The position numbers were made by a program, and so were the translations under genes. Of a stretch of 64,000 nucleotides of DNA, positions 1 through 64,000 are shown piece by piece. The DNA lies in assembly GCF_007474605.1 (NCBI RefSeq), contig NZ_VHKL01000003.1, forward strand, positions 409,156 through 473,155, read 5' to 3'. Numbering within the stretch: the first letter of the stretch is position 1; every line of letters starts with the position of its first letter. Under the pieces are notes generated by a model that ran no database searches, was not told the origin of the DNA, and was given only the letters and a program-made list of their open reading frames with translations. This DNA comes from Rhodoligotrophos appendicifer (GTDB lineage: Bacteria > Pseudomonadota > Alphaproteobacteria > Rhizobiales > Im1).

Positions 1-2
1 CC

Positions 3-581
3 ATTGCCGCGACCCTGGGGCTCTCCATCTTCCTGCAGAACGCAGCGCTGCTCCTGTTCGGCGAACAGTTCCAAAGCGTGCCCTATTACCTCTCCGGCAT
101 CGTCGAATTCGCCGGCATCCGTCTGCCGGTGCAGCGTCTGCTCATCTTCGGCGTGGCGCTGCTGACCATTGCGATCATGACCTATGTGCTGAAGCGGACG
201 CGGCTGGGCTGGGCCATTCGAGCGACGTCGCAGGACCGCGATGCCGCAGCGGTGGTGGGCATCCCGGCCCAGCGGATCTATCTGATCACCTTCGGGATCG
301 CCGCCGCTCTCGGCGCCATCGCCGCCGCCATGCTGGCACCCATCTATGCGATCAACCCGTGGAGCGGCATGCCGATCCTGCTCAAGGGCTTCGTGGTCGT
401 CATTCTCGGCGGCCTCGGCAGCTTTCCCGGCGCGATCGCGGGCGGCCTGATCCTTGGGGTGGTGGAAGCGGTTGGCGTACAGCTCACCTCGTCGGAATGG
501 CGCGACGTGATCGCCTTCACCTTGATGATCGGCGTGATCTGGTGGCGGCCCTGGGGCCTGTTCGGAAAGAAACCCTCGTGA
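3..581 (+). CDS. livH: Branched-chain-type ABC transporter permease LivH (partial, 5' end outside window)
   Basis: This is an inner-membrane permease of the hydrophobic amino acid uptake family, probably importing an amino acid or amide. The reading frame is open to the left edge, so the true start is missing; the GTG at 78 is internal. The visible part has several hydrophobic spans and the family's glycine-rich stretch (VVVILGGLGSFPGAIAGG). A LivM-type permease follows 46 bases downstream, so the two form the usual heterodimer. The ATPases and binding protein are not in the window and presumably lie upstream. The family is secure; the substrate is unknown. Confidence 0.9.
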   Translation: MAATLGLSIFLQNAALLLFGEQFQSVPYYLSGIVEFAGIRLPVQRLLIFGVALLTIAIMTYVLKRTRLGWAIRATSQDRDAAAVVGIPAQRIYLITFGIAAALGAIAAAMLAPIYAINPWSGMPILLKGFVVVILGGLGSFPGAIAGGLILGVVEAVGVQLTSSEWRDVIAFTLMIGVIWWRPWGLFGKKPS

Positions 582-627
582 TGGCCCGCATGTCCGCCCT
601 GCCCCAGTCGCCTGACCGGAGACGCGC

Positions 628-1617
628 ATGTTTCAACCGCTGAAGCCGCACCAATGGGCGCTCATGGCGGCCGTCATCCTGGTCATGATGGTGATCCCCA
701 TGATCACGCGCGACAGCTATCTGCTGCATGTGCTGATCCTGGCCATGATCTTCGGCATCTTCGCCTCGGCCTGGAACCTGGTCACCGGTTTTGCCGGCCT
801 GAAGACCTTCGGGCACCATGCATTCTTCGGGATCGGCGCCTATGCCTCCGCCCTCATCAGCATCAATGCGGGGTTGAGCCCCTGGATCACCATCTGGATC
901 GCAGCACTCGCCGCGACGATCGCGGGACTGTTCATCGGTCTGCCGATCCTGCGCATCAAATCCATGCCGCATGTGGCGATCGTCACCCTGGGCTTTGCCG
1001 AGATCGTGCGCATCGTCATCTCGAACCTGCAATCGATCACCCGCGGCGAACTCGGCCTGTGGGGCATCCCGGCATTCACGGACTTCACCCTGCCGGGCAT
1101 CGGCAAGGTCGTGTTCACTCCCGCCGACAAGCTGCCCTATTATTATCTCGTGCTGGTGCTGCTGATCGCCTCCGTCGTGGTCGTCACCCTGCTGATGCGC
1201 TCGAAGACCGGCCTCTCCATGGTGGCCATGCGCGATGCCGAGGATGCGGCCGAGAGCCTGGGGGTCAATCTCACGAAGCAGAAGCTGCTCGTGTTCGGGG
1301 TCAGCGCCTTCCTGGTGGGTCTCGCCGGTGCCTTCTATGCCCATTACATCGGCATCCTCACCCCCTCGGCCGCCGTCGGCATCGACCTCATGATCCTCAT
1401 CATCGCCATGGTGCTGGTGGGCGGTCTGGGCACCCTGAGCGGCCCCTTGATCGGCGCCCTGATCTTGACCGTGACCATCGAACTGCTGCGGGATCTCGAT
1501 AATTACCGGCTGCTGGTCTATGGCGCGATCATCATCCTGATCGTGATGTTCCTCCCCAAGGGCCTCGCGACGCTGGGACCCCTGGTCGCCAAACGGTTCA
1601 CCTCACGCTCACAGTGA
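628..1617 (+). CDS. livM: Branched-chain-type ABC transporter permease LivM
   Basis: This 329-residue polytopic membrane protein pairs with the LivH-type permease just upstream. The motif G-F-A-G-L-K-T-F-G-H-H-A-F-F-G-I-G-A-Y near residue 55 and the cytoplasmic-loop stretch M-R-D-A-E-D-A-A-E-S-L-G are typical of LivM. A GGAG lies just ahead of the ATG. Neighbouring hydrolases for amides (M20, HyuA/B) suggest a nitrogen compound rather than leucine as substrate, but this is inference. Confidence 0.92.
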   Translation: MFQPLKPHQWALMAAVILVMMVIPMITRDSYLLHVLILAMIFGIFASAWNLVTGFAGLKTFGHHAFFGIGAYASALISINAGLSPWITIWIAALAATIAGLFIGLPILRIKSMPHVAIVTLGFAEIVRIVISNLQSITRGELGLWGIPAFTDFTLPGIGKVVFTPADKLPYYYLVLVLLIASVVVVTLLMRSKTGLSMVAMRDAEDAAESLGVNLTKQKLLVFGVSAFLVGLAGAFYAHYIGILTPSAAVGIDLMILIIAMVLVGGLGTLSGPLIGALILTVTIELLRDLDNYRLLVYGAIIILIVMFLPKGLATLGPLVAKRFTSRSQ

Positions 1618-1634
1618 CTGCGAAAGGAGCAGGC

Positions 1635-2921
1635 ATGCTCGATACGGATGTAACCAGGGCCATCACCGGCGCCGTCGATGCAGCCTTTGACGACCAGGTC
1701 CGCTTCACCCAGGACATGGTCCGCATCCCCTCGCTGCGGGGCCAGGAGCATACGATGCAGGATTTCATGGCCGATGCCATGGCCCGCCGCGGCTTTGCTG
1801 TGGACCAGTGGCGCATCGATGTGGAGGACATCAAGGACCTGCCGGGCTTTGCCCCGGTGGCCGTCTCCTATGAGAACGCCTTCAACGTGGTGGGCACCTA
1901 CCGGCCGAAGACCCGAAAAGGCCGTTCCCTGATCTTCAACGGCCATGTCGACGTGGTGCCGACGGGCCCCTGGGCGCGGTGGACGACCCCGCCATTCGAG
2001 CCGCGCATCGACGGCAAGTGGATGTATGGCAGGGGGGCCGGCGACATGAAGGCCGGCCTTGCCGCCACCTTATTTGCCTATGATGCGGTGCGCAGCGCTG
2101 GCTTTATGCCCACGGCCCCGATTCATTTCCAGTCCGTGGTCGAGGAGGAGTGCACCGGCAACGGCACCTTGGCCTGCCTGCAACGCGGCTATCGCGCCGA
2201 TTGCGCCTTCGTCCCCGAGCCGCTGGAGCCCAAGCTCATGCGGGCGGAGGTCGGGCTGATCTGGTTCCGCGTGCATGTGGATGGCGATCCCCAGCACGCC
2301 TCCGCCGGCTTCAGCACGGTCGGCGCCAGTGCGATCGAGAAGGCCCTGATGCTGTGGCCCCACATCAAGGCGCTCGAGGATGTCTGGAACGCCCGCAAGC
2401 TGGACCATCCCGTCTACAAGGACCATCCCCATCCGATCCGCGTCAATCTGGGCGAGATCTCCGGCGGCGAATGGACCTCCAGCGTGCCGGCGACGGCCAC
2501 CTTGAACGTGCGCGTGGGCGTGTTGCCGGGCGTGAAGCTCGCCGATATCAGGGCCGAGATCGAGGCCTGCATCCGCAAGGCGGCCCTGAGCGATCCCTAT
2601 CTGTCGAACACTCCGCCGCGCATCGACTATCACGGCCACATGGCGGAAGGCTATGTCTTGGCCAATGCCCAGCAGCCGGAGGCGGTGCTCGCCGACAGCC
2701 ATTCGGCCGTGTTCAACGCGAAGCTGGAGGAGGTCGTGACCTCCGCGGCCACCGATGCCCGCTTCTTCGGCCTCTACCAGAACACGCCCGGCCTCGTTTA
2801 CGGCCCGATCTGCGAGCGGCCGCACGGGATCGACGAGCGCGTCGACCTCGACTCGGTGCGGGCCGTCACCAAGACCATGGCGCTCTTCCTCGCCGACTGG
2901 TGCGGCGTGGAGAAGGCCTAG
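1635..2921 (+). CDS. M20-family metallo-amidohydrolase (ArgE/DapE/ACY1/CPG2 type)
   Basis: This 428-residue protein is a predicted cytoplasmic zinc hydrolase acting on an N-acyl, N-carbamoyl or peptide-like amide bond. Seen motifs are N-G-H-V-D-V-V-P (first metal His and Asp), G-R-G-A-G-D-M-K-A-G (bridging Asp) and V-V-E-E-E-C-T-G-N-G-T (catalytic Glu pair). A dimerisation domain follows, and the C-terminal metal His lies near the end (R-P-H-G-I-D-E-R). I chose the ATG at 1635 because AAAGGAG sits 8-13 bases upstream; an in-frame GTG at 1614 would overlap the preceding livM stop. The context of permeases and hydantoinase genes suggests it finishes hydrolysis of a ring-opened amide. The exact substrate cannot be read from sequence. 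Confidence 0.88.
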   Translation: MLDTDVTRAITGAVDAAFDDQVRFTQDMVRIPSLRGQEHTMQDFMADAMARRGFAVDQWRIDVEDIKDLPGFAPVAVSYENAFNVVGTYRPKTRKGRSLIFNGHVDVVPTGPWARWTTPPFEPRIDGKWMYGRGAGDMKAGLAATLFAYDAVRSAGFMPTAPIHFQSVVEEECTGNGTLACLQRGYRADCAFVPEPLEPKLMRAEVGLIWFRVHVDGDPQHASAGFSTVGASAIEKALMLWPHIKALEDVWNARKLDHPVYKDHPHPIRVNLGEISGGEWTSSVPATATLNVRVGVLPGVKLADIRAEIEACIRKAALSDPYLSNTPPRIDYHGHMAEGYVLANAQQPEAVLADSHSAVFNAKLEEVVTSAATDARFFGLYQNTPGLVYGPICERPHGIDERVDLDSVRAVTKTMALFLADWCGVEKA

Positions 2922-2975
2922 CCGTCACGGGGCCGTCCGGCTAAAGCCCGCGCGCACGATCGTCATCGAACACCA

Positions 2976-3779
2976 CTACCTCGCCGCACCGATCATCAGC
3001 GGCGAATCCTGCAGACGGTGAGCGAGCTCCTCGGCGGCCGCTCTCAGGGTGTCGATCTGGTGGGCGGAAGGCAGTGCCGGGATCTCGTCGATGGACCCCA
3101 GCAGGCCGAGTGTCGCGACGATCTTGCGGTGTGACGTGAAGATTGGCATCGCCAGCGCGTTCAGCCCGCTCAGGGTCTCACTCGGCGCGACCGCCCAGCC
3201 GCGCTCGCGCACCCCCTCGATCTCGGCCCTGAGCTGCGCCGGATCGACGATCGTCCGCGCCCCGACCTTCTTCAGCGTTCCTTGTAGAACCCGCTCCAGC
3301 AACTCGGGCGGACCATAGGCCAGGGACAGTTTGCCCTGGGCGCTGTTATGGAGACCCAGCGGCATTCCCATCTGGGTGTTGAAGGTGATCATGGATGAGC
3401 CATTCACCTGTTGGACAGGGTAGATCTCCCCATCTTCGATGAAGGACATGACCACCGTCTGGCCGAGGGTGTCGCGCACCTGGCGCAGGATCGGCAGCGT
3501 CGCCTTCAACAGATCGAATCGGGCGGACAGGGCCGTCGCCAGCAGCGCCAGGCGGATGCCGACCCCATAGCGCTCGGTCTGCGGATCCTGGATGACATAG
3601 CCCAGGCCGATGAGCGTTCGCAGATAGCGAAACACCCGTGTCTTCGAGGTGCCCAGGGCCTGGGCCAGATCGGTCACGCGCAGCGGCTCGTCGCTATGGG
3701 CCAGCTTCTCGAAGATCTGCAAGGCCAGCGAGACCGCCATGATGCCGTCGGAAGACGTGGCCTGGGTCGTTTTGGGCAT
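2976..3779 (-). CDS. IclR-family transcriptional regulator
   Basis: This 267-residue protein has an N-terminal winged helix-turn-helix at about residues 15-75 (A-V-S-L-A-L-Q-I-F-E-K-L, then L-R-V-T-D-L-A-Q-A-L-G-T-S-K-T-R-V-F-R-Y-L). An IclR effector-binding domain follows (I-E-D-G-E-I-Y-P-V-Q-Q). It is transcribed away from hyuA with a 105-base gap that holds repeated TCGTAACA boxes, so it most likely controls hyuAB and itself. IclR proteins in catabolic clusters usually sense the substrate or an intermediate. The ligand here is unknown. Confidence 0.93.
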   Translation of the reverse strand: MPKTTQATSSDGIMAVSLALQIFEKLAHSDEPLRVTDLAQALGTSKTRVFRYLRTLIGLGYVIQDPQTERYGVGIRLALLATALSARFDLLKATLPILRQVRDTLGQTVVMSFIEDGEIYPVQQVNGSSMITFNTQMGMPLGLHNSAQGKLSLAYGPPELLERVLQGTLKKVGARTIVDPAQLRAEIEGVRERGWAVAPSETLSGLNALAMPIFTSHRKIVATLGLLGSIDEIPALPSAHQIDTLRAAAEELAHRLQDSPLMIGAAR

Positions 3780-3843
3780 GGATCGTCTCCTCTGGTGACG
3801 CGCGCGTGCTTGACAGACACAGGAGCTCTGTCATGATACTATT

Positions 3844-3872
3844 ATCGTAACACAGTTGCGGTAGTCGTAACA
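3844..3872. promoter_or_regulatory. Candidate IclR operator between the IclR gene and hyuA
   Basis: An imperfect palindrome, ATCGTAAC-aca-GTTGCGGT (6 of 8 pairs), spans 3844-3862. The octamer TCGTAACA occurs at 3845-3852 and again at 3865-3872, exactly 20 bases or two helical turns apart. The second copy lies 13 bases before the hyuA start. Position and spacing fit an operator for the divergent IclR regulator. This is inferred from sequence alone. Confidence 0.5.
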
Positions 3873-3884
3873 AAAAGAAATGCC

Positions 3885-5960
3885 ATGGGACAGGAAACGT
3901 CACTGGCCGTCGACATCGGCGGCACGTTCACCGATGTCGTCCTGCGCCGCGGAGGCGAGGTCTTCGTCGACAAGGTGCTGACGACGCCGGCCAATCTGCT
4001 GGACGGATTCTTTGGCGGGATTGATTCCGTCCTGGCGCATTCCGGCGTCGCCGCTGCGGAAGTCGACGTGCTCGTCCACGCCACCACGGTCGTCACCAAT
4101 GCTCTGATCGAGCGGCGCGGCGCCCGCACCGCCATGGTTTTCACCAAGGGCTTCGGCGACATCCTCGAGATCCGCGATGAGCGGCGCTACGACATGTATG
4201 ATCCGCAGATCGAATTTCCGCGCCCCCTGGTCGGGCCGGCGGATGTGTTTACGATCGCTGAGCGGGTCAATGCGGATGGCGAGATCGAGCGGGAGATCGA
4301 TGCGGACGAGGCGGCCCGCCTGGCCGACACTCTGCGCCAGAGAGGCGTCCAGTCGATCGGCATCTGCTTTCTGCATTCCTACAAGAATGCCGGCAATGAA
4401 CGCCGGCTGGGCGCGCTGCTCCGGGACGCTTTGCCGGACCTCTATATCTCGCTGTCATCCGACGTGGCCCCTCAGATCCGCGAATTCCTGCGCGCTTCGA
4501 CGACGGCCGCCAATGCCTATGCGGTGCCGATCACCCAGCCCTATCTGTCCGGAGTGGAAACGCGCCTCGTGGAACAGGGGTTTCCAAGCCGCGCCCTGAT
4601 CATGTTGAGCTCGGGCGGCGTGGTCGGTCCCGGCACCGCGGGCCGCATGCCGATCCGGATGGTCGAGAGCGGACCGGCGGCCGGTGCCCTGGGCGCGGCC
4701 TTCATTGCTCAAGAGCTGGGGCTGCGCGACGTGCTCGCCTTCGACATGGGCGGCACCACGGCGAAAGTCTGTCTGATCCAGGATTACAAGCCGCTGGTCA
4801 CCGGGCAGTTCGAGATCGACCGCATGTACCGGTTCAAGGAGGGCAGCGGATTGCCGGTGACCGTGCCCTGCATCGACCTGATCGAGATCGGCGCCGGTGG
4901 CGGATCCATCGCTCATGTCGACAGCATGGGTCTCCTGAAGGTCGGACCGCGCAGCGCAGGGTCCAATCCGGGTCCGGCCTGCTACGGCTTTGGCGGCCGC
5001 AACGCCACCGTGACCGATGCCGATCTGGTGCTGGGACTGCTCGATGCCCAGCACTTCCTCGGCGGCGACATGCCGTTGGACGAGGCGGCAGCCTTTTCCG
5101 CCGTGGGCCAGATTGCCGCCGATGTGGATCTCGGCACCATCGAGGCCGCCCGCGGCATCTACCAGGTGGTCTGCGAGGCCATGGCCGGCGCGGTCAGGAC
5201 CCATGCGACCGAGCGCGGCGTGGATTATCGCGGCATTCCGCTGCTCGCCTTTGGCGGCGCGGGGCCGGTGCATGCCTGCGGCGTGGCCAGACTGTTGAAC
5301 AGCCGGACCGTGATCTTTCCCCCGCTGGCGAGCGTGTTGTCGGCCTTCGGATCCCTGGCGACGCCGACCCGGCTCGACCTGGTTCGCTCCAGCCTCTCGG
5401 GCCTCGAGGCGATGGACTGGCCGCAGGTCGATGCCCTGTTCGACGAGATGGAGCGGGAGGGCCGCCAGGCGCTGCGCGAGGCCGGGGCGCCCGATGCTGC
5501 GGTGACCTTCGCCTATGCGGCCGACATGCGCTATCTCGGCCAGCATTACGAATTGTTGGTGAGCTTCGACCGTCGCCCGAGCGCAACCAACGCGCCCCAG
5601 ACGCTGAGGGCGGCCTTCGAGGCGGAATACCTCAAGCGCTATTCTCTGATCCAGAGCGATGTGCCGGTGGAGGTCGTGACCTGGCGGATCGCCGCGATCG
5701 GCCCCGGCGCCACACCCCCGACATTCGAAACCGCATCGGGCAAGGCCGCAGCCCCTATCCGCCGGAAGGTCCATGCCTGGGCGAATGACCAGATGGTGCC
5801 GGTCATGCCCCGCGCCGCCCTGCAGAATGGAAAGGCCATGGCCGGCCCACTCATTATCGAGGAGCGCGAGACCACGCTGGTGATTCCGCCTGGCTGGACC
5901 GCGACACTCGGGCCCCTGGGCTGTGTGACGGCCACCTATAGCGATGAGTTGGATGCCTGA
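3885..5960 (+). CDS. hyuA: Hydantoinase/oxoprolinase subunit A (HyuA)
   Basis: This 691-residue protein is the ATP-binding subunit of an ATP-dependent N-methylhydantoinase, 5-oxoprolinase or acetone-carboxylase-like enzyme. The actin-like phosphate motifs are visible: V-D-I-G-G-T-F-T-D-V-V at residues 8-18 and A-F-D-M-G-G-T-T-A-K-V near residue 285. Length matches the family (about 680-720). hyuB starts 3 bases after the stop, so the two are co-transcribed and probably form a complex that opens a cyclic amide using ATP. The ribosome binding site is weak (AAAGAAA). Family members differ widely in substrate, so hydantoin is only one option. Confidence 0.93.
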   Translation: MGQETSLAVDIGGTFTDVVLRRGGEVFVDKVLTTPANLLDGFFGGIDSVLAHSGVAAAEVDVLVHATTVVTNALIERRGARTAMVFTKGFGDILEIRDERRYDMYDPQIEFPRPLVGPADVFTIAERVNADGEIEREIDADEAARLADTLRQRGVQSIGICFLHSYKNAGNERRLGALLRDALPDLYISLSSDVAPQIREFLRASTTAANAYAVPITQPYLSGVETRLVEQGFPSRALIMLSSGGVVGPGTAGRMPIRMVESGPAAGALGAAFIAQELGLRDVLAFDMGGTTAKVCLIQDYKPLVTGQFEIDRMYRFKEGSGLPVTVPCIDLIEIGAGGGSIAHVDSMGLLKVGPRSAGSNPGPACYGFGGRNATVTDADLVLGLLDAQHFLGGDMPLDEAAAFSAVGQIAADVDLGTIEAARGIYQVVCEAMAGAVRTHATERGVDYRGIPLLAFGGAGPVHACGVARLLNSRTVIFPPLASVLSAFGSLATPTRLDLVRSSLSGLEAMDWPQVDALFDEMEREGRQALREAGAPDAAVTFAYAADMRYLGQHYELLVSFDRRPSATNAPQTLRAAFEAEYLKRYSLIQSDVPVEVVTWRIAAIGPGATPPTFETASGKAAAPIRRKVHAWANDQMVPVMPRAALQNGKAMAGPLIIEERETTLVIPPGWTATLGPLGCVTATYSDELDA

Positions 5961-5963
5961 ACC

Positions 5964-7568
5964 ATGGATGGCGTAACCCTGGAACTCCTGTGGTCGAACC
6001 TGCGCAGCGTCGTGACCGAGCAGGCCAAGGCGATGCAGCGCACCGCCTTCAGTCCGGTCGTGCGCGAGGCAGGCGATCTCGCCTATGCGGTGTTCGACCC
6101 GCAAGGGCGGATGATCGCCCAGGCCGATACCGGCACGCCGGGGCACATCAACTGCCTGGCCTTCACCGGCGGCTATCTCACCGAGCTGTACAGGGACGAC
6201 CTCAAGCCGGGTGACGTGCTGATCACCAATGACCCCTGGAAGGGCGCCGGGCATTTCTTCGACATCACGATCTATGCCCCCATCTTCTGGGACGAGCGGC
6301 TGATCGGCTATGTCGGCTCGACCAATCATCACACGGATATCGGCGGCCTCGGGGTCAGCGTCGGGGCGACCGACGTGCATGAGGAGGGTCTCTGGATCCC
6401 GCCGGCGAAACTCTATGAAGAGGGTCGTCCCAACAAGCTGCTCTTCGACATCATCCGGCGCAACGTGCGCACACCGGACTATATCTCCGGCGATCTGGCG
6501 GCCCAGGTGGCCAGTGCCAAGGGCGGTGGCGAGGCGATCATCGACATGTGCCGGCGCTATGGGATCGCGGATCTCGAAGCCCTGTCGGAGGAGATCATCA
6601 CCCGCTCGGAAAAGGCCATGCGCGACAGCATCCGCGCCTGTCCGGGCGGCACATGGGTGGGAGAGACCCGCTTCGACATCACCGGCGGCATCGTCATCAC
6701 CCTGAGAGCGACGCTGACCGTCGACAACCAGGCGGGCGAGGTGCTGATCGACTTTGCCGGCAGTTCGCCGCAGATCAACAAGGGCGTCAACGTGGTGCTG
6801 AACTACACCCACGCCTATTCGACCTTCGCGGTTCGCAGCTGCCTGGCGCCGGACCTGCCGAACAATCACGGAAGCCTGGCGCCGATCAAGGTCACGGCGC
6901 CGGAGGGGTCGATCGTCAATTGCAGCTATCCCGCCCCGGTGGCCGCCCGGCACGTGGTGGGCATGTATGTGCCGATGCCGATCCTCAAGGCCCTCTACAA
7001 CGTGGTGCCGGAGAAGGTCTTGGCCGAGGGTCCGGGCGCCGTCTGGTCGGCCCAGATCATTGGCTCGGACGACCGCGGAAAGCCCTTCGTCTCCTCCCAG
7101 TTCAGCTTCGCCGGCGGCATGGGCGCGCGCTTCACGAAGCCCGGACCGAATGCGACCTGCTATCCCACCGGCATCGCCGCGACGCCCATCGAGATCCTGG
7201 AAGCGGAGACGCCGATCTCCTTCCGGCGCCGCGAGATCCGGCGCGGCTCGGGCGGCAATGGGGCAAGCCGCGGCGGCGACGGTCAGATCGTCGAATTTGC
7301 AGTCCGCACCACCCGGCCCTGGACGCTGAATGCGTCCCCGACAGGCGTGCAGTTCCCGCCCGAGGGCCTGGCCGGCGGCGACTCCGGCGCCCCGGGCCTG
7401 TTCACGGTCAATGGCGAGGTCCGCCAGCACCATGGCAAGACGATCATGGCGCCGGGCGACGTCATTCTCATGGAGACCCCCGGCGGTGCCGGCTTCGGGC
7501 CGGTCGCGACGCCGGACACAACGACGAAAACAGTCAAACGATTAAGGGAGAGCGCACATGACGGTTGA
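5964..7568 (+). CDS. hyuB: Hydantoinase/oxoprolinase subunit B (HyuB)
   Basis: This 534-residue partner of HyuA has the family hallmarks D-P-Q-G-R-M-I-A-Q-A-D-T-G-T-P-G-H-I near residue 50, the N-D-P-W motif near residue 90, and the C-terminal R-R-R-E-I-R-R-G-S-G-G-N-G region. It follows hyuA by 3 bases and overlaps the next gene (cupin) by 11 bases, which shows tight translational coupling. In known systems the A and B subunits together hydrolyse a five-membered imide or lactam at the cost of ATP. The substrate here is not determined. Confidence 0.93.
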   Translation: MDGVTLELLWSNLRSVVTEQAKAMQRTAFSPVVREAGDLAYAVFDPQGRMIAQADTGTPGHINCLAFTGGYLTELYRDDLKPGDVLITNDPWKGAGHFFDITIYAPIFWDERLIGYVGSTNHHTDIGGLGVSVGATDVHEEGLWIPPAKLYEEGRPNKLLFDIIRRNVRTPDYISGDLAAQVASAKGGGEAIIDMCRRYGIADLEALSEEIITRSEKAMRDSIRACPGGTWVGETRFDITGGIVITLRATLTVDNQAGEVLIDFAGSSPQINKGVNVVLNYTHAYSTFAVRSCLAPDLPNNHGSLAPIKVTAPEGSIVNCSYPAPVAARHVVGMYVPMPILKALYNVVPEKVLAEGPGAVWSAQIIGSDDRGKPFVSSQFSFAGGMGARFTKPGPNATCYPTGIAATPIEILEAETPISFRRREIRRGSGGNGASRGGDGQIVEFAVRTTRPWTLNASPTGVQFPPEGLAGGDSGAPGLFTVNGEVRQHHGKTIMAPGDVILMETPGGAGFGPVATPDTTTKTVKRLRESAHDG

Positions 7569-8382
7569 GCCCACGGCGCATGAATGGGACAAGATGCCAA
7601 GCATCGAGGTGCTTGGCGGCTATATGAAGCGGTCGGGATTCCGCAGCGACGGGACCCTGCTGACCTTCAATTCGATCCGCCCCGGCATGAAGCGCTGGGA
7701 GCCGCATCACCATCCCTTCGACCAGATCGTGCTGACCGTCGACGGGATCCAGATCCTCGAGGTCGAGGGCAAGGCGTTCGAATGTCCGCCGCGCTCGATC
7801 GTGCGCATCGCCGGCGACGACTTCCACACCGGCTGGCCCAAGGGCGACCGGCAGGTGCTGAACATCGACGTCTTCTCGCCCCCGCGCGCCGACTATCTGT
7901 TCCTCGCCGACTGGCAGGAGGGCTTTCCCGCCCGGGACAAGAGCCAGGACGTGCATGCCTATCACCAGACGCCGAATGCGAGCGAGTTCTCGGGCAATTG
8001 GCTGACCGACACGAAGGACATCGTCTATCTCTGGGACGACCTGCCGAGCGTGACCCTGGCCGGCGGCAAGCTTCGCCAGGCGGCCTTCCGCGGCGATGAC
8101 AGCCTGCTGACCTTCAACTGGATGGCCAAGGACCTGCCGAAATCTGCACCCGTCAGCCATCCATCCGACGTCCTGATCCTGGTGGTCGACGGGACCCTCT
8201 CCATCGACATGGCGGGTCAGGTGGTCGAGGCGGGACCGCGGTCCATCACCCGGGTGCCGCCGAATACACCCTATGCGGTGGCCCCGGCGGGAGGCGCCGT
8301 CCTGGCGATCAACGTGTTCTCGCCCGTGCCGGCGGAACTCGTGAAGCACACGCTCTATCAGGCGGGGTTCGAAGTGGCATAA
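7558..8382 (+). CDS. Double cupin-domain protein
   Basis: This 274-residue protein has two beta-barrel cupin domains, at about residues 35-110 and 165-260. The first keeps a metal-site signature with three adjacent His (E-P-H-H-H-P-F-D-Q); the second is weaker (V-S-H-P-S-D). The ATG overlaps the end of hyuB by 11 bases, and AGGGAG lies just upstream. It has no signal peptide, so it is probably cytosolic. Bicupins near hydantoinase genes may be isomerases, lyases or small-molecule sensors; which one cannot be told from sequence. Confidence 0.85.
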   Translation: MTVEPTAHEWDKMPSIEVLGGYMKRSGFRSDGTLLTFNSIRPGMKRWEPHHHPFDQIVLTVDGIQILEVEGKAFECPPRSIVRIAGDDFHTGWPKGDRQVLNIDVFSPPRADYLFLADWQEGFPARDKSQDVHAYHQTPNASEFSGNWLTDTKDIVYLWDDLPSVTLAGGKLRQAAFRGDDSLLTFNWMAKDLPKSAPVSHPSDVLILVVDGTLSIDMAGQVVEAGPRSITRVPPNTPYAVAPAGGAVLAINVFSPVPAELVKHTLYQAGFEVA

Positions 8383-8454
8383 CGGTGCGAGCCGGTTCTC
8401 GATGAAGCAAAGGCGCCCGAGAGAGGCGCAGGGCAGAATGGAAGGGAGAAACCA

Positions 8455-9510
8455 ATGCGCGGGAGATGGACTGCAGCCTTCTTGACGGGCCTCGTCATGG
8501 CGGTCGGCATGCTGAGTGCCTCCGTCCAGGCGGAGACCAAATTCACGGTACAGACGGGCGCTGCGAGCCCCGGAATGTTCGTGCTCAATCAGTTCGTGGC
8601 GGACCAGGCCGGCTTCTTCAAGGAGGAAGGCCTCGACGTCTCGATCAACTATTCCCAGGGCGGCCCGCTGGCCACCCAGATCGTGGCGAGTGGCGGGGCC
8701 GACATCGGCGACGTCACCTTTGAAGGGCTGATGCTGGGCTACAGCAAGGGCCTGCGCGGCAAGTTCATCTATAGCCGCTATAACCAGCTGATCTATTTCA
8801 TGGCGGTGGCGGAAGACAGCCCGATCAAGTCGGTCAAGGATTTCGCCGGCAAGAAGATCGGCGTCGCCAGCATGGGCAGCGCCTCCCTCATCATCGCGAA
8901 ATCGATCCTGCGGGATGCGGGCGTCGAGGTGACGGCCGACATGTTCCTGCCGGTGGGGATCGGCGACAGCGCCGTGGCGGCCTTGAAGGCCGACCAGGTG
9001 CAGGCCCTGTCGCTGATCGACTTCGCCTATGCGGGTCTGGAGCGAAGCGGCCAGAAGTTCCGCTACTTCTTCCATCCCGCAATCGCGGAAGTGGGCAATG
9101 GCGGCTACCTGGTCACCGACGAGACCCTGGCCAACAGGAAGGACCTGCTGGTCAAATATCTGAAGTGCCTGGTCAAGGCGCATATCTTCATCCAGACCAA
9201 TCCGGAAGCGGCGGTCCGCATGTACTGGAAGGCCAACCCTGCCGCCAAGCGCGGGGCGACCGAGGCAGAGGCGATGCAGAAGGGCCTCGAGGAGCTGAAG
9301 TTCCGCTCGGTCTTCTTCAGCGACCCTCCCGGCGGTAAGCTCGGTGCCTTCAACATCCCGGGCGTGGAGAAATATGTCTCGGTCCTGAAGCAGGAGGGCG
9401 TCATCGCCCAGGAAATCCCGGTGAAGGACTTCATCTGGGAGGGCCTCATCGACGAGGTGAACACGGTCGACCCCGCGCCGATCCAGGAACTGGCGCGGAA
9501 CTGGAAATGA
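8455..9510 (+). CDS. NitT/TauT-type ABC transporter substrate-binding protein
   Basis: This 351-residue periplasmic protein has a clear signal peptide (R-G-R-W, then a hydrophobic core, cleaved near A-S-V-Q-A at residue 26) and an NMT1/SsuA-like fold. The F-F-K-E-E-G-L-D-V stretch typical of the family is visible near residue 55. A GGGAG ribosome site precedes the ATG. It heads a three-gene importer with the ATPase and permease that follow, and its stop overlaps the possible upstream ATG of the ATPase gene. The family imports sulfonates, nitrate, riboflavin or pyrimidine precursors, so the neighbouring hydantoinase makes a ureide or pyrimidine-like substrate attractive. Confidence 0.9.
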   Translation: MRGRWTAAFLTGLVMAVGMLSASVQAETKFTVQTGAASPGMFVLNQFVADQAGFFKEEGLDVSINYSQGGPLATQIVASGGADIGDVTFEGLMLGYSKGLRGKFIYSRYNQLIYFMAVAEDSPIKSVKDFAGKKIGVASMGSASLIIAKSILRDAGVEVTADMFLPVGIGDSAVAALKADQVQALSLIDFAYAGLERSGQKFRYFFHPAIAEVGNGGYLVTDETLANRKDLLVKYLKCLVKAHIFIQTNPEAAVRMYWKANPAAKRGATEAEAMQKGLEELKFRSVFFSDPPGGKLGAFNIPGVEKYVSVLKQEGVIAQEIPVKDFIWEGLIDEVNTVDPAPIQELARNWK

Positions 9511-9599
9511 CAGCGGCCGGTTTCGGACAGGGGGCGGAGTTCGACCACGCGGCATCCCGCGCCCTGCCCGCCCCGCGACAAGACGACAGGAGAGGCCAC

Positions 9600-10400
9600 G
9601 TGAGGTTGGCAAGCGTCGGAGCAAGGCAGGAGCCGCTCATCGAGGTGAACGCGGTGAGCAAGACCTATGCGGCGGCCGACGGCAAGCCGATCACCGCCAT
9701 CAGTTCGGTCTCCTGCTCGATCCAGCCTGGCGAGTTCGTGTCGATCCTCGGGCCCTCGGGCTGCGGCAAGAGCACCCTGCTGATGATGTTGGCGGGGCTC
9801 CTGCGGCCGACCGAGGGCACGATCCGCTTCCGCGGCACGCCGGTGACGGCGCCCCACCAGGACTTTGGCATCGTGTTCCAGGACGCCGTGCTCTTTCCCT
9901 GGCGCAGCGTTCAGGCCAATGTGGAACTGCCGGCGGAGATCGCCGGCATTCCCGCCCGGCAGAGGTCAGCACGGGCGGCAGAGATGCTGGCCCTGGTCGG
10001 CCTGGAGGGCTTCGGCACCAAATATCCCCATGAACTGTCGGGCGGCATGCAGCAGCGGGTGGCGATCGCCCGGGCCTTGTCGCTCAACCCCTCGCTGCTG
10101 CTCATGGACGAGCCCTTCGGCGCGCTGGATGCCATGACGCGCGAGCAGATGAATGTCGAACTCCAGCGGATCGGCCTGGCGTCGGGCGCGACCGTGGTCT
10201 TCGTGACCCATTCGATCCCCGAGGCGGCCTTTCTCGGCAATCGCGTGATGGTGATGTCGGGCAGGCCCTCGACGGTCCGCGACATCGTCGAGATCCCGTT
10301 GCCGCGGGACCGCCCCATCGGTCTCATGGCGACGGACCGCTTCGGCATCTTCGTCTCGAAACTGCGTCAGCTTCTCGATGTCTCGGGAGATGTCTCATGA
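9600..10400 (+). CDS. NitT/TauT-type ABC transporter ATP-binding protein
   Basis: This ATPase energises the importer encoded on both sides. It shows Walker A G-P-S-G-C-G-K-S, signature L-S-G-G-M-Q-Q-R and Walker B L-L-L-M-D-E-P-F-G-A-L-D. I prefer the GTG at 9600, 266 residues, because AGGAGAGG stands just before it and the family domain begins soon after (L-I-E-V-N-A-V-S-K-T-Y). An ATG at 9507 would add 31 residues that look like no domain. The stop overlaps the permease start by 4 bases. Confidence 0.9.
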   Translation: MRLASVGARQEPLIEVNAVSKTYAAADGKPITAISSVSCSIQPGEFVSILGPSGCGKSTLLMMLAGLLRPTEGTIRFRGTPVTAPHQDFGIVFQDAVLFPWRSVQANVELPAEIAGIPARQRSARAAEMLALVGLEGFGTKYPHELSGGMQQRVAIARALSLNPSLLLMDEPFGALDAMTREQMNVELQRIGLASGATVVFVTHSIPEAAFLGNRVMVMSGRPSTVRDIVEIPLPRDRPIGLMATDRFGIFVSKLRQLLDVSGDVS

Positions 10401-11221
10401 GCCTGGCCCTGGAGAGCAAGCGCGTGACGCACAAACGTTTGGCGCGCGACGGAACCCTGGTGAGCAGCCTGCTCGTGGCGGCGACGACCGTCGCCCTGCT
10501 CGCTCTGTGGGAGGGGATCGTCATCCTCTTCGACATCCAGCCCTATATCCTCCCCACCCCGAGCGAGATCCTGCTGCGGGCCTGGGAAGACCTCAGCACC
10601 GGGGTCATCCTTCCCCATCTGAAGGTCACGTTCCTCGAGGTGATCGGCGGCTTCGCGCTGGCCGCGGTCCTGGGCGTGGGCCTGGGCACGATGATCGCCC
10701 TCGTCCCCTTCCTGGAGCGCACGATCTATCCCTTCGTGCTTGGTTTCCAGACCATCCCGAAGATCGCCATCGCGCCGCTGCTGCTGATCTGGTTCGGCTT
10801 CGGGATGCAGTCGAAGATCATCACCGCGGCGATCATCGCCTTCTTCCCCATCCTGGTGAACGTCGTCGCCGGATTGAAGACCGTCGACGGCCGGCGATTG
10901 CTGCTGATGCGGGCGCTGCGGGCCAATGCGCTCGAAACCTATCTCAAGGTGCGGCTGCCCAGCATGCTCCCCTATCTGTTCGCGGGCCTCGAGGTCGGCA
11001 TCATCTTCGCCGTCATCGGCGCCATCGTCGGCGAGTTCATCGGATCGGCGGTGGGCCTCGGCAGCCTGATCATCCAGCGCCAGGCCGCAGTCGACGTCGC
11101 GGGCGTCTTCTCGGTGCTGCTCTATCTCTCGCTCATGGGCATCGGCATGAACCTGGTCCTGCGCACCATCGCCAAGCGCTACGCCTTCTGGTCCGCCACG
11201 GCCAACCCCGTGGGAGCGTGA
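10397..11221 (+). CDS. NitT/TauT-type ABC transporter permease (SsuC-like)
   Basis: This 274-residue inner-membrane protein has about six hydrophobic spans and the permease EAA-like loop (R-A-L-R-A-N-A-L-E-T-Y-L-K-V-R-L-P near residue 175). It starts within the ATPase stop codon region (ATGA overlap), so binding protein, ATPase and permease are one operon. It ends the rightward cluster that began with hyuA. No convincing terminator follows in the 97 bases before the VOC gene. Confidence 0.92.
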   Translation: MSLALESKRVTHKRLARDGTLVSSLLVAATTVALLALWEGIVILFDIQPYILPTPSEILLRAWEDLSTGVILPHLKVTFLEVIGGFALAAVLGVGLGTMIALVPFLERTIYPFVLGFQTIPKIAIAPLLLIWFGFGMQSKIITAAIIAFFPILVNVVAGLKTVDGRRLLLMRALRANALETYLKVRLPSMLPYLFAGLEVGIIFAVIGAIVGEFIGSAVGLGSLIIQRQAAVDVAGVFSVLLYLSLMGIGMNLVLRTIAKRYAFWSATANPVGA

Positions 11222-11318
11222 CACCGCGGACACCCAACTACGGGCCGGAAGCGCGGACCAGACCCGCGCGCGTCCGCCGCGGGCGTGTTCCGCCGGCACC
11301 CAGTCAGAACGCCACGGC

Positions 11319-11693
11319 TCAGACCGTCCCCTGCACGGTATGCGCGGTGATCGTGTAGCCAAACGGATCCTCGAAGGCAAAATAGCGCCCGAACGGCCCG
11401 TCTTTCGGCGGGAAGACAATCGGCACGTCTCGTGAGGCGAGATGGCCGTGCAAGGCGTCGGCGTCGTCGCAGCCGAACCAGATAGCGATACCATGTCCGA
11501 GCTTTTCGACGGCGTCGAGATCAACCACGGGCGTGCGTACGGCGAAGGGAATCGGCCTCGTGTCGAAAACCACGGCTCCGGGCGGTCCATTCGGGGTCGC
11601 GGTCAATCCGACGACCTCAGTATAGAACCTGCGGGCCGCATCGAGGTCGGCGACTTGGATGCCGATGAAGTCGGGTCCGATGAGGCGAGGCAT
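11319..11693 (-). CDS. VOC-family (glyoxalase/bleomycin resistance-like) protein
   Basis: This is a 124-residue single vicinal-oxygen-chelate domain: I-G-I-Q-V-A-D-L-D-A-A-R-R-F-Y at the start and F-E-D-P-F-G-Y-T-I-T at the end. Such proteins are metal-dependent isomerases, dioxygenases or drug-binding proteins; this one is too generic to assign. AAAGGA precedes the ATG. It is divergent from a MarR gene across 65 bases that contain a perfect palindrome, so it is probably the MarR target and may protect against the compound MarR senses. Confidence 0.85.
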   Translation of the reverse strand: MPRLIGPDFIGIQVADLDAARRFYTEVVGLTATPNGPPGAVVFDTRPIPFAVRTPVVDLDAVEKLGHGIAIWFGCDDADALHGHLASRDVPIVFPPKDGPFGRYFAFEDPFGYTITAHTVQGTV

Positions 11694-11723
11694 TCCGGTT
11701 GTCCTTTCAGCTGGAAGCGATTA

Positions 11724-11760
11724 ATATCAGGCGACTGATATAATATAAGCCCCCTGATAT
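11724..11760. promoter_or_regulatory. MarR-type operator and overlapping promoter
   Basis: A perfect inverted repeat ATATCAG-gcga-CTGATAT lies at 11724-11741, and a further half site CTGATAT ends at 11760. A TATAAT hexamer at 11739-11744 overlaps the palindrome and would serve the marR-like gene, whose ATG is at 11759. Size and symmetry (18 bp) fit a MarR dimer site that represses both divergent genes. The marR transcript would have almost no leader. Confidence 0.65.
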
Positions 11761-12208
11761 GACAAGCTCCAAGACGGCACCAACCACCCGAGACCACCCC
11801 TTCTTGCCGCATGAAACGCTCGGCTACGCGCTGAAGCGCGCGCAGCAGGCGATGCGCCTGCATATGGACCGGCAGTTGCAGGAGATCGGGTTGAACGCGC
11901 CACAATATAACGTGTTGGCGAGCCTCGAAGCCGAACCGGGCGCTTCGAACGCAAGGCTCGCACGTCGGGCGTTTGTGACCCCGCAGACCATGCAGGCCAT
12001 GCTGGTGAAGCTGGAACAGGCAGGGCTGATCCAGCGCCGCCCTGACACAGAGCATGGACGCATTCAACGAACGGAGTTGACGGAGAGAGGGCGGTCGTCA
12101 CTGGCGCAAGCACACCTCGCCGCTCAGAAATCGGAACGGCTGGCGCGTGAGGCTTCGAGTCCGGATGCCGTTGAGATGCTCACAAGGGTGGCGGAGGCCC
12201 TTGCGTAG
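11759..12208 (+). CDS. MarR-family transcriptional regulator
   Basis: This 149-residue protein has a winged helix at residues 40-105: N-A-P-Q-Y-N-V-L-A-S-L, then N-A-R-L-A-R-R-A-F-V-T-P-Q-T-M, then the wing G-L-I-Q-R-R-P-D-T-E-H-G-R. Flanking helices suit dimerisation. No Shine-Dalgarno sequence is visible and the TATAAT is only 15 bases upstream of the ATG, so the message may be leaderless. It is divergent from the VOC gene and probably autoregulates through the shared palindrome. The signal molecule is unknown. Confidence 0.92.
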   Translation: MTSSKTAPTTRDHPFLPHETLGYALKRAQQAMRLHMDRQLQEIGLNAPQYNVLASLEAEPGASNARLARRAFVTPQTMQAMLVKLEQAGLIQRRPDTEHGRIQRTELTERGRSSLAQAHLAAQKSERLAREASSPDAVEMLTRVAEALA

Positions 12209-12391
12209 CCGCGTCGAAAAAAAGAGAGACCGAGACTGGGGAGAGGCTTGATGTGACCTGAACAGCAGTTCGGTCGTGGCGCAAGCTCTGCTCCAGCAGG
12301 GATCCGACGGTCTCTGCCCCGACACCCGTCCCGCGCCCCCACCCCCACGGGGGAAGAGGTCACCCAACTCGTCGATATCCGGAAAAACTGA

Positions 12392-12468
12392 TGGTCGGAG
12401 TGGGGTGATTCGAACACCCGACCCCCTCGTCCCGAACGAGGTGCGCTACCAGGCTGCGCTACACTCCG
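12392..12468 (-). tRNA. tRNA-Pro (anticodon CGG)
   Basis: Read on the minus strand, the gene starts CGGAGTG and ends CACTCCG-A-CCA, giving a 7-bp acceptor stem and an encoded CCA. The anticodon stem is CCTCG/CGAGG with loop TTCGGGA, so the anticodon is CGG. The T arm GGGTG-TTCGAAT-CACCC is standard. Length is 77 bases including CCA. Confidence 0.95.
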
Positions 12469-12591
12469 CCGATCAGTGGTCGCTATATAGCCGCGCCCGG
12501 GGGGCTTCGCAACCAGTCTGTCGCAGCGGATCGAAACCTGTGGGCGACGGATTGCTTCGCGCTGCAAGACTGATTATGGTCCCGCCACTTT

Positions 12592-12666
12592 TGGGGCGTC
12601 GCCAAGTGGTAAGGCAACGGTTTTTGGTACCGTCATTCCCAGGTTCGAATCCTGGCGCCCCAGCCA
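12592..12666 (+). tRNA. tRNA-Gln (anticodon TTG), integration site
   Basis: The acceptor stem is TGGGGCG/CGCCCCA followed by G-CCA. The anticodon stem is ACGGT/ACCGT with loop TTTTGGT, so the anticodon is TTG. The T arm is CCAGG-TTCGAAT-CCTGG. Its last 18 bases are part of the 22-bp repeat that recurs at the far end of the integrated element, so the element reconstitutes the 3' end and the tRNA stays functional. Confidence 0.96.
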
Positions 12667-12670
12667 TCCA
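12649..12670 (+). repeat. attL: left 22-bp attachment repeat in tRNA-Gln
   Basis: These 22 bases cover the last 18 bases of tRNA-Gln plus four bases downstream (TCCA). They recur exactly and in the same orientation at 30788-30809. The flanking bases differ on both sides, so the identity block is precisely 22 bp. The integrase gene starts about 105 bases further on. Confidence 0.92.
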
Positions 12671-12774
12671 TCGTTCTTACCAGTGAACCCGCCTTTTCCT
12701 TGATGTTCCTGGGGTTTTCACCCCTAGTTGTTACGACAACCTGTTACGGGTTGGTGCAACGGGAAGGGGTCAAA

Positions 12775-14580
12775 ATGGCGCTGCAGTCAAACATCGTCAG
12801 AAGGGGCGCCGTTTATTACGTTAGGGTAGCGATTCCCGTCGATCTCCAGGCTCCTGGCAAGCAAAAGGAGGTTTGGAAGAGTCTTCGGACCACGGATCAG
12901 CGCCAAGCCAAGGCTCTAGCAGCGACCGAATTAGCCTCGCTTTATGGGGCCTGGGAACGCAAGCGGGCGACCCTGCGCAGGCCAACAGACGCGGACTTGC
13001 AGCAGCACGCATCGGACCTCTATCGGCTACTTTTGACAGAAGATCATGATCGTCGAGCTAGCATGCCGACGAAGGAAGACATCGCGAAGGAGCGCTCGAA
13101 GTCGCTCTCAGCTGAGCGCATCGTCGAGCGGTACACTGCCGATCAGATCGCATTGCTGGACAATCTCACACCCACAGCAAACCAGCTCTTGGCGCTCGAT
13201 CTCCAGCTCGAAGCAATAATCGCTGAGAACGCCCTCAAGGATGATATTCACAGTAGGACCGTTCTATACGGCACCTTGCGAGAGCATTTGGCGACTGGCG
13301 AAACCGCGCTGGTTAGCTCCCTGGCAGCTGCGACCATACCGGTCAATCGGCCAGGACACCGACAGCTGTGCATGGCGCTCCAGCGGGCATGGCTGGAAAG
13401 CCTGGAGCGCACCTTTGAACGCGACAAAGGCAATTGGGCAGGCAAACCCACTGATCCGATCGTCGACGCCCCTGCCCTCTCCGGATCAACCTCGGCAACA
13501 GGTCGAACGATCATGGAGCTATTCGAGGATTTCGCCCGTGAGAACCCTAGAGCTGTTAAGCCCGACAGTCTTGATCAGTCGAGGAAAGCGGTTCGCCACT
13601 TCGCATCGACTCTGCCGTCAGGATCTGGAGTCGATGCGATCACTAAGGCGAGCGTCTTTGCCTGGAAGCAGCTTCTCATGCAGACGCCAGTGAAAGCGGC
13701 TGAGATCGGCGAGTTCAAGGGGCTAACCCCGGCCCAGGTGGTGAAGAAGAACGAGAAGCTTGGAAAACCAAATATCACGCCGCGCACCGTGAACAAGCTC
13801 CTGACGATGACGTCGGGCTTCATCGGATGGCTAAAGAACAACGGCTTCGTTACGGACAATCCCGTGGCCGGCATGCTCCTGCCAAAGCAGAGGCGCCAAG
13901 TGCTTCGCAGCTATTCGATCGAGCAGCTTGGCGCCCTATTTGGCTCCCCTCTCTATCGAGGCTGCCTCGCCGAGAAGCGTTGGCACATTGCCGGTAATGT
14001 CACCTTCGATGATCATCGGAGATGGTTGCCGCTTCTGGCACTCTTCACGGGCGCCCGCATGGGTGAGTTGGCGCAGCTGGAGACAGAGAATATTCGCGAG
14101 CAACATGGCGTCTGGACGCTGTTCATTACAAACGAGACAACCGACGGTGATGAGAAGGCGGTCAAAAACCGCAGCTCCATCCGCACCGTTCCAATTCACG
14201 ACGAGCTGATCAAGTGCGGCTTCATCAAGCAAGTCGAGGAACGGCGGGCTAAGGGTGAAGGACGACTCTTCCCCGACCTTGTTGCCAACACGCGAGACCA
14301 GATCGCCGGTGCTTACAGCCGAGAATTCGGAAAATTCCTAGAGAAGATCGGCATCAAATTGGATAGCCGGCTGAACTTTCACAGCCTCCGACATACTTTC
14401 GCCGATGGAATGCGGCGCGCAGGCTATCTGGATTATGAATTTGCACACCTGCTCGGCCATGTCGGACAGCTTCAAACATCTAGGTACGGCGACGTGCGTG
14501 AGGGGGAGTTAACCCGCAGCGCTATCATGATCAACGCGATCTCGTATCCAGGGCTAAACCTTCAGCCGCTCCACAAATAG
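12775..14580 (+). CDS. int: Tyrosine recombinase/integrase
   Basis: This 601-residue integrase excises and inserts the element at tRNA-Gln. The catalytic set is complete: R428 (T-G-A-R-M-G-E-L), H536 and R539 (H-S-L-R-H-T-F), H562 (L-L-G-H-V) and nucleophile Y571 (S-R-Y-G-D). The N-terminus (A-L-Q-S-N-I-V-R-R-G-A-V-Y-Y-V-R) matches the short DUF6538-type domain common in proteobacterial integrases. I chose ATG 12775, which has GGGAAGGGG 5-14 bases upstream; an ATG at 12700 would add 25 unlikely residues. It appears intact. Confidence 0.95.
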   Translation: MALQSNIVRRGAVYYVRVAIPVDLQAPGKQKEVWKSLRTTDQRQAKALAATELASLYGAWERKRATLRRPTDADLQQHASDLYRLLLTEDHDRRASMPTKEDIAKERSKSLSAERIVERYTADQIALLDNLTPTANQLLALDLQLEAIIAENALKDDIHSRTVLYGTLREHLATGETALVSSLAAATIPVNRPGHRQLCMALQRAWLESLERTFERDKGNWAGKPTDPIVDAPALSGSTSATGRTIMELFEDFARENPRAVKPDSLDQSRKAVRHFASTLPSGSGVDAITKASVFAWKQLLMQTPVKAAEIGEFKGLTPAQVVKKNEKLGKPNITPRTVNKLLTMTSGFIGWLKNNGFVTDNPVAGMLLPKQRRQVLRSYSIEQLGALFGSPLYRGCLAEKRWHIAGNVTFDDHRRWLPLLALFTGARMGELAQLETENIREQHGVWTLFITNETTDGDEKAVKNRSSIRTVPIHDELIKCGFIKQVEERRAKGEGRLFPDLVANTRDQIAGAYSREFGKFLEKIGIKLDSRLNFHSLRHTFADGMRRAGYLDYEFAHLLGHVGQLQTSRYGDVREGELTRSAIMINAISYPGLNLQPLHK

Positions 14581-14647
14581 CAGGCTCCTGTACATCCACT
14601 AATATGATGAATTAGAAATTTTACATCAATCTATCTGATATTTCTTG

Positions 14648-14697
14648 TTGCACCTCTGATTCGGCGCGCGTACAATATTGTCACGTTAAAATCGTGA
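14648..14697 (+). promoter_or_regulatory. Candidate promoter and operator for the structural operon
   Basis: TTGCAC at 14648-14653 and TACAAT at 14671-14676 are separated by 17 bases, a good sigma-70 arrangement just upstream of the portal gene. An inverted repeat TCACG-ttaaaat-CGTGA at 14681-14697 lies over the predicted start point and could bind a repressor. No other strong promoter is visible between the integrase stop and the portal gene. Based on sequence only. Confidence 0.45.
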
Positions 14698-14706
14698 GCG
14701 CCGAAG

Positions 14707-15951
14707 TTGAATATTGTAGAGACGATCAAGGTGCTGTTTAATCATGCCTCTGATCAAAGCATAGTCGAACAGAAGAGCGCTACACTTGCATACCCTGACG
14801 CAGGGTTGTTCGAGTTGTTCGGCTCCTCTCCCGCTATTTCAGGAATCTCAGTTACTCCAAAGACCGCGATGCAGTGCACCGCAGTTCGTTGCGCCGTGCA
14901 GGCAATCTCCGAGGCTATTGGACAGCTTCCGGTCCACGTCTATTCGCGTGCCGCAGACGGCTCCAAAGAGCGCGCTCCAGAACATCCAGCTTATAGGCTT
15001 ATCCATGACGCCGCGAATGACTGGACAAGCGCCAGCGACTTCCGCGAACAGCTTCAGCGCGATGCCCTGTTACACGGCAATGGCGTCGCGTTCATCAATC
15101 GCGTCGGTGGGAAGCCCGTTGAGCTGCTTCGGCTCGATCCGTCATCGATTTCGATAGATCAGGACACCGCTACCGGCGAGCCAATCTATTCGCAGAACAC
15201 CGGCAAGAGCCGGCAGCGCTTCGCACGGCAAGACATCTTTCACTTGAAGGCCCCAGGCTTCGATGGCGTCAAAGGCGTTGCGCCGATCTATCAAGCCCGT
15301 GAGGCAATTGGCTTGGCGCTCATTCTTGAGCGGCACGGCGCAAGTTTCTTCGGAGCCGGCGGGAAGCCTGACGGCCTGTTGACGACCGACAGTAAGCTCG
15401 GAGCCGATGCAGCTGCTCGCATGGGTGTGGCGTGGAAAGCTACGTTCGGAGGCGGCCGTTCTGGCGGTACGCCCGTACTTGAGGAGGGCCTAAAATATCA
15501 GCCGGTCACCTTCAACAGTACGGATAGTCAATATCTCGAAAATCGCATCTTCCAAATCCAAGAGATCGCACGCGCCTTCCGCGTCCCACCGATTTTTCTT
15601 ATGGAGCTGGGCCGCAGTACGTGGGGCAACGGCGAGACCATGGGCCGCCAATTCGTTGATTACTGTCTCCGGCCTTGGGCTCTTCGGTGGGAGAGCGAGA
15701 TCCGCCTTAAATTGATTCACGGAACAGATCATGAATCACACTTCGCCGAGTTTCTGTTTGATGACTTCCTGAAAGCCGACGCGGTGGCAAGGATGGACGC
15801 ATACAGCCGCGCGATCTCTGCCCGAATACTCAATCCGAATGAAGTCAGGTCGATGGAGAACCGCGCCCCATACAAAGGCGGCGATGCGTTTGCCAATCCC
15901 AATACCAGCTCGGCTGCGACCTCCAGCTTAACGCAGGAGAAGCCGCAATGA
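14707..15951 (+). CDS. Phage portal protein (HK97 family)
   Basis: This 414-residue protein forms the dodecameric portal ring at the capsid vertex. Recognisable family stretches are A-V-R-C-A-V-Q-A-I-S-E-A-I-G-Q-L-P near residue 60, P-A-Y-R-L-I-H near residue 97 and I-A-R-A-F-R-V-P-P-I-F-L near residue 285. The length is normal for the family. The start is uncertain: TTG 14707 follows an in-frame stop at 14695, and GTG 14731 is the next option. The stop overlaps the following ATG (ATGA). The order portal then protease then capsid is the common one. Confidence 0.92.
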   Translation: MNIVETIKVLFNHASDQSIVEQKSATLAYPDAGLFELFGSSPAISGISVTPKTAMQCTAVRCAVQAISEAIGQLPVHVYSRAADGSKERAPEHPAYRLIHDAANDWTSASDFREQLQRDALLHGNGVAFINRVGGKPVELLRLDPSSISIDQDTATGEPIYSQNTGKSRQRFARQDIFHLKAPGFDGVKGVAPIYQAREAIGLALILERHGASFFGAGGKPDGLLTTDSKLGADAAARMGVAWKATFGGGRSGGTPVLEEGLKYQPVTFNSTDSQYLENRIFQIQEIARAFRVPPIFLMELGRSTWGNGETMGRQFVDYCLRPWALRWESEIRLKLIHGTDHESHFAEFLFDDFLKADAVARMDAYSRAISARILNPNEVRSMENRAPYKGGDAFANPNTSSAATSSLTQEKPQ

Positions 15952-16274
15952 GCACGAACTTCCGCACGTTCATCGGCGATGCTGAGCGCGATTTGACGCT
16001 CACTCCAATCATGGTTCTGGAGCTTGAACGCCTGACCGGCATGGGCATCGGCGCCCTTATGAGCCGCGTCACGCATCGGCAGTTTCACCATGCCGATCTG
16101 CTCCAGATCATACGCCTCGGCCTCATTGGCGGCGGCGAAGCTCCAGAGCGTGCAGCTCAGTTCGTCCAGATATACGTCGCACCGCGCCCAATTTCCGAGA
16201 TCCTTCCGGGCGCGATCGGCGCCTTAGAGGCGCTTTGGTTCGGCAGCGCTCCCCAGGAGGAAAACCGCCAATGA
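15948..16274 (+). CDS. GTA gp10/tail-assembly-chaperone-like protein
   Basis: This 108-residue protein has the pattern of the gene-transfer-agent gp10 (Phage_TAC) family: R-D-L-T-L-T-P-I-M-V-L-E-L-E-R, a glycine-rich turn, then H-A-D-L-L-Q-I-I-R-L-G-L-I-G-G-G. Members assist tail-tube or tape-measure assembly and normally sit beside the tail tube gene. Here it lies between portal and protease, overlapping both neighbours by 4 bases. No tail tube gene was found in the element. The family call is moderately secure; the position is odd. Confidence 0.7.
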   Translation: MSTNFRTFIGDAERDLTLTPIMVLELERLTGMGIGALMSRVTHRQFHHADLLQIIRLGLIGGGEAPERAAQFVQIYVAPRPISEILPGAIGALEALWFGSAPQEENRQ

Positions 16275-16768
16275 ACCGGCTTGAATTCAAGGCTGATCTC
16301 AGCACCGACGATGCAGGCGCCATCACCGGCCTTGCATGGCCATTTGGCTCCGCCGATCACATCGGCGACATGATCGAGAAGGGAGCTTTCACCGGCCCCG
16401 CTAAGATTCCCATGCTCTTCGGTCATGATCCCAAACAGCCGATCGGCGTTTGGGAAAGCGCCACCGAGACGAATACTGGCCTGGAGGTTCGCGGCCGTCT
16501 GCTTGTGGATGACGTAGCGCGCGCTCGTGAAGTTCACGCCTTGGTCAAGGCCGGCGCCCTGTCGGGCTTGTCGATTGGCTTCAGAACAAAGAAGGCCATC
16601 ACCCGCAAGGGTGGCGGTCGCACAATCCAATTGCTGGAATTGGCCGAGATCAGTCTCGTGACCATCCCCATGCACCCCGGCGCCAAAGTTACGAGCGCCA
16701 AATCCGCCGAAGCAGCAATCGCGATCGCAGAGGCAATCAACCGGGCCGCGATGGCTCTTCGAGCATAA
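16271..16768 (+). CDS. HK97-family prohead protease
   Basis: This 165-residue serine protease matures the capsid by removing the delta domain of the major capsid protein. The catalytic His is in L-F-G-H-D-P (H52), and the Ser region is G-A-L-S-G-L-S-I-G-F (residues 95-104). AGGAGG precedes ATG 16271, which overlaps the previous stop. It is directly followed, after 10 bases, by the capsid gene that it should process. Length is typical and it appears complete. Confidence 0.93.
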   Translation: MNRLEFKADLSTDDAGAITGLAWPFGSADHIGDMIEKGAFTGPAKIPMLFGHDPKQPIGVWESATETNTGLEVRGRLLVDDVARAREVHALVKAGALSGLSIGFRTKKAITRKGGGRTIQLLELAEISLVTIPMHPGAKVTSAKSAEAAIAIAEAINRAAMALRA

Positions 16769-16778
16769 GGACACGACC

Positions 16779-17930
16779 ATGACGATGATGATTAAGGGCA
16801 TGCCGTACGGCGCGCCGATTGAGCTGAAGGGCGAAGAGCCCGACGCCGAGGGCATCGTGACCAAGGCCCTGGATGCCTTGACGGCCTCGGTTGACGAGCG
16901 TCTGAAGGCGATCGAGACAAAGTCGGGCGAGCGCATCGATCAGCTCGAAGCCAAGATCAACCGGCCTTCGATCATCACCGGCAAAGCCGATGACATGTCC
17001 GAAGAGCGCAAGGCGTTCGATGCTTATCTTCGGCATGGCAAGGAAGCTGGCGCGGAAGAGCTGAAAACGCTTATCGTCTCAAGCGATCCCCAGGGCGGCT
17101 ATCTCGCGCCTGCTGAAATGTCGAGCGAGTTCATTCGCGAGCTGGTTGAGTTCAGCCCGATCAGGCCACTTGCCAGCGTACGCACCACTTCGGCGCCGTC
17201 TGTCACCTATCCACGCCGCACCGGCATCACCAACGCGAAGTGGAAGGGCGAGATTCAGGCGTCTGAAGCATCCGAGCCGGCTTTTGGGCAGGTCGAGGTG
17301 CCGATCCGCGAGGTGAACACGTACGTCGATGTGAGCAATCAATTGCTTGCAGACAGCGCCGGCACTGCCGAGGCAGAGGTTCGTCTTGCCCTGGCCGAAG
17401 ACTTTGGAGCCAAGGAAGGACTCGCGTTCGTTTCTGGCGATGGACCGCTTCAGCCCGAAGGTCTGATGACTAACGCCGACGTGCTGAGCACGGCTACGGG
17501 AAACGCGGCAACGCTTGGCACCAATCCGGCCGATCTCCTGATCAGCCACATGTACCTGCTTCCGGCCTCTTATCGTACCCGTGGCACGTGGCTGATGAAC
17601 GGCTCCACGCTCGCGGCCATCCGCAAGCTTAAGGACGCCAGCGGCCTCTATCTTTGGCAGCCTTCATATCAGGTAGGTGCGCCGGAGATGATCCTTGGAC
17701 GCGCGGTGATCGAGATCCCTGACCTCGATGACGTAGGCGCCGGAACGGCTCCGATCCTGTTCGGTGACATAGCCACGGCTTACCGCATCGTGGATCGCGT
17801 CAGCCTCTCGATCCTCGTGAACCCGTACATCCTGGCGACGAACGGCATCACCCGTATTCATGCGACCCGCCGCACCGGCGCGGCCGTTGTGCAGCCGAAG
17901 GCGATCCGCAAGATCGTCTGCTCGGTTTAA
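16779..17930 (+). CDS. Major capsid protein (HK97 fold)
   Basis: This 383-residue protein has an N-terminal charged delta or scaffold segment (about residues 20-95, coiled-coil-like). The HK97-fold shell domain begins near S-S-D-P-Q-G-G-Y-L-A-P. The family stretches P-I-R-P-L-A-S-V-R-T and L-A-E-D-F-G-A-K-E-G-L-A-F-V-S-G-D-G are present. The prohead protease just upstream should cleave between the two parts. It is intact and of usual length, so capsid assembly is plausible. Confidence 0.95.
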   Translation: MTMMIKGMPYGAPIELKGEEPDAEGIVTKALDALTASVDERLKAIETKSGERIDQLEAKINRPSIITGKADDMSEERKAFDAYLRHGKEAGAEELKTLIVSSDPQGGYLAPAEMSSEFIRELVEFSPIRPLASVRTTSAPSVTYPRRTGITNAKWKGEIQASEASEPAFGQVEVPIREVNTYVDVSNQLLADSAGTAEAEVRLALAEDFGAKEGLAFVSGDGPLQPEGLMTNADVLSTATGNAATLGTNPADLLISHMYLLPASYRTRGTWLMNGSTLAAIRKLKDASGLYLWQPSYQVGAPEMILGRAVIEIPDLDDVGAGTAPILFGDIATAYRIVDRVSLSILVNPYILATNGITRIHATRRTGAAVVQPKAIRKIVCSV

Positions 17931-17945
17931 GATAGGTCACCCCCG

Positions 17946-18380
17946 ATGCGCGACAATTATCATTCTACAAAGGTGGCCGAGGCGATCGCCCCAGCCGTCC
18001 TGGCCGCCGACAACACTCCGGTGGCAATCGACCTTCTCGGCTTCAACAGCGCCACGCTGGCGCTGCATGTAGGCGTAGGTGGCATCACTTTCACCGGCAC
18101 AAACAAGATCGAGTTCAAGCTGACGCATTCAGTCGATGGCGTCACCTATGACGCGGTTGAACGGAGCGACGTGCTTGGCGTCGATGCAGTAGGCGCCGGG
18201 GGCATTATCAAGGCCCTCATCGCTGCTCACCCTGCATCTGCCGTCTATCGCATCGGCTATGTCGGCTATCGCCGCTACATCAAGGTGCTTGCCGACTTCA
18301 GTGGCACCCATGGCACCGGCACGCCCATTGCCGCTACTGCGATTTTGGGCAACGCACAGCTTCGCCCGGTCGCGGCCTAA
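17946..18380 (+). CDS. Capsid-adjacent phage protein of unknown function
   Basis: This 144-residue protein is rich in predicted beta strands (V-A-I-D-L-L-G-F-N-S-A-T-L-A-L-H-V-G-V-G, then R-I-G-Y-V-G-Y-R-R-Y-I-K-V). It lies 15 bases after the capsid gene. Proteins with this pattern are common next to capsid genes in alphaproteobacterial prophages and are likely virion surface or decoration proteins, but I know no proven function. No membrane span or signal is visible. It does not look like a tail tube protein. Confidence 0.7.
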   Translation: MRDNYHSTKVAEAIAPAVLAADNTPVAIDLLGFNSATLALHVGVGGITFTGTNKIEFKLTHSVDGVTYDAVERSDVLGVDAVGAGGIIKALIAAHPASAVYRIGYVGYRRYIKVLADFSGTHGTGTPIAATAILGNAQLRPVAA

Positions 18381-18587
18381 CAAATTACGGCCGGGTTCTC
18401 CAGAGGGTGGCGCGATCCATCCTTATTGAAACGAAAGCGACCTGTCTTCCGGCCGCCGCGCGAGCGGAGCATTGAGGCTGAAGGTCGCAAAGCAAAGAGA
18501 TCGCGAACACCGGTGCTCGACGGCGCCAAGGGTTCAAGCGGAACAGGCGCTACGGCGGACTGCTCCCGACATTCACAAAGGCAAGTT
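18381..18587. other. 207-base gap inside the structural operon
   Basis: This is the largest gap in an otherwise overlapping gene string. The following gene's frame stays open through it back to a TTG at 18426, which would add 54 very basic residues. No ribosome site supports that start, whereas ATG 18588 has AAAGGCAAG upstream. I see no hairpin or strong promoter. It could hold an unrecognised small gene or a long leader. Confidence 0.4.
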
Positions 18588-19190
18588 ATGCGCTTAGCAG
18601 CAGACGAAATCACCCTAACGATCGCCGGCGAGACAGTGCGTCTCAGACCGACGCTGCGCGCAGCGACCCGCCTTGAGCGCCAGTTCTCCGGCTTTCATAA
18701 GCTGCTGCTTGCAGTGCACCAGGGGAGCGTCTCAGCCATCGCCGCTGTTATTAGAGAGTGTGCCGATCATGCCAGCGGAATCCCTCACAACCTTGAGATG
18801 CTCGCAGGTTATGTTCTCACGACTGGCATCGAGTATCTGATCGCCCCTATCAGTGATCATGTTCTCCGACTTGCGGGCGTGGATGACGAGCCCGAAGAGC
18901 CGGCGGCAGAGAACAAAACTTCCGCCACGCCTGTTTCCATCGCTGAGTATCATCGGACGCTCTTCGAGTTCGGCACAGGCTGGCTCGGTTGGACGCCTGA
19001 GACGACTTGGAACGCAACGGCGGCTGAGATCCTGGCCGCCTACGCGGGCAAAGCGTCCATGCTCAGGGCAATCTATGGCACCGCCGAGCCTGCCGAGACA
19101 AAGCCGAATTTTCACACCGAACACCAACGCGCCGAAGGCATCCTCACATTGAAAATGATGCAGGCCTTTGGCGCAAATAGGGCCGCGTGA
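18588..19190 (+). CDS. Second tail-assembly-chaperone-like protein
   Basis: This 200-residue protein opens with E-I-T-L-T-I-A-G-E-T-V-R-L-R-P-T-L-R-A-A-T-R-L-E, split here for length, a pattern seen in tail chaperones of gene-transfer-agent-like phages. A C-terminal extension (W-L-G-W-T-P-E-T-T-W-N-A-T) resembles the second half of frameshifted chaperones. Its usual partners, tail tube before and tape measure after, are absent or displaced: the tape measure is 5 kb away. The start at 18588 is preferred over TTG 18426. The function is inferred. Confidence 0.55.
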   Translation: MRLAADEITLTIAGETVRLRPTLRAATRLERQFSGFHKLLLAVHQGSVSAIAAVIRECADHASGIPHNLEMLAGYVLTTGIEYLIAPISDHVLRLAGVDDEPEEPAAENKTSATPVSIAEYHRTLFEFGTGWLGWTPETTWNATAAEILAAYAGKASMLRAIYGTAEPAETKPNFHTEHQRAEGILTLKMMQAFGANRAA

Positions 19191-19191
19191 G

Positions 19192-19410
19192 ATGAGCCAG
19201 CACGTCATCCGTTCCCACGGTCAAACGACACTCGTCAGCAACGAGCAAGGCCCCATGGGGCCAGTCGGCCCGCGCGGCTTAAGCGGCGAAGTGAGCATCG
19301 GAGACTTGCCCGTTGTCATCACAGATCCCCAGGCCGGTCAATGGCTTCAGATCAACGCAACCGGCGACAGCTGGGCGAATGAAAACGTAATCGATGGCGG
19401 CAATTTCTGA
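19192..19410 (+). CDS. Short collagen-like phage protein
   Basis: This 72-residue protein contains five consecutive Gly-X-Y triplets (GPM GPV GPR GLS GEV) at residues 20-34, then a beta-rich tail. Collagen-like runs in phage proteins trimerise fibres or spikes. The ATG at 19192 lies one base past the preceding stop and its own stop overlaps the next ATG. The next gene encodes a head-spike base homologue, so this is likely a spike or fibre component. The residues are seen directly; the role is inference. Confidence 0.65.
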   Translation: MSQHVIRSHGQTTLVSNEQGPMGPVGPRGLSGEVSIGDLPVVITDPQAGQWLQINATGDSWANENVIDGGNF

Positions 19411-19676
19411 TGACTCAAACGGACCCTTTCGCAGATCTCGCGCGTGGATATGACAGCTTCGTTGATCGTCATTTCCTGATCGTCCCTTCCAACGATCTCG
19501 ACCTCGAAATCAAGCCCCGGGCGATCTATTGCCATGTCCCCGGCACAGTCGTCGTTCGTGACGAGCACGGAACCGATCTGCCCTACGAGATGAATTGGTC
19601 TGGCGGTTTAATCTGTGTCCGCGCCGTTCGTGTCCTGGCGACCGGCACGACCGGCACCTATTACGGTTGGGTGTGA
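19410..19676 (+). CDS. Head spike base protein (RcGTA Rcc01079-like)
   Basis: This 88-residue protein matches the family of the Rhodobacter gene transfer agent head-spike base. It shows an N-terminal D-P-F-A-D-L-A-R, the K-P-R-A-I-Y-C-H-V-P-G-T-V-V-V-R-D core and the C-terminal R-A-V-R-V-L-A-T-G-T-T-G-T. In RcGTA the head spikes aid binding to the recipient's surface polysaccharide. It lies directly after a collagen-like gene and overlaps the HNH gene start (TGATG). This links the module to alphaproteobacterial GTA-type virions. Confidence 0.75.
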   Translation: MTQTDPFADLARGYDSFVDRHFLIVPSNDLDLEIKPRAIYCHVPGTVVVRDEHGTDLPYEMNWSGGLICVRAVRVLATGTTGTYYGWV

Positions 19677-20005
19677 TGCCACGCCGCGCCCCACGCCTCT
19701 GCAGTTGCGGAAAGATCGTTCCTGGAGGCGAGCTTTGCGCCTGTCAGGTTACCAGAAAGGCAGCCCATGACAGAATTCGCCCCAATGCAAGGCAACGTGG
19801 CTACACGACCAAGTGGGATCGGGCTCGCGCTGCATATCTTTCTGACCATCGTAAGTGCGTTTTCTGCGGCGATCCTGCCTCGGTAGTTGATCATAGGATT
19901 GCGCATAAAGGTGATCAAAAGCTGTTCTGGTCGAGGACCAATTGGCAGCCACTTTGCGGGCCTTGTCACAACAGCACTAAGCAGAGCTTGGAGCGCCGGC
20001 CATGA
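19676..20005 (+). CDS. HNH endonuclease
   Basis: This 109-residue protein has a zinc-binding HNH fold: paired cysteines C-V-F-C-G, then V-V-D-H-R-I-A-H-K-G-D, then N-W-Q-P-L-C-G-P-C-H-N. The N-terminus carries an additional Cys cluster (C-S-C-G-K ... C-A-C). HNH proteins of siphophages work with the large terminase in DNA packaging. Here it sits about 2.3 kb before the terminases rather than beside them. It starts at the stop of the spike gene. Confidence 0.9.
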   Translation: MPRRAPRLCSCGKIVPGGELCACQVTRKAAHDRIRPNARQRGYTTKWDRARAAYLSDHRKCVFCGDPASVVDHRIAHKGDQKLFWSRTNWQPLCGPCHNSTKQSLERRP

Positions 20006-20325
20006 GCCTCACAATGCGCCCCAGCGGACTCAAGCTCGAAGCATGGCAGAGCTGCGATGCGCTGTTCTCGCTCGCCCACATCGATCTTTGCGGCGATGAG
20101 CAGCCGTTCACCGGCGAGGCCATCGAAGTCACTATATCGACCGCAGCCGACGCCAATCCCTTGCTGATCCTCGAAGGCACCATAGCCGACGATGGGATGA
20201 GCTTCAGCTTCCACATCCCTCGCGCTTCGCTGCCTGCTGGTAATCTCGTCTTTGGGGTTGTCGAGCTGGACGCCGGCTTTCGCAAGCCTGTGGCCACGGG
20301 CCAGCTGGAGGTTGCACGATGGTAG
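20002..20325 (+). CDS. Small beta-sandwich virion protein, first of a tandem pair
   Basis: This 107-residue protein is predicted all-beta: S-C-D-A-L-F-S-L-A-H-I-D-L-C-G, then I-P-R-A-S-L-P-A-G-N-L-V-F-G, ending in V-A-T-G-Q-L-E-V-A. The layout resembles BppU N-terminal-like domains of phage baseplate or head accessory proteins. The next gene has the same layout and similar length, so the two look like diverged duplicates. Overlaps of a few bases join both neighbours. The exact role is unknown. Confidence 0.6.
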   Translation: MSLTMRPSGLKLEAWQSCDALFSLAHIDLCGDEQPFTGEAIEVTISTAADANPLLILEGTIADDGMSFSFHIPRASLPAGNLVFGVVELDAGFRKPVATGQLEVARW

Positions 20326-20639
20326 CCTTTAACTTCGACATTGCCGTGAAGCACGATACTGACTTCAGCCATCGCTTCGAATGGCGGACACGCAGCGGCC
20401 CCGTAGACTTATCCGGCGCCACCTTTGACATGCGGATCAAGCACACAGCTGCTGACGACGAGTCCGTGTTCCATCTTACTTCAAGCAATGGACGCATCAC
20501 TCTAGAAGAGCCGAACAAATTCTCTTTGATCATTCCGAAGTACGCTCTTCAACCGGGACAATATTACTTCGGTCTGAAGTACATTATCGGACCTGTGCAC
20601 CATCCTCTCGCAATGGGGCGGATCAATGCCAGAGCCTAA
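20319..20639 (+). CDS. Small beta-sandwich virion protein, second of a tandem pair
   Basis: This 106-residue protein begins D-T-D-F-S-H-R-F-E-W-R-T-R-S-G-P-V-D-L-S-G-A-T, split by a turn before G-R-I-T-L-E, and ends with L-A-M-G-R-I-N. This is the classic order of the BppU N-terminal-like domain (linker to a virion). It overlaps the preceding homologous gene by 7 bases and the next gene by 14. It is likely an accessory virion protein. The family is inferred by pattern. Confidence 0.6.
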   Translation: MVAFNFDIAVKHDTDFSHRFEWRTRSGPVDLSGATFDMRIKHTAADDESVFHLTSSNGRITLEEPNKFSLIIPKYALQPGQYYFGLKYIIGPVHHPLAMGRINARA

Positions 20640-20904
20640 ACTTTTGGAGCTAGACGGCATTGCGCAACCCGTCAGTGAGTGGGCTGCGGACTACGGCATC
20701 ACCTCACGTCTCATAAGGCTTCGTCTGAGCTGGGGATGGAGTGTTCGACGGGCAATCCTCGAGCCAATGCGCTGCTACCCAGGAATGCGCCTGACTGAGC
20801 CAGACAGCAGACCGGGGGGTAGTCGCAGACTTTCCAGAGCAGGGAAAGGGACCGGCGGGGGTGGATCGCGCGATATCGGGCGCAAACAGGAATTGCAACC
20901 ATGA
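20626..20904 (+). CDS. Small phage protein with homeodomain-like helices
   Basis: This 92-residue protein has residues 10-45 (G-I-A-Q-P-V-S-E-W-A-A-D-Y-G-I, then I-R-L-R-L-S-W-G-W-S-V-R-R-A-I) in the form of the short helix-turn-helix often fused to HNH or AP2 phage proteins. Such modules bind DNA. The C-terminal third is low-complexity, rich in Gly, Arg and Lys. It overlaps genes on both sides. The role is unknown; it may help packaging or be a relic of an HNH protein. Confidence 0.55.
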   Translation: MPEPKLLELDGIAQPVSEWAADYGITSRLIRLRLSWGWSVRRAILEPMRCYPGMRLTEPDSRPGGSRRLSRAGKGTGGGGSRDIGRKQELQP

Positions 20905-21185
20905 CGATCGTTTCAATCGAGCAGATGCAGGATCAATTAAACCTGCCGATATCGCAGGATGAGTACCTGATCGAGCAGAAGATCGGTGCGGCCGAAGCAT
21001 GGATTGCGGCATATATCGGCGCCGACCTTATCGAGAAATACGAAACTCCCGACGCCGTCCCGGCCACAGTCGTGGAGGCAATCAAGCAGCTTGCTGGCCA
21101 CTTTTATGAGCAACGGGAAGGCTCACCGACCATACCTAATGGCGTGACCGACCTCCTGCGTAGCGAGCGGGTCTGGTGCTTCTGA
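20901..21185 (+). CDS. Head-tail connector protein (HK97 gp6-like)
   Basis: This 94-residue protein has the gp6-like connector pattern: an N-terminal helix, D-E-Y-L-I-E-Q-K-I-G-A-A-E-A-W-I-A-A-Y-I, and A-I-K-Q-L-A-G-H-F-Y-E-Q-R-E. Connectors form a ring under the portal and join the head to the stopper. It is followed by gp10-like, terminator-like and joining proteins in the usual order, with overlapping start and stop codons. Confidence 0.85.
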   Translation: MTIVSIEQMQDQLNLPISQDEYLIEQKIGAAEAWIAAYIGADLIEKYETPDAVPATVVEAIKQLAGHFYEQREGSPTIPNGVTDLLRSERVWCF

Positions 21186-21607
21186 TGGCCCGGAACAGCA
21201 GGCAGATAAAGAATTTCGAGAAGCGTTTAACGGCCATTCCCCGGGCTGTCCGCGAGGCTCTGACGCCAACACTTCTAAAGAGCGGTGAAGAGTTGGTGGC
21301 CTCCATGCGCCAGCTGGCAGAATCCTCACGTGATACAGGGGGTTTGATCAATAGCATTGCAGTCACCGGCCCCGGTCAGCAGACCCCTGCTTACTCACAG
21401 CCCGGCGGATCGCTGATCGTTGCGCCGCTTACTGTAGCCGTCACGGCAGGCAATAGCCAGGTGCGGTATGCGCACCTTGTCGAGCACGGTACCGCCGCCG
21501 CGACCGCTCAACCGTTCTTCTGGCCTGGCTATAGGCTCGGCCGCAAGCGCCTAGAAGGCCGTATCAAGCGCGCGATCTCGAAAGCCATTAAGGACGCCAA
21601 AAGATGA
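21185..21607 (+). CDS. HK97 gp10-family head-tail joining/minor tail protein
   Basis: This 140-residue protein is basic at both ends, with the family core V-R-Y-A-H-L-V-E-H-G-T-A-A-A-T-A-Q-P-F-F-W-P-G. Its ATG overlaps the TGA of the connector gene; ATG at 21176 would lie inside that gene and is less likely. gp10-like proteins complete the tail end of the head-tail interface. It appears intact. Confidence 0.88.
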   Translation: MARNSRQIKNFEKRLTAIPRAVREALTPTLLKSGEELVASMRQLAESSRDTGGLINSIAVTGPGQQTPAYSQPGGSLIVAPLTVAVTAGNSQVRYAHLVEHGTAAATAQPFFWPGYRLGRKRLEGRIKRAISKAIKDAKR

Positions 21608-22014
21608 GCAGCTTTGCCGTTCAAAAATGGTCATACACGCGCCTGATCAATGATCTGGATGTGACCGATCTTGTCTGCGCCTCCAGCATCATCGATGCGC
21701 ATGGACTGCCTGAGACGTTCCCCAGCATCATCATCGGCGAAGCTGACACGGTTCCACAGATCGAGAGCAGCGATCGCTTCAGCGCAGTTCATATGACGCT
21801 CCATTGCTGGCAGAGAGAGCTTGGCCTTGAAGGCGTGAAGGCGATCGCCGAGGCCGTGCGCCGCTGCCTTCGTTGCTCGGAGATTTGGACGATCGACGGC
21901 TACAAATGCTTGGACGTTCGGTTCACCGGCTCACGCGCCATGCGAGATCCCGACAAGATTTCCAGCCACGCGGTTGTCACGTTCAGTTTTGTTATCGAAG
22001 AAGTGACGGCATGA
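21604..22014 (+). CDS. Tail terminator-like protein (DUF3168 type)
   Basis: This 136-residue protein fits the GTA gp8/DUF3168 group that caps the tail tube and joins it to the head: P-S-I-I-I-G-E-A near residue 40, then H-M-T-L-H-C-W-Q-R-E near residue 62. It overlaps gp10-like upstream and the head-tail adaptor downstream by four bases each. Its presence implies the particle is meant to receive a tail, although no tail tube gene is encoded here. Confidence 0.8.
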   Translation: MSSFAVQKWSYTRLINDLDVTDLVCASSIIDAHGLPETFPSIIIGEADTVPQIESSDRFSAVHMTLHCWQRELGLEGVKAIAEAVRRCLRCSEIWTIDGYKCLDVRFTGSRAMRDPDKISSHAVVTFSFVIEEVTA

Positions 22015-22328
22015 TCAGCGCCGGCAAGCTCGATCGTGAAGTCAGTATCGGCATGATCCAGACCGCCATCGGCCCCGGCGGAACGCCGACGCTCGCCCTG
22101 TTCGAAACAATGTTTCTGCGCGCCCAGCTGGTCGAGGAAGCAATCGCCGAGCACCCGGCAGGCGCCGGCATTGCTACCACGCATAGCATCACCTTCCGGA
22201 CCCGCTATGCAGCCATCAGTACGAAGCAGGTTCTTCAGTTTGCAAGCGACCTGTACGACATCACCGAAATTCGAGAGATCGGCCGCCGTCGCGGCCTAGA
22301 GATCCGTTGCGTTCGGAGGCCCTGCTAA
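22011..22328 (+). CDS. Head-tail adaptor/stopper protein (SPP1 gp16-like)
   Basis: This 105-residue protein shows the Phage_H_T_join pattern: L-D-R-E-V-S-I near residue 6, the H-S-I-T-F-R-T-R-Y middle, and Y-D-I-T-E-I-R-E-I-G-R-R-R-G-L-E-I at the end. It closes the capsid after packaging. The ATG at 22011 overlaps the preceding stop; its stop TAA overlaps the small terminase ATG. Confidence 0.85.
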   Translation: MISAGKLDREVSIGMIQTAIGPGGTPTLALFETMFLRAQLVEEAIAEHPAGAGIATTHSITFRTRYAAISTKQVLQFASDLYDITEIREIGRRRGLEIRCVRRPC

Positions 22329-22738
22329 TGGCACGCGGCCGCAAGCCCGAGAATATCACTTCTGACCGTCAGGCGATCGACGCCGTGCCGAGTGCTCCGG
22401 CTTGGCTGAGCAAGGACGCGAAAGCTGTCTGGCGCCAAGTTGCTCCCCTTCTAGTCGAGCGCCGCATTCTTACGCAGGGCGATCTCGGCACTTTAGAGAG
22501 CTACGCGACCAGCACGGGCTTGGTTCGCGACATGCAAAGGGCGATCAACAAGGACGGAGCTATTGTTGCGACCGACAAAGGACCGAAGCGACATCCAGCC
22601 CTCGGCATACAAAACGCGGCCATGGTCACTGCCCGCCTTTGCGCTGGCGAGCTGGGCTTAACGCCGGTCAGCCGGTCTCGGCCCTCAATTCGCGATGATG
22701 ATCAGGGCGACGACGACGATCCGTTGAACGTGTCCTGA
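22328..22738 (+). CDS. terS: Small terminase subunit (P27 family)
   Basis: This 136-residue protein recognises the DNA to be packaged. Family features are P-A-W-L-S-K-D-A-K-A-V-W near residue 25, L-E-S-Y-A-T-S-T-G-L and H-P-A-L-G-I-Q-N-A-A. The acidic C-terminus (D-D-D-Q-G-D-D-D-D) is common for partner contact. Its stop overlaps the large terminase ATG. Having its own TerS matters for the satellite idea: capsid-forming islands package their own DNA with their own TerS. Confidence 0.9.
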   Translation: MARGRKPENITSDRQAIDAVPSAPAWLSKDAKAVWRQVAPLLVERRILTQGDLGTLESYATSTGLVRDMQRAINKDGAIVATDKGPKRHPALGIQNAAMVTARLCAGELGLTPVSRSRPSIRDDDQGDDDDPLNVS

Positions 22739-24345
22739 TGGCGGCGAACACGTATCCAGCCTGGATCTATGACGGCAGCCCGATTGACGATCCCCTTGGA
22801 CACGGCGAGCGCGCGGTCAAATTTCTGCGCCTTCTGAAGCACCCGAAGAATCCCGCCAAGGGTCATCCGTTCCAGCTCGACGTATGGCAGGAGCGGATCG
22901 TCCGGCGCATCTATGGGCCTCGCCATGAGGACGGCACCCGCATCATCAAAACCGTTGTGCTGCTCCTGCCTCGTGGCAACCGCAAGACGGCCCTGGCTGC
23001 TGCCCTGGCGCTGCTTCATACGATCGGCCCTGAGAAGATTGCAGGCGGCGAGGTGCTATCCGCTGCCTCGGATCGCAAGCAGGCTCGGCTTGGATATGCC
23101 GAGGCCCTTGGCATCGTCCGCGCCGACCCTCGCATTGCCCGCGCCGTCAGCGTTCAAGACTACAGAAACCGGCTCACCCTGAAGAGCGCCGGCTCATTCT
23201 ACGAAAGTATTAGCTCGGACGCCGGCACTCAGCACGGCCGCACCCCGGCCTTCGTGCTCGCGGATGAGCTTCACGCCTGGAAGAAACGCGACCTTTGGGA
23301 CGTTGTTCGCAGCGGATTGCCCAAGACCAAGGGCAGCTTGCTTGTGATCGCCACAACAGCAGGACGCGGCCAGGACAATCTTGCGCATGACATCGTGAGC
23401 TATGCCCGCAAAGTCGCTCTTGGCGAGATCATCGATCCGAGCTGCCTGCCGGTCCTGTTTGAAACATCGGCCGATGCCGATTGGAAAGATGAGGCAGTCT
23501 GGCGCCGCGCCAATCCTGGCCTCGCCCATGGTTATCCTGACATCGAAGGTTTGCGCCAGCTGGCCCGCGAGGCCGAGCATCGCCCAAGCGATCGAGAGGC
23601 ATTCCGGCAGCTGCACCTAAACGTCTGGCTTGATCATAGTAGCTCGCCATTCGTGGAGATGAGCGTCTATGACGAGGGCAACTGGCCGATCGACCTGGAG
23701 GCCCTGGTGGGACAGCCGTGCTGGATCGGTGTGGATCTGTCATCGAATAGCGACCTGACGGCCGTTGTCGCTGCCTTCCGCGATGATGATGATGTTTACA
23801 CCGCCGTGCCAACGTTCTTCTGCCCTGCTGATAACTTGCGTGGCCGCACAGAGCAGTCCGGTCAGCCCTATTCGCGATGGGCGCAGGAAGGTCAGATCAT
23901 TGCCACACCGGGCAACGTGGTCGACTTCCGCGCAGTCGAGGACACGATCCGCGACCTCTGCGCCAATTACGACGTTAGAGAGATAGCTTTCGATCCGCAT
24001 CTCGGCCGCGTGATGATGAGCAACCTCGCCGATGATGGCTATCCCGCGATCGAGATGCGCCAGGGCTGGATCACCATGGCTCCGGCGATCAAGACGCTGG
24101 AGCGGGCAATCCTCGGTCGCAAGTTCCGGCATGGCGGTCACCCGGTGCTCCGCTGGAATTTCTCGAACATTGAAGTCGAGACCGACAAGGCAGGGAACAA
24201 GACGTTCCACAAGGGAAAATCGAAAGACAAGATCGACGGCGCCCAGGCCGCAGCGATGGCAGTTGGTCGCGCGTCTCAGGGCGAAAGCAATCGCAGCATC
24301 TATTCGGACACCGCAGCAAGGCCCCATGGCCTGCTTACTTTTTAA
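22738..24345 (+). CDS. terL: Large terminase subunit (ATPase and nuclease)
   Basis: This 535-residue DNA-packaging motor has a Walker A variant L-L-P-R-G-N-R-K-T (about residues 76-84) and Walker B F-V-L-A-D-E (172-177). The C-terminal RNase-H-like nuclease has its first Asp in I-G-V-D-L-S-S-N-S-D (near residue 330) and further acidic residues downstream (A-F-D-P-H; D-K-I-D-G-A). The length is normal and there is no frame break. It lies after the connector genes, whereas most phages place terminases before the portal. Confidence 0.95.
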   Translation: MAANTYPAWIYDGSPIDDPLGHGERAVKFLRLLKHPKNPAKGHPFQLDVWQERIVRRIYGPRHEDGTRIIKTVVLLLPRGNRKTALAAALALLHTIGPEKIAGGEVLSAASDRKQARLGYAEALGIVRADPRIARAVSVQDYRNRLTLKSAGSFYESISSDAGTQHGRTPAFVLADELHAWKKRDLWDVVRSGLPKTKGSLLVIATTAGRGQDNLAHDIVSYARKVALGEIIDPSCLPVLFETSADADWKDEAVWRRANPGLAHGYPDIEGLRQLAREAEHRPSDREAFRQLHLNVWLDHSSSPFVEMSVYDEGNWPIDLEALVGQPCWIGVDLSSNSDLTAVVAAFRDDDDVYTAVPTFFCPADNLRGRTEQSGQPYSRWAQEGQIIATPGNVVDFRAVEDTIRDLCANYDVREIAFDPHLGRVMMSNLADDGYPAIEMRQGWITMAPAIKTLERAILGRKFRHGGHPVLRWNFSNIEVETDKAGNKTFHKGKSKDKIDGAQAAAMAVGRASQGESNRSIYSDTAARPHGLLTF

Positions 24346-24354
24346 GGACAGATC

Positions 24355-26451
24355 ATGGCCATTGATGACGGTGAACGGCTGGTGTTGCTTCTGGAGGCCA
24401 GGATCACCCAATTTGAAAAGAACCTTCAGAAGGCTAATCGCACCGCCGGCAGATCGTTCGGCGATATTGAGAAACGCGGTCAGCAAAGCGCCGCACGCCT
24501 CGAAACGTCTTTCACAAGAGCTGGCGCAGGAGTGCAGGCCGGCATCGGTCGATTGAACGGCGCCCTTGGCACCTTGGGTTTGGGCGCCGGCATTGGCGTT
24601 GCCGCCGCAATTGCCTCGATCAAAACCGCCGTGAATGACCTCGCCACAGTTGCGGCAGATGCCAAGATGGCCGGTTTAGATAACGGCACCTTTCAGGAGT
24701 TGTCGTTCGCCGCTGGTCAATCTCGGATCGGCATTGATGCCGTCACTGATGGACTAAAGGAGCTGCAGCTTCGCGGTGACGAGTTCGCCGTCACCGGCAA
24801 GGGCAGCGCGGCCGAAGCCTTCGCACGCATTGGAATGACGCCAGAGGAAGTGCAGACCCGGCTCAAAGATCCTGCTGATATGCTCGAAACGATCATGGGA
24901 CGAATTCATGATCTTGATCGAGCAGCACAGATCCGCATCCTTGACGAGCTGCTTGGCGGGACCGCCGGTGAGCAGTTCATTCGGTTTCTCGCTCACGGCC
25001 AGGACGGCATCGCCAAACTTCGCCAGGAAGCTCGCGACACCGGCATGGTGCTTTCGGACGACGTTTTGGCCGAGGCCGAGAAGATCGATCGTGAGTTCTT
25101 AAAGATTAGCACGACGATCGACCGGAACATCAAAGGCTCCATCGTCTCCGTCATTGCCGCTACTCGTGAGTGGCTGGAGGAACTTCAGAAGGGATTGACG
25201 GAAATTGGCAGTTCCTCGATCTGGATGCGCATAGCCAATGCTCTGCCGCAAGATCCTTTCGCGCCTAAGCCGACCCTGATCAATGAGTGGAATGTTGCCG
25301 GCACCCAGTTGGCCGAGCTGATTCAAGATCAAGGGTCCTGGGAACTGCAGCTTGCCGACGCCCGCAAAGTTGCAGCTGAGACCGGCATCGATGTTGATCG
25401 CGACCGTGTGAAGGTGATCGAGGACCGGATTGCGGCTCTGAAGCGCGAGGAACAACAGCTCAGGGCTATGCCGGGCACGCCTAGCACGCCGTCGTATGGG
25501 CGGGCGAACGTCCAGAAATTTCCAGCCGAACCCAAGCCCTTTACTCCGGGGGAGACAGAGGCCGAGCGTAGGGCGCGAGAAGCGGCCGAAAAAGCCAGAG
25601 CAGACGCGGCAAGAGCTGCGCAGCGGGAGGCTGACGGAATTGCACGTGTGATCGATCAGCTTCGATTCGAGGAGGCTCAGCTTGGCCGCACGGAGGTTCA
25701 ACAGCGGATCGCAAATGAGCTTCGCAACGCTGGCACTGCCACGACCAGTGCACAGCGCCAGGAGATAGAGCGGCTTGTAAACGCCACTTATGAGCAGGAA
25801 CAGGCGGCAGCCGCCGCAGAGGAAGCACAGCGCAAGCTCACGGCCGCATGGGACGCTGCAGAAGGTATTGCAGCGAATGCACTAGGTGATGTGATCAGCG
25901 GCTTGAGGCAGGGAGAGAGCGCGGCGGATGCCCTGTCTGCTGCGCTTGATCGTGTGATCGACAAGCTGATTGACATGGCTACTCAGGAAGCCACAAGCGC
26001 CTTGTTCGACTTTGGCAAGACTGCGCTCGGATTCGGTGGTGCCGCATCCGGACCTACCTCGATCGTTCCGCCGGGGTTCGCCAAAGGTGCGGCATTCGAC
26101 AGTGGCCGTATAACACCATTCGCGTCCGGTGGAGTGGTCAATCGGGCGACGCTCTTTCCCATGCGCAACGGGACAGGCTTAATGGGCGAGGCTGGACCAG
26201 AGGGCATCCTGCCTTTGCGCCGGTTGCCCGGCGGCGATCTTGGAGTGCAGAGCACGACTGGACGGGGCGGCGGCAATGTGCAGACGATTACGCTCGCGCC
26301 ATCGGTCACGATCAATGCCAAGGGCGGCACTCAGGAGCAGAACAAGGATCTCGCCGATCAGGTCACGACGCAGATCGAGCGGTCGATGCGCGGTCTGATA
26401 GCAGTTGAACTTCGGCAACAGATGCGTCCGGGAGGTTTGCTGTACGCCTAG
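24355..26451 (+). CDS. Tail tape measure protein
   Basis: This 698-residue protein sets tail length in siphophages. It has an N-terminal coiled region, a glycine-rich hydrophobic helix at 66-90, and a long Ala/Glu/Arg coiled coil around 400-500. The C-terminus F-A-S-G-G-V-V then M-G-E-A-G-P-E-G-I-L-P-L-R-R is typical of tape measures. It is the last rightward gene of the element. Nothing downstream encodes distal tail, baseplate or receptor-binding proteins. It is short, implying a tail of roughly 100 nm at most by the usual proportionality. Confidence 0.9.
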   Translation: MAIDDGERLVLLLEARITQFEKNLQKANRTAGRSFGDIEKRGQQSAARLETSFTRAGAGVQAGIGRLNGALGTLGLGAGIGVAAAIASIKTAVNDLATVAADAKMAGLDNGTFQELSFAAGQSRIGIDAVTDGLKELQLRGDEFAVTGKGSAAEAFARIGMTPEEVQTRLKDPADMLETIMGRIHDLDRAAQIRILDELLGGTAGEQFIRFLAHGQDGIAKLRQEARDTGMVLSDDVLAEAEKIDREFLKISTTIDRNIKGSIVSVIAATREWLEELQKGLTEIGSSSIWMRIANALPQDPFAPKPTLINEWNVAGTQLAELIQDQGSWELQLADARKVAAETGIDVDRDRVKVIEDRIAALKREEQQLRAMPGTPSTPSYGRANVQKFPAEPKPFTPGETEAERRAREAAEKARADAARAAQREADGIARVIDQLRFEEAQLGRTEVQQRIANELRNAGTATTSAQRQEIERLVNATYEQEQAAAAAEEAQRKLTAAWDAAEGIAANALGDVISGLRQGESAADALSAALDRVIDKLIDMATQEATSALFDFGKTALGFGGAASGPTSIVPPGFAKGAAFDSGRITPFASGGVVNRATLFPMRNGTGLMGEAGPEGILPLRRLPGGDLGVQSTTGRGGGNVQTITLAPSVTINAKGGTQEQNKDLADQVTTQIERSMRGLIAVELRQQMRPGGLLYA

Positions 26452-26460
26452 GTGTCGAGC

Positions 26461-26482
26461 GATCTACCGAGGAAAGTAGATC
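26461..26482. terminator. Candidate hairpin between convergent tape measure and HEPN genes
   Basis: A perfect 7-bp inverted repeat GATCTAC-cgaggaaa-GTAGATC lies in the 29-base gap between two converging genes and reaches into the HEPN stop codon. No run of T follows on either strand, so a Rho-independent terminator is only weakly supported. Confidence 0.35.
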
Positions 26483-27398
26483 ACTCTTCAAGAATTTTCA
26501 GCACCAGTGATCGAGCTAACTCGGTTGCATCCTGACTTAGTTGTGCCACGTCAAGACCGTCTAATCCTTCGTCACCATGAAGAATTTTACCCCTTTTGGA
26601 ATATATTCTCGCAAATTCTCTTGACGCTTCTTTTGAAATGTATTTCCGAACGATGCGTTTACAAGCCGCAGTAGGACCCTCTTTTAGCTGCCAACCGATG
26701 ATCTCCGATACCCGCTTCTTAGTTTCGATGGCCGCATCGGAATTATCAACTGCCGCCATCGCAATTTGAAGGAGATCACGTTCTGCGTCTGGCCGCGCTT
26801 CACTTATGGCCAACGCCTCAATAGCAGAAATAGCCAATATGAATTTAGCAACATGAGATTTTTCTATGTAAGCAGATGATAAAAACTCAACAGATCTTTT
26901 AACAACATCATTTACTATCATTTTGTCGCCAAAATACTGGCACATCGTTTCTATAAATATCTCCGGAGAACCGGTGACTGTACCAGTGGCTTCAAATTTC
27001 ATGTATATAGTAGGAATTTTCTCGCTGTACACAGATAGGCCAAGCACATTGTCAGCGAGCCTATGACCAAACTTTCTAAAAATATCGTCTTTGACTGTTT
27101 GCCCCCACCCTGAAGTCGGGAGGTCTTTTCCGAGGTTTACCCCTGATCTGGTGGAAACAGACGTTACCAGAAGAGCTCTCTTGACACGTTCACCGAAATC
27201 ACGAGCGGTGGATTCTGACTCTAGCCCTTCAGCTTTCAAAACCAGCTCAGTAACCTTCTTCAGCGGTTCTTCTGATCGTGACAGAAGGGAAACCGGTACT
27301 CCCGCAAGTGAAAAATCGAGTCTCGGCTCGTCACTGGTCACCGACCTTCCAGTGAAGAACCGCAGACGCATTGTGTACGTCTCTGGTGAATCCGCCAT
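26481..27398 (-). CDS. HEPN-like domain protein, probable cargo or defence gene
   Basis: This 305-residue protein has a C-terminal all-helical region resembling Apea-type HEPN domains: S-H-V-A-K-F-I-L-A-I-S-A-I-E-A-L-A near residue 190 and S-K-R-G-K-I-L-H-G-D-E-G near residue 275. The latter gives the R-x4-H motif expected of HEPN ribonucleases. The N-terminal half is unassigned. The start could also be GTG 27413, which abuts the upstream stop; ATG 27398 has GGGA ahead. AT-richer codon use than the head module suggests a separate origin. An RNA-cleaving defence function is inference. Confidence 0.6.
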   Translation of the reverse strand: MADSPETYTMRLRFFTGRSVTSDEPRLDFSLAGVPVSLLSRSEEPLKKVTELVLKAEGLESESTARDFGERVKRALLVTSVSTRSGVNLGKDLPTSGWGQTVKDDIFRKFGHRLADNVLGLSVYSEKIPTIYMKFEATGTVTGSPEIFIETMCQYFGDKMIVNDVVKRSVEFLSSAYIEKSHVAKFILAISAIEALAISEARPDAERDLLQIAMAAVDNSDAAIETKKRVSEIIGWQLKEGPTAACKRIVRKYISKEASREFARIYSKRGKILHGDEGLDGLDVAQLSQDATELARSLVLKILEE

Positions 27399-27413
27399 TT
27401 TGTGTCCCGACAC

Positions 27414-28066
27414 TTAGGGTGTGAACGCCTTCCAGATTCCGTCGGCCTCTAGGGCTCTAATAACGTCTACTCCACGACGCACCTTGAATCGGTTGATATC
27501 CTTCCACCGGGGGAGTTCTCGCATGCGACTGGCGATTGTCTCTAAGGTCGCGCCTGCGCCCCGTTCCATGCGCTCTTTGACTTCAGCAAACCAAAGCTCA
27601 GCGTAAAATTGCTCTCGGCCTTTAATCTTTCTAAGGCGTGGGGATAGAGGCGAAGTCGACGTTGCAGCGAGCAGCTTCACCCGCCGCTCCAAACACTCTG
27701 CTTTTAGGCGCTCGTGAAAGGCCGAGGCTTTAGCGCGGGCCGCGTCCAGCTTCTGGTTTTCCTCTGCTTTGCGACTGGCCGCGTTGCGCGCGCGCGTGAT
27801 CCGGCGCTTCGCTGACGCAGCAATCGCATAAACCTGTGAGAATATTGCCTGTAATCAGCCCTGAGCTTCTCGTTCTTTTCCTTCCACTCAGGGATGTTCT
27901 CTAGGAGCCGCCTAGCTTCCTCATCCTCGTCCTTGGCATCTTCCTCATCAACTTCCGGCTCAACAGGTCCACGGGACCATTCATAACCCAACGGCTGACC
28001 GGGCTGAGACAGTTTTTTCCCGCCGGATGCCTCGGTACCATCATCTTCAGTGTCACCGTTCGACAT
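27414..28066 (-). pseudogene. Single gene broken by a frameshift near 27830-27860
   Basis: Reading leftward, a frame opens at ATG 28066 (acidic segment E-P-E-V-D-E-E-D-A-K-D-E-D-E-E-A, then L-R-A-D-Y-R-Q-Y-S-H-R-F). It continues out of frame to 27704 as a low-quality Arg-rich tail. A second frame, open from 27854 to the stop at 27414, carries well-formed sequence (R-K-A-E-E-N-Q-K-L-D-A-A-R-A-K, then E-R-R-V-K-L-L-A-A). Joining them near 27840 gives one protein of about 215 residues. The 653-base span is not a multiple of three. No slippery heptamer is evident, so mutation or a sequencing error is likelier than programmed shifting. The function is unknown. Confidence 0.6.
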
Positions 28067-28113
28067 CGCCAGCCTCTACAATGTGTCGCCCAAGCGCCAG
28101 CAGCTGGCATCTA

Positions 28114-28575
28114 TTACGCGGCCCGCTCTGCCGCGAGGCGGATCTGATGGGCGAATTCCTGTGCAATCGAAACCGGCATTACGCGCTTGGCGGCTGTCTC
28201 AGTCAGGTCGTCATGAATAGCTAGCCGAACCGCTGAGCCGACGCGATCGACTTCCATCTTATCGCTGGTACTCTTGAATGAAACCGACGCCCTGCCAGCT
28301 TTGTGCGAGATCTGATCGATAGCATTTGCCAGTCCAATCGCCTCGCTTACGTTCAATCCAGCGGTGGTGATGTTCTCAACCGTGATCGCGATCCGAAGTC
28401 CGACGTTGGTTTTAACAACTTCGGCGCCCAGACCGGGCATGTCTCGACTGAGACCTTCCTTCTCCAGCTCCTGAGCGATTAAGCTACCAAGGACCTCCGT
28501 CATGGGCTTGCCATGGTGCCTGGACAGCCGCTTCAACTGCGAAGCCCGTTCATCTGGAATTTTAAGCATGGCCAT
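28114..28575 (-). CDS. Ribbon-helix-helix-like protein, possible regulator
   Basis: This 153-residue protein has an N-terminal segment (L-K-I-P-D-E-R-A-S-Q-L-K-R-L, then G-K-P-M-T-E-V-L-G-S-L-I-A-Q-E-L-E-K) that fits a strand plus two helices of the Arc/MetJ class. The remaining 100 residues are unassigned. AAGGGAG lies 6 bases before the ATG. It is the only candidate DNA-binding regulator in the element and is transcribed from the repeat-rich gap. It may control the element or belong to an antitoxin-like group; no toxin partner is obvious. Confidence 0.5.
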   Translation of the reverse strand: MAMLKIPDERASQLKRLSRHHGKPMTEVLGSLIAQELEKEGLSRDMPGLGAEVVKTNVGLRIAITVENITTAGLNVSEAIGLANAIDQISHKAGRASVSFKSTSDKMEVDRVGSAVRLAIHDDLTETAAKRVMPVSIAQEFAHQIRLAAERAA

Positions 28576-28599
28576 CTGAGGCTCCCTTATTACAAGCTA

Positions 28600-28655
28600 T
28601 ACTTATAATACCAGTTATATCACTTGTGAGCAATAATCTCGAAAGTTACTGGTTA
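28600..28655 (-). promoter_or_regulatory. AT-rich promoter region of the RHH-like gene with ACCAGT/ACTGGT boxes
   Basis: The 50 bases upstream of the leftward gene are AT-rich with TATAAT-like steps (minus-strand TATTATA around 28604-28610). ACCAGT at 28610-28615 and ACTGGT at 28648-28653 form widely spaced inverted boxes. This suits a small autoregulator, but the evidence is only positional. Confidence 0.35.
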
Positions 28656-28672
28656 TCCGGTGACTATGGCTT

Positions 28673-28739
28673 CCTTCTATCTAGCACAGGGTGTGTCCTC
28701 TTGCGCTTATGTTGGACACACCCTGTGCTAGACAGAAGG
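28673..28739. repeat. 26-bp inverted repeat with one mismatch
   Basis: The left arm 28673-28698 and right arm 28714-28739 are complementary at 25 of 26 positions around a 15-base spacer; the mismatch is at 28679/28733. The inner 19 bp pair perfectly and contain TCTAGCACAGGG and TGTGTCC. The same core recurs nearby at about 28770-28782 (minus orientation) and 28827-28845 (plus orientation), so the arms belong to a repeated-box family rather than a lone terminator. Confidence 0.85.
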
Positions 28740-28769
28740 GCTTGAAATGCATTTTTCGTTGAAAAAACT

Positions 28770-28845
28770 TGTGCTAGACAGACTAGATACAAATTGGCTG
28801 ATTTCGGCCGTTTTCTTCAGTATTTGTCTAGCACAGGAAATGTCC
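28770..28845. repeat. Two further CTAGCACA boxes (iteron-like)
   Basis: TTGTGCTAGACAG at about 28769-28781 is the reverse complement of the CTGTCTAGCACAA form. TGTCTAGCACAGG with a trailing TGTCC occurs at 28826-28845. With the two inverted-repeat arms this makes four copies of a CTGTCTAGCACAGG-like box in 170 bases, two in each orientation. Confidence 0.7.
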
Positions 28846-28862
28846 CTATTATTAGTCTTGGA

Positions 28863-28878
28863 AGTGTAGAGGTACACT
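28863..28878. repeat. 16-bp palindrome AGTGTA-gagg-TACACT
   Basis: Six-base perfect arms flank a four-base spacer, directly after the CTAGCACA box array. The size fits a dimeric repressor site. There is no gene start nearby on the plus strand until 29335, so its target is unclear. Confidence 0.5.
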
Positions 28879-28916
28879 AAAGACAAGTATCTAATCTTTC
28901 GATGAGCCCCGGGCTC

Positions 28917-28980
28917 GCTCCGCTCGCAAGAAAGAGCTCCGCTTGCGCTCCGCGAGATCGGCGCCTCCGGCCCGCTCCGC
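28917..28980. repeat. Four GCTCCGC repeats in a GC-rich block
   Basis: GCTCCGC occurs at 28917-28923, 28936-28942, 28947-28953 and 28974-28980. It lies within a block that also contains short palindromes such as GAGCC-ccg-GGCTC. The block is much richer in GC than the AT-rich DNA around it. No coding frame is persuasive here. Confidence 0.6.
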
Positions 28981-29334
28981 GGGACCGTCGTCCGATCTCC
29001 AGAAAGCATTTCCCCCTACCGAAGATATCAGATCCTCCGGTATGGGGTCCGGTTCGCAAGGCGTCTTCAATCTCCAAACACCCTCCGGTTCCCAGCACCG
29101 CCTCCAGGCCTGCAGCCGCAACGTCCGGCGAAAACCTCAGCGTGCCGCGCGGAACAAGTAAATTCACTATAAAACAACTACTCCCGGTACATTTCACAAC
29201 AAAAATAAGTAAGTACTGACTTACTGAATTATCTTAGGAAATAAATAGAGTTTTAATTTGCGTTTTACCGCAAGACATGCGAATCAGTTCAATGCCCGGT
29301 GTCGGCGGGTGCTTTGATTTAGGGGAGCCGCAGA

Positions 29335-29520
29335 GTGAAAAATGTTTACATAGATAATCAGTTATACCGAACGTTGGTAGTTACTCTTGAGAACCGCCAG
29401 CTTTGTCCCGCTTCCGGGGAAACTGAGGACGTGGCGATGCTGTTAGGGCATGCCGGCGTCTGGCCTAAGTGGATTAAAGATGACGTAAGGCGCAGCGAAG
29501 CTCATGAACAAGCTAGATAG
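29335..29520 (+). CDS. Small hypothetical protein
   Basis: A 61-residue frame starts at GTG 29335, preceded by AGGGGAG at a good distance. The product (K-N-V-Y-I-D-N-Q-L-Y-R-T-L-V-V at the start, charged at the end) matches no family I recognise. It has no membrane span or signal. It is the only rightward frame in the right arm of the element and could be a small regulator or excisionase, but there is no direct evidence. It may not be a gene. Confidence 0.35.
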   Translation: MKNVYIDNQLYRTLVVTLENRQLCPASGETEDVAMLLGHAGVWPKWIKDDVRRSEAHEQAR

Positions 29521-29579
29521 CCCCTGGGATCGCCTGCGAGGGGTGCTGGAGAACCAAGATCGCTTTTGATCTGTGGGAA

Positions 29580-30539
29580 TTATGCGCCGATAACTTCCAC
29601 CGGCTTGCCCGCAGAGCGCAACTCGACTCTTAGTACGCCGTTCTGGCGCGCCAGTGTCTGTCCGGGCTTTCGCATATTCGCCTCGTAATCGGGGCGAGCA
29701 AGCAGGCTGCCAATCTGGCGGCCGACGAGAGTGAAATCTATATGTTGCCATCTCGCCTGGCATTGCTGCGAAAACTGAATTACGAGCGATGTACCTCCAG
29801 CGGACATGGGCATCCAAAAAGCATTACCGTTGGGGATTGGCATATACGGAGGTAGAAACTGAACAGTGCTGTCAGGGGCAATGAGACCAGCTTCCGCCAA
29901 CCGTTTCCACCTGGCGAACCATTCCCCGCGTTGAAACTCAATGCTGTAATCGACAGCGTTGCCGACACTCTTAGCCCAGACCAGGGTGAAATCTTGTGCG
30001 ACTGCCTGATCCAATTCGGAAACTGCTCGAAGGGTTCTCAACGCGAATGATCCCGGTCGAGTAACCTCGCCCACCAAAATACCCGCAAACAAGTGTTGTA
30101 ATTGCTCGGATGACGCGTCTTCTGCGAAGCGCATGAATGAGTTCATCCAATCGTCCCCTGGAGGAGCCGCCTTACTGTCGTCGCCAACGGCCGAAGCCTC
30201 ATCAGCCAGATGCTCCGTCGCTCGCTGTGCGACCTGCATCCTGTTCATTACCTTGCGGACCGTAGTTGGCAAATAAATCTCGGCTGCAGCTTGCATAACA
30301 GTGGGGTCGTTCAGTCCCATCTCGGCAACACCCTTGGCTAGCGTTGCTGCCACGTAGGACCTTGCCGCCGTGATATCCTCTACCGACTGAGCCGGCCTTT
30401 TCATTAATGCTGCGGGAATCGCAGTAACTCCGCCCAGCAAATTGCTAAGAGCTTTTAGAAAACTCGTCTTAACTGGGGCAGGTAAGTTGGCGGCTCCCTC
30501 CATTATGGTCGCGACGGTGGTTATTTCTTCTTTGTCCAT
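29580..30539 (-). CDS. DUF2806-domain protein, probable cargo gene
   Basis: This 319-residue protein has DUF2806 features: a helical N-terminus, then D-D-W-M-N-S-F-M-R-F-A-E-D-A-S-S near residue 128, and L-F-A-G-I-L-V-G-E-V-T-R-P-G-S-F-A-L-R-T-L near residue 150. The function of DUF2806 is not established; members often occur in mobile elements. It is the last gene before the right attachment repeat, a position where prophages and islands typically keep cargo such as defence or fitness genes. It appears intact and is monocistronic. Confidence 0.75.
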   Translation of the reverse strand: MDKEEITTVATIMEGAANLPAPVKTSFLKALSNLLGGVTAIPAALMKRPAQSVEDITAARSYVAATLAKGVAEMGLNDPTVMQAAAEIYLPTTVRKVMNRMQVAQRATEHLADEASAVGDDSKAAPPGDDWMNSFMRFAEDASSEQLQHLFAGILVGEVTRPGSFALRTLRAVSELDQAVAQDFTLVWAKSVGNAVDYSIEFQRGEWFARWKRLAEAGLIAPDSTVQFLPPYMPIPNGNAFWMPMSAGGTSLVIQFSQQCQARWQHIDFTLVGRQIGSLLARPDYEANMRKPGQTLARQNGVLRVELRSAGKPVEVIGA

Positions 30540-30787
30540 TGGCCGTCCAATTCACATAAATAAGCGTGGGCCCTTCCCAACCAGTGATCTTAACGTCATT
30601 TATTGTGCTCGCAAACTCACCTGTCTCACTGGCTTACGTCGCCTCTAGCCGGTCCATGCGGTTACCAAGGTGACTGCGAACTTAGATAAGACAATCACGC
30701 CATTCTGCATCAAGCAGGTGTTACGGGCAGAACCACAGCTATAAATATTAATCTATTTAATTCAAATACTTATGGGAATTTGTGGCC

Positions 30788-30809
30788 ATCCTGGCGCCCC
30801 AGCCATCCA
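30788..30809 (+). repeat. attR: right 22-bp attachment repeat
   Basis: This is an exact copy of 12649-12670, i.e. the tRNA-Gln 3' end plus four bases, without the rest of a tRNA. Composition changes sharply here, from AT-rich element DNA to GC-rich chromosome. Together with attL it fixes the element length at 18,139 bp. Confidence 0.92.
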
Positions 30810-30880
30810 CCCCATCCCTCCGCCCCATGGCGGCCCGGCCCCGTCCTGACGGCGGCGCAGGCCCCCTGTCGCTGACCCCC

Positions 30881-30901
30881 GTGCGGCGCGGCACGCCGCA
30901 C
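30881..30901 (-). terminator. Hairpin downstream of the GntR gene
   Basis: A perfect 8-bp inverted repeat GTGCGGCG-cggca-CGCCGCAC lies 32 bases past the stop of the leftward GntR gene. No T run follows on the minus strand, so it may be a transcript-end stabiliser rather than a classical terminator. Confidence 0.4.
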
Positions 30902-30932
30902 GCCCCTGATCGCCCCGCCCCGCAGCCGCCTC

Positions 30933-31865
30933 CTAAAGAGGCCCGTTGCGCACCCGGAAGGTCTCGAGATCGGCCGCGAAATGGCTGATCGTCTCGTCCC
31001 GGGAGACGGCGATATGCTCGCGCATCAGGCGCGAGGCCAGTTTTCTATTGTCGGCGATCAGGGCCTCGAGAATCGCCACATGCTCGCCGATGGAGCCCCG
31101 GATGCGCTCCAGCCGGACATAGCTGATATATTCGCATAGCCGCCGCAACCGGTTTTGCCGGCTGATGATGTCGAGGACGAGGCTGTTCTTCGATCCTTTC
31201 GCCAGGCTCTCGTGGAACAGGGCATCGAGGGCGAAGAGCTCTTCCCAGGCCATGTCGCTGGACAGCGCGTCCCGCTGGCGCAGATGGTCGTGCTTCAGGC
31301 TGTCCAGCTGGCGCAGCGACAGGCCGAAACTGTCGTCCAGCAGCAGGGCCGGCTCCAAGAGGAGGCGGAGCTGATAGCTCATGGCCACCTGCTCCTGGGT
31401 GAGTTCGATGATGCTCCAGCCGCGCCCGGGCAGCGGCTCGGCCAGCCCCTCCCGGGTCAGCCGCCGCAGGGTTCTGCGGACCTCGCCGCGTCCGAGATCA
31501 TAGCGCCGCATCAGAGCGCTCTCGGTGGCGGGCGTCGGCAGGGTGTTCAGGATGATGTCCCGCAGCATCAGCGCATAGGGACGCGACGCGCTGCCGCCGG
31601 CGGTCTCGGTCGCGGGCGCCGCGGGGCCGGCGGCGATGATCTGGTATCCGCCATGGGGCCGGGCCGCCACCAGCCCGTCGACCACCAGCTCCGCCAAAGC
31701 GGCGCGCACCGGCGAGCGCGACACGCCGAGGTCGCGGGCGAGCACGCTCTCCCGGATCACCGTGCCGATGGCCGGCTGGGTGCTGCGGATCCACTCCCTT
31801 ATATGGGAGGAGAGCTCCGACTGCAGATCGGTCGTCGACAAAAGCCTTGCGCCAGAACTTGTCAT
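30933..31865 (-). CDS. GntR-family regulator with two winged-helix domains
   Basis: This 310-residue protein has a first GntR winged helix at about residues 18-75 (V-L-A-R-D-L-G-V-S-R-S-P-V-R-A-A-L-A-E-L). A second similar domain lies at about 92-150 (M-R-R-Y-D-L-G-R-G-E-V-R-R-T-L-R-R-L), followed by an all-helical FCD-like effector domain with I-G-E-H-V-A-I-L-E-A-L-I. The usual FadR type has only one winged helix. It diverges from the polyamine-type transporter genes and probably regulates them. I chose ATG 31865; the frame stays open upstream but overlaps potA. Confidence 0.88.
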   Translation of the reverse strand: MTSSGARLLSTTDLQSELSSHIREWIRSTQPAIGTVIRESVLARDLGVSRSPVRAALAELVVDGLVAARPHGGYQIIAAGPAAPATETAGGSASRPYALMLRDIILNTLPTPATESALMRRYDLGRGEVRRTLRRLTREGLAEPLPGRGWSIIELTQEQVAMSYQLRLLLEPALLLDDSFGLSLRQLDSLKHDHLRQRDALSSDMAWEELFALDALFHESLAKGSKNSLVLDIISRQNRLRRLCEYISYVRLERIRGSIGEHVAILEALIADNRKLASRLMREHIAVSRDETISHFAADLETFRVRNGPL

Positions 31866-31934
31866 CGGAATATTGTACTTAGGTGGGGATAAAAGACAAT
31901 CCGTGAAAGCGCTCGGGTGAGGGAGGCGCGACAG

Positions 31935-33113
31935 ATGAAGGCCGACGCCACCGGCGCGACCCGGGATCTTCTGACGATCGCTGGTGCCACGAAACTTTAC
32001 GACGCGCCCGAAGGCGGCGCCGTCCGCGCCCTTGACGGCGTCTCGATCGCGGTGCGCGGCAACGAGTTCCTGACCCTGCTCGGGCCCTCCGGCTGCGGCA
32101 AGACCACCCTCCTGAAATGCATCGCCGGCTTCGAGGATCTCGATGACGGCGACATCGTCTTCGAGGGCCGGTCCATGAATGGCGTGCCGGCCCATCGCCG
32201 CCCTTTCAACACGGTGTTCCAGAGCTACGCCTTGTTCCCGCATCTGAGCGTCGCCGACAATATCGGCTATGGCCTCGACGTCGCCGGCGTCGCGCGGGCC
32301 GAACGCAAGGCGCGGGTCGGCGAGGCGCTCACTTTGGTGGGCCTGTCGGACTACGCCTCCCGCATGCCGCGCCAGCTCTCCGGCGGCCAGCAGCAGCGCG
32401 TCGCGCTGGCCCGGGCGCTGATCCTGCGGCCGCGCCTGTTGCTTCTCGACGAGCCCTTATCCGCTCTGGATCGCAAGCTGCGCCAGTCCATGCAGCTGGA
32501 ATTGAAGCGCCTCCAGAATTCCGTCGGCGTCACCTTCATCTTCGTGACCCACGACCAGGAGGAAGCGCTCGCCATGTCGGACCGCATCGTGGTCATGGAT
32601 CATGGCCGCGTCCTGCAGATCGGCACGCCGACGGAGATCTATGACCGCCCCGTCGACCGCTTCGTGGCGAGCTTCATCGGGACCAGCAATATTTTTCGCG
32701 GCACGGTGGTCGAGGCCTCCGCGAACCGCACCGTGATCGAGAGCACCGGCGGCCTGCGCCTGTCGAGCCCGGAGCGCGGCTTCGCGGTCGGCGCCGCCGT
32801 CGACCTCATGGTGCGGCCCGAACATCTCGTCCCCGCGGCGACCGGTGCTGCGACCACCGCTGCGACGGCTGCGGCGACGGCTGCAGCGACCGCCGCGGCG
32901 ACCGCCGCCGAGAACAAGCTGTCCGCCGTGGTCGAGCAGGTGGTTTTCGTGGGCGCCGACCTCCACATTCATGCGCAACTGGCCGACGGCACCAGCGTGA
33001 CGGCGCTCCGGCGCCATTCCCCCCATGACCGGCCCCCGCCCGAGGCCGGCACCACGATCGACCTGGTCTATGCCGCCGAGGCCGCCCACCTCATGCCCCG
33101 GGGGGATGCGTGA
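31935..33113 (+). CDS. potA: Polyamine-type ABC transporter ATP-binding protein (PotA-like)
   Basis: This 392-residue ATPase shows Walker A G-P-S-G-C-G-K-T-T, signature L-S-G-G-Q-Q-Q-R, Walker B L-L-L-L-D-E-P-L-S-A-L-D and a C-terminal TOBE domain. GGGAGG precedes ATG 31935; GTG 31917 would overlap the divergent promoter. An Ala-Thr-Ala-Ala repeat interrupts the TOBE region near residue 310. The stop overlaps the permease start. It forms one operon with two permeases and a binding protein of the spermidine/putrescine class. The real substrate may be a methylated amine or amide, given the genes that follow. Confidence 0.92.
   Translation: MKADATGATRDLLTIAGATKLYDAPEGGAVRALDGVSIAVRGNEFLTLLGPSGCGKTTLLKCIAGFEDLDDGDIVFEGRSMNGVPAHRRPFNTVFQSYALFPHLSVADNIGYGLDVAGVARAERKARVGEALTLVGLSDYASRMPRQLSGGQQQRVALARALILRPRLLLLDEPLSALDRKLRQSMQLELKRLQNSVGVTFIFVTHDQEEALAMSDRIVVMDHGRVLQIGTPTEIYDRPVDRFVASFIGTSNIFRGTVVEASANRTVIESTGGLRLSSPERGFAVGAAVDLMVRPEHLVPAATGAATTAATAAATAAATAAATAAENKLSAVVEQVVFVGADLHIHAQLADGTSVTALRRHSPHDRPPPEAGTTIDLVYAAEAAHLMPRGDA
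32862..32909 (+). repeat. 12-bp tandem repeat inside the PotA-like gene
   Basis: Four in-frame copies of GCG-ACN-GCN-GCN encode Ala-Thr-Ala-Ala four times; degenerate copies extend back to 32838. Third-position differences between copies show the repeat is not brand new. It inserts a flexible linker in the TOBE region and could vary between strains by slippage. Confidence 0.8.
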
Positions 33114-34021
33114 TGGCGGGCTGGGCGCGCGCGATCCGCAAGGCCTCGGCGCCAGCCGCTTTGCTGATGCCGATCACCCTCCTGCTCGGCGTCTTCTTCC
33201 TGGTCCCCCTCGGCATCATGGTGGTCTACAGCTTCCTCGAGGCGGGGATGTATGGCGGGGTCACCTGGACCTTCTACCCCTATAATTACGGCCGCATCCT
33301 GGGCTGGCCGATCGGTGGCGGCGAGGAATTCGACCCCGTCTATCTGTGGATCTTCCTCAATTCCGTCCGCTTCGCCCTGATGACGGTCGTCGTCACCTTG
33401 TTGATCTGCTACCCGGCCGCCTTCTGGGTCGCCGGCATGCCGGCCAACCGCAAGACCCTGATCCTGTTCCTGATCACCCTGCCCTTCTTCGCCAATCTGC
33501 TGATCCGGATCTATGCCTGGCTTCTGCTGCTGCGGCCGACCGGTTTCATCAACACGATCCTGCAGGCCCTGGGCGTGATCGCCGAGCCGTTGAACATGAT
33601 CTTCACCGAATTCGCGGTGGTCGTGGGTCTCGTCTACACGCTCGTGCCCTTCATGTTCCTGCCGATCTACGCCAATGTCGAGCGGCTGGACGGCGCCCTG
33701 CTCCAGGCCTCCCAGGATCTCGGCGCGACCCCTCTGCAGACCTTCCGGCGCGTGATTCTGCCCTTGACCCTGCCCGGCATCGCCGGCGGCTCGATCATCG
33801 TGTTTATCCCCGCTCTGGGCAATTTCATCATTCCTGCCTTTCTCGGCGGCTCGAAGGTGCAGATGACGGGCAACGTCATCGAGCGCCAGTTCCTGCAGGC
33901 GCGGAACTGGCCCTTCGGCGCCAGCCTCACCATGTTGATCATGGCCGTCGTGATGACCTTGCTGCTGATCTACACGGTCAAGATCATGCGCCGCGGCGAC
34001 GACAGACAGGCGGCCGGCTGA
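33113..34021 (+). CDS. potB: Polyamine-type ABC transporter permease 1 (PotB-like)
   Basis: This 302-residue inner-membrane permease has about six spans and the EAA loop (A-S-Q-D-L-G-A-T-P-L-Q-T-F-R-R-V-I-L-P near residue 200). GTG 33110 directly precedes ATG 33113, so the start may be either. Start and stop overlap the flanking transporter genes by one to four bases, showing translational coupling. Confidence 0.92.
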   Translation: MAGWARAIRKASAPAALLMPITLLLGVFFLVPLGIMVVYSFLEAGMYGGVTWTFYPYNYGRILGWPIGGGEEFDPVYLWIFLNSVRFALMTVVVTLLICYPAAFWVAGMPANRKTLILFLITLPFFANLLIRIYAWLLLLRPTGFINTILQALGVIAEPLNMIFTEFAVVVGLVYTLVPFMFLPIYANVERLDGALLQASQDLGATPLQTFRRVILPLTLPGIAGGSIIVFIPALGNFIIPAFLGGSKVQMTGNVIERQFLQARNWPFGASLTMLIMAVVMTLLLIYTVKIMRRGDDRQAAG

Positions 34022-34863
34022 TGGGCGCCCAGCGCAAGCGACGCTCCGTGCTCAGAGGCGCACTCAATGCCTATGGCGCGCTGTTCCTGGTCTTTCTCTA
34101 TGCGCCGCTGGTGCTGATCTTCGTCTATTCCTTCAATGCCAATCCGATCAACATGGCGATCTGGAGCGGCTTCACCACCGATTGGTACAAATTCCTGTTC
34201 GGCATGCAGCCTGCGGGCGCCGCCTTCGACAGCGCCTTTGCGGAATCCCCCGACAAGATCATGGCCGCGGTCCGCAACAGCCTGATCGTCGCCCTGTCCG
34301 CCAGCACCCTCTCGACCATCATCGGCACCGCCACCGCATTGGCCATCGCCCGCTACCACTTCTTCGGCAAGCGCGCCTATCAGGGCCTTCTGCTGCTGCC
34401 CATGCTGATGCCCGACATCGTGCTCGGCCTGGCCCTCCTCATCTTCTTCGTCGGCCTCGGCATGAAGCTCGGCCTGTTCACCATCGTCATCGGCCACTGC
34501 ACGTTTCTGTCGAGCTACGTCTTCATCGTGGTGAGTGCGCGTCTGGCCGGCATGGATCAGAGCCTGGAGCGGGCCTCAGCCGATCTCGGCGCCGGCCCCT
34601 GGACGACCTTCCGCCGGATCACCCTGCCGCAGATCATGCCGGGCGTCCTCGGCGGCTTCCTGCTCGCCTTCATCATCTCCCTCGATGACGTGGTCATCAC
34701 CTATTTCATCGCCGGCGTCGATTCCCAGACCCTGCCCCTGTTTATCCTGGCGATGATGCGCCGTGGCGTGCGCCCGCAGGTCAATGCGCTGGCCGTTCTG
34801 CTGATTCTCTTCACCTTCGTGATCGCCTCGATCGGGCTCTATCTGCGATCGCGACGAACCTGA
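34021..34863 (+). CDS. potC: Polyamine-type ABC transporter permease 2 (PotC-like)
   Basis: This 280-residue permease pairs with the PotB-like protein. The EAA loop A-S-A-D-L-G-A-G-P-W-T-T-F-R-R-I-T-L-P lies near residue 190, and the PotC-typical S-L-D-D-V-V-I-T-Y-F follows. It begins at ATG 34021 in the stop of the previous gene. The 57-base gap to the binding-protein gene contains GC-rich palindromes (34872-34899) that could stabilise the upstream message or attenuate, giving more binding protein than permease. Confidence 0.92.
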   Translation: MGAQRKRRSVLRGALNAYGALFLVFLYAPLVLIFVYSFNANPINMAIWSGFTTDWYKFLFGMQPAGAAFDSAFAESPDKIMAAVRNSLIVALSASTLSTIIGTATALAIARYHFFGKRAYQGLLLLPMLMPDIVLGLALLIFFVGLGMKLGLFTIVIGHCTFLSSYVFIVVSARLAGMDQSLERASADLGAGPWTTFRRITLPQIMPGVLGGFLLAFIISLDDVVITYFIAGVDSQTLPLFILAMMRRGVRPQVNALAVLLILFTFVIASIGLYLRSRRT

Positions 34864-34920
34864 CCGAAACCGGCCCTCAGGGCCCCCGGCCTTCGGGCCA
34901 AGACAACGGAGTGTAACACC

Positions 34921-35967
34921 ATGAAGCGATTAAGAGCGTTGACCGCCTCCCTCGTCGGGGTCGCGGCCGTCATCGGCTTCGGCGCCGCAAGCCCGGTTCA
35001 CGCTGCGGGTGAGTTGCACCTCTATAATTGGGGCGATTACATCAACCCGGAAGTGATCGACAAGTTCAGCAAGGAGTTCGACGTCAAGGTCACCCTCGAC
35101 ACCTACAGCACGAACGAGGAGATGCTGGCCAAGATCCAGGCCGGCGCCACGGGCTACGATCTCGTCTGGCCGTCGGTGCACATGCACGACATCATGCAGC
35201 AGCTCGAGCTTCTGGAGAAGACCGACGTCAATACGCTGCCCGGCTTCGAGAACATCGACAAGGCGGCCCTGCGCTCCAAGCAGGATCCCAAGGCTGAATA
35301 TTGCCTGCCTTACGCCTGGGGTGTCGTCGGCATCTTCTACAACAAGACCCTCGTGCCGGAGATCAAGAGCTGGAAGGACTTCTTCGCCTATGCCGAGAAG
35401 AACCCCGGCAAGGTGACCTTGCTCGACGATCTGCGCGAGACGCTCGGCATCGGCCTGATCGTCGACGGCAAGTCGGTGAATTCCCGCGACCCGGCCGAGA
35501 TCAAGGCCGCCGAGGAGTACATCCTGAAGCAGAAGCCGAACATCGCCGCCTTCCGCTACGACGTGCTGCCGCTGGTGACCTCCGGCGACATCGCCGCCTC
35601 GCATTATTATGTCGGCGCCGTCTTGAACGTCCTCGAAAACCCGAAGGATCTGGCCTTCGTGGTGCCTGAGGAGGGTGCCACCATGTATCAGGAAGATCTC
35701 TGCATGCTGAAGACGGCGCCGAACAAGGAGAATGCGCTGAAATTCATGGAGTTCATGATGCGCCCCGACGTGTCGGTCCTGAACACCACCATGTTGACCA
35801 ACGGCTCGGTCAATACTGCAGCGATCCCGCTCCTGCCCGACAATCTGAAAAATCACCCGGCGACCAACCCGCCGGCGGATGTTCGCGCCAAGCTGCAGAT
35901 CTTCGAGGATCTCGGGCCCGATCTGAAGCTCTATGACCGCGCCTGGTCGCGGGTGAAATCCAACTGA
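34921..35967 (+). CDS. potD: Polyamine-type ABC transporter binding protein (PotD-like)
   Basis: This 348-residue periplasmic protein has a signal peptide ending near S-P-V-H-A-A (residue 29). The mature part opens with E-L-H-L-Y-N-W-G-D-Y-I, the standard PotD/PotF start, and contains Y-D-L-V-W-P-S near residue 80. Residues lining the polyamine pocket cannot be assigned safely. It stands last in the transporter operon, followed by the aminotransferase gene after 65 bases. Confidence 0.92.
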   Translation: MKRLRALTASLVGVAAVIGFGAASPVHAAGELHLYNWGDYINPEVIDKFSKEFDVKVTLDTYSTNEEMLAKIQAGATGYDLVWPSVHMHDIMQQLELLEKTDVNTLPGFENIDKAALRSKQDPKAEYCLPYAWGVVGIFYNKTLVPEIKSWKDFFAYAEKNPGKVTLLDDLRETLGIGLIVDGKSVNSRDPAEIKAAEEYILKQKPNIAAFRYDVLPLVTSGDIAASHYYVGAVLNVLENPKDLAFVVPEEGATMYQEDLCMLKTAPNKENALKFMEFMMRPDVSVLNTTMLTNGSVNTAAIPLLPDNLKNHPATNPPADVRAKLQIFEDLGPDLKLYDRAWSRVKSN

Positions 35968-36032
35968 TCAGACGCGTGTCCGAGGCTGGGCGCCCCTGCC
36001 CGGCCTCGTTGTATAAATCCGGAGTGAAACGC

Positions 36033-37397
36033 ATGCCCGCCCCGATCAAGAACAATGTCAGCGCGTTCCTGCACCCGTTCTCCCACATGCCGACCCTGGC
36101 CGAGAGCGGCCCCGTGGTGATCGACCACGGTCGCGGCATCTATGTCTTCGATGAGCAGGGACGGAAATATCTCGAAGGCAATTCCGGCCTCTGGAATGTC
36201 GTCCTCGGCTTCGACAACCCGGCTTTGGTCGCCGCCGCCCGCGAGGCCTATGCGAAGCTGCCGGCCTATCACGCCTTCTTCGGCCGCGTCGCCCGCGCCG
36301 GCCTCGACCTCGCCCAGCGCCTCGTCGACATGGCCCCGATGCCGGCCGACCGCGTCTTCTTCGCCAATTCCGGCTCCGAGGCCAATGACAGCGTCGTCAA
36401 GATGCTGTGGCTCATGGCCGAAGCCGAAGGCCAGCCGCAGCGCAAGACCATTCTGACGCGCTGGAACTCCTATCACGGCACCACCGTCATGACCGCGAGC
36501 CTCACCGGCAAAGCCTATAACCAGGCCTTCGGACTGCCGCTTGCCCAGGTCAAATATGTCATGAACCCGCATCATTGGCGCGAAGGCCGGCCCGGCGAAT
36601 CCGAGCTCGAATTCTCCGCCCGGTGTGCCGCCGATCTGGAGGCGCGGATCACCGAGCTCGGCGCCGACACCATCGCCGGCTTCTTCGCCGAACCCGTCAT
36701 GGGCGCGGGCGGCGTCGTTCCGCCGCCGGAGGGATATTTCCAGGCCATCCAGCCGGTCTTGCGCCGCCATGGGATCCCTCTCGTCGCCGACGAGGTGATC
36801 TGCGGCTTCGGGCGGACCGGGGAGCGTTGGGGGTCCATCACCTATGGCATGACGCCCGACATTGTCGTTGCCTCGAAGGTCATCACCGCGGGTTTCTTCC
36901 CCATGGGCGCGGTGATCCTGAGCCCCGAGATCACCGCGAGGGTCGAGGCCGCCTCCGCCAAATATGACGAATTCCCGCATGGCTTCACCACCGGCGCTCA
37001 TCCCGTGGGCTGCGCCATCGCCATGGCCGTCCTCGACCAGATCGAGCAGGGCGGCATCCTCAAGCACATCCAGGCGGTCTCGCCCCTGTTCCAGCGTCGC
37101 CTCAAGGCCCTGGCCGACCATCCCATGGTGGGCGAGGCCCGCGGCATCGGCCTCATGGGCGCCCTCGAGATCGTCGCCGACAAGCCCACCAAGCAAGCCT
37201 TCCCCGGGCAATGGGACGTCAGTGAGAAGATCGCAGGGGTGGCACTCAAGCATGGCCTGATCGTGCGGCCGCTGGGGAGTGCCGTGGTCCTGGCTCCGCC
37301 CTTCATCATCACCGAGGCGGAGATCGACGAGCTCTTTTCGATCCTCGAGCGCACCCTCGACGAGGTCCATGCCTCGGTCATGAAACTGGCGGCCTGA
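36033..37397 (+). CDS. Class III PLP-dependent aminotransferase
   Basis: This 454-residue omega-type aminotransferase would move an amino group from an amine or omega-amino acid to a keto acid. Features are A-N-S-G-S-E-A-N-D near residue 110 (phosphate binding), the Asp of L-V-A-D-E-V-I-C-G-F-G and the cofactor lysine K282 in V-V-A-S-K-V-I-T-A-G. I chose ATG 36033, with CCGGAG upstream, over ATG 35976. It sits between a polyamine-type importer and amidase genes, so it may act on the imported amine or on the amine released by the amidase. Confidence 0.9.
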   Translation: MPAPIKNNVSAFLHPFSHMPTLAESGPVVIDHGRGIYVFDEQGRKYLEGNSGLWNVVLGFDNPALVAAAREAYAKLPAYHAFFGRVARAGLDLAQRLVDMAPMPADRVFFANSGSEANDSVVKMLWLMAEAEGQPQRKTILTRWNSYHGTTVMTASLTGKAYNQAFGLPLAQVKYVMNPHHWREGRPGESELEFSARCAADLEARITELGADTIAGFFAEPVMGAGGVVPPPEGYFQAIQPVLRRHGIPLVADEVICGFGRTGERWGSITYGMTPDIVVASKVITAGFFPMGAVILSPEITARVEAASAKYDEFPHGFTTGAHPVGCAIAMAVLDQIEQGGILKHIQAVSPLFQRRLKALADHPMVGEARGIGLMGALEIVADKPTKQAFPGQWDVSEKIAGVALKHGLIVRPLGSAVVLAPPFIITEAEIDELFSILERTLDEVHASVMKLAA

Positions 37398-37403
37398 CGC
37401 ATC

Positions 37404-37727
37404 ATGGCGCGCTACCGGATCACGCCCGAGGATGAGGCCTTCGTCGCCGAATTCCTGAGCCGGCCCTTCGGCTACAAGAGCCCCGGCCTGCAGCGCGTCC
37501 TCAACCTCATGCGGGGTCAGGGCCCGGAGGGCAAATATGTGCTGATCGTCCGCGAGCCCTATCGGCGCTGGGGGCTCGGGCGGCTGCCGGCGCGGCGCGG
37601 CGATCCCATCGCCGAGATCGCCGGCATCGAGTATCTGAGCCTTGCGGAAGGCGAGCGTGACGTCTTCCTGCGCCGCTGGCGCGACCTCACCGGGAGCGAT
37701 GCGCCCGCCAGCACCGGGGAGGCCTGA
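37404..37727 (+). CDS. dmfA1: Probable N,N-dimethylformamidase small subunit
   Basis: This 107-residue basic protein directly precedes the large-subunit gene, as in known dimethylformamidase operons, where the small subunit is about 130 residues. Recognisable stretches are P-F-G-Y-K-S-P-G-L-Q-R-V-L-N and K-Y-V-L-I-V-R-E-P-Y-R-R-W. The assignment rests mainly on position and size; the sequence alone would be called hypothetical. Its stop lies 4 bases before the large subunit's GTG. Confidence 0.6.
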   Translation: MARYRITPEDEAFVAEFLSRPFGYKSPGLQRVLNLMRGQGPEGKYVLIVREPYRRWGLGRLPARRGDPIAEIAGIEYLSLAEGERDVFLRRWRDLTGSDAPASTGEA

Positions 37728-37731
37728 CGCC

Positions 37732-39960
37732 GTGCTGTCCCTGATCGCCTACCCCTCGCGCCTGAGCGTCGCCCCGGGCGAGAGCATCGACATCATGGTC
37801 GGCGCCTATGGCGCCAGCCGCTATCGCGCCGACCTGCGCCGGATCATCCAGGGCGACATCAATCCCGAGGGCCCCGGCTACAAGGACGAGCCCATCGATT
37901 TCGATCTGGGCGGCGACCGGCCGGCGCGCCATCAACCGCTCACGCCCGGCTCCTATATCCGCATTCCCGGTCGCGGGATCCTCAGCGATCTGGCGAGCCT
38001 CACCATCGCGACGGTGATCTGGCCGACGCGGCTCGCCCAGCGGCGCCAGGCCATCATCTCCCTCGGCCCGCATCTCGAGCTTTCCATCGGAAGTGACGGG
38101 GTGCCGGTCTTCGAGATGGCCGGCGCGGGATCGCTCTCCCTCTCCTCACCCCTCGTCGAGAAGCGCTGGTGCGTCCTGGTCGCCTCTTATGACGCCACGA
38201 CCGGCAGTGCCACCCTGGCGGCTCTCTCCCCCGAGACCGGCAGGGCCTGGGAAACGCGCACCGGCCCGTTTTCCTCCGGCTGGACGGGTCTTGGCATCGA
38301 CGAGGCCATCATCGGCGCGGGGGCCACCGCTCAGGGCGGCATCGAGAACCATTTCGACGGCAAGATCGACAGTCCCGCTTTGTTCGCCGCAGACCTGTCG
38401 CCCGACGAGGCCCTCCGCTGTCTCAGCGATCCGGACGCTCTGCCGCGCAATCCTCACCTGCTTGCCGCCTGGGCCTTTGGCCGCGACATGGACGGCGTGA
38501 CGATCCGCGATGCCTCGCCCCATCATCTCGACGGCGTCACCGTGAACTGCCCTGCCCGGGCCATGACCGGCTGGCGCTGGCACGGCCAGTCCCTCTGCTG
38601 GTCCGAGCGCCCCGATCTCTACAGCGCCATCCACTTCCACGCCGACGACATGGGCGATGCCGGTTGGGAGCCAGATCTTTCCTTCACCATCCCTGAGGAT
38701 CTGCGCAGCGGCATCTATGCCGTGCGCCTGGTCCCCGACGACGACGAGGCCGCAGCCTTCTACTGCATCTTCGCTGTCCGCCCCCCGCGCGACCGCATCA
38801 CCGGGAACACCGTCGCCTTCCTCATGCCGACGGCGAGCTATCTGGCCTATGCCAATCACCGCCTCGGCCTCGATGTGCCCGGCACCGAGACGGGCATGGG
38901 GCGCCTGGTCGAAATCGATGCCCATCACGACTTCCTGCAGCGCCATCCGGAACTCGGCTTTTCCTTCTACGAGGTCCATGACGACGGCAGCGGCGTCTTC
39001 TACTCCTCGCGCCTGCGTCCCATCGTCGACCTGCAACCCAAGGTGAAGGGCTTTCTCGGCGGCGTCGGCTCCAATCTCTGGGCCTTCAACGCCGACACCC
39101 ACATCACCGGCTGGCTCGACCATATCGGCCAGGAATTCGACGTCCTCACCGACGAGGACCTGCACGAGGACGGCCTGGCCCTGCTGCGCCGCTACCGGGT
39201 GGTGATCACCGGCACCCATCCCGAATATCATTCGACGCCCATGCTCGACGCCCTGCAGGGCTTCGTCGACCGGGGCGGGCGGCTGATCTATCTCGGCGGC
39301 AACGGCTTTTATTGGCGCATCTCCTACAGCGACAAGCAGCCCGGGATCATCGAATGCCGCCGCTCCGAGGCCGGCATCCGGCCCTGGGAGCCGGGACAGG
39401 GCCAGTTCTTCCACGCCTTCACCGGCGAATATGGCGGCCTGTGGCGCCGCAACCAGCGCCCGCCGAACCTCTTATGCGGGGTCGGCATGACGGCCCAGGG
39501 CTTCGACGTCTCCGAGCCCTATCACCGCCTGCCGGCGAGCGAGGACCCCCGCGCGGACTTCGTGCTTGCCGGGATCGCCGAGGGTCCCATCGGCGCCTTC
39601 GGTCTGTCGGGCGGAGGTGCGGCGGGTCTCGAGATCGATCGCGCCGATCCGGCCCAGGGCACCCCGCCCCACGCCCTCGTGCTGGCGACCTCGACCCGGC
39701 ACACCGACATCTATCTGATGACGCCGGAGGACCTTCTCGACCCGACCCCGGACTGGACCGGCACCCAGTCCGAGCTGATCCGGGCCGACATGACCTTCTT
39801 CGAGACCCGCGGCGGCGGGGCCGTCTTCTCCACCGGCTCCGTCGCCTGGGCGGGCGCCATGGCCTGGAACGGCTATGCCAACGACGTCGCCCGGATCACG
39901 GCCAATGTGCTCCGCCGCTTCGATGACCCGGCACCCTTCGATTGCCCAGCCGACACCTGA
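37732..39960 (+). CDS. dmfA2: N,N-dimethylformamidase large subunit-like amidohydrolase
   Basis: This 742-residue protein is close in length to the known large subunit (about 760). Known enzymes hydrolyse dimethylformamide to dimethylamine and formate with a mononuclear iron held by Tyr and Glu side chains. The N-terminal part has a LamG-like lectin fold (residues 70-230). The catalytic half contains F-L-M-P-T-A-S-Y-L-A-Y-A-N-H near residue 365 and T-G-T-H-P-E-Y-H-S near residue 490, rich in candidate Tyr and Glu ligands. I chose GTG 37732, which has GGGAGG upstream. The true substrate may be another N-substituted amide. Confidence 0.85.
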   Translation: MLSLIAYPSRLSVAPGESIDIMVGAYGASRYRADLRRIIQGDINPEGPGYKDEPIDFDLGGDRPARHQPLTPGSYIRIPGRGILSDLASLTIATVIWPTRLAQRRQAIISLGPHLELSIGSDGVPVFEMAGAGSLSLSSPLVEKRWCVLVASYDATTGSATLAALSPETGRAWETRTGPFSSGWTGLGIDEAIIGAGATAQGGIENHFDGKIDSPALFAADLSPDEALRCLSDPDALPRNPHLLAAWAFGRDMDGVTIRDASPHHLDGVTVNCPARAMTGWRWHGQSLCWSERPDLYSAIHFHADDMGDAGWEPDLSFTIPEDLRSGIYAVRLVPDDDEAAAFYCIFAVRPPRDRITGNTVAFLMPTASYLAYANHRLGLDVPGTETGMGRLVEIDAHHDFLQRHPELGFSFYEVHDDGSGVFYSSRLRPIVDLQPKVKGFLGGVGSNLWAFNADTHITGWLDHIGQEFDVLTDEDLHEDGLALLRRYRVVITGTHPEYHSTPMLDALQGFVDRGGRLIYLGGNGFYWRISYSDKQPGIIECRRSEAGIRPWEPGQGQFFHAFTGEYGGLWRRNQRPPNLLCGVGMTAQGFDVSEPYHRLPASEDPRADFVLAGIAEGPIGAFGLSGGGAAGLEIDRADPAQGTPPHALVLATSTRHTDIYLMTPEDLLDPTPDWTGTQSELIRADMTFFETRGGGAVFSTGSVAWAGAMAWNGYANDVARITANVLRRFDDPAPFDCPADT

Positions 39961-40060
39961 GCCGTCGAAGGGCCGCCTGGGGATATGATAGGGTCCCGGG
40001 GAATGTCTCGGCCCGTGCTCGCGGCACGGCCGCTGGGGGACGGATCTTCGCGAGGGTGCC

Positions 40061-41203
40061 ATGAGTGACGATGCCTTTGATGTTGTCGTGATCGGGGCCG
40101 GTGTCTTCGGCCTCGCCACGAGCCTCGAACTCGCCAAGCGGGGGCACCGTGTCGCTGTCATCGACCGCTGGGGCATCGGCCATCCCGTCACCTCCTCGAC
40201 CGGTGCCTCCCGCAGCATCCGCGTGTCCTATGATCACCCGGTCTATGTCGGGCTCGCTCTGCAAGCGATCGAGGCCTGGCGCGCGCTGGAGGCGGAAACC
40301 GGCCGCACCATCCTTCATCTGACCGGTCAGATCGACCTCGGTCCTGCCGACAAGCTGGCGGCGTTGGCGTCAACCGTTGCGGCGGCTGGCCTCCCCATGC
40401 GGGACATCGGCGCGAACGAAACCCGCGCTCTGTTTCCGGAGCTCCGCCTGAAGCCGGGCGAGAGGGCCCTGTTTCACGAGCAGGCGGGAACCGTCCTGGC
40501 GGAAGCGGGTCTGGCGGCCCTGCTCCAGGCGGCCGTGAGCCGCGGCGTGGTCGTTCGCGCCCCGGAGCGGGTCACGCGCATCCGCGGCGAGGCACCCCTG
40601 GTGATCGACACCGACCGCGGCTCGTTGAGCGCCGGGCGAATCGTCATCGCGGCGGGCCCCTGGACCGGCGAACTCCTCGCCATGCTGGGGCTTGGCCTCC
40701 CCCTCTCCCCGGCCATCGCCCAGGTGACGTTTCTCTCCGCACCCGAGCTTGTCGATCGGCCTGGCCTCGTCGAGTGGCAGGCCTTCGGCGCCACCGGCAT
40801 CTACGCCCATCCCGTCCCCGGCATCGGCTACAAGATCGCCCTCGATGCCGGCAGTGAGGGGTGGGACCCCGACACCGAAGAATGGGGCCCCGTCCTTGCC
40901 GAGGAACGCCAGGTCCTCGACTGGCTCTCCAGCCGCTTGACGCTGGCCGCCGTCACGGTCCAGCGGACGCAGCGCCATCCCTGGACCATGACGCCGGATG
41001 CCGATTTCGTGATTGGCGCATCCCTCAAGGGCGCGGTGACCCTGGCCTGCGGCTGTTCCGGCCATGCCTTCAAATTCGGCCCGGCCCTCGGCCCCCTGGT
41101 CGCCGACGCCCTCGAGGGGCGCGCCATCCCCGAGCTCTTCTCACCCGCCCGTCCCGGCCTCCGGGCTGCAGCCCCGTCACCCGCGGCCCCCATCACCCGC
41201 TGA
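40061..41203 (+). CDS. FAD-dependent amine oxidase (sarcosine oxidase/DAO family)
   Basis: This 380-residue flavoprotein has the N-terminal dinucleotide-binding motif V-V-I-G-A-G-V-F-G-L-A-T and the family's G-A-S-R-S-I-R stretch near residue 48. A C-terminal C-G-C-S-G-H-A-F-K-F-G-P carries the Cys that binds FAD covalently in monomeric sarcosine oxidase and N-methyltryptophan oxidase. It would oxidatively demethylate or deaminate an N-methyl amine. Position after the amidase suggests it oxidises the amine product. A 100-base gap separates it from the amidase gene. Confidence 0.9.
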   Translation: MSDDAFDVVVIGAGVFGLATSLELAKRGHRVAVIDRWGIGHPVTSSTGASRSIRVSYDHPVYVGLALQAIEAWRALEAETGRTILHLTGQIDLGPADKLAALASTVAAAGLPMRDIGANETRALFPELRLKPGERALFHEQAGTVLAEAGLAALLQAAVSRGVVVRAPERVTRIRGEAPLVIDTDRGSLSAGRIVIAAGPWTGELLAMLGLGLPLSPAIAQVTFLSAPELVDRPGLVEWQAFGATGIYAHPVPGIGYKIALDAGSEGWDPDTEEWGPVLAEERQVLDWLSSRLTLAAVTVQRTQRHPWTMTPDADFVIGASLKGAVTLACGCSGHAFKFGPALGPLVADALEGRAIPELFSPARPGLRAAAPSPAAPITR

Positions 41204-41236
41204 AGCTTGCCGGCGCTGCCGGATCCGTGCGGGCCA

Positions 41237-41296
41237 CCTCGCGACGGCGAGCCTCGCGACGGAGAGCCTTGCGGCGGAGAGCCTTAGGACGGCGAG
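41237..41296. repeat. Four tandem 15-bp repeats in the gap before the acyl-CoA ligase gene
   Basis: Four units of the form CCTCGCGACGGCGAG run head to tail at 41237, 41252, 41267 and 41282, with one to four differences each. Each unit contains a short inverted repeat (CTCGC...GCGAG), so the transcript could form stacked hairpins. They lie 34 bases past the flavoprotein stop. They may act as a transcript end or boundary between operons. Confidence 0.75.
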
Positions 41297-41467
41297 CCGC
41301 GCAGCATGTCGGCCGGCTCCGGCGGCCCCTCCAGCACCTCTTCGCAGCCGTCGAGTTGAATCCGCGCCGGCGCAAAAACCGATCGAACGATTGTTAGAAA
41401 TCGCTTGCCTTTCGAGCCTCCCCCGTGTTCATCTTGCCCAATAAGAAAAACATTGCCGGGAGGAGCT

Positions 41468-43042
41468 ATGGAGACCCTCAACGAGGTCCTGACACGTTCG
41501 GCGCGCATCTTGGCCGACCGGCCGTTCATCGTGAGCGACGCGGAGACCCTGACCTATGGCGAGTTCGCCGCGCAGACCGCGCGCGCCGCCAATGTGCTCT
41601 CCGATCTGGGCATCGGCAAGGGCGATCCTGTCGGCCTCTATCTGCCGAGCTGTCCGGTCCTGGCTGTGGGCTACTTCGCCTGTCAGCGCCTCGGCGCCAT
41701 CCCGACGCCCATGAGCGCCATGTATCGCGAGACCGAAGTCGGCAACATCTCGGCGCGCACCGAGATGAAGGCGATGCTCACCACTCCCCAGGGCCTGGAC
41801 GTCGTGACTGCGGTGCGCGCGGCCACCGGCTTTCCGCGCCACATCCTGGTGGTCGGCGGCACCGGTGACGGTCCGGGCGTCATCCCGTTTGAGCCGGCCA
41901 TGGCGGCCGCGCCTGCGACCTTTAACAATGTGGTCTGCGGCCCTGCCGACAGCGCGGCCCTCTTCTTCACCTCGGGCACGACGGGAGCGCCGAAGGGCGC
42001 GCTGCACACCCAGCTCAGCCAATATTCGACCCTGAAGGACATGATGACCTACAACCGGTTCCGCTTCGGGACCGAGGTCTTCCTGGACGTCCTGCCGATT
42101 TTCAATAATTTCGGCGCCACCTGCAAGATGAACCTGGCCCTGTTTTCCGGCGCCACCATGATCATGCAGGAACGCTGGGACACCCAGCGCGTGCTGAAGA
42201 CCATTCGCGACCACAAGGTCACCTTCATGGCCGGCACTCCGACCATGTTTCTCTACATGATCAACGAGTTCGATCCCGCCGTCGATGATCTCTCCTCCCT
42301 GCGTCTGGCGGTGACCGGTGGCGCACCGGTCGCACCGGCGATCATGGAGCAGTTCGAGGCGAAATTCGGTGTCCGCCTGGTCCAGGCCTATGGCTCGACC
42401 GAGGTCACCGGCTACATCACCGGCGAGCCGCTGATCGGTCCCCGTCGCTTCGGCTCCGCTGGCCTGCCCTTCGGCAGCGCCGAGATCACGATCGTCGATG
42501 ACGACGGCAATTCCCTCCCCGCGAACGAAATCGGCGAGATCCGCGTCGGCGGCGACACGGTCGGCGGCGGCTACTGGCTCGATCCCGAGACCACCGCCAA
42601 GATCTTCACCGACAAGGGCTGGTTGAGCGGCGATCTCGGCTATCTCGATGCCGACGGCTTCCTCTTCATCGTCGACCGCAAGAAGGATGTGATCATTTCT
42701 GGCGGCTACAACATCTATCCCCTCGAGGTCGAGGACCTGATCTACGGCTATCCTGATGTCGGGGTCTGCGCCCTTGTCGGCGTCAGCGATCCCGTGAAGG
42801 GCGAGATTCCCGCAGCCGTCATCGTCGTCCGGCCGGGAACGACGGTCAGCCCCGATGGCCTGATCGACTTCTGCCGCAGCAAGGTCGCCGCCTACAAGGT
42901 GCCGCGCCAGGTCTATTTCATCGACGAGATGCCGCTCGGCCCCAATGGCAAGATCCTCAAACGGCAGCTGCGCGACTGGATTGCCGCAGGCCGCATCACC
43001 CCGGCGGAGACCGCAGCGGCGCCCCGAAAGGCCATGTCATGA
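41468..43042 (+). CDS. AMP-dependent acyl-CoA synthetase
   Basis: This 524-residue ligase would activate a carboxylic acid to its CoA ester. Motifs are L-F-F-T-S-G-T-T-G-A-P-K-G (ATP binding), Y-G-S-T-E, S-G-D-L-G and the catalytic lysine in P-N-G-K-I-L-K-R-Q. GGGAGG precedes ATG 41468. Its stop overlaps the next SDR gene, and a complete branched-chain-type importer follows, so it probably activates the imported acid. It is distinct from the aliA-like ligase 10 kb away, which suggests a second substrate or a chain-shortened one. Confidence 0.9.
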   Translation: METLNEVLTRSARILADRPFIVSDAETLTYGEFAAQTARAANVLSDLGIGKGDPVGLYLPSCPVLAVGYFACQRLGAIPTPMSAMYRETEVGNISARTEMKAMLTTPQGLDVVTAVRAATGFPRHILVVGGTGDGPGVIPFEPAMAAAPATFNNVVCGPADSAALFFTSGTTGAPKGALHTQLSQYSTLKDMMTYNRFRFGTEVFLDVLPIFNNFGATCKMNLALFSGATMIMQERWDTQRVLKTIRDHKVTFMAGTPTMFLYMINEFDPAVDDLSSLRLAVTGGAPVAPAIMEQFEAKFGVRLVQAYGSTEVTGYITGEPLIGPRRFGSAGLPFGSAEITIVDDDGNSLPANEIGEIRVGGDTVGGGYWLDPETTAKIFTDKGWLSGDLGYLDADGFLFIVDRKKDVIISGGYNIYPLEVEDLIYGYPDVGVCALVGVSDPVKGEIPAAVIVVRPGTTVSPDGLIDFCRSKVAAYKVPRQVYFIDEMPLGPNGKILKRQLRDWIAAGRITPAETAAAPRKAMS

Positions 43043-43797
43043 CCCTCGAAGGAAGAACGGCCTTCGTCTCCGGCGCCGGCGGTCCCATGGGTGCTGCCAT
43101 CGCCCGGCGCTATGCCGGGGCGGGCGCGGATCTGATGGTCACCGACATTTCCGCCAACCGTCTCAACGCCGCTGCCGACGCGTTGCGGCGCGATTTTCCC
43201 GAGCGTCGCATCGTCTCGCACCGCGCCAATGGCTTGATCGAGGCGGAGGCCAACGAGACGGCCCAGATCGCCCTCGATCAGCTCGGCCGCGTCGACATCC
43301 TGGTGAATGTCGTCGGCGGCATCAAGAGTGCCGACCTCGTCATGCCCGTGCTGACCATGACCGAGGAGCGCTGGGATACGACCTTCGCCTTCAATCTGAA
43401 GGGCCTGTTTTTTCTCGTCCGGGCGCTCGGTCCCCAGATGGTGGCCAACCAATACGGCCGCATCGTGAACATTTCCTCCGTCACCTTCGCCGGCGACGAC
43501 AAGCAGCCCGAATACGGGGCCGCCAAGGCCGCCGTGGCCTCGATCTCGCGGTCGCTGTCCATGGAGCTGGCCCCCTATGTCACCGTGAACTGCATTGCGC
43601 CCGGCATGATCCAGACCTCGGTGCTCGAGCGCGCCGATCCGGCACTCGTCGAGGCCTATCGCAGCCGCACCGTGCTCAAGCGCCTGGGAACGCCCGAGGA
43701 CATCGCCGGCGCCGCTTTGTTCCTGGCCAGTGACGATGCCGCCTACATCACCGGCGTGATCCTGCCGGTGTCGGGAGGGATCTGGCCGGCCCTTTGA
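43039..43797 (+). CDS. Short-chain dehydrogenase/reductase
   Basis: This 252-residue SDR has cofactor loop V-S-G-A-G-G-P-M-G-A-A-I, slightly unusual in having Pro-Met where Gly-Ile is common. It also has N-V-V-G-G near residue 90, catalytic Ser in I-S-S-V-T and Y-G-A-A-K. The C-terminal G-V-I-L-P-V-S-G-G is typical. It starts within the ligase stop (ATGA). It probably oxidises a hydroxyacyl-CoA or an alicyclic alcohol made from the ligase product. Confidence 0.9.
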   Translation: MTLEGRTAFVSGAGGPMGAAIARRYAGAGADLMVTDISANRLNAAADALRRDFPERRIVSHRANGLIEAEANETAQIALDQLGRVDILVNVVGGIKSADLVMPVLTMTEERWDTTFAFNLKGLFFLVRALGPQMVANQYGRIVNISSVTFAGDDKQPEYGAAKAAVASISRSLSMELAPYVTVNCIAPGMIQTSVLERADPALVEAYRSRTVLKRLGTPEDIAGAALFLASDDAAYITGVILPVSGGIWPAL

Positions 43798-43837
43798 CCC
43801 TGAGACCACCACCAAAGAAAACATATGGGAGGACGCT

Positions 43838-45049
43838 ATGACGTATAAATGGACCCGCAGAGGCTTCGGACTCATCGCTATGGCAGCACTGAGCACGACG
43901 GCCCTTTCGATCCCCGCAGCCTTTGCCGATGAGGTGATCACCATCGGCATCTCGGCTCCCATGTCCGGGGCCGCCGCCACCTGGGGCCTCGGCATGGAAT
44001 ACACCGCCAAGGAAGCCGCCAAGGCGATCAACGATGCCGGCGGCATCACCGTCGACGGCAAGAAATATACATTCAACGTCATTGCCTATGACAACAAGTA
44101 CAACGCCGCCGAGGGCTCCAAGGTCGCCCAGACCCTGCTCAGCCGCGACAACGCGCAATTCGTGATCGGCGTCGGCACCGCGCCCGTAAAGGCCCTGCAG
44201 TCTTTGACCGAGCGCAAGGGCGTGCTGTTGTTCTCGACCGCCTGGGGCCGCGACATCAAGGGACCGAAATTTCCCCTGACCTTCACCCAGATCAACACCC
44301 CCAACGAGGTGCTGGTGCTGCTCTACCCTCTCGTGAAGGGGCAGAACCCGAACATCAAGACCGTCGCTTTGCTCAATCCCAATGACGCCACCGGCAAGGA
44401 AGTCACCCAGGCCGCCAAGGAGAACTGGGAGAAGCTGGGCGTCGAGATCGTCAGCACCGACTGGTATGAGCGCGGGGCCACCGAGTTTCAGCCGATTGCC
44501 GCCAAGATCGCAGCCTTGAAGCCCGACGTGGTCGACCTCGGCGCCTCCCCGGCCGCCGAAGGGGGCCTAGTCCTGAAGGAACTCGACGTGATCGGCTGGA
44601 AGGGCGTCAAGGTCATCGGCGCCGGCACCAGCGGCGAAGCCGTTGTCAAGGTGGCCGGTCCTGCTGCGGAGCAGACCTATATGGGACTGGCCGCCGACTA
44701 TGACGGCCCCGAGGCGACCGAGGTCCAGCATGCCCTGAACAAGGGTGCCCGCGATGTCATCCGCGAGCCTCTGAACGTCGTGCAGATGGGTGGATACGAC
44801 GCCATCATGGCGCTGAAGGCCGGCATCGAGAAGGCCAACAGTGTCGATCCGAAGAAGGTCGCCGAGGCTCTTCCCACGGCCATCATCGACACCTCCTATG
44901 GCAAGTCGGTCTTCGGCGGCATGGAGATCTACGGATCGCCCCAGCAGCTTCAGCTGCCGGTCATCGTCACTCAGGTGAAGGACGGCAAAGCGGTTGAGCT
45001 CAAGCGGGTGATCCCCGCCGAGCTGCAGAAGCGTCTCAGTTCCAACTGA
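43838..45049 (+). CDS. livK: Branched-chain-type ABC transporter binding protein (LivK/J)
   Basis: This 403-residue periplasmic protein has a twin-Arg-like start (T-R-R-G-F) and a signal peptide cleaved near A-A-F-A-D (residue 29). The mature part opens V-I-T-I-G-I-S-A-P-M-S-G, the standard type I binding fold. GGGAGG precedes the ATG. It leads the five-gene importer. Relatives in aromatic-degraders bind benzoate-like acids as well as amino acids, so a cyclic carboxylate is plausible given the neighbours. Confidence 0.92.
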   Translation: MTYKWTRRGFGLIAMAALSTTALSIPAAFADEVITIGISAPMSGAAATWGLGMEYTAKEAAKAINDAGGITVDGKKYTFNVIAYDNKYNAAEGSKVAQTLLSRDNAQFVIGVGTAPVKALQSLTERKGVLLFSTAWGRDIKGPKFPLTFTQINTPNEVLVLLYPLVKGQNPNIKTVALLNPNDATGKEVTQAAKENWEKLGVEIVSTDWYERGATEFQPIAAKIAALKPDVVDLGASPAAEGGLVLKELDVIGWKGVKVIGAGTSGEAVVKVAGPAAEQTYMGLAADYDGPEATEVQHALNKGARDVIREPLNVVQMGGYDAIMALKAGIEKANSVDPKKVAEALPTAIIDTSYGKSVFGGMEIYGSPQQLQLPVIVTQVKDGKAVELKRVIPAELQKRLSSN

Positions 45050-45124
45050 TCGCCTCGCTGGCCGGCGGCGGGGCATGCTCCGCCGCCATTCCTGTCCCCA
45101 ATCGCCCCTCATGAGCTGAGCCCG

Positions 45125-46000
45125 ATGAGCGTCTCTGCCCAGTTGTTGCTGAACAGTCTCCAGATCGGTGCCGTCTACGTCCTCTTCGCCATGGGCCTGA
45201 CGATCATCTTCGGCGTCATGCGGATCGTGAATTTTGCCCATGGCGAGTTCTTCACGCTCTGTGCGCTGATCATCGCCGTGTCCATGCCCTGGCTCGTGGA
45301 GGGAGGCCTGCCTCTCTGGGCGGCCTATGGCCTGTCCTTCGTCTTCGGCCTCGGCGCCGTCACCCTTCTCAGCCTCGTCATCTTCCGCTTCGGCTTCATG
45401 AAGTTCCAGCGCGACATGATCGGCTCCTTCATCTTGTCCATCGGCCTTGTCCTCCTGCTCCAGGGCGTCTATCTCGACGTCTTCGGCGGCATCCCCCGGG
45501 TCGTGCCGCCGGTGGTCGAGGGCACCTATTCGATCATGGGCGCGGCCATCACCGCCCAGCGCCTGCTGCTCTGCGCCATCGCCCTGGTCATCACCATCGC
45601 CCTCTATTGGATGCTGACCCACACGAAGCTGGGCAAGGGGCTCCGCGCCATCGCCGAGGACCACGAGGCCGCCATGCTGCAGGGCATCCCCTACCGTCGC
45701 ATCACGCTCTACGGCTTCCTCATCGGCTCGCTGCTGGCGGCCATCGCCGGCGGTCTCATCGCCCCGGTCTCGGTGCCCTCCCCGGTCATCGGCGCCGACT
45801 ATCTGATCAAGGGCTTCATCGCTGTGATCATCGGCGGCCTCGGCAGCATTTCCGGCGCCATCCTCGGCAGTGCCCTGATCGCCGTCATCGACAGCGTCGG
45901 CGGCTATTATTTCGATCCGTCGACCGCGACCATCGCCATGTTCGTGCTGGTCATGCTGGTCCTGATCGTTCGACCGAGAGGGATCCTCGGACATGCCTAA
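45125..46000 (+). CDS. livH: Branched-chain-type ABC transporter permease LivH
   Basis: This 291-residue membrane protein has L-L-L-N-S-L-Q-I-G-A-V-Y at the start, I-V-N-F-A-H-G-E-F near residue 37 and a C-terminal V-I-I-G-G-L-G-S-I-S-G-A. It overlaps livM by 8 bases. This is a second copy of the family in the window and differs clearly from the partial one at the left edge. Confidence 0.93.
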   Translation: MSVSAQLLLNSLQIGAVYVLFAMGLTIIFGVMRIVNFAHGEFFTLCALIIAVSMPWLVEGGLPLWAAYGLSFVFGLGAVTLLSLVIFRFGFMKFQRDMIGSFILSIGLVLLLQGVYLDVFGGIPRVVPPVVEGTYSIMGAAITAQRLLLCAIALVITIALYWMLTHTKLGKGLRAIAEDHEAAMLQGIPYRRITLYGFLIGSLLAAIAGGLIAPVSVPSPVIGADYLIKGFIAVIIGGLGSISGAILGSALIAVIDSVGGYYFDPSTATIAMFVLVMLVLIVRPRGILGHA

Positions 46001-46961
46001 GCTCAATGTCGCAACCCTTGCCCTCGCAGCCGCTGCGGTCGCCACCATGGCCGTCCTGCTGACGACGAATGACGGCTATACGGCAAAGCTCATCGGCTGG
46101 ATTGCGATTAGCGCCCTCCTGGCCGCCAGCCTGCGCTTCGTGCTGCTCATCGGCGAGCTCAACTTTGCGATTGCCGGCTTCTTCGGCATCGGCGCCTACA
46201 CCTCGGGCATGGCGACGGCGGTCTATGAAGTGTCGTTCCCCCTGGCGCTTCTGATCGGTGCGGTCGCAGCCGGCCTGGCCAGCTTTCTCTTCGGCTTCGT
46301 CACGCTCCGGGTGAAGGGTCCCTATTTCCTGCTGATCGGCTTTGCCTTCACGGAAGTGCTGCGCCTGATCTATACACAGACCGACTATATCGGCGGCAGC
46401 TCCGGCCTCATCGGCATCTTTCCGCCCATCGATCTTGAGCCGATCTTTCCCGCTGTCGTCGTGGCCCTGGTCATCCTCGTGCTCATCGCCCTCTATCTCG
46501 TGGAGCGCTCCGATCTCGGCAAGGTCTTTGGCGGAATCCGCAACAATGATGCGGTCGTGCGCACCACCGGCGTCAACGTCCACATGACGAAAGTCCTCTG
46601 CGTCGTCATCGCTTCCGTGGCCGCGGGCCTGGGTGGGGGGCTGCAGGCCCACTCCAACAACGTGATCTCGCCCGGCGATTTCAGCTTCGTCCTTTCCACC
46701 TTCGCTTTGGCCTTCGTGAAGGTGGGCGGCGAGGAGCACATCATGGGGGCCGTCCTCGGTGCCATCATCATGACCCTCATCGCCCAATATGCGCTCGGTC
46801 TCGAGGCCATGGAACACATCGTCTTCGGCGCCGCCATCGTGGCCGTCACCCTGCTCCTGCCCCACGGCCTGTTCGGCGTGCTCAAGCGCTTCTGGGCGCG
46901 GATCGCGCCGGGCGCGAAGCCGGCGGCGCTGGCGTCGGCGGAGGCAAAGGAGAGCCGATGA
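45993..46961 (+). CDS. livM: Branched-chain-type ABC transporter permease LivM
   Basis: This 322-residue partner permease has F-A-I-A-G-F-F-G-I-G-A-Y-T-S-G near residue 55 and S-D-L-G-K-V-F-G-G-I-R-N-N-D in the coupling loop. It overlaps livH by 8 bases and livG by 4, so the operon is tightly coupled. The C-terminus is Ala-rich and probably cytoplasmic. Confidence 0.93.
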   Translation: MPKLNVATLALAAAAVATMAVLLTTNDGYTAKLIGWIAISALLAASLRFVLLIGELNFAIAGFFGIGAYTSGMATAVYEVSFPLALLIGAVAAGLASFLFGFVTLRVKGPYFLLIGFAFTEVLRLIYTQTDYIGGSSGLIGIFPPIDLEPIFPAVVVALVILVLIALYLVERSDLGKVFGGIRNNDAVVRTTGVNVHMTKVLCVVIASVAAGLGGGLQAHSNNVISPGDFSFVLSTFALAFVKVGGEEHIMGAVLGAIIMTLIAQYALGLEAMEHIVFGAAIVAVTLLLPHGLFGVLKRFWARIAPGAKPAALASAEAKESR

Positions 46962-47713
46962 CCGAGGCATCCTCACCCGCACCCCGCACCGACGGCAAGC
47001 CGCTTCTGCGCACCGAGGGCCTGTCGCGCCGCTATGGCGGGCTGGTCGCGGTCTCTGAGCTGACCTTCGCGCTCCATCCCGGCGAGATCCTGGGCCTCAT
47101 CGGCCCCAACGGCGCCGGCAAGAGCACAACCTTCAACCTGATCAGCGGCTTCGTGAAACCCTCCGCCGGCCGGCTCTTCTTCGGCGCGACCGACGTGACG
47201 GGGGACTCTGCCACCCGGATCAGTCGCCGCGGCCTCGTCCGCACCTTTCAGCATGGCAGCCTGCTGCGCGAGATGACGGTTCGCGACAACATCCTCGTCG
47301 GCACCTTCCATGCGCTGAAGAAGACCGAGCGCGCCGCCCGGATCCAGGAGACGGCATCCCTGTTGGGCTTGACCGAGGTGCTGGACGAAGCGGCAGGCCG
47401 GCTGCCCCACGGCACCCAGCGCATGATCTCCATAGCCATCGCTTTGGCCTCCCGACCCACCATCCTGTGCCTGGATGAGCCCCTGACCGGCCTCAACCAG
47501 ACCGAGGTCGCCGGAGCCTTGGATGCGATCCGCCGCATCCGCGACGAGCACGGCACCGCCATCCTTTTCGTCGAGCACAACATGCGCGCCGTCATGAAGC
47601 TGTGCGACCGCCTCATCGTTCTCAATCACGGCGAGCTGCTCTGCGAAGGCACGCCCGAGGAGGTCACCAAGGATGACCGCGTGATCAGCGCCTATCTGGG
47701 ACGCCGCAAATGA
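46958..47713 (+). CDS. livG: Branched-chain-type ABC transporter ATPase LivG
   Basis: This 251-residue ATPase shows Walker A G-P-N-G-A-G-K-S-T, the degenerate LivG signature L-P-H-G-T-Q-R and Walker B L-C-L-D-E-P-L-T-G-L-N. The region after Walker A (I-S-G-F-V-K-P-S-A-G) is typical. It overlaps livM and livF by four bases each. Confidence 0.93.
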   Translation: MTEASSPAPRTDGKPLLRTEGLSRRYGGLVAVSELTFALHPGEILGLIGPNGAGKSTTFNLISGFVKPSAGRLFFGATDVTGDSATRISRRGLVRTFQHGSLLREMTVRDNILVGTFHALKKTERAARIQETASLLGLTEVLDEAAGRLPHGTQRMISIAIALASRPTILCLDEPLTGLNQTEVAGALDAIRRIRDEHGTAILFVEHNMRAVMKLCDRLIVLNHGELLCEGTPEEVTKDDRVISAYLGRRK

Positions 47714-48426
47714 GTGACATCGTATTGCAGGTCTCGGGCCTGAGCGTGGCCTATGGCGTCGTCGAGGCCGTCCACGAGATCGACATCGAAATCGAGCGCG
47801 GCAGGATCACCACCATTGTCGGCTCCAACGGCGCCGGCAAGTCCACGATCATGAAGGCGCTGATCGGCCTGATCAAGGCCTCGAAGGGCAGCGTCAAGCT
47901 GTTCGGCGAGGAGATCCTGGGCCGCGAGATCTATGAGAATGTCGATCGTGGCCTGTCGCTGGTCCCCGAGGGCCGGCGCCTGCTGCCCTCCATGACGGTC
48001 CTGGAGAACCTCGAGATCGGCGCCTATCGCCGGACCGATGCCGCCGCCGTCAAGCGCGACATGGAGCGGGTCCTCACCTATTTCCCGATCCTGCGCGAAA
48101 AGCTCCCGGCCCGCGCCTCCAGCCTCAGCGGCGGCCAGCAGCAGATGGTCGCCGTGGCGCGCGCGCTGATGAACGCGCCGAAGCTGTTGATGCTGGATGA
48201 ACCCTCCATCGGCCTCGCCCCGTCGGTGGTCGACCTGATCGGCGACATCATCCAGGAGATCAGCAAGACCGGCACCGACATCCTGCTCGTCGAGCAGAAC
48301 GCGGAAATGGCGCTCGGCATCGCCGATCACGCCTATATCATTGAGAATGGCCGGATCACCATGAGCGGCCCCGCCGCCGATCTCGCCCGCAGCGACGAGG
48401 TGCGCCAGGCCTATCTCGGCATGTGA
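47710..48426 (+). CDS. livF: Branched-chain-type ABC transporter ATPase LivF
   Basis: This 238-residue second ATPase has Walker A G-S-N-G-A-G-K-S-T, signature L-S-G-G-Q-Q-Q-M and Walker B L-M-L-D-E-P-S-I-G-L-A-P, the usual LivF variant. It closes the importer operon. The gene converges on badH with a 44-base gap, where I see no clear terminator. Confidence 0.93.
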   Translation: MSDIVLQVSGLSVAYGVVEAVHEIDIEIERGRITTIVGSNGAGKSTIMKALIGLIKASKGSVKLFGEEILGREIYENVDRGLSLVPEGRRLLPSMTVLENLEIGAYRRTDAAAVKRDMERVLTYFPILREKLPARASSLSGGQQQMVAVARALMNAPKLLMLDEPSIGLAPSVVDLIGDIIQEISKTGTDILLVEQNAEMALGIADHAYIIENGRITMSGPAADLARSDEVRQAYLGM

Positions 48427-48470
48427 CGCGCCGCGAGGCGAGCCGTGCGGGATGTGACACCCGGCCGGGA

Positions 48471-49244
48471 TTACCCGTGCATCGACAGCCCGCCGGACAC
48501 CGAGATCGTCTGTCCGGTGATGTAATCGGCATCGCTGCTGACCAGCAGCGCCACGATGCCGGGATAATCCTCGGGCTGCGCCACCCGGCGCAAGGGAATG
48601 GCCATCTCCAGCCGCTCGATGAGCTTGGAGGCCGAGGGCGTGGAGGCCGCGAGATCGTCGAGCAGCGGCGTCTGCGTCGGCCCCGGACAGACGGTGTTCA
48701 CGCGGATGCCGGACTTGGCATGTTCCCGTGCGATCGTCTTCGTGAACGCGATCATGCCGCCCTTGCAGGCGGAATAGACCGCTTCCCCGCTGGAGCCCAC
48801 CCGGCCCGCATCGGAGGCGATGTTGACGATCTTGCCGGCCTTTCGGCTCGCCATCCGCGGCAGCACCGCATGATGCATGTTGAGATGCCCGACGAGGTTG
48901 ATGGCGATCACCTTTTCCCACAGCGCCGGATCGGAATCGACGAAGTTGATCATCCGGTCCCAGCCCGCATTGTTGACCAGGATGGCGATGGGTCCGAGCT
49001 CGTCCTCGACCCGGGCCACCACGGCCGCGACCGCGCCATGATCGGTGATATCAACCGTGAAGGCTGCGGCCTGTCCGCCGTCAGCGACGATCAGCTCGGC
49101 GGTGTCCTTGGCGCCGGCTTCGTTCATGTCGAGAATGGCGACTTTGCAGCCCTCCTCCCCCAGCCGCCGGCAGATGGCGCGGCCGATGCCGCTGCCGCCG
49201 CCGGTCACCACCGCAACCTGATCCGTCAAGCCACGCAGTCCCAT
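48471..49244 (-). CDS. badH: 2-hydroxycyclohexanecarboxyl-CoA dehydrogenase (BadH)
   Basis: This 257-residue SDR oxidises 2-hydroxycyclohexanecarboxyl-CoA to the 2-keto form. It keeps T-G-G-G-S-G-I-G, the catalytic I-A-S-D and Y-S-A-C-K, plus stretches I recognise from Rhodopseudomonas BadH: I-A-I-N-L-V-G-H-L-N-M-H-H-A-V-L-P and V-C-P-G-P-T-Q-T-P-L-L. I chose ATG 49244, with AAGGAG upstream, over ATG 49334. It is the last gene of the leftward ali/bad operon. Confidence 0.88.
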   Translation of the reverse strand: MGLRGLTDQVAVVTGGGSGIGRAICRRLGEEGCKVAILDMNEAGAKDTAELIVADGGQAAAFTVDITDHGAVAAVVARVEDELGPIAILVNNAGWDRMINFVDSDPALWEKVIAINLVGHLNMHHAVLPRMASRKAGKIVNIASDAGRVGSSGEAVYSACKGGMIAFTKTIAREHAKSGIRVNTVCPGPTQTPLLDDLAASTPSASKLIERLEMAIPLRRVAQPEDYPGIVALLVSSDADYITGQTISVSGGLSMHG

Positions 49245-49272
49245 GGAATTCTCCTTCTTGGCGCTTTGCACC

Positions 49273-50055
49273 TTACTTCGCAAATTGCGGCGCACGCCTG
49301 TCTTCGAACGCGCGGATCCCTTCGCCGACATCATCGCCCATGACCAGCGTCAGGGCAGCCTTGATCTCGCTCTCCAGGCCGTCCGTCAGCGTGCCCTCGG
49401 CGCCGGTGCGGGAGACCCGCTTCATGGCAGCGATGGCCGACCGGCTGCGGTGGCTGAAGCCGGCGCAATAGGCCATCGCCTCCGCCTGCAGCTTGTCCGC
49501 ATCGGTCACGTGATTGACCAGCCCCCAGCTCTCGGCCTTGCGCGCATCGAGCCGGCCCGCCGTGAACATGAGGTCGAGGGCCCGCCGCATGCCGATCAGT
49601 CGCGGCAGCCGCTGGGTGGCACCCCACCCCGGAAACAGTCCATATTGGGCATGCTGGTCGCCGAAACTCGCCGTCTCGGCTGCGAACACGACGTCGCTGG
49701 CGAGCACCAGTTCGAGCCCGCCGGCGAGACAGGCCCCCTGCACGGCGGCGACCACCGGCAGGTCCGAGGCTTCGAACCGGCAGAGCAGCTCATGGCCCCG
49801 CCGGAAGAAGGCCTCCAGCGCGACGGGATCCTGCCGCAGCCCCTTCACCTCTTCGAGATCGGCTCCGGCGCAGAAATGCTTGCCCTGGGCGCAGATGAGG
49901 ATCGCCCGCACCGCAGGCTCCGCCTCGAACCTGTCGAGGGCCGCCGCCAATCCTTCGAGCATGGCCGATGAGAGGCAGTTCAGCTTGTCCGGCCGCGCCA
50001 GGGTGATGAGCCCGACGCCGTCCGTCACCTCCGCGGTGAGCGGTGCAGGGCTCAT
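49273..50055 (-). CDS. badK: Enoyl-CoA hydratase, probable cyclohex-1-ene-1-carboxyl-CoA hydratase (BadK-like)
   Basis: This 260-residue crotonase has an oxyanion hole in K-H-F-C-A-G-A-D-L near residue 60 and G-A-C-L-A-G-G-L-E-L near residue 107. Between aliB and badH it would add water to cyclohexenecarboxyl-CoA. The name rests on context more than on unique residues. The ATG overlaps the aliB stop (ATGA). The catalytic Glu region (F-P-G-W-G-A-T-Q-R-L-P) differs from the usual E-x-x-x-G form, so its activity deserves a check. Confidence 0.75.
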   Translation of the reverse strand: MSPAPLTAEVTDGVGLITLARPDKLNCLSSAMLEGLAAALDRFEAEPAVRAILICAQGKHFCAGADLEEVKGLRQDPVALEAFFRRGHELLCRFEASDLPVVAAVQGACLAGGLELVLASDVVFAAETASFGDQHAQYGLFPGWGATQRLPRLIGMRRALDLMFTAGRLDARKAESWGLVNHVTDADKLQAEAMAYCAGFSHRSRSAIAAMKRVSRTGAEGTLTDGLESEIKAALTLVMGDDVGEGIRAFEDRRAPQFAK

Positions 50056-51236
50056 GCCTGGCGCCTCGTCTGGTGTTGAGCTGCGATCGATCCGATGCGC
50101 CGCCGCGCCACGATCATCTTCATGATCTGCGCCGTCCCGTCGCCGATCTCCAGGCCCATCACGTCGCGCAGCCGCTGCTGATGCGCCATGTCCATGGTGT
50201 AGCCGTAATGGCCATGGGTCAGCAGGCATTGGTGGATCACGTCGACGGCGGTCTTCGGTCCCAGCCATTTGCACATGGCCGCCTCCGCCGTGTGCTCCTT
50301 GCCGAGGTCGCGGAGCCTGAGCGTGTGGTAGCAGAGCTGGCGGCAGGCCATCAGCATCGTGTCCGCCTCGGCCAGCGGGAATGTCACGCCTTGATAGCGC
50401 GCCAGCGGGGATCCGAACGCCTCGCGCTCCTGGATATAGGTCCAGCTCTCGTCCACCGAGGCCTGGGCGGCCCCCATGCATTGCAGCCCGATCAGCGCCC
50501 GGCTGTAGTCGAAGCCCTGCATGATCTGGACAAAGCCGCCGCCCTCGCTGCCCAGCAGGTGGTTGGCGGGGATGCGAACGCTGTCGAAGAAGACCGAGCC
50601 GCGCCCGACGCATTTGGTGCCGACGTCGCGGAACCGGGTGCGCTTGATGCCCGGCAGGTCGAGCGGCACCATGAAGCCGCTGACGCCGCGCGCGCCGTCA
50701 TCGGCCTTTCCGGTGCGGGCGAAGACCACCGCCCCGTCCGCCTGGTCGGAGAACGACATGGAGGTCTTCTCGCCGTCCAGGATGTACTCGTCGCCCACCC
50801 GCTGTGCGCGCAGGATCAGGTTTGCCGCATCCGACCCGCCGCGTGGCTCCGTCAGCCCGAGGCCGACCACCGCTTCGCCGGCGATGATCTTCGGCAGCCA
50901 CTGTGCCGAGACCTCCGGATGGGCGAATTTGGCGATGACCTTGCCCATGAGCGAGCCCACGAGCTGCAGATAGCCCACATTGATGTCGGCATGGGCGATC
51001 GCCTCGAACAGCAATCCATTCGTGAACCCGTCGAGCCCCAGGCCGCCGAACTCCTCCGGCAGGTCGGAGCCGATCAGCCCAAGGGCTCCCATCTCGCGGA
51101 TGATGCCGGGATCCAGCATTTCGCTGGCATCGCGCTCCTGGTAGCCGGGCGCCAGCCGCTCGGCGGCGAAACGCTCGGCGACCTCTTGGTAGGAACGCTG
51201 TTCATCGGTCAGGATTTGCTCAAAGGCATTCGGCAT
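50052..51236 (-). CDS. aliB: Cyclohexanecarboxyl-CoA dehydrogenase (AliB-like)
   Basis: This 394-residue acyl-CoA dehydrogenase has L-T-E-P-R-G-G-S-D near residue 130 and the FAD-contact Q-C-M-G-A-A-Q-A-S near residue 260. R-E-A-F-G-S-P-L-A-R-Y-Q-G-V-T-F-P-L-A-E is followed by G-D-G-T-A-Q-I. The last motif has Asp where most family members have Glu. It lies between aliA and badK-like with no gap, so the step cyclohexanecarboxyl-CoA to cyclohexenecarboxyl-CoA is well supported by context. Confidence 0.85.
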   Translation of the reverse strand: MPNAFEQILTDEQRSYQEVAERFAAERLAPGYQERDASEMLDPGIIREMGALGLIGSDLPEEFGGLGLDGFTNGLLFEAIAHADINVGYLQLVGSLMGKVIAKFAHPEVSAQWLPKIIAGEAVVGLGLTEPRGGSDAANLILRAQRVGDEYILDGEKTSMSFSDQADGAVVFARTGKADDGARGVSGFMVPLDLPGIKRTRFRDVGTKCVGRGSVFFDSVRIPANHLLGSEGGGFVQIMQGFDYSRALIGLQCMGAAQASVDESWTYIQEREAFGSPLARYQGVTFPLAEADTMLMACRQLCYHTLRLRDLGKEHTAEAAMCKWLGPKTAVDVIHQCLLTHGHYGYTMDMAHQQRLRDVMGLEIGDGTAQIMKMIVARRRIGSIAAQHQTRRQA

Positions 51237-52877
51237 TTACACGTCCTTCAGCGAGGCGGCCATCTCGCGCAGCTTGAATTTCTGGATCTTGCCGCTGGGC
51301 GTGCGCGGGAAGGCCGGCAGCACCTCGACCCGCTCCGGCAGGTAGTTGCGCGACAATTTCTGCTCCTGCAGGAACGCCACCACATCGGCCAGCGTCATCG
51401 GCTTGGCCTCCTTCGTCACCACGAAGGCGCAGGCGCGCTCCCCCAGCCGCTCGTCGGGCATGCCGACGATCGCCACCTCCTGCACGTCGGGATGCTTGAA
51501 CAGCAGGTTCTCCACCTCCACCACCGGCACGTTTTCGCCGCCGCGGATGATGATGTCCTTCGAGCGTCCAGTGATGCGCACATAGCCATCCGCATCCAGC
51601 CGGGCGAGATCGCCGGTCTCGAACCAATTATCCTCATCGATGCCGTTGAGATGGGCGCGCTTGTAATAGCCTGCGAACATGCTGCAGGCCTGGGCCTGGA
51701 GGCGGCCCTCCTCGCCTGTCGGCAGGACGTTGCCCTCGGCATCCAGGATCCGCAGCGTGACGCCTGACAGCGGCAGCCCGTCGGTCTCGAACACCTTTTC
51801 CTCCGGGGCGTCCAGCGGCGTGACCGTCACGGCGCCATTCTCGGTCATGCCCCAGCCGGACAGCACCTTCGCGCCCAGCTTTTCGATCGAGCGCCGCACC
51901 AGGGCGCGCGGGATCGGGGCGCCCCCGGCCACGAAGACGCGCAGGCTCTTCATCGCCTCCGGCCGCTTCTCCGCCATGTCGGTCAGATCCGCCAGGAACG
52001 GCGTCGAGCCCATGGTGAAATTGACGCCCTCCGCCTCGATCAGATCCGCCGCCAGGGCTGGGTTCCACACATCCTGATAGACCGTCGTGGCACCCAGATA
52101 GATCCCCATCATGAAGCCGTAGAGGAAGCCCGTCTGATGCGCCATGGGCGAGGCCATGAACAGCACGTCGTCTCCCGTGAGGCCGGCCCGTTCCGCATAG
52201 GCCACGATATTGCTGAACATGACGTTGGACGTCTGCATCGCGCCCTTAGGCTCGCCCGTCGTGCCGGAGGTATAGACCAGCTCGACGATATCGTCGGGCC
52301 CAGGCTTGTTTGCGGCAAACAGCGCATCCGCATCGCCCGGCATGGCCGGATCCAGCAGCGCGGCCTCGAAGGATGAGGCCCCCTCCCCGCCGACCACGAG
52401 CACATGCTCGAGGCTGGGCAGCGCGCGCTGCAGATCGGCCGCCATGGCCGGAAAGTCGAAGCCCCTGAAGATCCGGGGCACCACGAAGACTTTCGCTTCC
52501 GCCAGGCCGAGCATGAATTTCAGCTCATGCTCGCGGAAGATCGGCATCAGCGGATTGGTCACCGCACCGATGCGCAGGCAGGCGAGATGCAGCGCTGCGA
52601 ATTCCCACCAATTCGGCAGCTGATAGGAGACGACGTCGCCGCGCCGCACGCCGAGGCGATGCAGTCCCAGCGCGACGAGGCGCACCCGGTCTGCGAGCTC
52701 CGCGAAGGTGAGCGTCGTCTGCTGTTCGGTCATGCTGTTGACGTCGCGGATCGCGACCTTGTCCGGATGCTTTGCCACCGCGCGGTCGAGGCATTCCGTG
52801 AGCGTCAGGTCCGGCCAGTGGCCGCCCGCCCGCATCCGGTCTCTATAGTCTTGTGAAAAGAAGGGCTGCAAGTCCAT
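51237..52877 (-). CDS. aliA: Cyclohexanecarboxylate-CoA ligase (AliA-like)
   Basis: This 546-residue AMP-forming ligase has a strongly AliA-like region: V-V-S-Y-Q-L-P-N-W-W-E-F-A-A-L-H, then P-L-M-P-I-F-R-E-H-E-L. The generic motifs Y-T-S-G-T-T-G-E-P-K-G, E-T-G-D-L and the end lysine in P-S-G-K-I-Q-K are present. It activates cyclohexanecarboxylate in the first pathway step. Its stop abuts the aliB ATG. A start overlap upstream is absent: a gap of 57 bases separates it from the SDR gene. Confidence 0.88.
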   Translation of the reverse strand: MDLQPFFSQDYRDRMRAGGHWPDLTLTECLDRAVAKHPDKVAIRDVNSMTEQQTTLTFAELADRVRLVALGLHRLGVRRGDVVSYQLPNWWEFAALHLACLRIGAVTNPLMPIFREHELKFMLGLAEAKVFVVPRIFRGFDFPAMAADLQRALPSLEHVLVVGGEGASSFEAALLDPAMPGDADALFAANKPGPDDIVELVYTSGTTGEPKGAMQTSNVMFSNIVAYAERAGLTGDDVLFMASPMAHQTGFLYGFMMGIYLGATTVYQDVWNPALAADLIEAEGVNFTMGSTPFLADLTDMAEKRPEAMKSLRVFVAGGAPIPRALVRRSIEKLGAKVLSGWGMTENGAVTVTPLDAPEEKVFETDGLPLSGVTLRILDAEGNVLPTGEEGRLQAQACSMFAGYYKRAHLNGIDEDNWFETGDLARLDADGYVRITGRSKDIIIRGGENVPVVEVENLLFKHPDVQEVAIVGMPDERLGERACAFVVTKEAKPMTLADVVAFLQEQKLSRNYLPERVEVLPAFPRTPSGKIQKFKLREMAASLKDV

Positions 52878-52934
52878 GTGTACCTCCCTGAACGCATCGC
52901 CGGCTTGTTGTTCTGGTGCGACGCGACCCGTTGT

Positions 52935-53801
52935 CTAAAGCTTGAAATAATCCGGACGTCCGGTGCCCCATGGATCGCCCCACAGCTGCTGGCCGCCATC
53001 GACGTTGATCACCTCGCCGGTGATGAACTTGCCCGATCCGCCGGCCAGATAGGCGCAGGCCTCCGCGATGTCCTGGACGTCGCCCGGCCGCTTCATGGGA
53101 TTGGCCTCGTAATAGGAGGCGGTGCCTTCCGGCGGATAAAGGCCGAAGGCCGGCGTCTCGACGCAGCCCGGCGCCACGCAGTTCACGCGGATATGGTGGG
53201 GCGACCATTCGACGGCCACGGATTTCGACAGGTAGATCACCCCGGCCCGCGCCGCGCAGGAATGCGCAAGTCCCGGCAATCCCCGCCAGACGTCGGCGAC
53301 GATATTGATGATCGAGCCGGGCTTTTCCTCCGCCACCCAGCGCCGTGCGGCGGCCTGCATCATGTACCAGGTGCCGTTGAGATTGGTGTCGATGACGGCG
53401 TTCCAGCCCTTGACCTTGAAGTCGAGGGCGGCTTGCGGAAACTGCCCGCCGGCATTGTTGACCACCACGTCCAAAGCCCCGAACCGGTCCCAGGCCTTGT
53501 CGATGAGGGCATTCACCTGCTCGGGATCGCGAATGTTCATGGACTGCACCAGAACCTCGCCGCCCAGCCCCCGCATCAGCTCTCCGGCGCTCTCGATCTT
53601 CGCTTCGTCGCGGCCGCAGATCACCAGGCTGCCGCCCAGGCGCGCGAACAGGATGGCGATGGCCTTGCCCAGGCCGCTGCCGGCGCCGGAGACCAGCATC
53701 ACCTGGCCGGCGAAGAGATCCTCCTTGAACACCGTCGGCAAGGTCAGCAATTGCTCGTCGGTGAAGCCGAAGGAGTCGTTGTAGACGCGGGTTGCAGCCA
53801 T
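52935..53801 (-). CDS. SDR-family oxidoreductase of the ali/bad operon
   Basis: This 288-residue protein has the cofactor loop L-V-S-G-A-G-S-G-L-G and V-V-V-N-N-A-G-G-Q-F-P near residue 115. Instead of Y-x3-K it shows H-S-C-A-A-R-A-G-V, as in the peroxisomal 2,4-dienoyl-CoA reductase branch. It may reduce a dienoyl-CoA or other unsaturated cyclic CoA ester, feeding the ali/bad route. It is not part of the classical five-step pathway. GGAAGG precedes ATG 53801. Confidence 0.82.
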   Translation of the reverse strand: MAATRVYNDSFGFTDEQLLTLPTVFKEDLFAGQVMLVSGAGSGLGKAIAILFARLGGSLVICGRDEAKIESAGELMRGLGGEVLVQSMNIRDPEQVNALIDKAWDRFGALDVVVNNAGGQFPQAALDFKVKGWNAVIDTNLNGTWYMMQAAARRWVAEEKPGSIINIVADVWRGLPGLAHSCAARAGVIYLSKSVAVEWSPHHIRVNCVAPGCVETPAFGLYPPEGTASYYEANPMKRPGDVQDIAEACAYLAGGSGKFITGEVINVDGGQQLWGDPWGTGRPDYFKL

Positions 53802-53888
53802 CTGGTCAGGCCCTTCCGTGGAGCATGTCATTCATGCGCAGCGCGAGACAGTGAAGCGGCGACCGGCTCCCGGTCGCGCGCCGCGTCC

Positions 53889-54674
53889 TCAGCGGTGATA
53901 TTTGCGGAATTCCGGCTTGCGCTTTTCGAGGAAGGCCTTCACGCCCTCCCGGGATTCATCCGTATTGTAGTAATAGGACAGCGTCTGCATCCCCATCCAG
54001 CTGATGCCGCGGATGCTTTCGGTGTCGGCATTGAACGACCGCTTGGCGATGGCGATGGCCGAGGGGCTGCGCTCCATGATTTCGGCGCACCATTTGGCGA
54101 CCTCCGCATCGAGCTGGTCATCCGGCACCACCCGGTTGATGAGCCCCATTTCGAGGGCCTCCTTGGCGGAATAGCGGCGGCACAGATACCAGATCTCGCG
54201 CGCCTTCTTCTCGCCCACCACCCGCGCCAGATAGGCGGTTCCAAATCCCGGATCGACCGACCCCACTTTCGGTCCGACCTGGCCGAAGATGGCACTTTCG
54301 CTGGCGATGGTGAGATCGCAGATCGTCGCCAGCACGTTGCCGCCGCCGATGGCATAGCCCTGCACTTTCGCGATGACCGGCTTGGGCACGTCGCGGATGA
54401 GCGACTGGAGCGTCTCGATCGGCAGCCCGATCGTGCCTCTCCCGGAATATTGGCCGTCGTGGGAGCTCTGGTCGCCGCCGGTGCAGAAGGCCTTGCCCGC
54501 ACCCGCCAGCACGATCACGCCCACCGACTTGTCCCATCCGGCTTGCTCGATGGCCACGATGAGCTCGTCCACGGTCTCCGCGCGCATCGCGTTCATGACC
54601 TTCGGACGGTTGATCGTGACGGTCACGACGCCGTCTTCGCTGGTGACGATGATGTCCTGGTATGTCTCTGCCAT
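53889..54674 (-). CDS. badI: 2-ketocyclohexanecarboxyl-CoA hydrolase (BadI)
   Basis: This 261-residue crotonase-fold enzyme cleaves the ring of 2-ketocyclohexanecarboxyl-CoA to pimeloyl-CoA. Residues match Rhodopseudomonas BadI over long stretches: F-C-T-G-G-D-Q-S-S-H-D-G, V-P-K-P-V-I-A-K-V-Q-G-Y-A-I-G-G-G and N-V-L-A-T-I-C-D-L-T-I. I-F-G-Q-V-G-P-K-V-G-S-V-D-P-G is also conserved. It is the first gene of the leftward operon and faces the TetR gene across a palindrome. Confidence 0.92.
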   Translation of the reverse strand: MAETYQDIIVTSEDGVVTVTINRPKVMNAMRAETVDELIVAIEQAGWDKSVGVIVLAGAGKAFCTGGDQSSHDGQYSGRGTIGLPIETLQSLIRDVPKPVIAKVQGYAIGGGNVLATICDLTIASESAIFGQVGPKVGSVDPGFGTAYLARVVGEKKAREIWYLCRRYSAKEALEMGLINRVVPDDQLDAEVAKWCAEIMERSPSAIAIAKRSFNADTESIRGISWMGMQTLSYYYNTDESREGVKAFLEKRKPEFRKYHR

Positions 54675-54718
54675 TGCGCTTCCCTTTGATGCTGATCCTT
54701 AATTCGGACTGCAGCATT

Positions 54719-54740
54719 ATTATGCCTAACATTTGTTCGG
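54719..54740. promoter_or_regulatory. Candidate TetR operator and badI promoter
   Basis: CCTAACA-tt-TGTTCGG at 54725-54740 is a 16-bp palindrome with one mismatch, of TetR-operator size. Directly beside it the minus strand reads CATAAT (54719-54724), a likely -10 box for the badI operon. A bound TetR dimer would therefore sit between the -10 and -35 boxes. Only sequence evidence. Confidence 0.5.
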
Positions 54741-54931
54741 AAATGCCTTCCCCTGTCAAGGCGCGTTCGGTGTCATTCAAGCGTCTTTGATACTGCTGCG
54801 CACGGTGTTAGTGTCCGGAACTTGCGGTCCTGCGACGGCCGGTCTCGATGCTGCATCTGGCGTCGAAGCCGGCGCGGCAAGGGTCCGCCGGGCCTCCTGG
54901 ACCTTCCGCGTTCAGGAATGTGCAGCCTCAG

Positions 54932-55651
54932 ATGTTCGAGCTGGATGTGCAGACAGAAACCAAGAAGATCGCCGTCAAGCTGGGCAAGGCCGAAGTCACG
55001 CGCGAGCGCATCATGAAGGTCGCGGCGCGCTCCTTCCGTGACAAGGGCTACACCGGCACCACCATGCGCGACATCGCCCGCCGCTGCCGCATGAAGGCCG
55101 GCAGCATCTATTATCATTTCTCCTCCAAGGAGATGCTGGTCGATTCCATTCTCGACATCGGTCTCAAGGACGTGCGTGCAACCGTCATTGGAGCGGTGGA
55201 CGCCCTGCCGCCCTCGGCCACCAGCCTCGACCGCATCACCACGGCGATGCATGCGCAGTTGCAGGCCATGATCGCCATCGGCGATTATGCCATCGCCAGC
55301 CGTCATGTCTTCTCCCAGATCCCCGCCAAGGTCCGCAACAAGCATATCAGGCTGCGCGAGGAATTCGCCGGCTATTGGCAGTCCATGTTCATCGAGGCGC
55401 AGAAGGACGGTTTCATCGATCCGACGATCGATGTCAGCCTCTGCCGCGTCTATGTCGTGGGCGCGATCAATTGGTCGATCGAATGGTTCGATCCCAAGAA
55501 GAAGCCCATCGACTATGTCGCCGATCACTTCGTGCGCATGGCTTTGGGCGGCTTTCTCCAGGGCGGGGCGTTTCCGCGGGAACTGCCGGCCGAACGGGAG
55601 CCGGTGCGCCTCGCCGCCCCCACCCGCCAGCGCAAGCGCGTCCCCAGCTGA
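54932..55651 (+). CDS. TetR-family transcriptional regulator
   Basis: This 239-residue regulator has a helix-turn-helix at about residues 20-65: R-E-R-I-M-K-V-A-A-R-S-F-R-D-K-G-Y, then T-M-R-D-I-A-R-R-C-R-M-K-A-G-S-I-Y-Y-H-F. A TetR_C ligand domain follows. Starts at 54848 and 54932 are both possible and neither has a strong ribosome site; the shorter form begins closer to the domain. It diverges from badI and probably represses the ali/bad operon until a CoA ester binds. Confidence 0.9.
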   Translation: MFELDVQTETKKIAVKLGKAEVTRERIMKVAARSFRDKGYTGTTMRDIARRCRMKAGSIYYHFSSKEMLVDSILDIGLKDVRATVIGAVDALPPSATSLDRITTAMHAQLQAMIAIGDYAIASRHVFSQIPAKVRNKHIRLREEFAGYWQSMFIEAQKDGFIDPTIDVSLCRVYVVGAINWSIEWFDPKKKPIDYVADHFVRMALGGFLQGGAFPRELPAEREPVRLAAPTRQRKRVPS

Positions 55652-55698
55652 GAACGCCTCTGTCGTCCCGGGCCTGACCCGGCACCTCTCGCTGTGCC

Positions 55699-56883
55699 CT
55701 AGACCGTCCCGTTCCGCCGCAGCTCCGCGACGTCCTCCGGCGAGAATCCCAGCTCCTCCAGGATCACCTCCGTATGGGCCCCCAAGATCGGGGCGCCCGT
55801 CGCGACGACCCCCGGGGTTCGCGATAGCCGCACCGGCGTCCCGACGATGACTGTCTCCTCCGCCACGCCGGGATAATCCGCCGCCTGCAGCAGGCCATTG
55901 GCCCGCACATGGGGATCGTCCAGGGCCTCGCGCGGCGAGTTCACCGGCCCGGCCGGAATGTTCACCGCATCCAGCAGCCCCAAGGCCTCGTCGCGGGTCC
56001 GCCCGCTGCACCATTCGCCCATGATCGCGCTCAGCACGGCGCCATTGTCGCCCCGCAGCTCGTCCGTCGCAAAGCGCGGGTCGGCGAGCAGCTCCTCGCG
56101 GCCCATCAGCCGCGTCCAGCGCTTGAACAGCTGCGGCCCGATGACCTGCACGATGATCCAGCCGTCCAAGGTCTTGAACACATCCGACGGCCCGCAGAAC
56201 GGATTGCGGTTGGCGGTCGCCTGCCGGTCGAGCTGCAGGGCCGACTGCTCCACCAGCATGGTGCTGAGAAACGTATACGCCGTCCCCACCAGCGAGCCTT
56301 CGACCACCTGGCCCTTGCCGGTCTTCTGCCGTTCGATGAGGGCCGCGAGCGTGCCGCAGGCGCAGGCCAGCGCCGTGCCGAAATCCACATAGGAGACATT
56401 CGGCTTCAACGGATCGCCCGGCCGGCCGGACATGGAGATGGCACCGCTCACCGCCTGCGCGATGCCATCGAAGCCGATGCGCTCGGCCTTGGGCCCGCCC
56501 GATCCGAAGACCGACGCCGTGGTCAGGATGATGTCCGGCTTGATGGCCGACAGCGTCGCATAATCGAGCCCCAGATTGGCCAGTGCCCGGGCCGGCAGAT
56601 TGGCCACCACCACATCCGCCGTCTCGACCAGGCGCCTTGTGACGTCCCGCCCGGCCGCGGTCGTCGGATCGAGGGTCATCGATCGCTTGTTGCGGTTGAC
56701 CTGCAGATACATGCTGCCCGAGCCGTCCTCGGCCACCGGCATGACGAAGCGGTCCTCGCTGCCGCCGATCTTGTCGATGCGGATCACCTCGGCGCCGAAA
56801 TCGCCCAGCAGCGCCGCGCAATAGGGCCCGGCGAGATACCGACCGAAATCCAGGACCCGGATGCCGTCGAGGATGCCTGCCAC
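55699..56883 (-). CDS. CaiB/BaiF family III CoA-transferase
   Basis: This 394-residue enzyme moves CoA from one acyl-CoA to an acid. The family start (V-L-D-F-G-R-Y-L-A-G-P-Y), D-K-I-G-G near residue 37, R-N-K-R-S-M-T near residue 64 and the catalytic Asp D167 in V-S-Y-V-D-F-G are present. GTG 56883 follows the previous stop by 2 bases. It is last in the leftward cluster and probably activates the cluster's substrate without using ATP. Confidence 0.9.
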   Translation of the reverse strand: MAGILDGIRVLDFGRYLAGPYCAALLGDFGAEVIRIDKIGGSEDRFVMPVAEDGSGSMYLQVNRNKRSMTLDPTTAAGRDVTRRLVETADVVVANLPARALANLGLDYATLSAIKPDIILTTASVFGSGGPKAERIGFDGIAQAVSGAISMSGRPGDPLKPNVSYVDFGTALACACGTLAALIERQKTGKGQVVEGSLVGTAYTFLSTMLVEQSALQLDRQATANRNPFCGPSDVFKTLDGWIIVQVIGPQLFKRWTRLMGREELLADPRFATDELRGDNGAVLSAIMGEWCSGRTRDEALGLLDAVNIPAGPVNSPREALDDPHVRANGLLQAADYPGVAEETVIVGTPVRLSRTPGVVATGAPILGAHTEVILEELGFSPEDVAELRRNGTV

Positions 56884-56885
56884 GG

Positions 56886-58061
56886 TCAGCCTTTCGTGTC
56901 GCGTTGCCGGCCGAGCAGATGGTCGGAGATGATCCTCAGCTGGATCTCGGAGGTTCCCTCGAAGATCTTGGTGAGGCGCGCGTCGCGCCAGTAGCGCTCG
57001 ACCGCATTCAGCGTGGTATAGCCCGCCCCGCCGAACACCTGCAGCGCCTCGCTGCACACCCGCTCCGACATTTCGCTGGCGAACAGCTTCACCATGGCCG
57101 CCTCCTTGTCGCAGCGCCGATGTCCGTCGATCTCGCTGCAGACATAATAGAGCAATTGCCGCGCCGCCTCGATTTCCGTGGCCATGGTCGCGAGCTTGAA
57201 GCGGATCGCCTGGAATTCGCCGATCGCCTTGCCGAACTGGCGCCGCTCCTGGGCATAGGCGGTCGCATCCTCCAGGGCGCCCTGGGCAAGCCCGATGGAG
57301 CGCGCCGCCGTATGCGCGCGCGCCTTTTCGAGGCCGTGGGAGAGCATGTAGAAGGCCTTGCCCTCCTCCCCGATCATGTTCGCAGCCGGCACCCGGCAGC
57401 CGTCAAAGGCAAGCTCCCAGGTCTTCCAGCCGTGATAGCCGATCTTGGGGATGGTGGCGCCCGAGACGTTCTCCGGCAGCTCGCCCCGCGGCTTCTCCAC
57501 CATGAAGGCGCTGATCCCCTGGTGGCGCTTATTGTCCGGCACCGTCTGGTCGGTCCGCGCCATGACCAGGATGAAATCCGCCCCATCGGCGAAGGTGCAC
57601 CAGTATTTGTTCCCCGTCAGCAGCCAGTCGTCGCCATCCTTTTCGGCGCGGCAGGAGAGGCTCGAGACGTCCGAGCCGGTATCGGGCTCCGACAGCGAAA
57701 AAGCGCCGAGACATTCCCCCGCCGCCATCTTGGGCAGGATGCGCTTGCGCTGCTCGGGCGTCATGGCGGTGTCCATGCTGAGCAGGCCGTTGCCCCGGGC
57801 GATCAGACTGGCGACGCTCATCCAGCCCCGCGCCAGCTCCTCTGCCACCAGGCAATATTCGAAGCAGCCGAGACCGAGCCCGCCATCCTCTTCCGGGATG
57901 AGAATGCCGAAATAGCCCATCTCCGACATCTTGTCGCGCAAGTCCATGGGGATCTCGCCGCGCTCCGGATCGAGGCGGTTCGCCACCGGCAGCACCTCGG
58001 CCATGGTGAACTGGCGAGCCGCCTCCTTGATCATGCGGCGTTCTTCGGTCATCAGGCTCAC
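56886..58061 (-). CDS. Acyl-CoA dehydrogenase
   Basis: This 391-residue flavoenzyme has L-S-E-P-D-T-G-S-D near residue 125, R-R-Q-F-G-K-A-I near residue 270 and the usual C-terminal F-E-G-T-S-E-I-Q with catalytic Glu. It is followed after 2 bases by the CoA-transferase. It probably introduces a double bond alpha-beta to the thioester in the product of that enzyme. Distinct from the aliB-like and the second dehydrogenase of this cluster. Confidence 0.92.
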   Translation of the reverse strand: MSLMTEERRMIKEAARQFTMAEVLPVANRLDPERGEIPMDLRDKMSEMGYFGILIPEEDGGLGLGCFEYCLVAEELARGWMSVASLIARGNGLLSMDTAMTPEQRKRILPKMAAGECLGAFSLSEPDTGSDVSSLSCRAEKDGDDWLLTGNKYWCTFADGADFILVMARTDQTVPDNKRHQGISAFMVEKPRGELPENVSGATIPKIGYHGWKTWELAFDGCRVPAANMIGEEGKAFYMLSHGLEKARAHTAARSIGLAQGALEDATAYAQERRQFGKAIGEFQAIRFKLATMATEIEAARQLLYYVCSEIDGHRRCDKEAAMVKLFASEMSERVCSEALQVFGGAGYTTLNAVERYWRDARLTKIFEGTSEIQLRIISDHLLGRQRDTKG

Positions 58062-58064
58062 GGT

Positions 58065-59456
58065 CTATGTTCCTTGGAGACGGGGGCCGGGGGCGCAGAG
58101 CGCCACCAGGGCGTTGAGATCGGGCAGACAGTCGAGATCATCGACCGCCGCCGCCAGGGCCTGGGCGCGCTCCGCCCCCAGGATCGGCACGGCGAGGCCC
58201 ATGAACTTGGCGTTGAGTTTGCGGTCCTGCGCATCGAGGTCGCGCTCGGGCAGGCCGGAATCAGATTCGGCGGAGACGACGCGCCCATCCTGCAGCGTGA
58301 CCGACATCTCCGCATGGGTGGTCGGCCTGCCCTGCGAAAAGCCGACGCTCACCCGGTCGCGCAGGCGGCACAGGGCGGCGGCGGTGGCGACCTCGTCGCT
58401 GAAACTGTCGAGTGCTGCCGTGTCGCGTCCCGCCAGTCCCATGGCGGCGGCGAGCCTGAGGCTGAACTTCGCCTCGAGGCCGGTTGCCGGTTCGGCGATG
58501 TTGCAGACCTTGTCACAGGCCGGATGCACGGTGACGGTCACCGCCTGAATCTGGTCGAGGGCGAGGCCATGCCTCTCCCGCAGCGCCGTCGCGGCCTCGA
58601 TCGTCGAATGGGTCAGGTAGCAGGCTGCGTGGAACTTGAAGAGCGTGTCCAGGATGAAGGCGCCCGATGCGGGCTCGCGCCATGCGGCGGCGGGATCGAA
58701 GCGCGCACTATGGGTCGCAGCGAACCCTTGCGCGCATTCGATCGCCTGTTCATTGCTGGTGAAGCCCGCCTCGGCCAGCTGTGCGGCGAGCACCGCGGCC
58801 TGTGCGGCGCGGCCTGCATGCAGGGGCTTGCACATGGTCCCGAACATGGATTTAAGCCCCGCCGCAGTGGTGGCGGCGATCCCCAGCGCGCGGACGGTCG
58901 CCGATCCGTCGAGATCGAGGAGCCGGCAGGCCGCAGCCGCTCCCCCGAACACACCCAGGGTCGCCGTCGCATGGAAGCCCCCTTCGTAATGGTCGGGCAT
59001 GACGGTTTGGCCCACCCGGCAGGCGGTGTCGTAGCCGGCGACGAAGGCGGTCATCACATGCGCGCCCGACAGGCGGCGCTCCTGCGCCAGTGCGATCAGC
59101 CCCGGCAGGATGGCGACCGTCGGATGGCCCAGGATCGCGAGGTTGACGTCGTCATAATCGAGCGCATGGGACGCGCTGCCATTGATCAGCGCCGCCTGTC
59201 CGGCCGTGGCGCTGAGCGGATGTCCGATTAGCCCGGCCGGGCCCCCCTGCGGCCGTTCCGCCGCGATCACCATCGTGACCAGCGGATCGGCGGCGGCGGC
59301 CAGGGTCACGCCCAGCCAGTCCAGCACGCAGTGCTTCGCCAGGCGGCGGACATCCGCGCTGAGATCCTCGAACCGCCAGGCCGCTGCGCGCTCCGCCAGC
59401 GCCCTTGTCAGGTCGGTGCGGCCCTCATACGCCGTGCTGTCCAGGGCGGGGTTCAT
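58065..59456 (-). CDS. MmgE/PrpD-family protein
   Basis: This 463-residue protein of the 2-methylcitrate dehydratase/iminodisuccinate epimerase superfamily shows C-V-L-D-W-L-G-V-T near residue 42, S-H-A-L-D-Y-D-D near residue 93 and K-P-L-H-A-G-R-A near residue 205. It starts at ATG 59456, five bases from the neighbouring dehydrogenase stop. In catabolic clusters such proteins dehydrate hydroxy acids or isomerise them; the exact reaction here is unknown. Confidence 0.85.
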   Translation of the reverse strand: MNPALDSTAYEGRTDLTRALAERAAAWRFEDLSADVRRLAKHCVLDWLGVTLAAAADPLVTMVIAAERPQGGPAGLIGHPLSATAGQAALINGSASHALDYDDVNLAILGHPTVAILPGLIALAQERRLSGAHVMTAFVAGYDTACRVGQTVMPDHYEGGFHATATLGVFGGAAAACRLLDLDGSATVRALGIAATTAAGLKSMFGTMCKPLHAGRAAQAAVLAAQLAEAGFTSNEQAIECAQGFAATHSARFDPAAAWREPASGAFILDTLFKFHAACYLTHSTIEAATALRERHGLALDQIQAVTVTVHPACDKVCNIAEPATGLEAKFSLRLAAAMGLAGRDTAALDSFSDEVATAAALCRLRDRVSVGFSQGRPTTHAEMSVTLQDGRVVSAESDSGLPERDLDAQDRKLNAKFMGLAVPILGAERAQALAAAVDDLDCLPDLNALVALCAPGPRLQGT

Positions 59457-59461
59457 GCGGC

Positions 59462-60694
59462 TCAGAAGTCCACATCGCCCGCGAGCAGCCGTTGCGCGAT
59501 GGTGCGCCGCTGGATCTCGCCGGTTCCGTCCGGGATCCGCATCACCCGGGCGAACCGGTATCCAGCTTCGAGGCGCAGTTCGTTGGTCAGGCCCATGGCC
59601 CCATGCACCTGGATGCAGCGGTCCATCACCCGGTTCAGCATCTCGGTTGAGAACGCCTTCACCATGGAGATTTCCTTCACCGCCCGTTTGCCCGTGGCGA
59701 CCTGCCAGGCGCAGTTCTGCACCATGCTGCGGGCGGCATAGATGTCCATGGCGCAGTCTGCGAGATGCAGCTGGATCGCCTGATGCTCCGCGATCGGCTT
59801 GCCGAAGGTCTTCCGCGTCTTGGCATAGTCGAGGGCTGCCTCCAGCGCCCAGCGGGCGAGCCCGACGCAGGACCCGGCCATGCCCAGCCGGCCGGTGTTC
59901 ACGCCCGACATGGCGACCTTCAGCCCCTCGCCCACAGCACCCATCCGATGGCTGTCGGCGACCCGCACGCCCTCCAGGGCGATGATCCCGATCTCGGCGC
60001 CGAGATGGCCCATCACCGGGATTGTGCTCGGCACCGAGAACCCGGCTTGGTCCGTGCGCAGGAAGAACCCGGTGATGCCGCCCTTCCGCGCCGCCGCGGC
60101 ATCCGGATCGGTCACGGCAAAGACCATGGCGTAATCCGCGTACGGCGCATTCGTGATCCACTGCTTGGTGCCGGTGAGCACCCAGTCGTCGCCGTCCCGC
60201 ACGGCCCGCGACCGCATCCCAAAGACATCCGATCCGGCATCCGGCTCGCTCAGGCCGAAGCACAGGGTCTTCTCGCCGCTGGCGATCCCGTCGCGATAGA
60301 GGTCGAGCGTCTCCGGCTGGAGCCATTGCAGCAGCGGCGTCAGGCCGTTGGTGAAGGGCGAAGGGATGACGAAGGTCTGGATCAGCGGCCGGTCCGGGCC
60401 GTAGCGCGCATTAATCAATTCTTGCAGATAGACCGCCTCGATCGGCCCCAATCCGCCGCCGCCGAGCGCCTCGGAGCCGAACATCGTATAGAAGCCCTCC
60501 TCAGCCGACCGCATCCGCACGGTCTTCCGCAGGGCCAGGACCTCCGGCGCGAACCGGCCATCTTCGGTGAACAGTCGCCGCTCATTGCCGAGCAGGTCGC
60601 GATGGGCCTCTTCCAGGGGCACGACCTCCCGGTCGATGAACTTGATCAGGCTCTCCCCGATCGCGACCGCTTCTTCCGGCAGGGTGAAGTCCAT
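59462..60694 (-). CDS. Acyl-CoA dehydrogenase (second of the cluster)
   Basis: This 410-residue enzyme has L-S-E-P-D-A-G-S-D near residue 145 and K-T-F-G-K-P-I-A-E-H-Q-A near residue 285. The C-terminal R-I-P-D-G-T-G-E-I-Q-R-R has Asp in place of the usual catalytic Glu. This form occurs in ACAD10/11-like and long-chain types. Transcribed with the DUF35 gene upstream after a 12-base gap. Two unlike dehydrogenases in one cluster recall the paired ChsE subunits of steroid side-chain degradation, but pairing is not shown here. Confidence 0.9.
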   Translation of the reverse strand: MDFTLPEEAVAIGESLIKFIDREVVPLEEAHRDLLGNERRLFTEDGRFAPEVLALRKTVRMRSAEEGFYTMFGSEALGGGGLGPIEAVYLQELINARYGPDRPLIQTFVIPSPFTNGLTPLLQWLQPETLDLYRDGIASGEKTLCFGLSEPDAGSDVFGMRSRAVRDGDDWVLTGTKQWITNAPYADYAMVFAVTDPDAAAARKGGITGFFLRTDQAGFSVPSTIPVMGHLGAEIGIIALEGVRVADSHRMGAVGEGLKVAMSGVNTGRLGMAGSCVGLARWALEAALDYAKTRKTFGKPIAEHQAIQLHLADCAMDIYAARSMVQNCAWQVATGKRAVKEISMVKAFSTEMLNRVMDRCIQVHGAMGLTNELRLEAGYRFARVMRIPDGTGEIQRRTIAQRLLAGDVDF

Positions 60695-60706
60695 GGGCGA
60701 TCCGTC

Positions 60707-61114
60707 CTAACGTGCCAGGGGCGTGAACTTGGGCAACGTGATCTCCTCGGTCACCGCTTCGAAGGCGACCTCCACCGGATCGCCGATCCGAACCGCCTCG
60801 ACATCGTCGGTCACGATGTTCGTCATCATCCGCGGCCCCTCCGCCAGATCGATAAGCGCCACCACATAGGGCGCATCCGCCTTGAAGGCGGGCCCGGCCG
60901 GCCGGCGCGCGATCGTATAGCTGTAGATCACCCCCTTGCCGCTGGCCTCGATCCAGTCGAGATCGTCGGAAAAGCAATGCGGGCACAGCTCGCGCGGATA
61001 GAAATGCGCCTGGTTGCAGGCCCGGCAATGCTTGAGCATCAGCTTATTGTCGCGCAGGGCCGACCAATAGGGTTCGGTTCCGGGATCGACGACGGGCAGC
61101 GGCTTTTCATACAT
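60707..61114 (-). CDS. DUF35 OB-fold protein with zinc ribbon
   Basis: This 135-residue protein has a rubredoxin-like zinc ribbon (Cys 30, 33, 44, 47: C-R-A-C ... C-P-H-C) followed by an OB fold. DUF35 proteins bind acyl-CoA partner enzymes; in steroid degradation the DUF35 part of ChsH2 binds Ltp2 to make an active retro-aldolase. The thiolase-like gene lies 2 bases upstream in the same operon, so the same kind of complex is likely. Confidence 0.9.
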   Translation of the reverse strand: MYEKPLPVVDPGTEPYWSALRDNKLMLKHCRACNQAHFYPRELCPHCFSDDLDWIEASGKGVIYSYTIARRPAGPAFKADAPYVVALIDLAEGPRMMTNIVTDDVEAVRIGDPVEVAFEAVTEEITLPKFTPLAR

Positions 61115-61116
61115 CG

Positions 61117-62286
61117 TCAGCTCCTCGATAAGATGCAGGTGGCCCCGCTCGACAGCGTACCGCCGGTGCCATGCACCAGGGCGGTCGCGGCATCGGCCAC
61201 TTGGCGGTCGCAGCATTCTCCCCGGAGCTGCCGCACCGCCTCGATCAGCAGGAAGATCCCGTACATGCCGGGATGGGCATAGGAGAGCCCGCCGCCATTG
61301 GTGTTCATGGGGAACGCACCCCCCGGCGCGATCCGCCCGTCCGAGACGAAGGCCCCGCCCTCGCCGCGCTTGCAGAAGCCCAGGGCCTCCAGCGTCATCA
61401 GCACGGTGATGGTGAAGCTGTCATAGACCTCCACCACATCGATCTGGTCATGGGTCATCCCCGCCATCTCCAGGGCATTGCGCCCGGCCATGGCGGCGGC
61501 GGTCAGATGCGTGAGGTCCGGCATGGCGCCGATCGTCCAATGGGTATGCGCCTCGCCGAAGCCGCGCACATGGATGGGAGTCCGGCCCAGATGGCGCGCA
61601 TGCTCGGCCGTCGTCATCACCACGGCACCGCCGCCATCGGTGACGAGGCAGCAATCCAGGATGCCGAGCGGATCCGACACCCGCGGACTGGCCAGGACGT
61701 CGGCGACCGTGAGGGGATCGCGCGCGGTCGCCGCCGGGTTCATCTGCGCCCAGCCGCGGGCGGCCACGGCGATCTCCGCGAGCTGTTCGCGCGTGGTGCC
61801 GAATTCGTGGAAATGGCGCATGGCGGCCAGTGCATAGCCGCCCACCGGCGTCGGCAGGCCCCAGGGCACTTCGAACTGCATGGTCAGGCTCGCGGGCCGC
61901 CCGGCGAGCGAACGGCTGCGCTCGCTGCGCTGGGTGCTGCCATAGGTGATCAGCGCCACCTCGCAGACCCCGCGCTCGATCGCCATCGCCGCGTGCCCCA
62001 CATGGGATTCGAAGGCCGACCCCCCGATATTCGTGGAATCCGTGAACCTTGGTGCGATCCCGAAATATTCGCTGAGCGTCACCGTCGGCAGCTGCCCCGC
62101 ACCGGGGATACCCCACAGGCCGGCGGTGAGCAGCCCGTCCACGTCGCCCATGCTGAGGCCGGCATCGTCGAGGGCAGCCTTCGCCGCCCGCGCCTGCACC
62201 TGCAGCACAGAGGCGCCCCCGGGAACGACCCCCTTTTCCAGGGGCGTGTCGGCGACCCCGACGATGACGGCTTCGCGTCGGCTCAT
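61117..62286 (-). CDS. Thiolase-like protein without nucleophilic Cys, probable Ltp2-type aldolase subunit
   Basis: This 389-residue thiolase-fold protein has I-G-G-S-A-F-E-S-H at residues 87-95, where true thiolases carry the acylated Cys. It keeps Y288 in V-E-V-Y-D-S-F and Y336 in G-L-S-Y-A-H-P-G, positions like the two catalytic tyrosines known in Ltp2 retro-aldolases. With the adjacent DUF35 protein it may cleave a beta-hydroxyacyl-CoA by retro-aldol reaction instead of thiolysis. The catalytic role is inference. Confidence 0.8.
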   Translation of the reverse strand: MSRREAVIVGVADTPLEKGVVPGGASVLQVQARAAKAALDDAGLSMGDVDGLLTAGLWGIPGAGQLPTVTLSEYFGIAPRFTDSTNIGGSAFESHVGHAAMAIERGVCEVALITYGSTQRSERSRSLAGRPASLTMQFEVPWGLPTPVGGYALAAMRHFHEFGTTREQLAEIAVAARGWAQMNPAATARDPLTVADVLASPRVSDPLGILDCCLVTDGGGAVVMTTAEHARHLGRTPIHVRGFGEAHTHWTIGAMPDLTHLTAAAMAGRNALEMAGMTHDQIDVVEVYDSFTITVLMTLEALGFCKRGEGGAFVSDGRIAPGGAFPMNTNGGGLSYAHPGMYGIFLLIEAVRQLRGECCDRQVADAATALVHGTGGTLSSGATCILSRS

Positions 62287-62732
62287 GAGGCAGTCTCCAG
62301 CTCGGTTTTTGTCTCTGCGGCCAGCAGGCGGGCCTTGCCCCCCAGCACGGCCCGTTCGCCGACGCGGCACTCCACCTCCCACGCGGCGATGACGGCATCG
62401 TCCGCGGCGATGGCGGCCGCATCGTCCGCGGCGATGCTGCGGCAGGTCACCAGCACCTCGTCGCCCGGAAACACCGGCCCGAGAAAGGCCACATCGAGAT
62501 CCCCTCCCTGCAGCCAGGCCTCGCCGATCTCGGCGCCCAGCACCTGGGAGAGAAAGGCCAATGTCATCATCCCATGGGCGATGGTCCGCCCGAAAGGCGT
62601 GGTCGCTGCGAAATCGGGATCGAGATGCAGCGGATTGCGGTCGCCCGAGGCCTCGGCATAGCGATCGATATCGGCCTGCAAGACCGCAAAGCGCCGGCTT
62701 GGCAGGTCCTGCTTCAGGTCCGGGAGGGTCAT
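62283..62732 (-). CDS. MaoC-like (R)-enoyl-CoA hydratase subunit
   Basis: This 149-residue hot-dog protein has the hydratase motif S-G-D-R-N-P-L-H-L-D-P (Asp and His, residues 29-39) and I-A-H-G-M-M-T. A short duplicated segment A-I-A-A-D-D-A is seen near residue 110. It overlaps both the thiolase-like gene and the second MaoC-fold gene by four bases, which suggests a heterodimer made in equal amounts. Confidence 0.88.
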   Translation of the reverse strand: MTLPDLKQDLPSRRFAVLQADIDRYAEASGDRNPLHLDPDFAATTPFGRTIAHGMMTLAFLSQVLGAEIGEAWLQGGDLDVAFLGPVFPGDEVLVTCRSIAADDAAAIAADDAVIAAWEVECRVGERAVLGGKARLLAAETKTELETAS

Positions 62733-63127
62733 TCCTGCCCCCAGATGCTCGTGATCCGGCCGCGCGTCACCAGTGTGCCCTGCTGGTTGCGCGTGACGGT
62801 CTCGGAGACCAGATAGCGCCGGCCCTTCTTCTCATATTTGTCGACCACTTCGAGCTGCGTCTCCAGGACGTCGCCTGCCTTCACCGGCTGCAGAAAGCGG
62901 AAGCTCTGCTTGGCATGGACGCCGCCGGGCGGGCCCTTCAGCGCGTTTTGCGCCGGCCGCCCATAGACCGCCGCCAGCAAGGCGGGCGCGAACTCGCTTT
63001 GGGCGGAATCCTGCGTCGCCACCCGGAACGCCGCGATCGCCTCCGGGGTCACCGCATACCGGGCCGGCGTCTCGGGAAACCGGTCTCCTATGGCGACCTC
63101 GTCATAGCGTCGGTAGCCCGAGCTCAT
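62729..63127 (-). CDS. MaoC-fold partner lacking the hydratase motif
   Basis: This 132-residue hot-dog protein (FAS1-like dehydratase type) has G-G-V-H-A-K-Q-S-F near residue 70 and V-K-A-G-D-V-L-E, but lacks D-x4-H. In the ChsH1-ChsH2 hydratase only one of two MaoC-fold subunits is catalytic; this gene and its overlapping neighbour look like such a pair. It overlaps the SDR gene upstream by four bases. Confidence 0.8.
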   Translation of the reverse strand: MSSGYRRYDEVAIGDRFPETPARYAVTPEAIAAFRVATQDSAQSEFAPALLAAVYGRPAQNALKGPPGGVHAKQSFRFLQPVKAGDVLETQLEVVDKYEKKGRRYLVSETVTRNQQGTLVTRGRITSIWGQE

Positions 63128-64000
63128 GGAGCATCCCAGCAGAACACGTCCGCCGACACGTCCAGCGGCACGAAGCTCGGCCGCAGAGCCGGCAGCATGT
63201 GTTCGGCGAGGCTCTTGGGCGTCCAGCCCTCGGAGCGGTGAATGGAGCGCATGGGCCGCGGCTGGCTCATGAGGAAGACCTCGTTGCCGCGCACCGTGAA
63301 GATCTGTCCGGTCACGTCGCGGGCTGCATCGCTGCCCAGGAAGATGGCGAGCGGGGCGACCTTTTCCGGCGTCAGCTCGCGCGCCCGGGCGATGCGCTGC
63401 TCCTGTTCCGGCGTGTTCGGGATCGATCCGATCATCCGGCTCCAGGCGAAGGGCGAGATGCAATTGGAGCGCACGTTGAAGCGCTTCAGGTCCAGCGCCA
63501 TGGACTTCGACAGGGCGACGATCCCGAGCTTGGCGGCGGAGTAGTTCGCTTGGCCGAAATTCCCCACCAGCCCGGAATTCGAGGTCATGCTGACGATGGC
63601 GCCGCTCTCTTGCTCCTTGAAGTGGTCGGCTGCGGCCCGGCTGACATTGAAGGCGCCGTAGAGATGCACCTTGATGACCGCGTCCCAGTCTTCGGGCGTC
63701 ATCTTGAAGAAGATCTTGTCGCGCAGGATGCCGGCATTGTTGACGACGCAGTCGATGCGTCCGAAGGCCTTGATGGCGGTGTCGATGATATTGTGGGCGG
63801 CATCCCACTCCGCCACCGTGTCGAAATTGGCGACCGCCTCCCCGCCCGCGGCCTTGATCTCGGCCACGACCTCGTCGGCCGGATTGTCGCCTTCCGCATC
63901 GCCTCGCAGCGAGACGCCGAAGTCGTTGACCACCACGGCGGCGCCATGCTGCGCCATCATGAGCGAGATCGCCCGCCCGAGTCCTCGGCCGCCGCCGGTC
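63124..64000 (-). CDS. SDR, (3R)-hydroxyacyl-CoA dehydrogenase-like (partial, 5' end beyond window)
   Basis: The frame is open to the right edge, with the cofactor loop T-G-G-G-R-G-L-G-R-A partly at the edge; the ATG at 63960 is internal. The multifunctional-enzyme-2 signature is seen: V-V-N-D-F-G-V-S near residue 20 of the visible part. N-N-A-G-I-L-R-D and catalytic Y-S-A-A-K follow. It would oxidise a 3-hydroxyacyl-CoA made by the MaoC pair. First visible gene of the leftward operon. Confidence 0.9.
   Translation of the reverse strand, partial: TGGGRGLGRAISLMMAQHGAAVVVNDFGVSLRGDAEGDNPADEVVAEIKAAGGEAVANFDTVAEWDAAHNIIDTAIKAFGRIDCVVNNAGILRDKIFFKMTPEDWDAVIKVHLYGAFNVSRAAADHFKEQESGAIVSMTSNSGLVGNFGQANYSAAKLGIVALSKSMALDLKRFNVRSNCISPFAWSRMIGSIPNTPEQEQRIARARELTPEKVAPLAIFLGSDAARDVTGQIFTVRGNEVFLMSQPRPMRSIHRSEGWTPKSLAEHMLPALRPSFVPLDVSADVFCWDAP

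Follow-up and report, generated by a model that had tools for sequence, protein, structure and literature searches.

Satellites are thought to take whole tails from their helper phages, and the only satellites shown to build chimeric tails are the PLEs of Vibrio cholerae, whose head is that of the helper. The PLEs combine their own tape measure protein and tail assembly chaperone with the tube and baseplate of the helper, as established by mass spectrometry, western blotting and deletion of tmp (PMC12987554). Extended Data Fig. 10 of the same paper pictures capsid-forming PICIs (cf-PICIs) with putative tmp genes. Here, we describe an element of Rhodoligotrophos appendicifer that has a head of its own together with some of the tail genes, and we propose that it is probably an intact capsid-forming, cf-PICI-like satellite, which builds chimeric tails with the tube and tip of a helper.

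The element measures 18,139 bp and lies inside a tRNA-Gln gene; its 22-bp end repeats bound positions 12649-30809 of the window, the whole 64,000-nucleotide stretch of DNA that was analysed. Its ends, its target and its integrase are as follows.

12592..12666, + strand: tRNA-Gln(ttg), the integration target (ARAGORN)
12649..12670, unstranded: attL, exact 22-bp repeat overlapping the 3′ end of the tRNA
30788..30809, unstranded: attR, exact 22-bp repeat carrying the displaced copy of the tRNA 3′ end
12775..14580, + strand: tyrosine integrase with DUF6538 and Phage_integrase domains (Pfam), frame open

Thus, the exact 22-bp ends and the intact integrase at tRNA-Gln that a preceding sequence-only reading had reported were confirmed, as 12649-12670 is identical to 30788-30809. 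The start codon of the integrase at 12775 is our choice, and the longest ORF begins at 12700. An empty integration site was sought in the few available family genomes, and was not found because the flanks differ between them.

The genes for the head, the neck and DNA packaging, and the small ORFs among them, are all on the forward strand.

14707..15951, + strand: portal protein (Pfam PF04860, E 8e-95; PHROG)
16271..16768, + strand: prohead protease, Peptidase_S78 (Pfam, E 1e-24)
16779..17930, + strand: major capsid protein, HK97 type (Pfam PF05065, E 1.5e-79)
17946..18380, + strand: predicted capsid cement/decoration-like jelly-roll protein, phrog_5707 (AlphaFold model, fold matches)
19192-19410, + strand: collagen-like small ORF
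19410-19676, + strand: ORF of the phrog_12296 “tail fiber” family (PHROG)
19676..20005, + strand: HNH endonuclease of the packaging module (PHROG)
20002..20904, + strand: three small unassigned ORFs of 107, 106 and 92 aa
20901..21185, + strand: head-tail connector, gp6-like (Pfam/PHROG)
21185..21607, + strand: HK97 gp10-like neck/tail completion protein (Pfam/PHROG)
22011..22328, + strand: head completion/head closure protein (Phage_HCP)
22328..22738, + strand: terminase small subunit (TerS)
22738..24345, + strand: terminase large subunit (TerL)

The integrase, portal, S78 protease, HK97-type capsid, TerS and TerL frames are all open (Pfam), and the portal, protease, capsid, connector and terminase genes, which had been called intact, were verified as open frames by Pfam and PHROGs. 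The product of 17946-18380 had been put forward as a tail tube candidate for a structure search. Its AlphaFold model (pLDDT 88.9) instead matches the capsid cement proteins 3j4u and 9hz8 and that of Milano (8fwg), and we regard it as a predicted capsid cement-like jelly roll. In head-only relatives, too, the capsid gene is followed by a homologue, and four loci (L057, L077, L108 and L122) hold both such a homologue and a separate tube gene. The cement-type fold and this co-occurrence rule out the tail tube assignment. The fold search also listed infectious bursal disease virus VP2, the lambda tail tip and a GOLD domain, which are ordinary beta-sandwich matches. Relatives of the 19410-19676 ORF adjoin the capsid gene, also in L112, which is of the head-only type, and the neighbours of the 19192-19676 ORFs in L112, L069 and L071 suggest that these perhaps specify a head fibre.

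The element further carries four tail-related genes.

15948..16274, + strand: tail assembly chaperone, GTA-gp10/TAC_11 type (Pfam PF11836, E 2e-20; phrog_8985)
18588..19190, + strand: second tail assembly chaperone, fused TAC_11 + TAC_6 type
21604..22014, + strand: tail terminator/tail completion protein, gp17 type (Pfam/PHROG)
24355..26451, + strand: tape measure protein, 698 aa (phrog_10574, E 5e-114)

Both GTA-gp10-type chaperones (15948-16274 and 18588-19190) had been overlooked by the sequence-only reading, which considered the tape measure and terminator-like genes unexpected for a satellite. These genes are no anomaly: they are conserved features of the family described below and fit the chimeric-tail mechanism of the PLEs (PMC12987554). 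Consistent with the claim that tail tube, baseplate, lysis and replication genes are missing, no family for any of these functions, nor for a hub, was found in any element ORF scanned against Pfam and PHROGs. The same scans recognised neither AlpA nor a primase among the ORFs of the window, and primase/helicase genes do occur in some relatives. The remaining part of the element is a variable cargo and regulatory end.

26481..30539, − strand: proteins of 310, 92, 120 and 153 aa and a 319-aa DUF2806 protein

By eye, the 310-aa protein contains a HEPN-like RGKILH motif, and the start of the 153-aa protein resembles a ribbon-helix-helix domain. A defence role of the cargo was considered and dropped, since PADLOC detected no defence system and yielded only a weak ZorG match.

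The element belongs to a large alphaproteobacterial family. Sequenced genomes contain at least 141 related loci with a TerL more than 39% identical to that of the element, and a set of 50,697 phage records yielded no such TerL. The order portal, chaperone, protease, capsid, cement and/or tube, chaperone, HNH, connector, neck, terminator, closure, TerS, TerL, tape measure is conserved and recurs across dozens of genomes, so the element is not a chance assembly. In 13 relatives, most of them with the same gene order, repeats anchored in various tRNA genes lie 16,865-18,768 bp apart; this size estimate rests on genomic stretches of ~33-50 kb, and the 21.6-kb loci were excluded from it as biased towards small elements. 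A tRNA-anchored repeat was absent from four of the ~33-50-kb stretches (G346, G012, G369 and G262), and further repeat-delimited elements are visible in the 21.6-kb loci. The comparison of related genomes thus bears out a gene set with the same order at tRNA genes and a size fixed at about 18 kb (repeats 16.9-18.8 kb apart). The order and size of the relatives also support the original proposal of a capsid-forming, satellite-like island without tube and tip.

The family takes three forms: head only; head, neck, tube and tape measure without fibres; and tape measure without tube. The size of the head-only class is a maximum, as two of its members turned out to have a divergent tape measure. The tube-less form, to which our element belongs, comprises 12 elements from several genera, which keep a full-length tape measure, both chaperones and the terminator, and in which every other structural gene is a long open frame. 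The gap between the capsid and chaperone genes is 6-23 bp in nine of the 12, versus about 500-1,200 bp where a tube gene is present. In a quick TerL tree, the tail types cluster and yet switch several times, indicating that the tube-less form did not arise through a single recent accident. Among the non-core genes between the tape measure and integrase genes of 25 loci, Pfam recognised only two gpM-like minor tail proteins, and no hub, fibre or lysis family. Queries with the tip proteins of two prophages of the same genome matched nothing except Dit-like genes, in three loci, and a single gp13-like gene.

These comparisons bear on how the retained tail genes should be read. They could be functionless relics of a phage ancestor in a classical capsid-forming PICI that uses complete helper tails, as cf-PICIs are described as needing only the tails of the helper (PMC10690885), and many relatives with the same terminase, of the head-only type, have no visible tape measure or neck. 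We consider this unlikely, because the tape measure, the terminator and the two chaperones are full-length in all 12 tube-less elements, and a tape measure without a tube is also found in other lineages (L061, L062 and L102) and in a second satellite of the R. appendicifer genome. A complete miniature phage, spreading alone with an unrecognised tube and tip, is quite improbable. The three small ORFs without a family match and the fibre-like ORFs inside the structural block leave some room for it, and a very divergent tail tube might conceivably lie among the 107- and 106-aa ORFs (the structure model of the latter, at a confidence of 64, was too low for a fold search). However, none of these ORFs is conserved in other tube-less members, there is no space for tip genes, lysis genes are missing, and isolated phages include no close relative. 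It is about equally improbable that the tape measure and chaperones serve mainly as a decoy, binding the helper tube and tip to block helper tails, with incorporation as a side effect. Tail-assembly-blocking systems are indeed carried by satellites and prophages (PMC11364771), and Rta of PLE11 acts against a tape measure (PMC12987554), but the terminator, neck and closure genes for a working joint are also kept here, and many relatives retain the tube. Finally, a deletion remnant of a full prophage, the decay option of the sequence-only reading to which the missing tube, tip, lysis and replication genes would point, is rejected as most improbable, since relatives in many genera are delimited by repeats, share the content and the size of ~18 kb, and have intact att sites and integrases, the 12 tube-less relatives retain all their other structural genes open and full-length, and no locus examined holds a 35-45 kb prophage in which these genes are joined by those for tail and lysis.

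We therefore return to the satellite with a chimeric tail. Upon the growth of a helper phage, the integrase would excise the element at the tRNA-Gln att site. The portal, protease, capsid and cement proteins would then form its own small head, joined to its own neck, and the HNH-TerS-TerL module would fill this head with the ~18-kb DNA. For the tail, the element would contribute the tape measure, the two chaperones and the terminator, and the helper would contribute the subunits of the tube along with the tail tip/receptor-binding complex. The helper tube and tip would thereby be built around the satellite ruler, and the satellite terminator would cap the tube to fit the satellite head. Lysis, and perhaps replication, would also be provided by the helper.

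A candidate partner may reside in the same genome: the head of the prophage at ~222-252 kb of G000:C3 is unrelated (Phage_cap_E, lambda-type portal), while its tape measure is 41% identical to that of the element over 593 aa, its chaperones are homologous, and it encodes both a tube and a tail tip. Co-residence does not identify the helper, because none of the 17 resident prophages of E. coli EDL933 mobilised its cfPICI (PMC11389934).

The present element is a probable satellite with its own head, and its relatives, which share one terminase family and live in culturable bacteria, keep the tail genes in three distinct steps. The chimeric-tail idea thus becomes testable in alphaproteobacteria, and close relatives that have or lack the tube gene make it testable which tail parts of satellite and helper must match, and where the host range is decided. 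More tentatively, alphaproteobacteria may harbour a radiation of capsid-forming satellites that is old, distinct and graded in its tail autonomy (heads only; ruler and chaperones with a borrowed tube and tip; or a whole shaft with a borrowed tip), in which the substitution of ruler and chaperones could be a general, PLE-independent way to choose and change helpers.

How does the element compare with the known systems? Like the cf-PICIs, e.g. EcCIEDL933, it is an integrative island of unit length with an integrase and att sites, and encodes its own portal, protease, capsid, connectors, HNH, TerS and TerL (definition in PMC10690885). As in cf-PICIs, a complete tail is missing (tube, tip and fibres are absent) and tail parts are expected from the helper (PMC10690885). 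In contrast to them, it measures ~18 kb against a cf-PICI mean of 14 kb, and lives in alphaproteobacteria, outside the main host groups named in PMC10803314; the view that such satellites are little described in this class holds. The AlpA-type regulator and the primase/replication module of PICIs in general were not recognised in it. Moreover, its tail would not be wholly helper-derived, as cf-PICI tails are (PMC10690885): the element encodes a tape measure, two chaperones and a terminator, and many of its relatives go further and have a tail tube as well. We therefore term it cf-PICI-like and do not file it as a cf-PICI member. A complete temperate phage would have the tail tube, tip and lysis genes that are absent here. 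By gene presence, the element resembles the PLEs in encoding both a tape measure and a chaperone; the PLEs, however, remodel helper capsid proteins, whereas the element has its own HK97-type capsid and terminase. The Streptomyces satellites MulchRoom and MiniFlayer likewise have their own capsid and packaging genes, and the tail of MulchRoom is apparently that of the helper (PMC10690885), but no tape measure is reported for them, their hosts belong to another phylum and their helpers are virulent. Gene transfer agents of the RcGTA type share the GTA-gp10-type chaperones and the alphaproteobacterial host; the element lacks their tip genes and, unlike such a fixed chromosomal cluster, is mobile: it has TerS/HNH, att sites and an integrase, and the tRNA sites change.

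The element at 12649-30809 is real, intact-looking and conserved. It comprises 18,139 bp and carries an exact 22-bp repeat at both ends, and its ends in tRNA-Gln, as described in the sequence-only reading, are borne out. From the tRNA, the genes for a tyrosine integrase, a portal, a tail assembly chaperone (TAC) of the GTA-gp10 type, an S78 protease and an HK97-type capsid are followed by those for a 144-aa phrog_5707 protein, a second, fused TAC, two small fibre-like ORFs and an HNH endonuclease. Then come three unassigned small ORFs, a connector, a neck protein, a tail terminator, a head closure protein, TerS, TerL and a 698-aa tape measure. The final 4 kb consists of minus-strand genes of variable type, including one for a DUF2806 protein.

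12592-12666: tRNA-Gln gene; the left copy of the 22-bp repeat overlaps its 3′ end
20002-20904: three small ORFs between the HNH endonuclease and the connector
26481-27413, minus strand: 310-aa protein; by eye, it contains an RxxxxH motif, RGKILH, that is HEPN-like

The 310-aa protein is recent cargo, possibly with a defence role; the GC3 of its gene (0.41) lies below that of the rest of the element, and PADLOC returned no match for it. Searches of the element with Pfam and PHROGs revealed neither a tail tube or tip gene nor genes for lysis, AlpA or a primase, confirming the earlier view that tail tube and lysis genes are absent.

The 144-aa protein (17946-18380), previously considered a tail tube candidate, is a capsid cement or decoration protein. 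Its model, built from a 44-sequence alignment, is confident (pLDDT 88.9), and its top Foldseek match in the PDB is a protein from the capsid of Agrobacterium phage 7-7-1 (9hz8). The VIA-align Z values are 9.7 for 9hz8, 10.3 for a Milano neck/portal-vertex chain (8fwg l1) and 9.4 for the jelly-roll cement protein of BPP-1 (3j4u). The fold by itself is not proof, because two proteins of Bacillus prophages, YomS and XepA, score highest (11.5 and 11.1). Head-only relatives have the gene behind their capsid gene, as copies with 62-66% identity to that of the window, and so does a complete prophage on contig C5 of the same genome. Several relatives possess both this gene and a separate tail tube gene. 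The fold matches, the post-capsid position and this co-occurrence rule out the tail tube assignment.

Could the element be a decayed prophage, as the sequence-only reading allowed? Individual copies do decay, since the terminase gene of one relative (G065) is frameshifted. In 13 relatives, tRNA-anchored repeats of 17-67 bp, in tRNA-Leu, Gln, Thr, Ser, Pro and Arg genes, are spaced 16,865 to 18,768 bp apart, within windows of ~33-50 kb in which longer elements would have been visible. The same reading had proposed searching relatives for a shared gene order at about 18 kb, and 11 of these 13 have the gene order of the window. A constant size of ~17-19 kb is expected of a packaging limit and not of random decay, and thus contradicts the decayed-prophage explanation.

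A terminase alignment search of genome contigs yielded 141 relatives; the 80 retained are nearly all from named alphaproteobacteria, among them Kaistia, Propylenella, Methylocapsa, Martelella, Azospirillum, Salipiger, Rhizobium and Sphingobium. A relative is present in 32 of 397 genomes evenly sampled from the host's order and in 8 of 385 sampled at class level. Viral contigs contributed more than 500 terminase relatives among the matches listed, a lower bound, while the best match among 50,697 phage records is just 38.7% identical. One Martelella lutilitoris genome holds three family elements (L069, L084 and L088), head-only and tube-bearing.

Family-derived profiles divide the loci into head-only elements, those that have a neck, a tail tube and a tape measure, and those of the window type (TAC-protease-capsid-TAC order), some with and some without a tube (phrog_158, major tail protein). 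In the 12 tube-less elements of the window type, the capsid-to-chaperone gap is either 6-23 bp (nine elements) or occupied by the cement gene (three, including the window), and all 12 have chaperone, terminator and tape measure genes with long open frames that span nearly the whole profile. A few relatives add one or two tip-proximal proteins: a distal tail protein (L066, L079, L117, L127) or a gpM-like minor tail protein (L069, L099). Among the relatives seen, the gene set reaching furthest into the tip is that of L117 (13502-14739), from Neorhizobium sp. SOG26, where tape measure, distal tail protein and gp13-like protein precede the integrase; the family profiles did not pick up a portal or capsid in it. 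Pfam and comparison with the tip proteins of two prophages of the window's genome revealed no hub or fibre gene in the examined loci. A quick TerL tree groups the types strongly, with 22 changes versus 45 in shuffles; nevertheless, they switch several times, and in Martelella, for example, head-only and tube-bearing elements are sisters. In the head-only loci L059 (11788-15639) and L115 (12434-16058), the space behind TerL is taken up by cargo that by eye resembles kinases, helicases and ATPases and may serve in defence.

That the element encodes a tape measure and chaperones yet no tube is understandable if tube subunits come from another source; they would then be combined with the satellite's own tape measure and chaperones. 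A candidate helper, judged by its genes, is a prophage of the same genome (L023, contig C3, ~222-252 kb). Its head is unlike that of the satellite (lambda-type portal, Phage_cap_E capsid); its tape measure is 41% identical over 593 aa, its chaperones are related to those of the satellite, and both tube and tail tip are present. It stays a candidate because resident prophages often give no help (PMC11389934). The genome carries a second satellite of 11.5 kb at tRNA-Phe with a 51-bp repeat (L024, 5681-17227; contig C9, 237681-249227), encoding an integrase, HNH, a 611-aa tape measure, TerS, a capsid-like protein and a helicase. Portal, TerL and tail tip were not recognised there, making it another tape measure without a tail. 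A cluster of protease, capsid, portal and terminator genes that also includes a short tape measure (L025, contig C3, 364-384 kb) may be the GTA of the genome or a prophage remnant.

Chimeric tails are known from the Vibrio cholerae satellites called PLEs. PLE11 virions combine the satellite's tape measure and a hub protein with the phage's tube, sheath and baseplate, tail length depends on the tape measure of the satellite, and deleting tmp reduces transduction of PLE1, PLE4 and PLE11; tmp genes were also noted in other putative satellites, including capsid-forming phage-inducible islands (cf-PICIs) (PMC12987554). By this analogy, the window element is most likely a cf-PICI-like satellite that builds chimeric tails. 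We do not assign it to the cf-PICIs: by their published definition the helper provides the entire tail, whereas this element has tail genes of its own. It resembles the PLEs in the presence of tape measure and chaperone genes of its own, but differs from them in encoding its own head.
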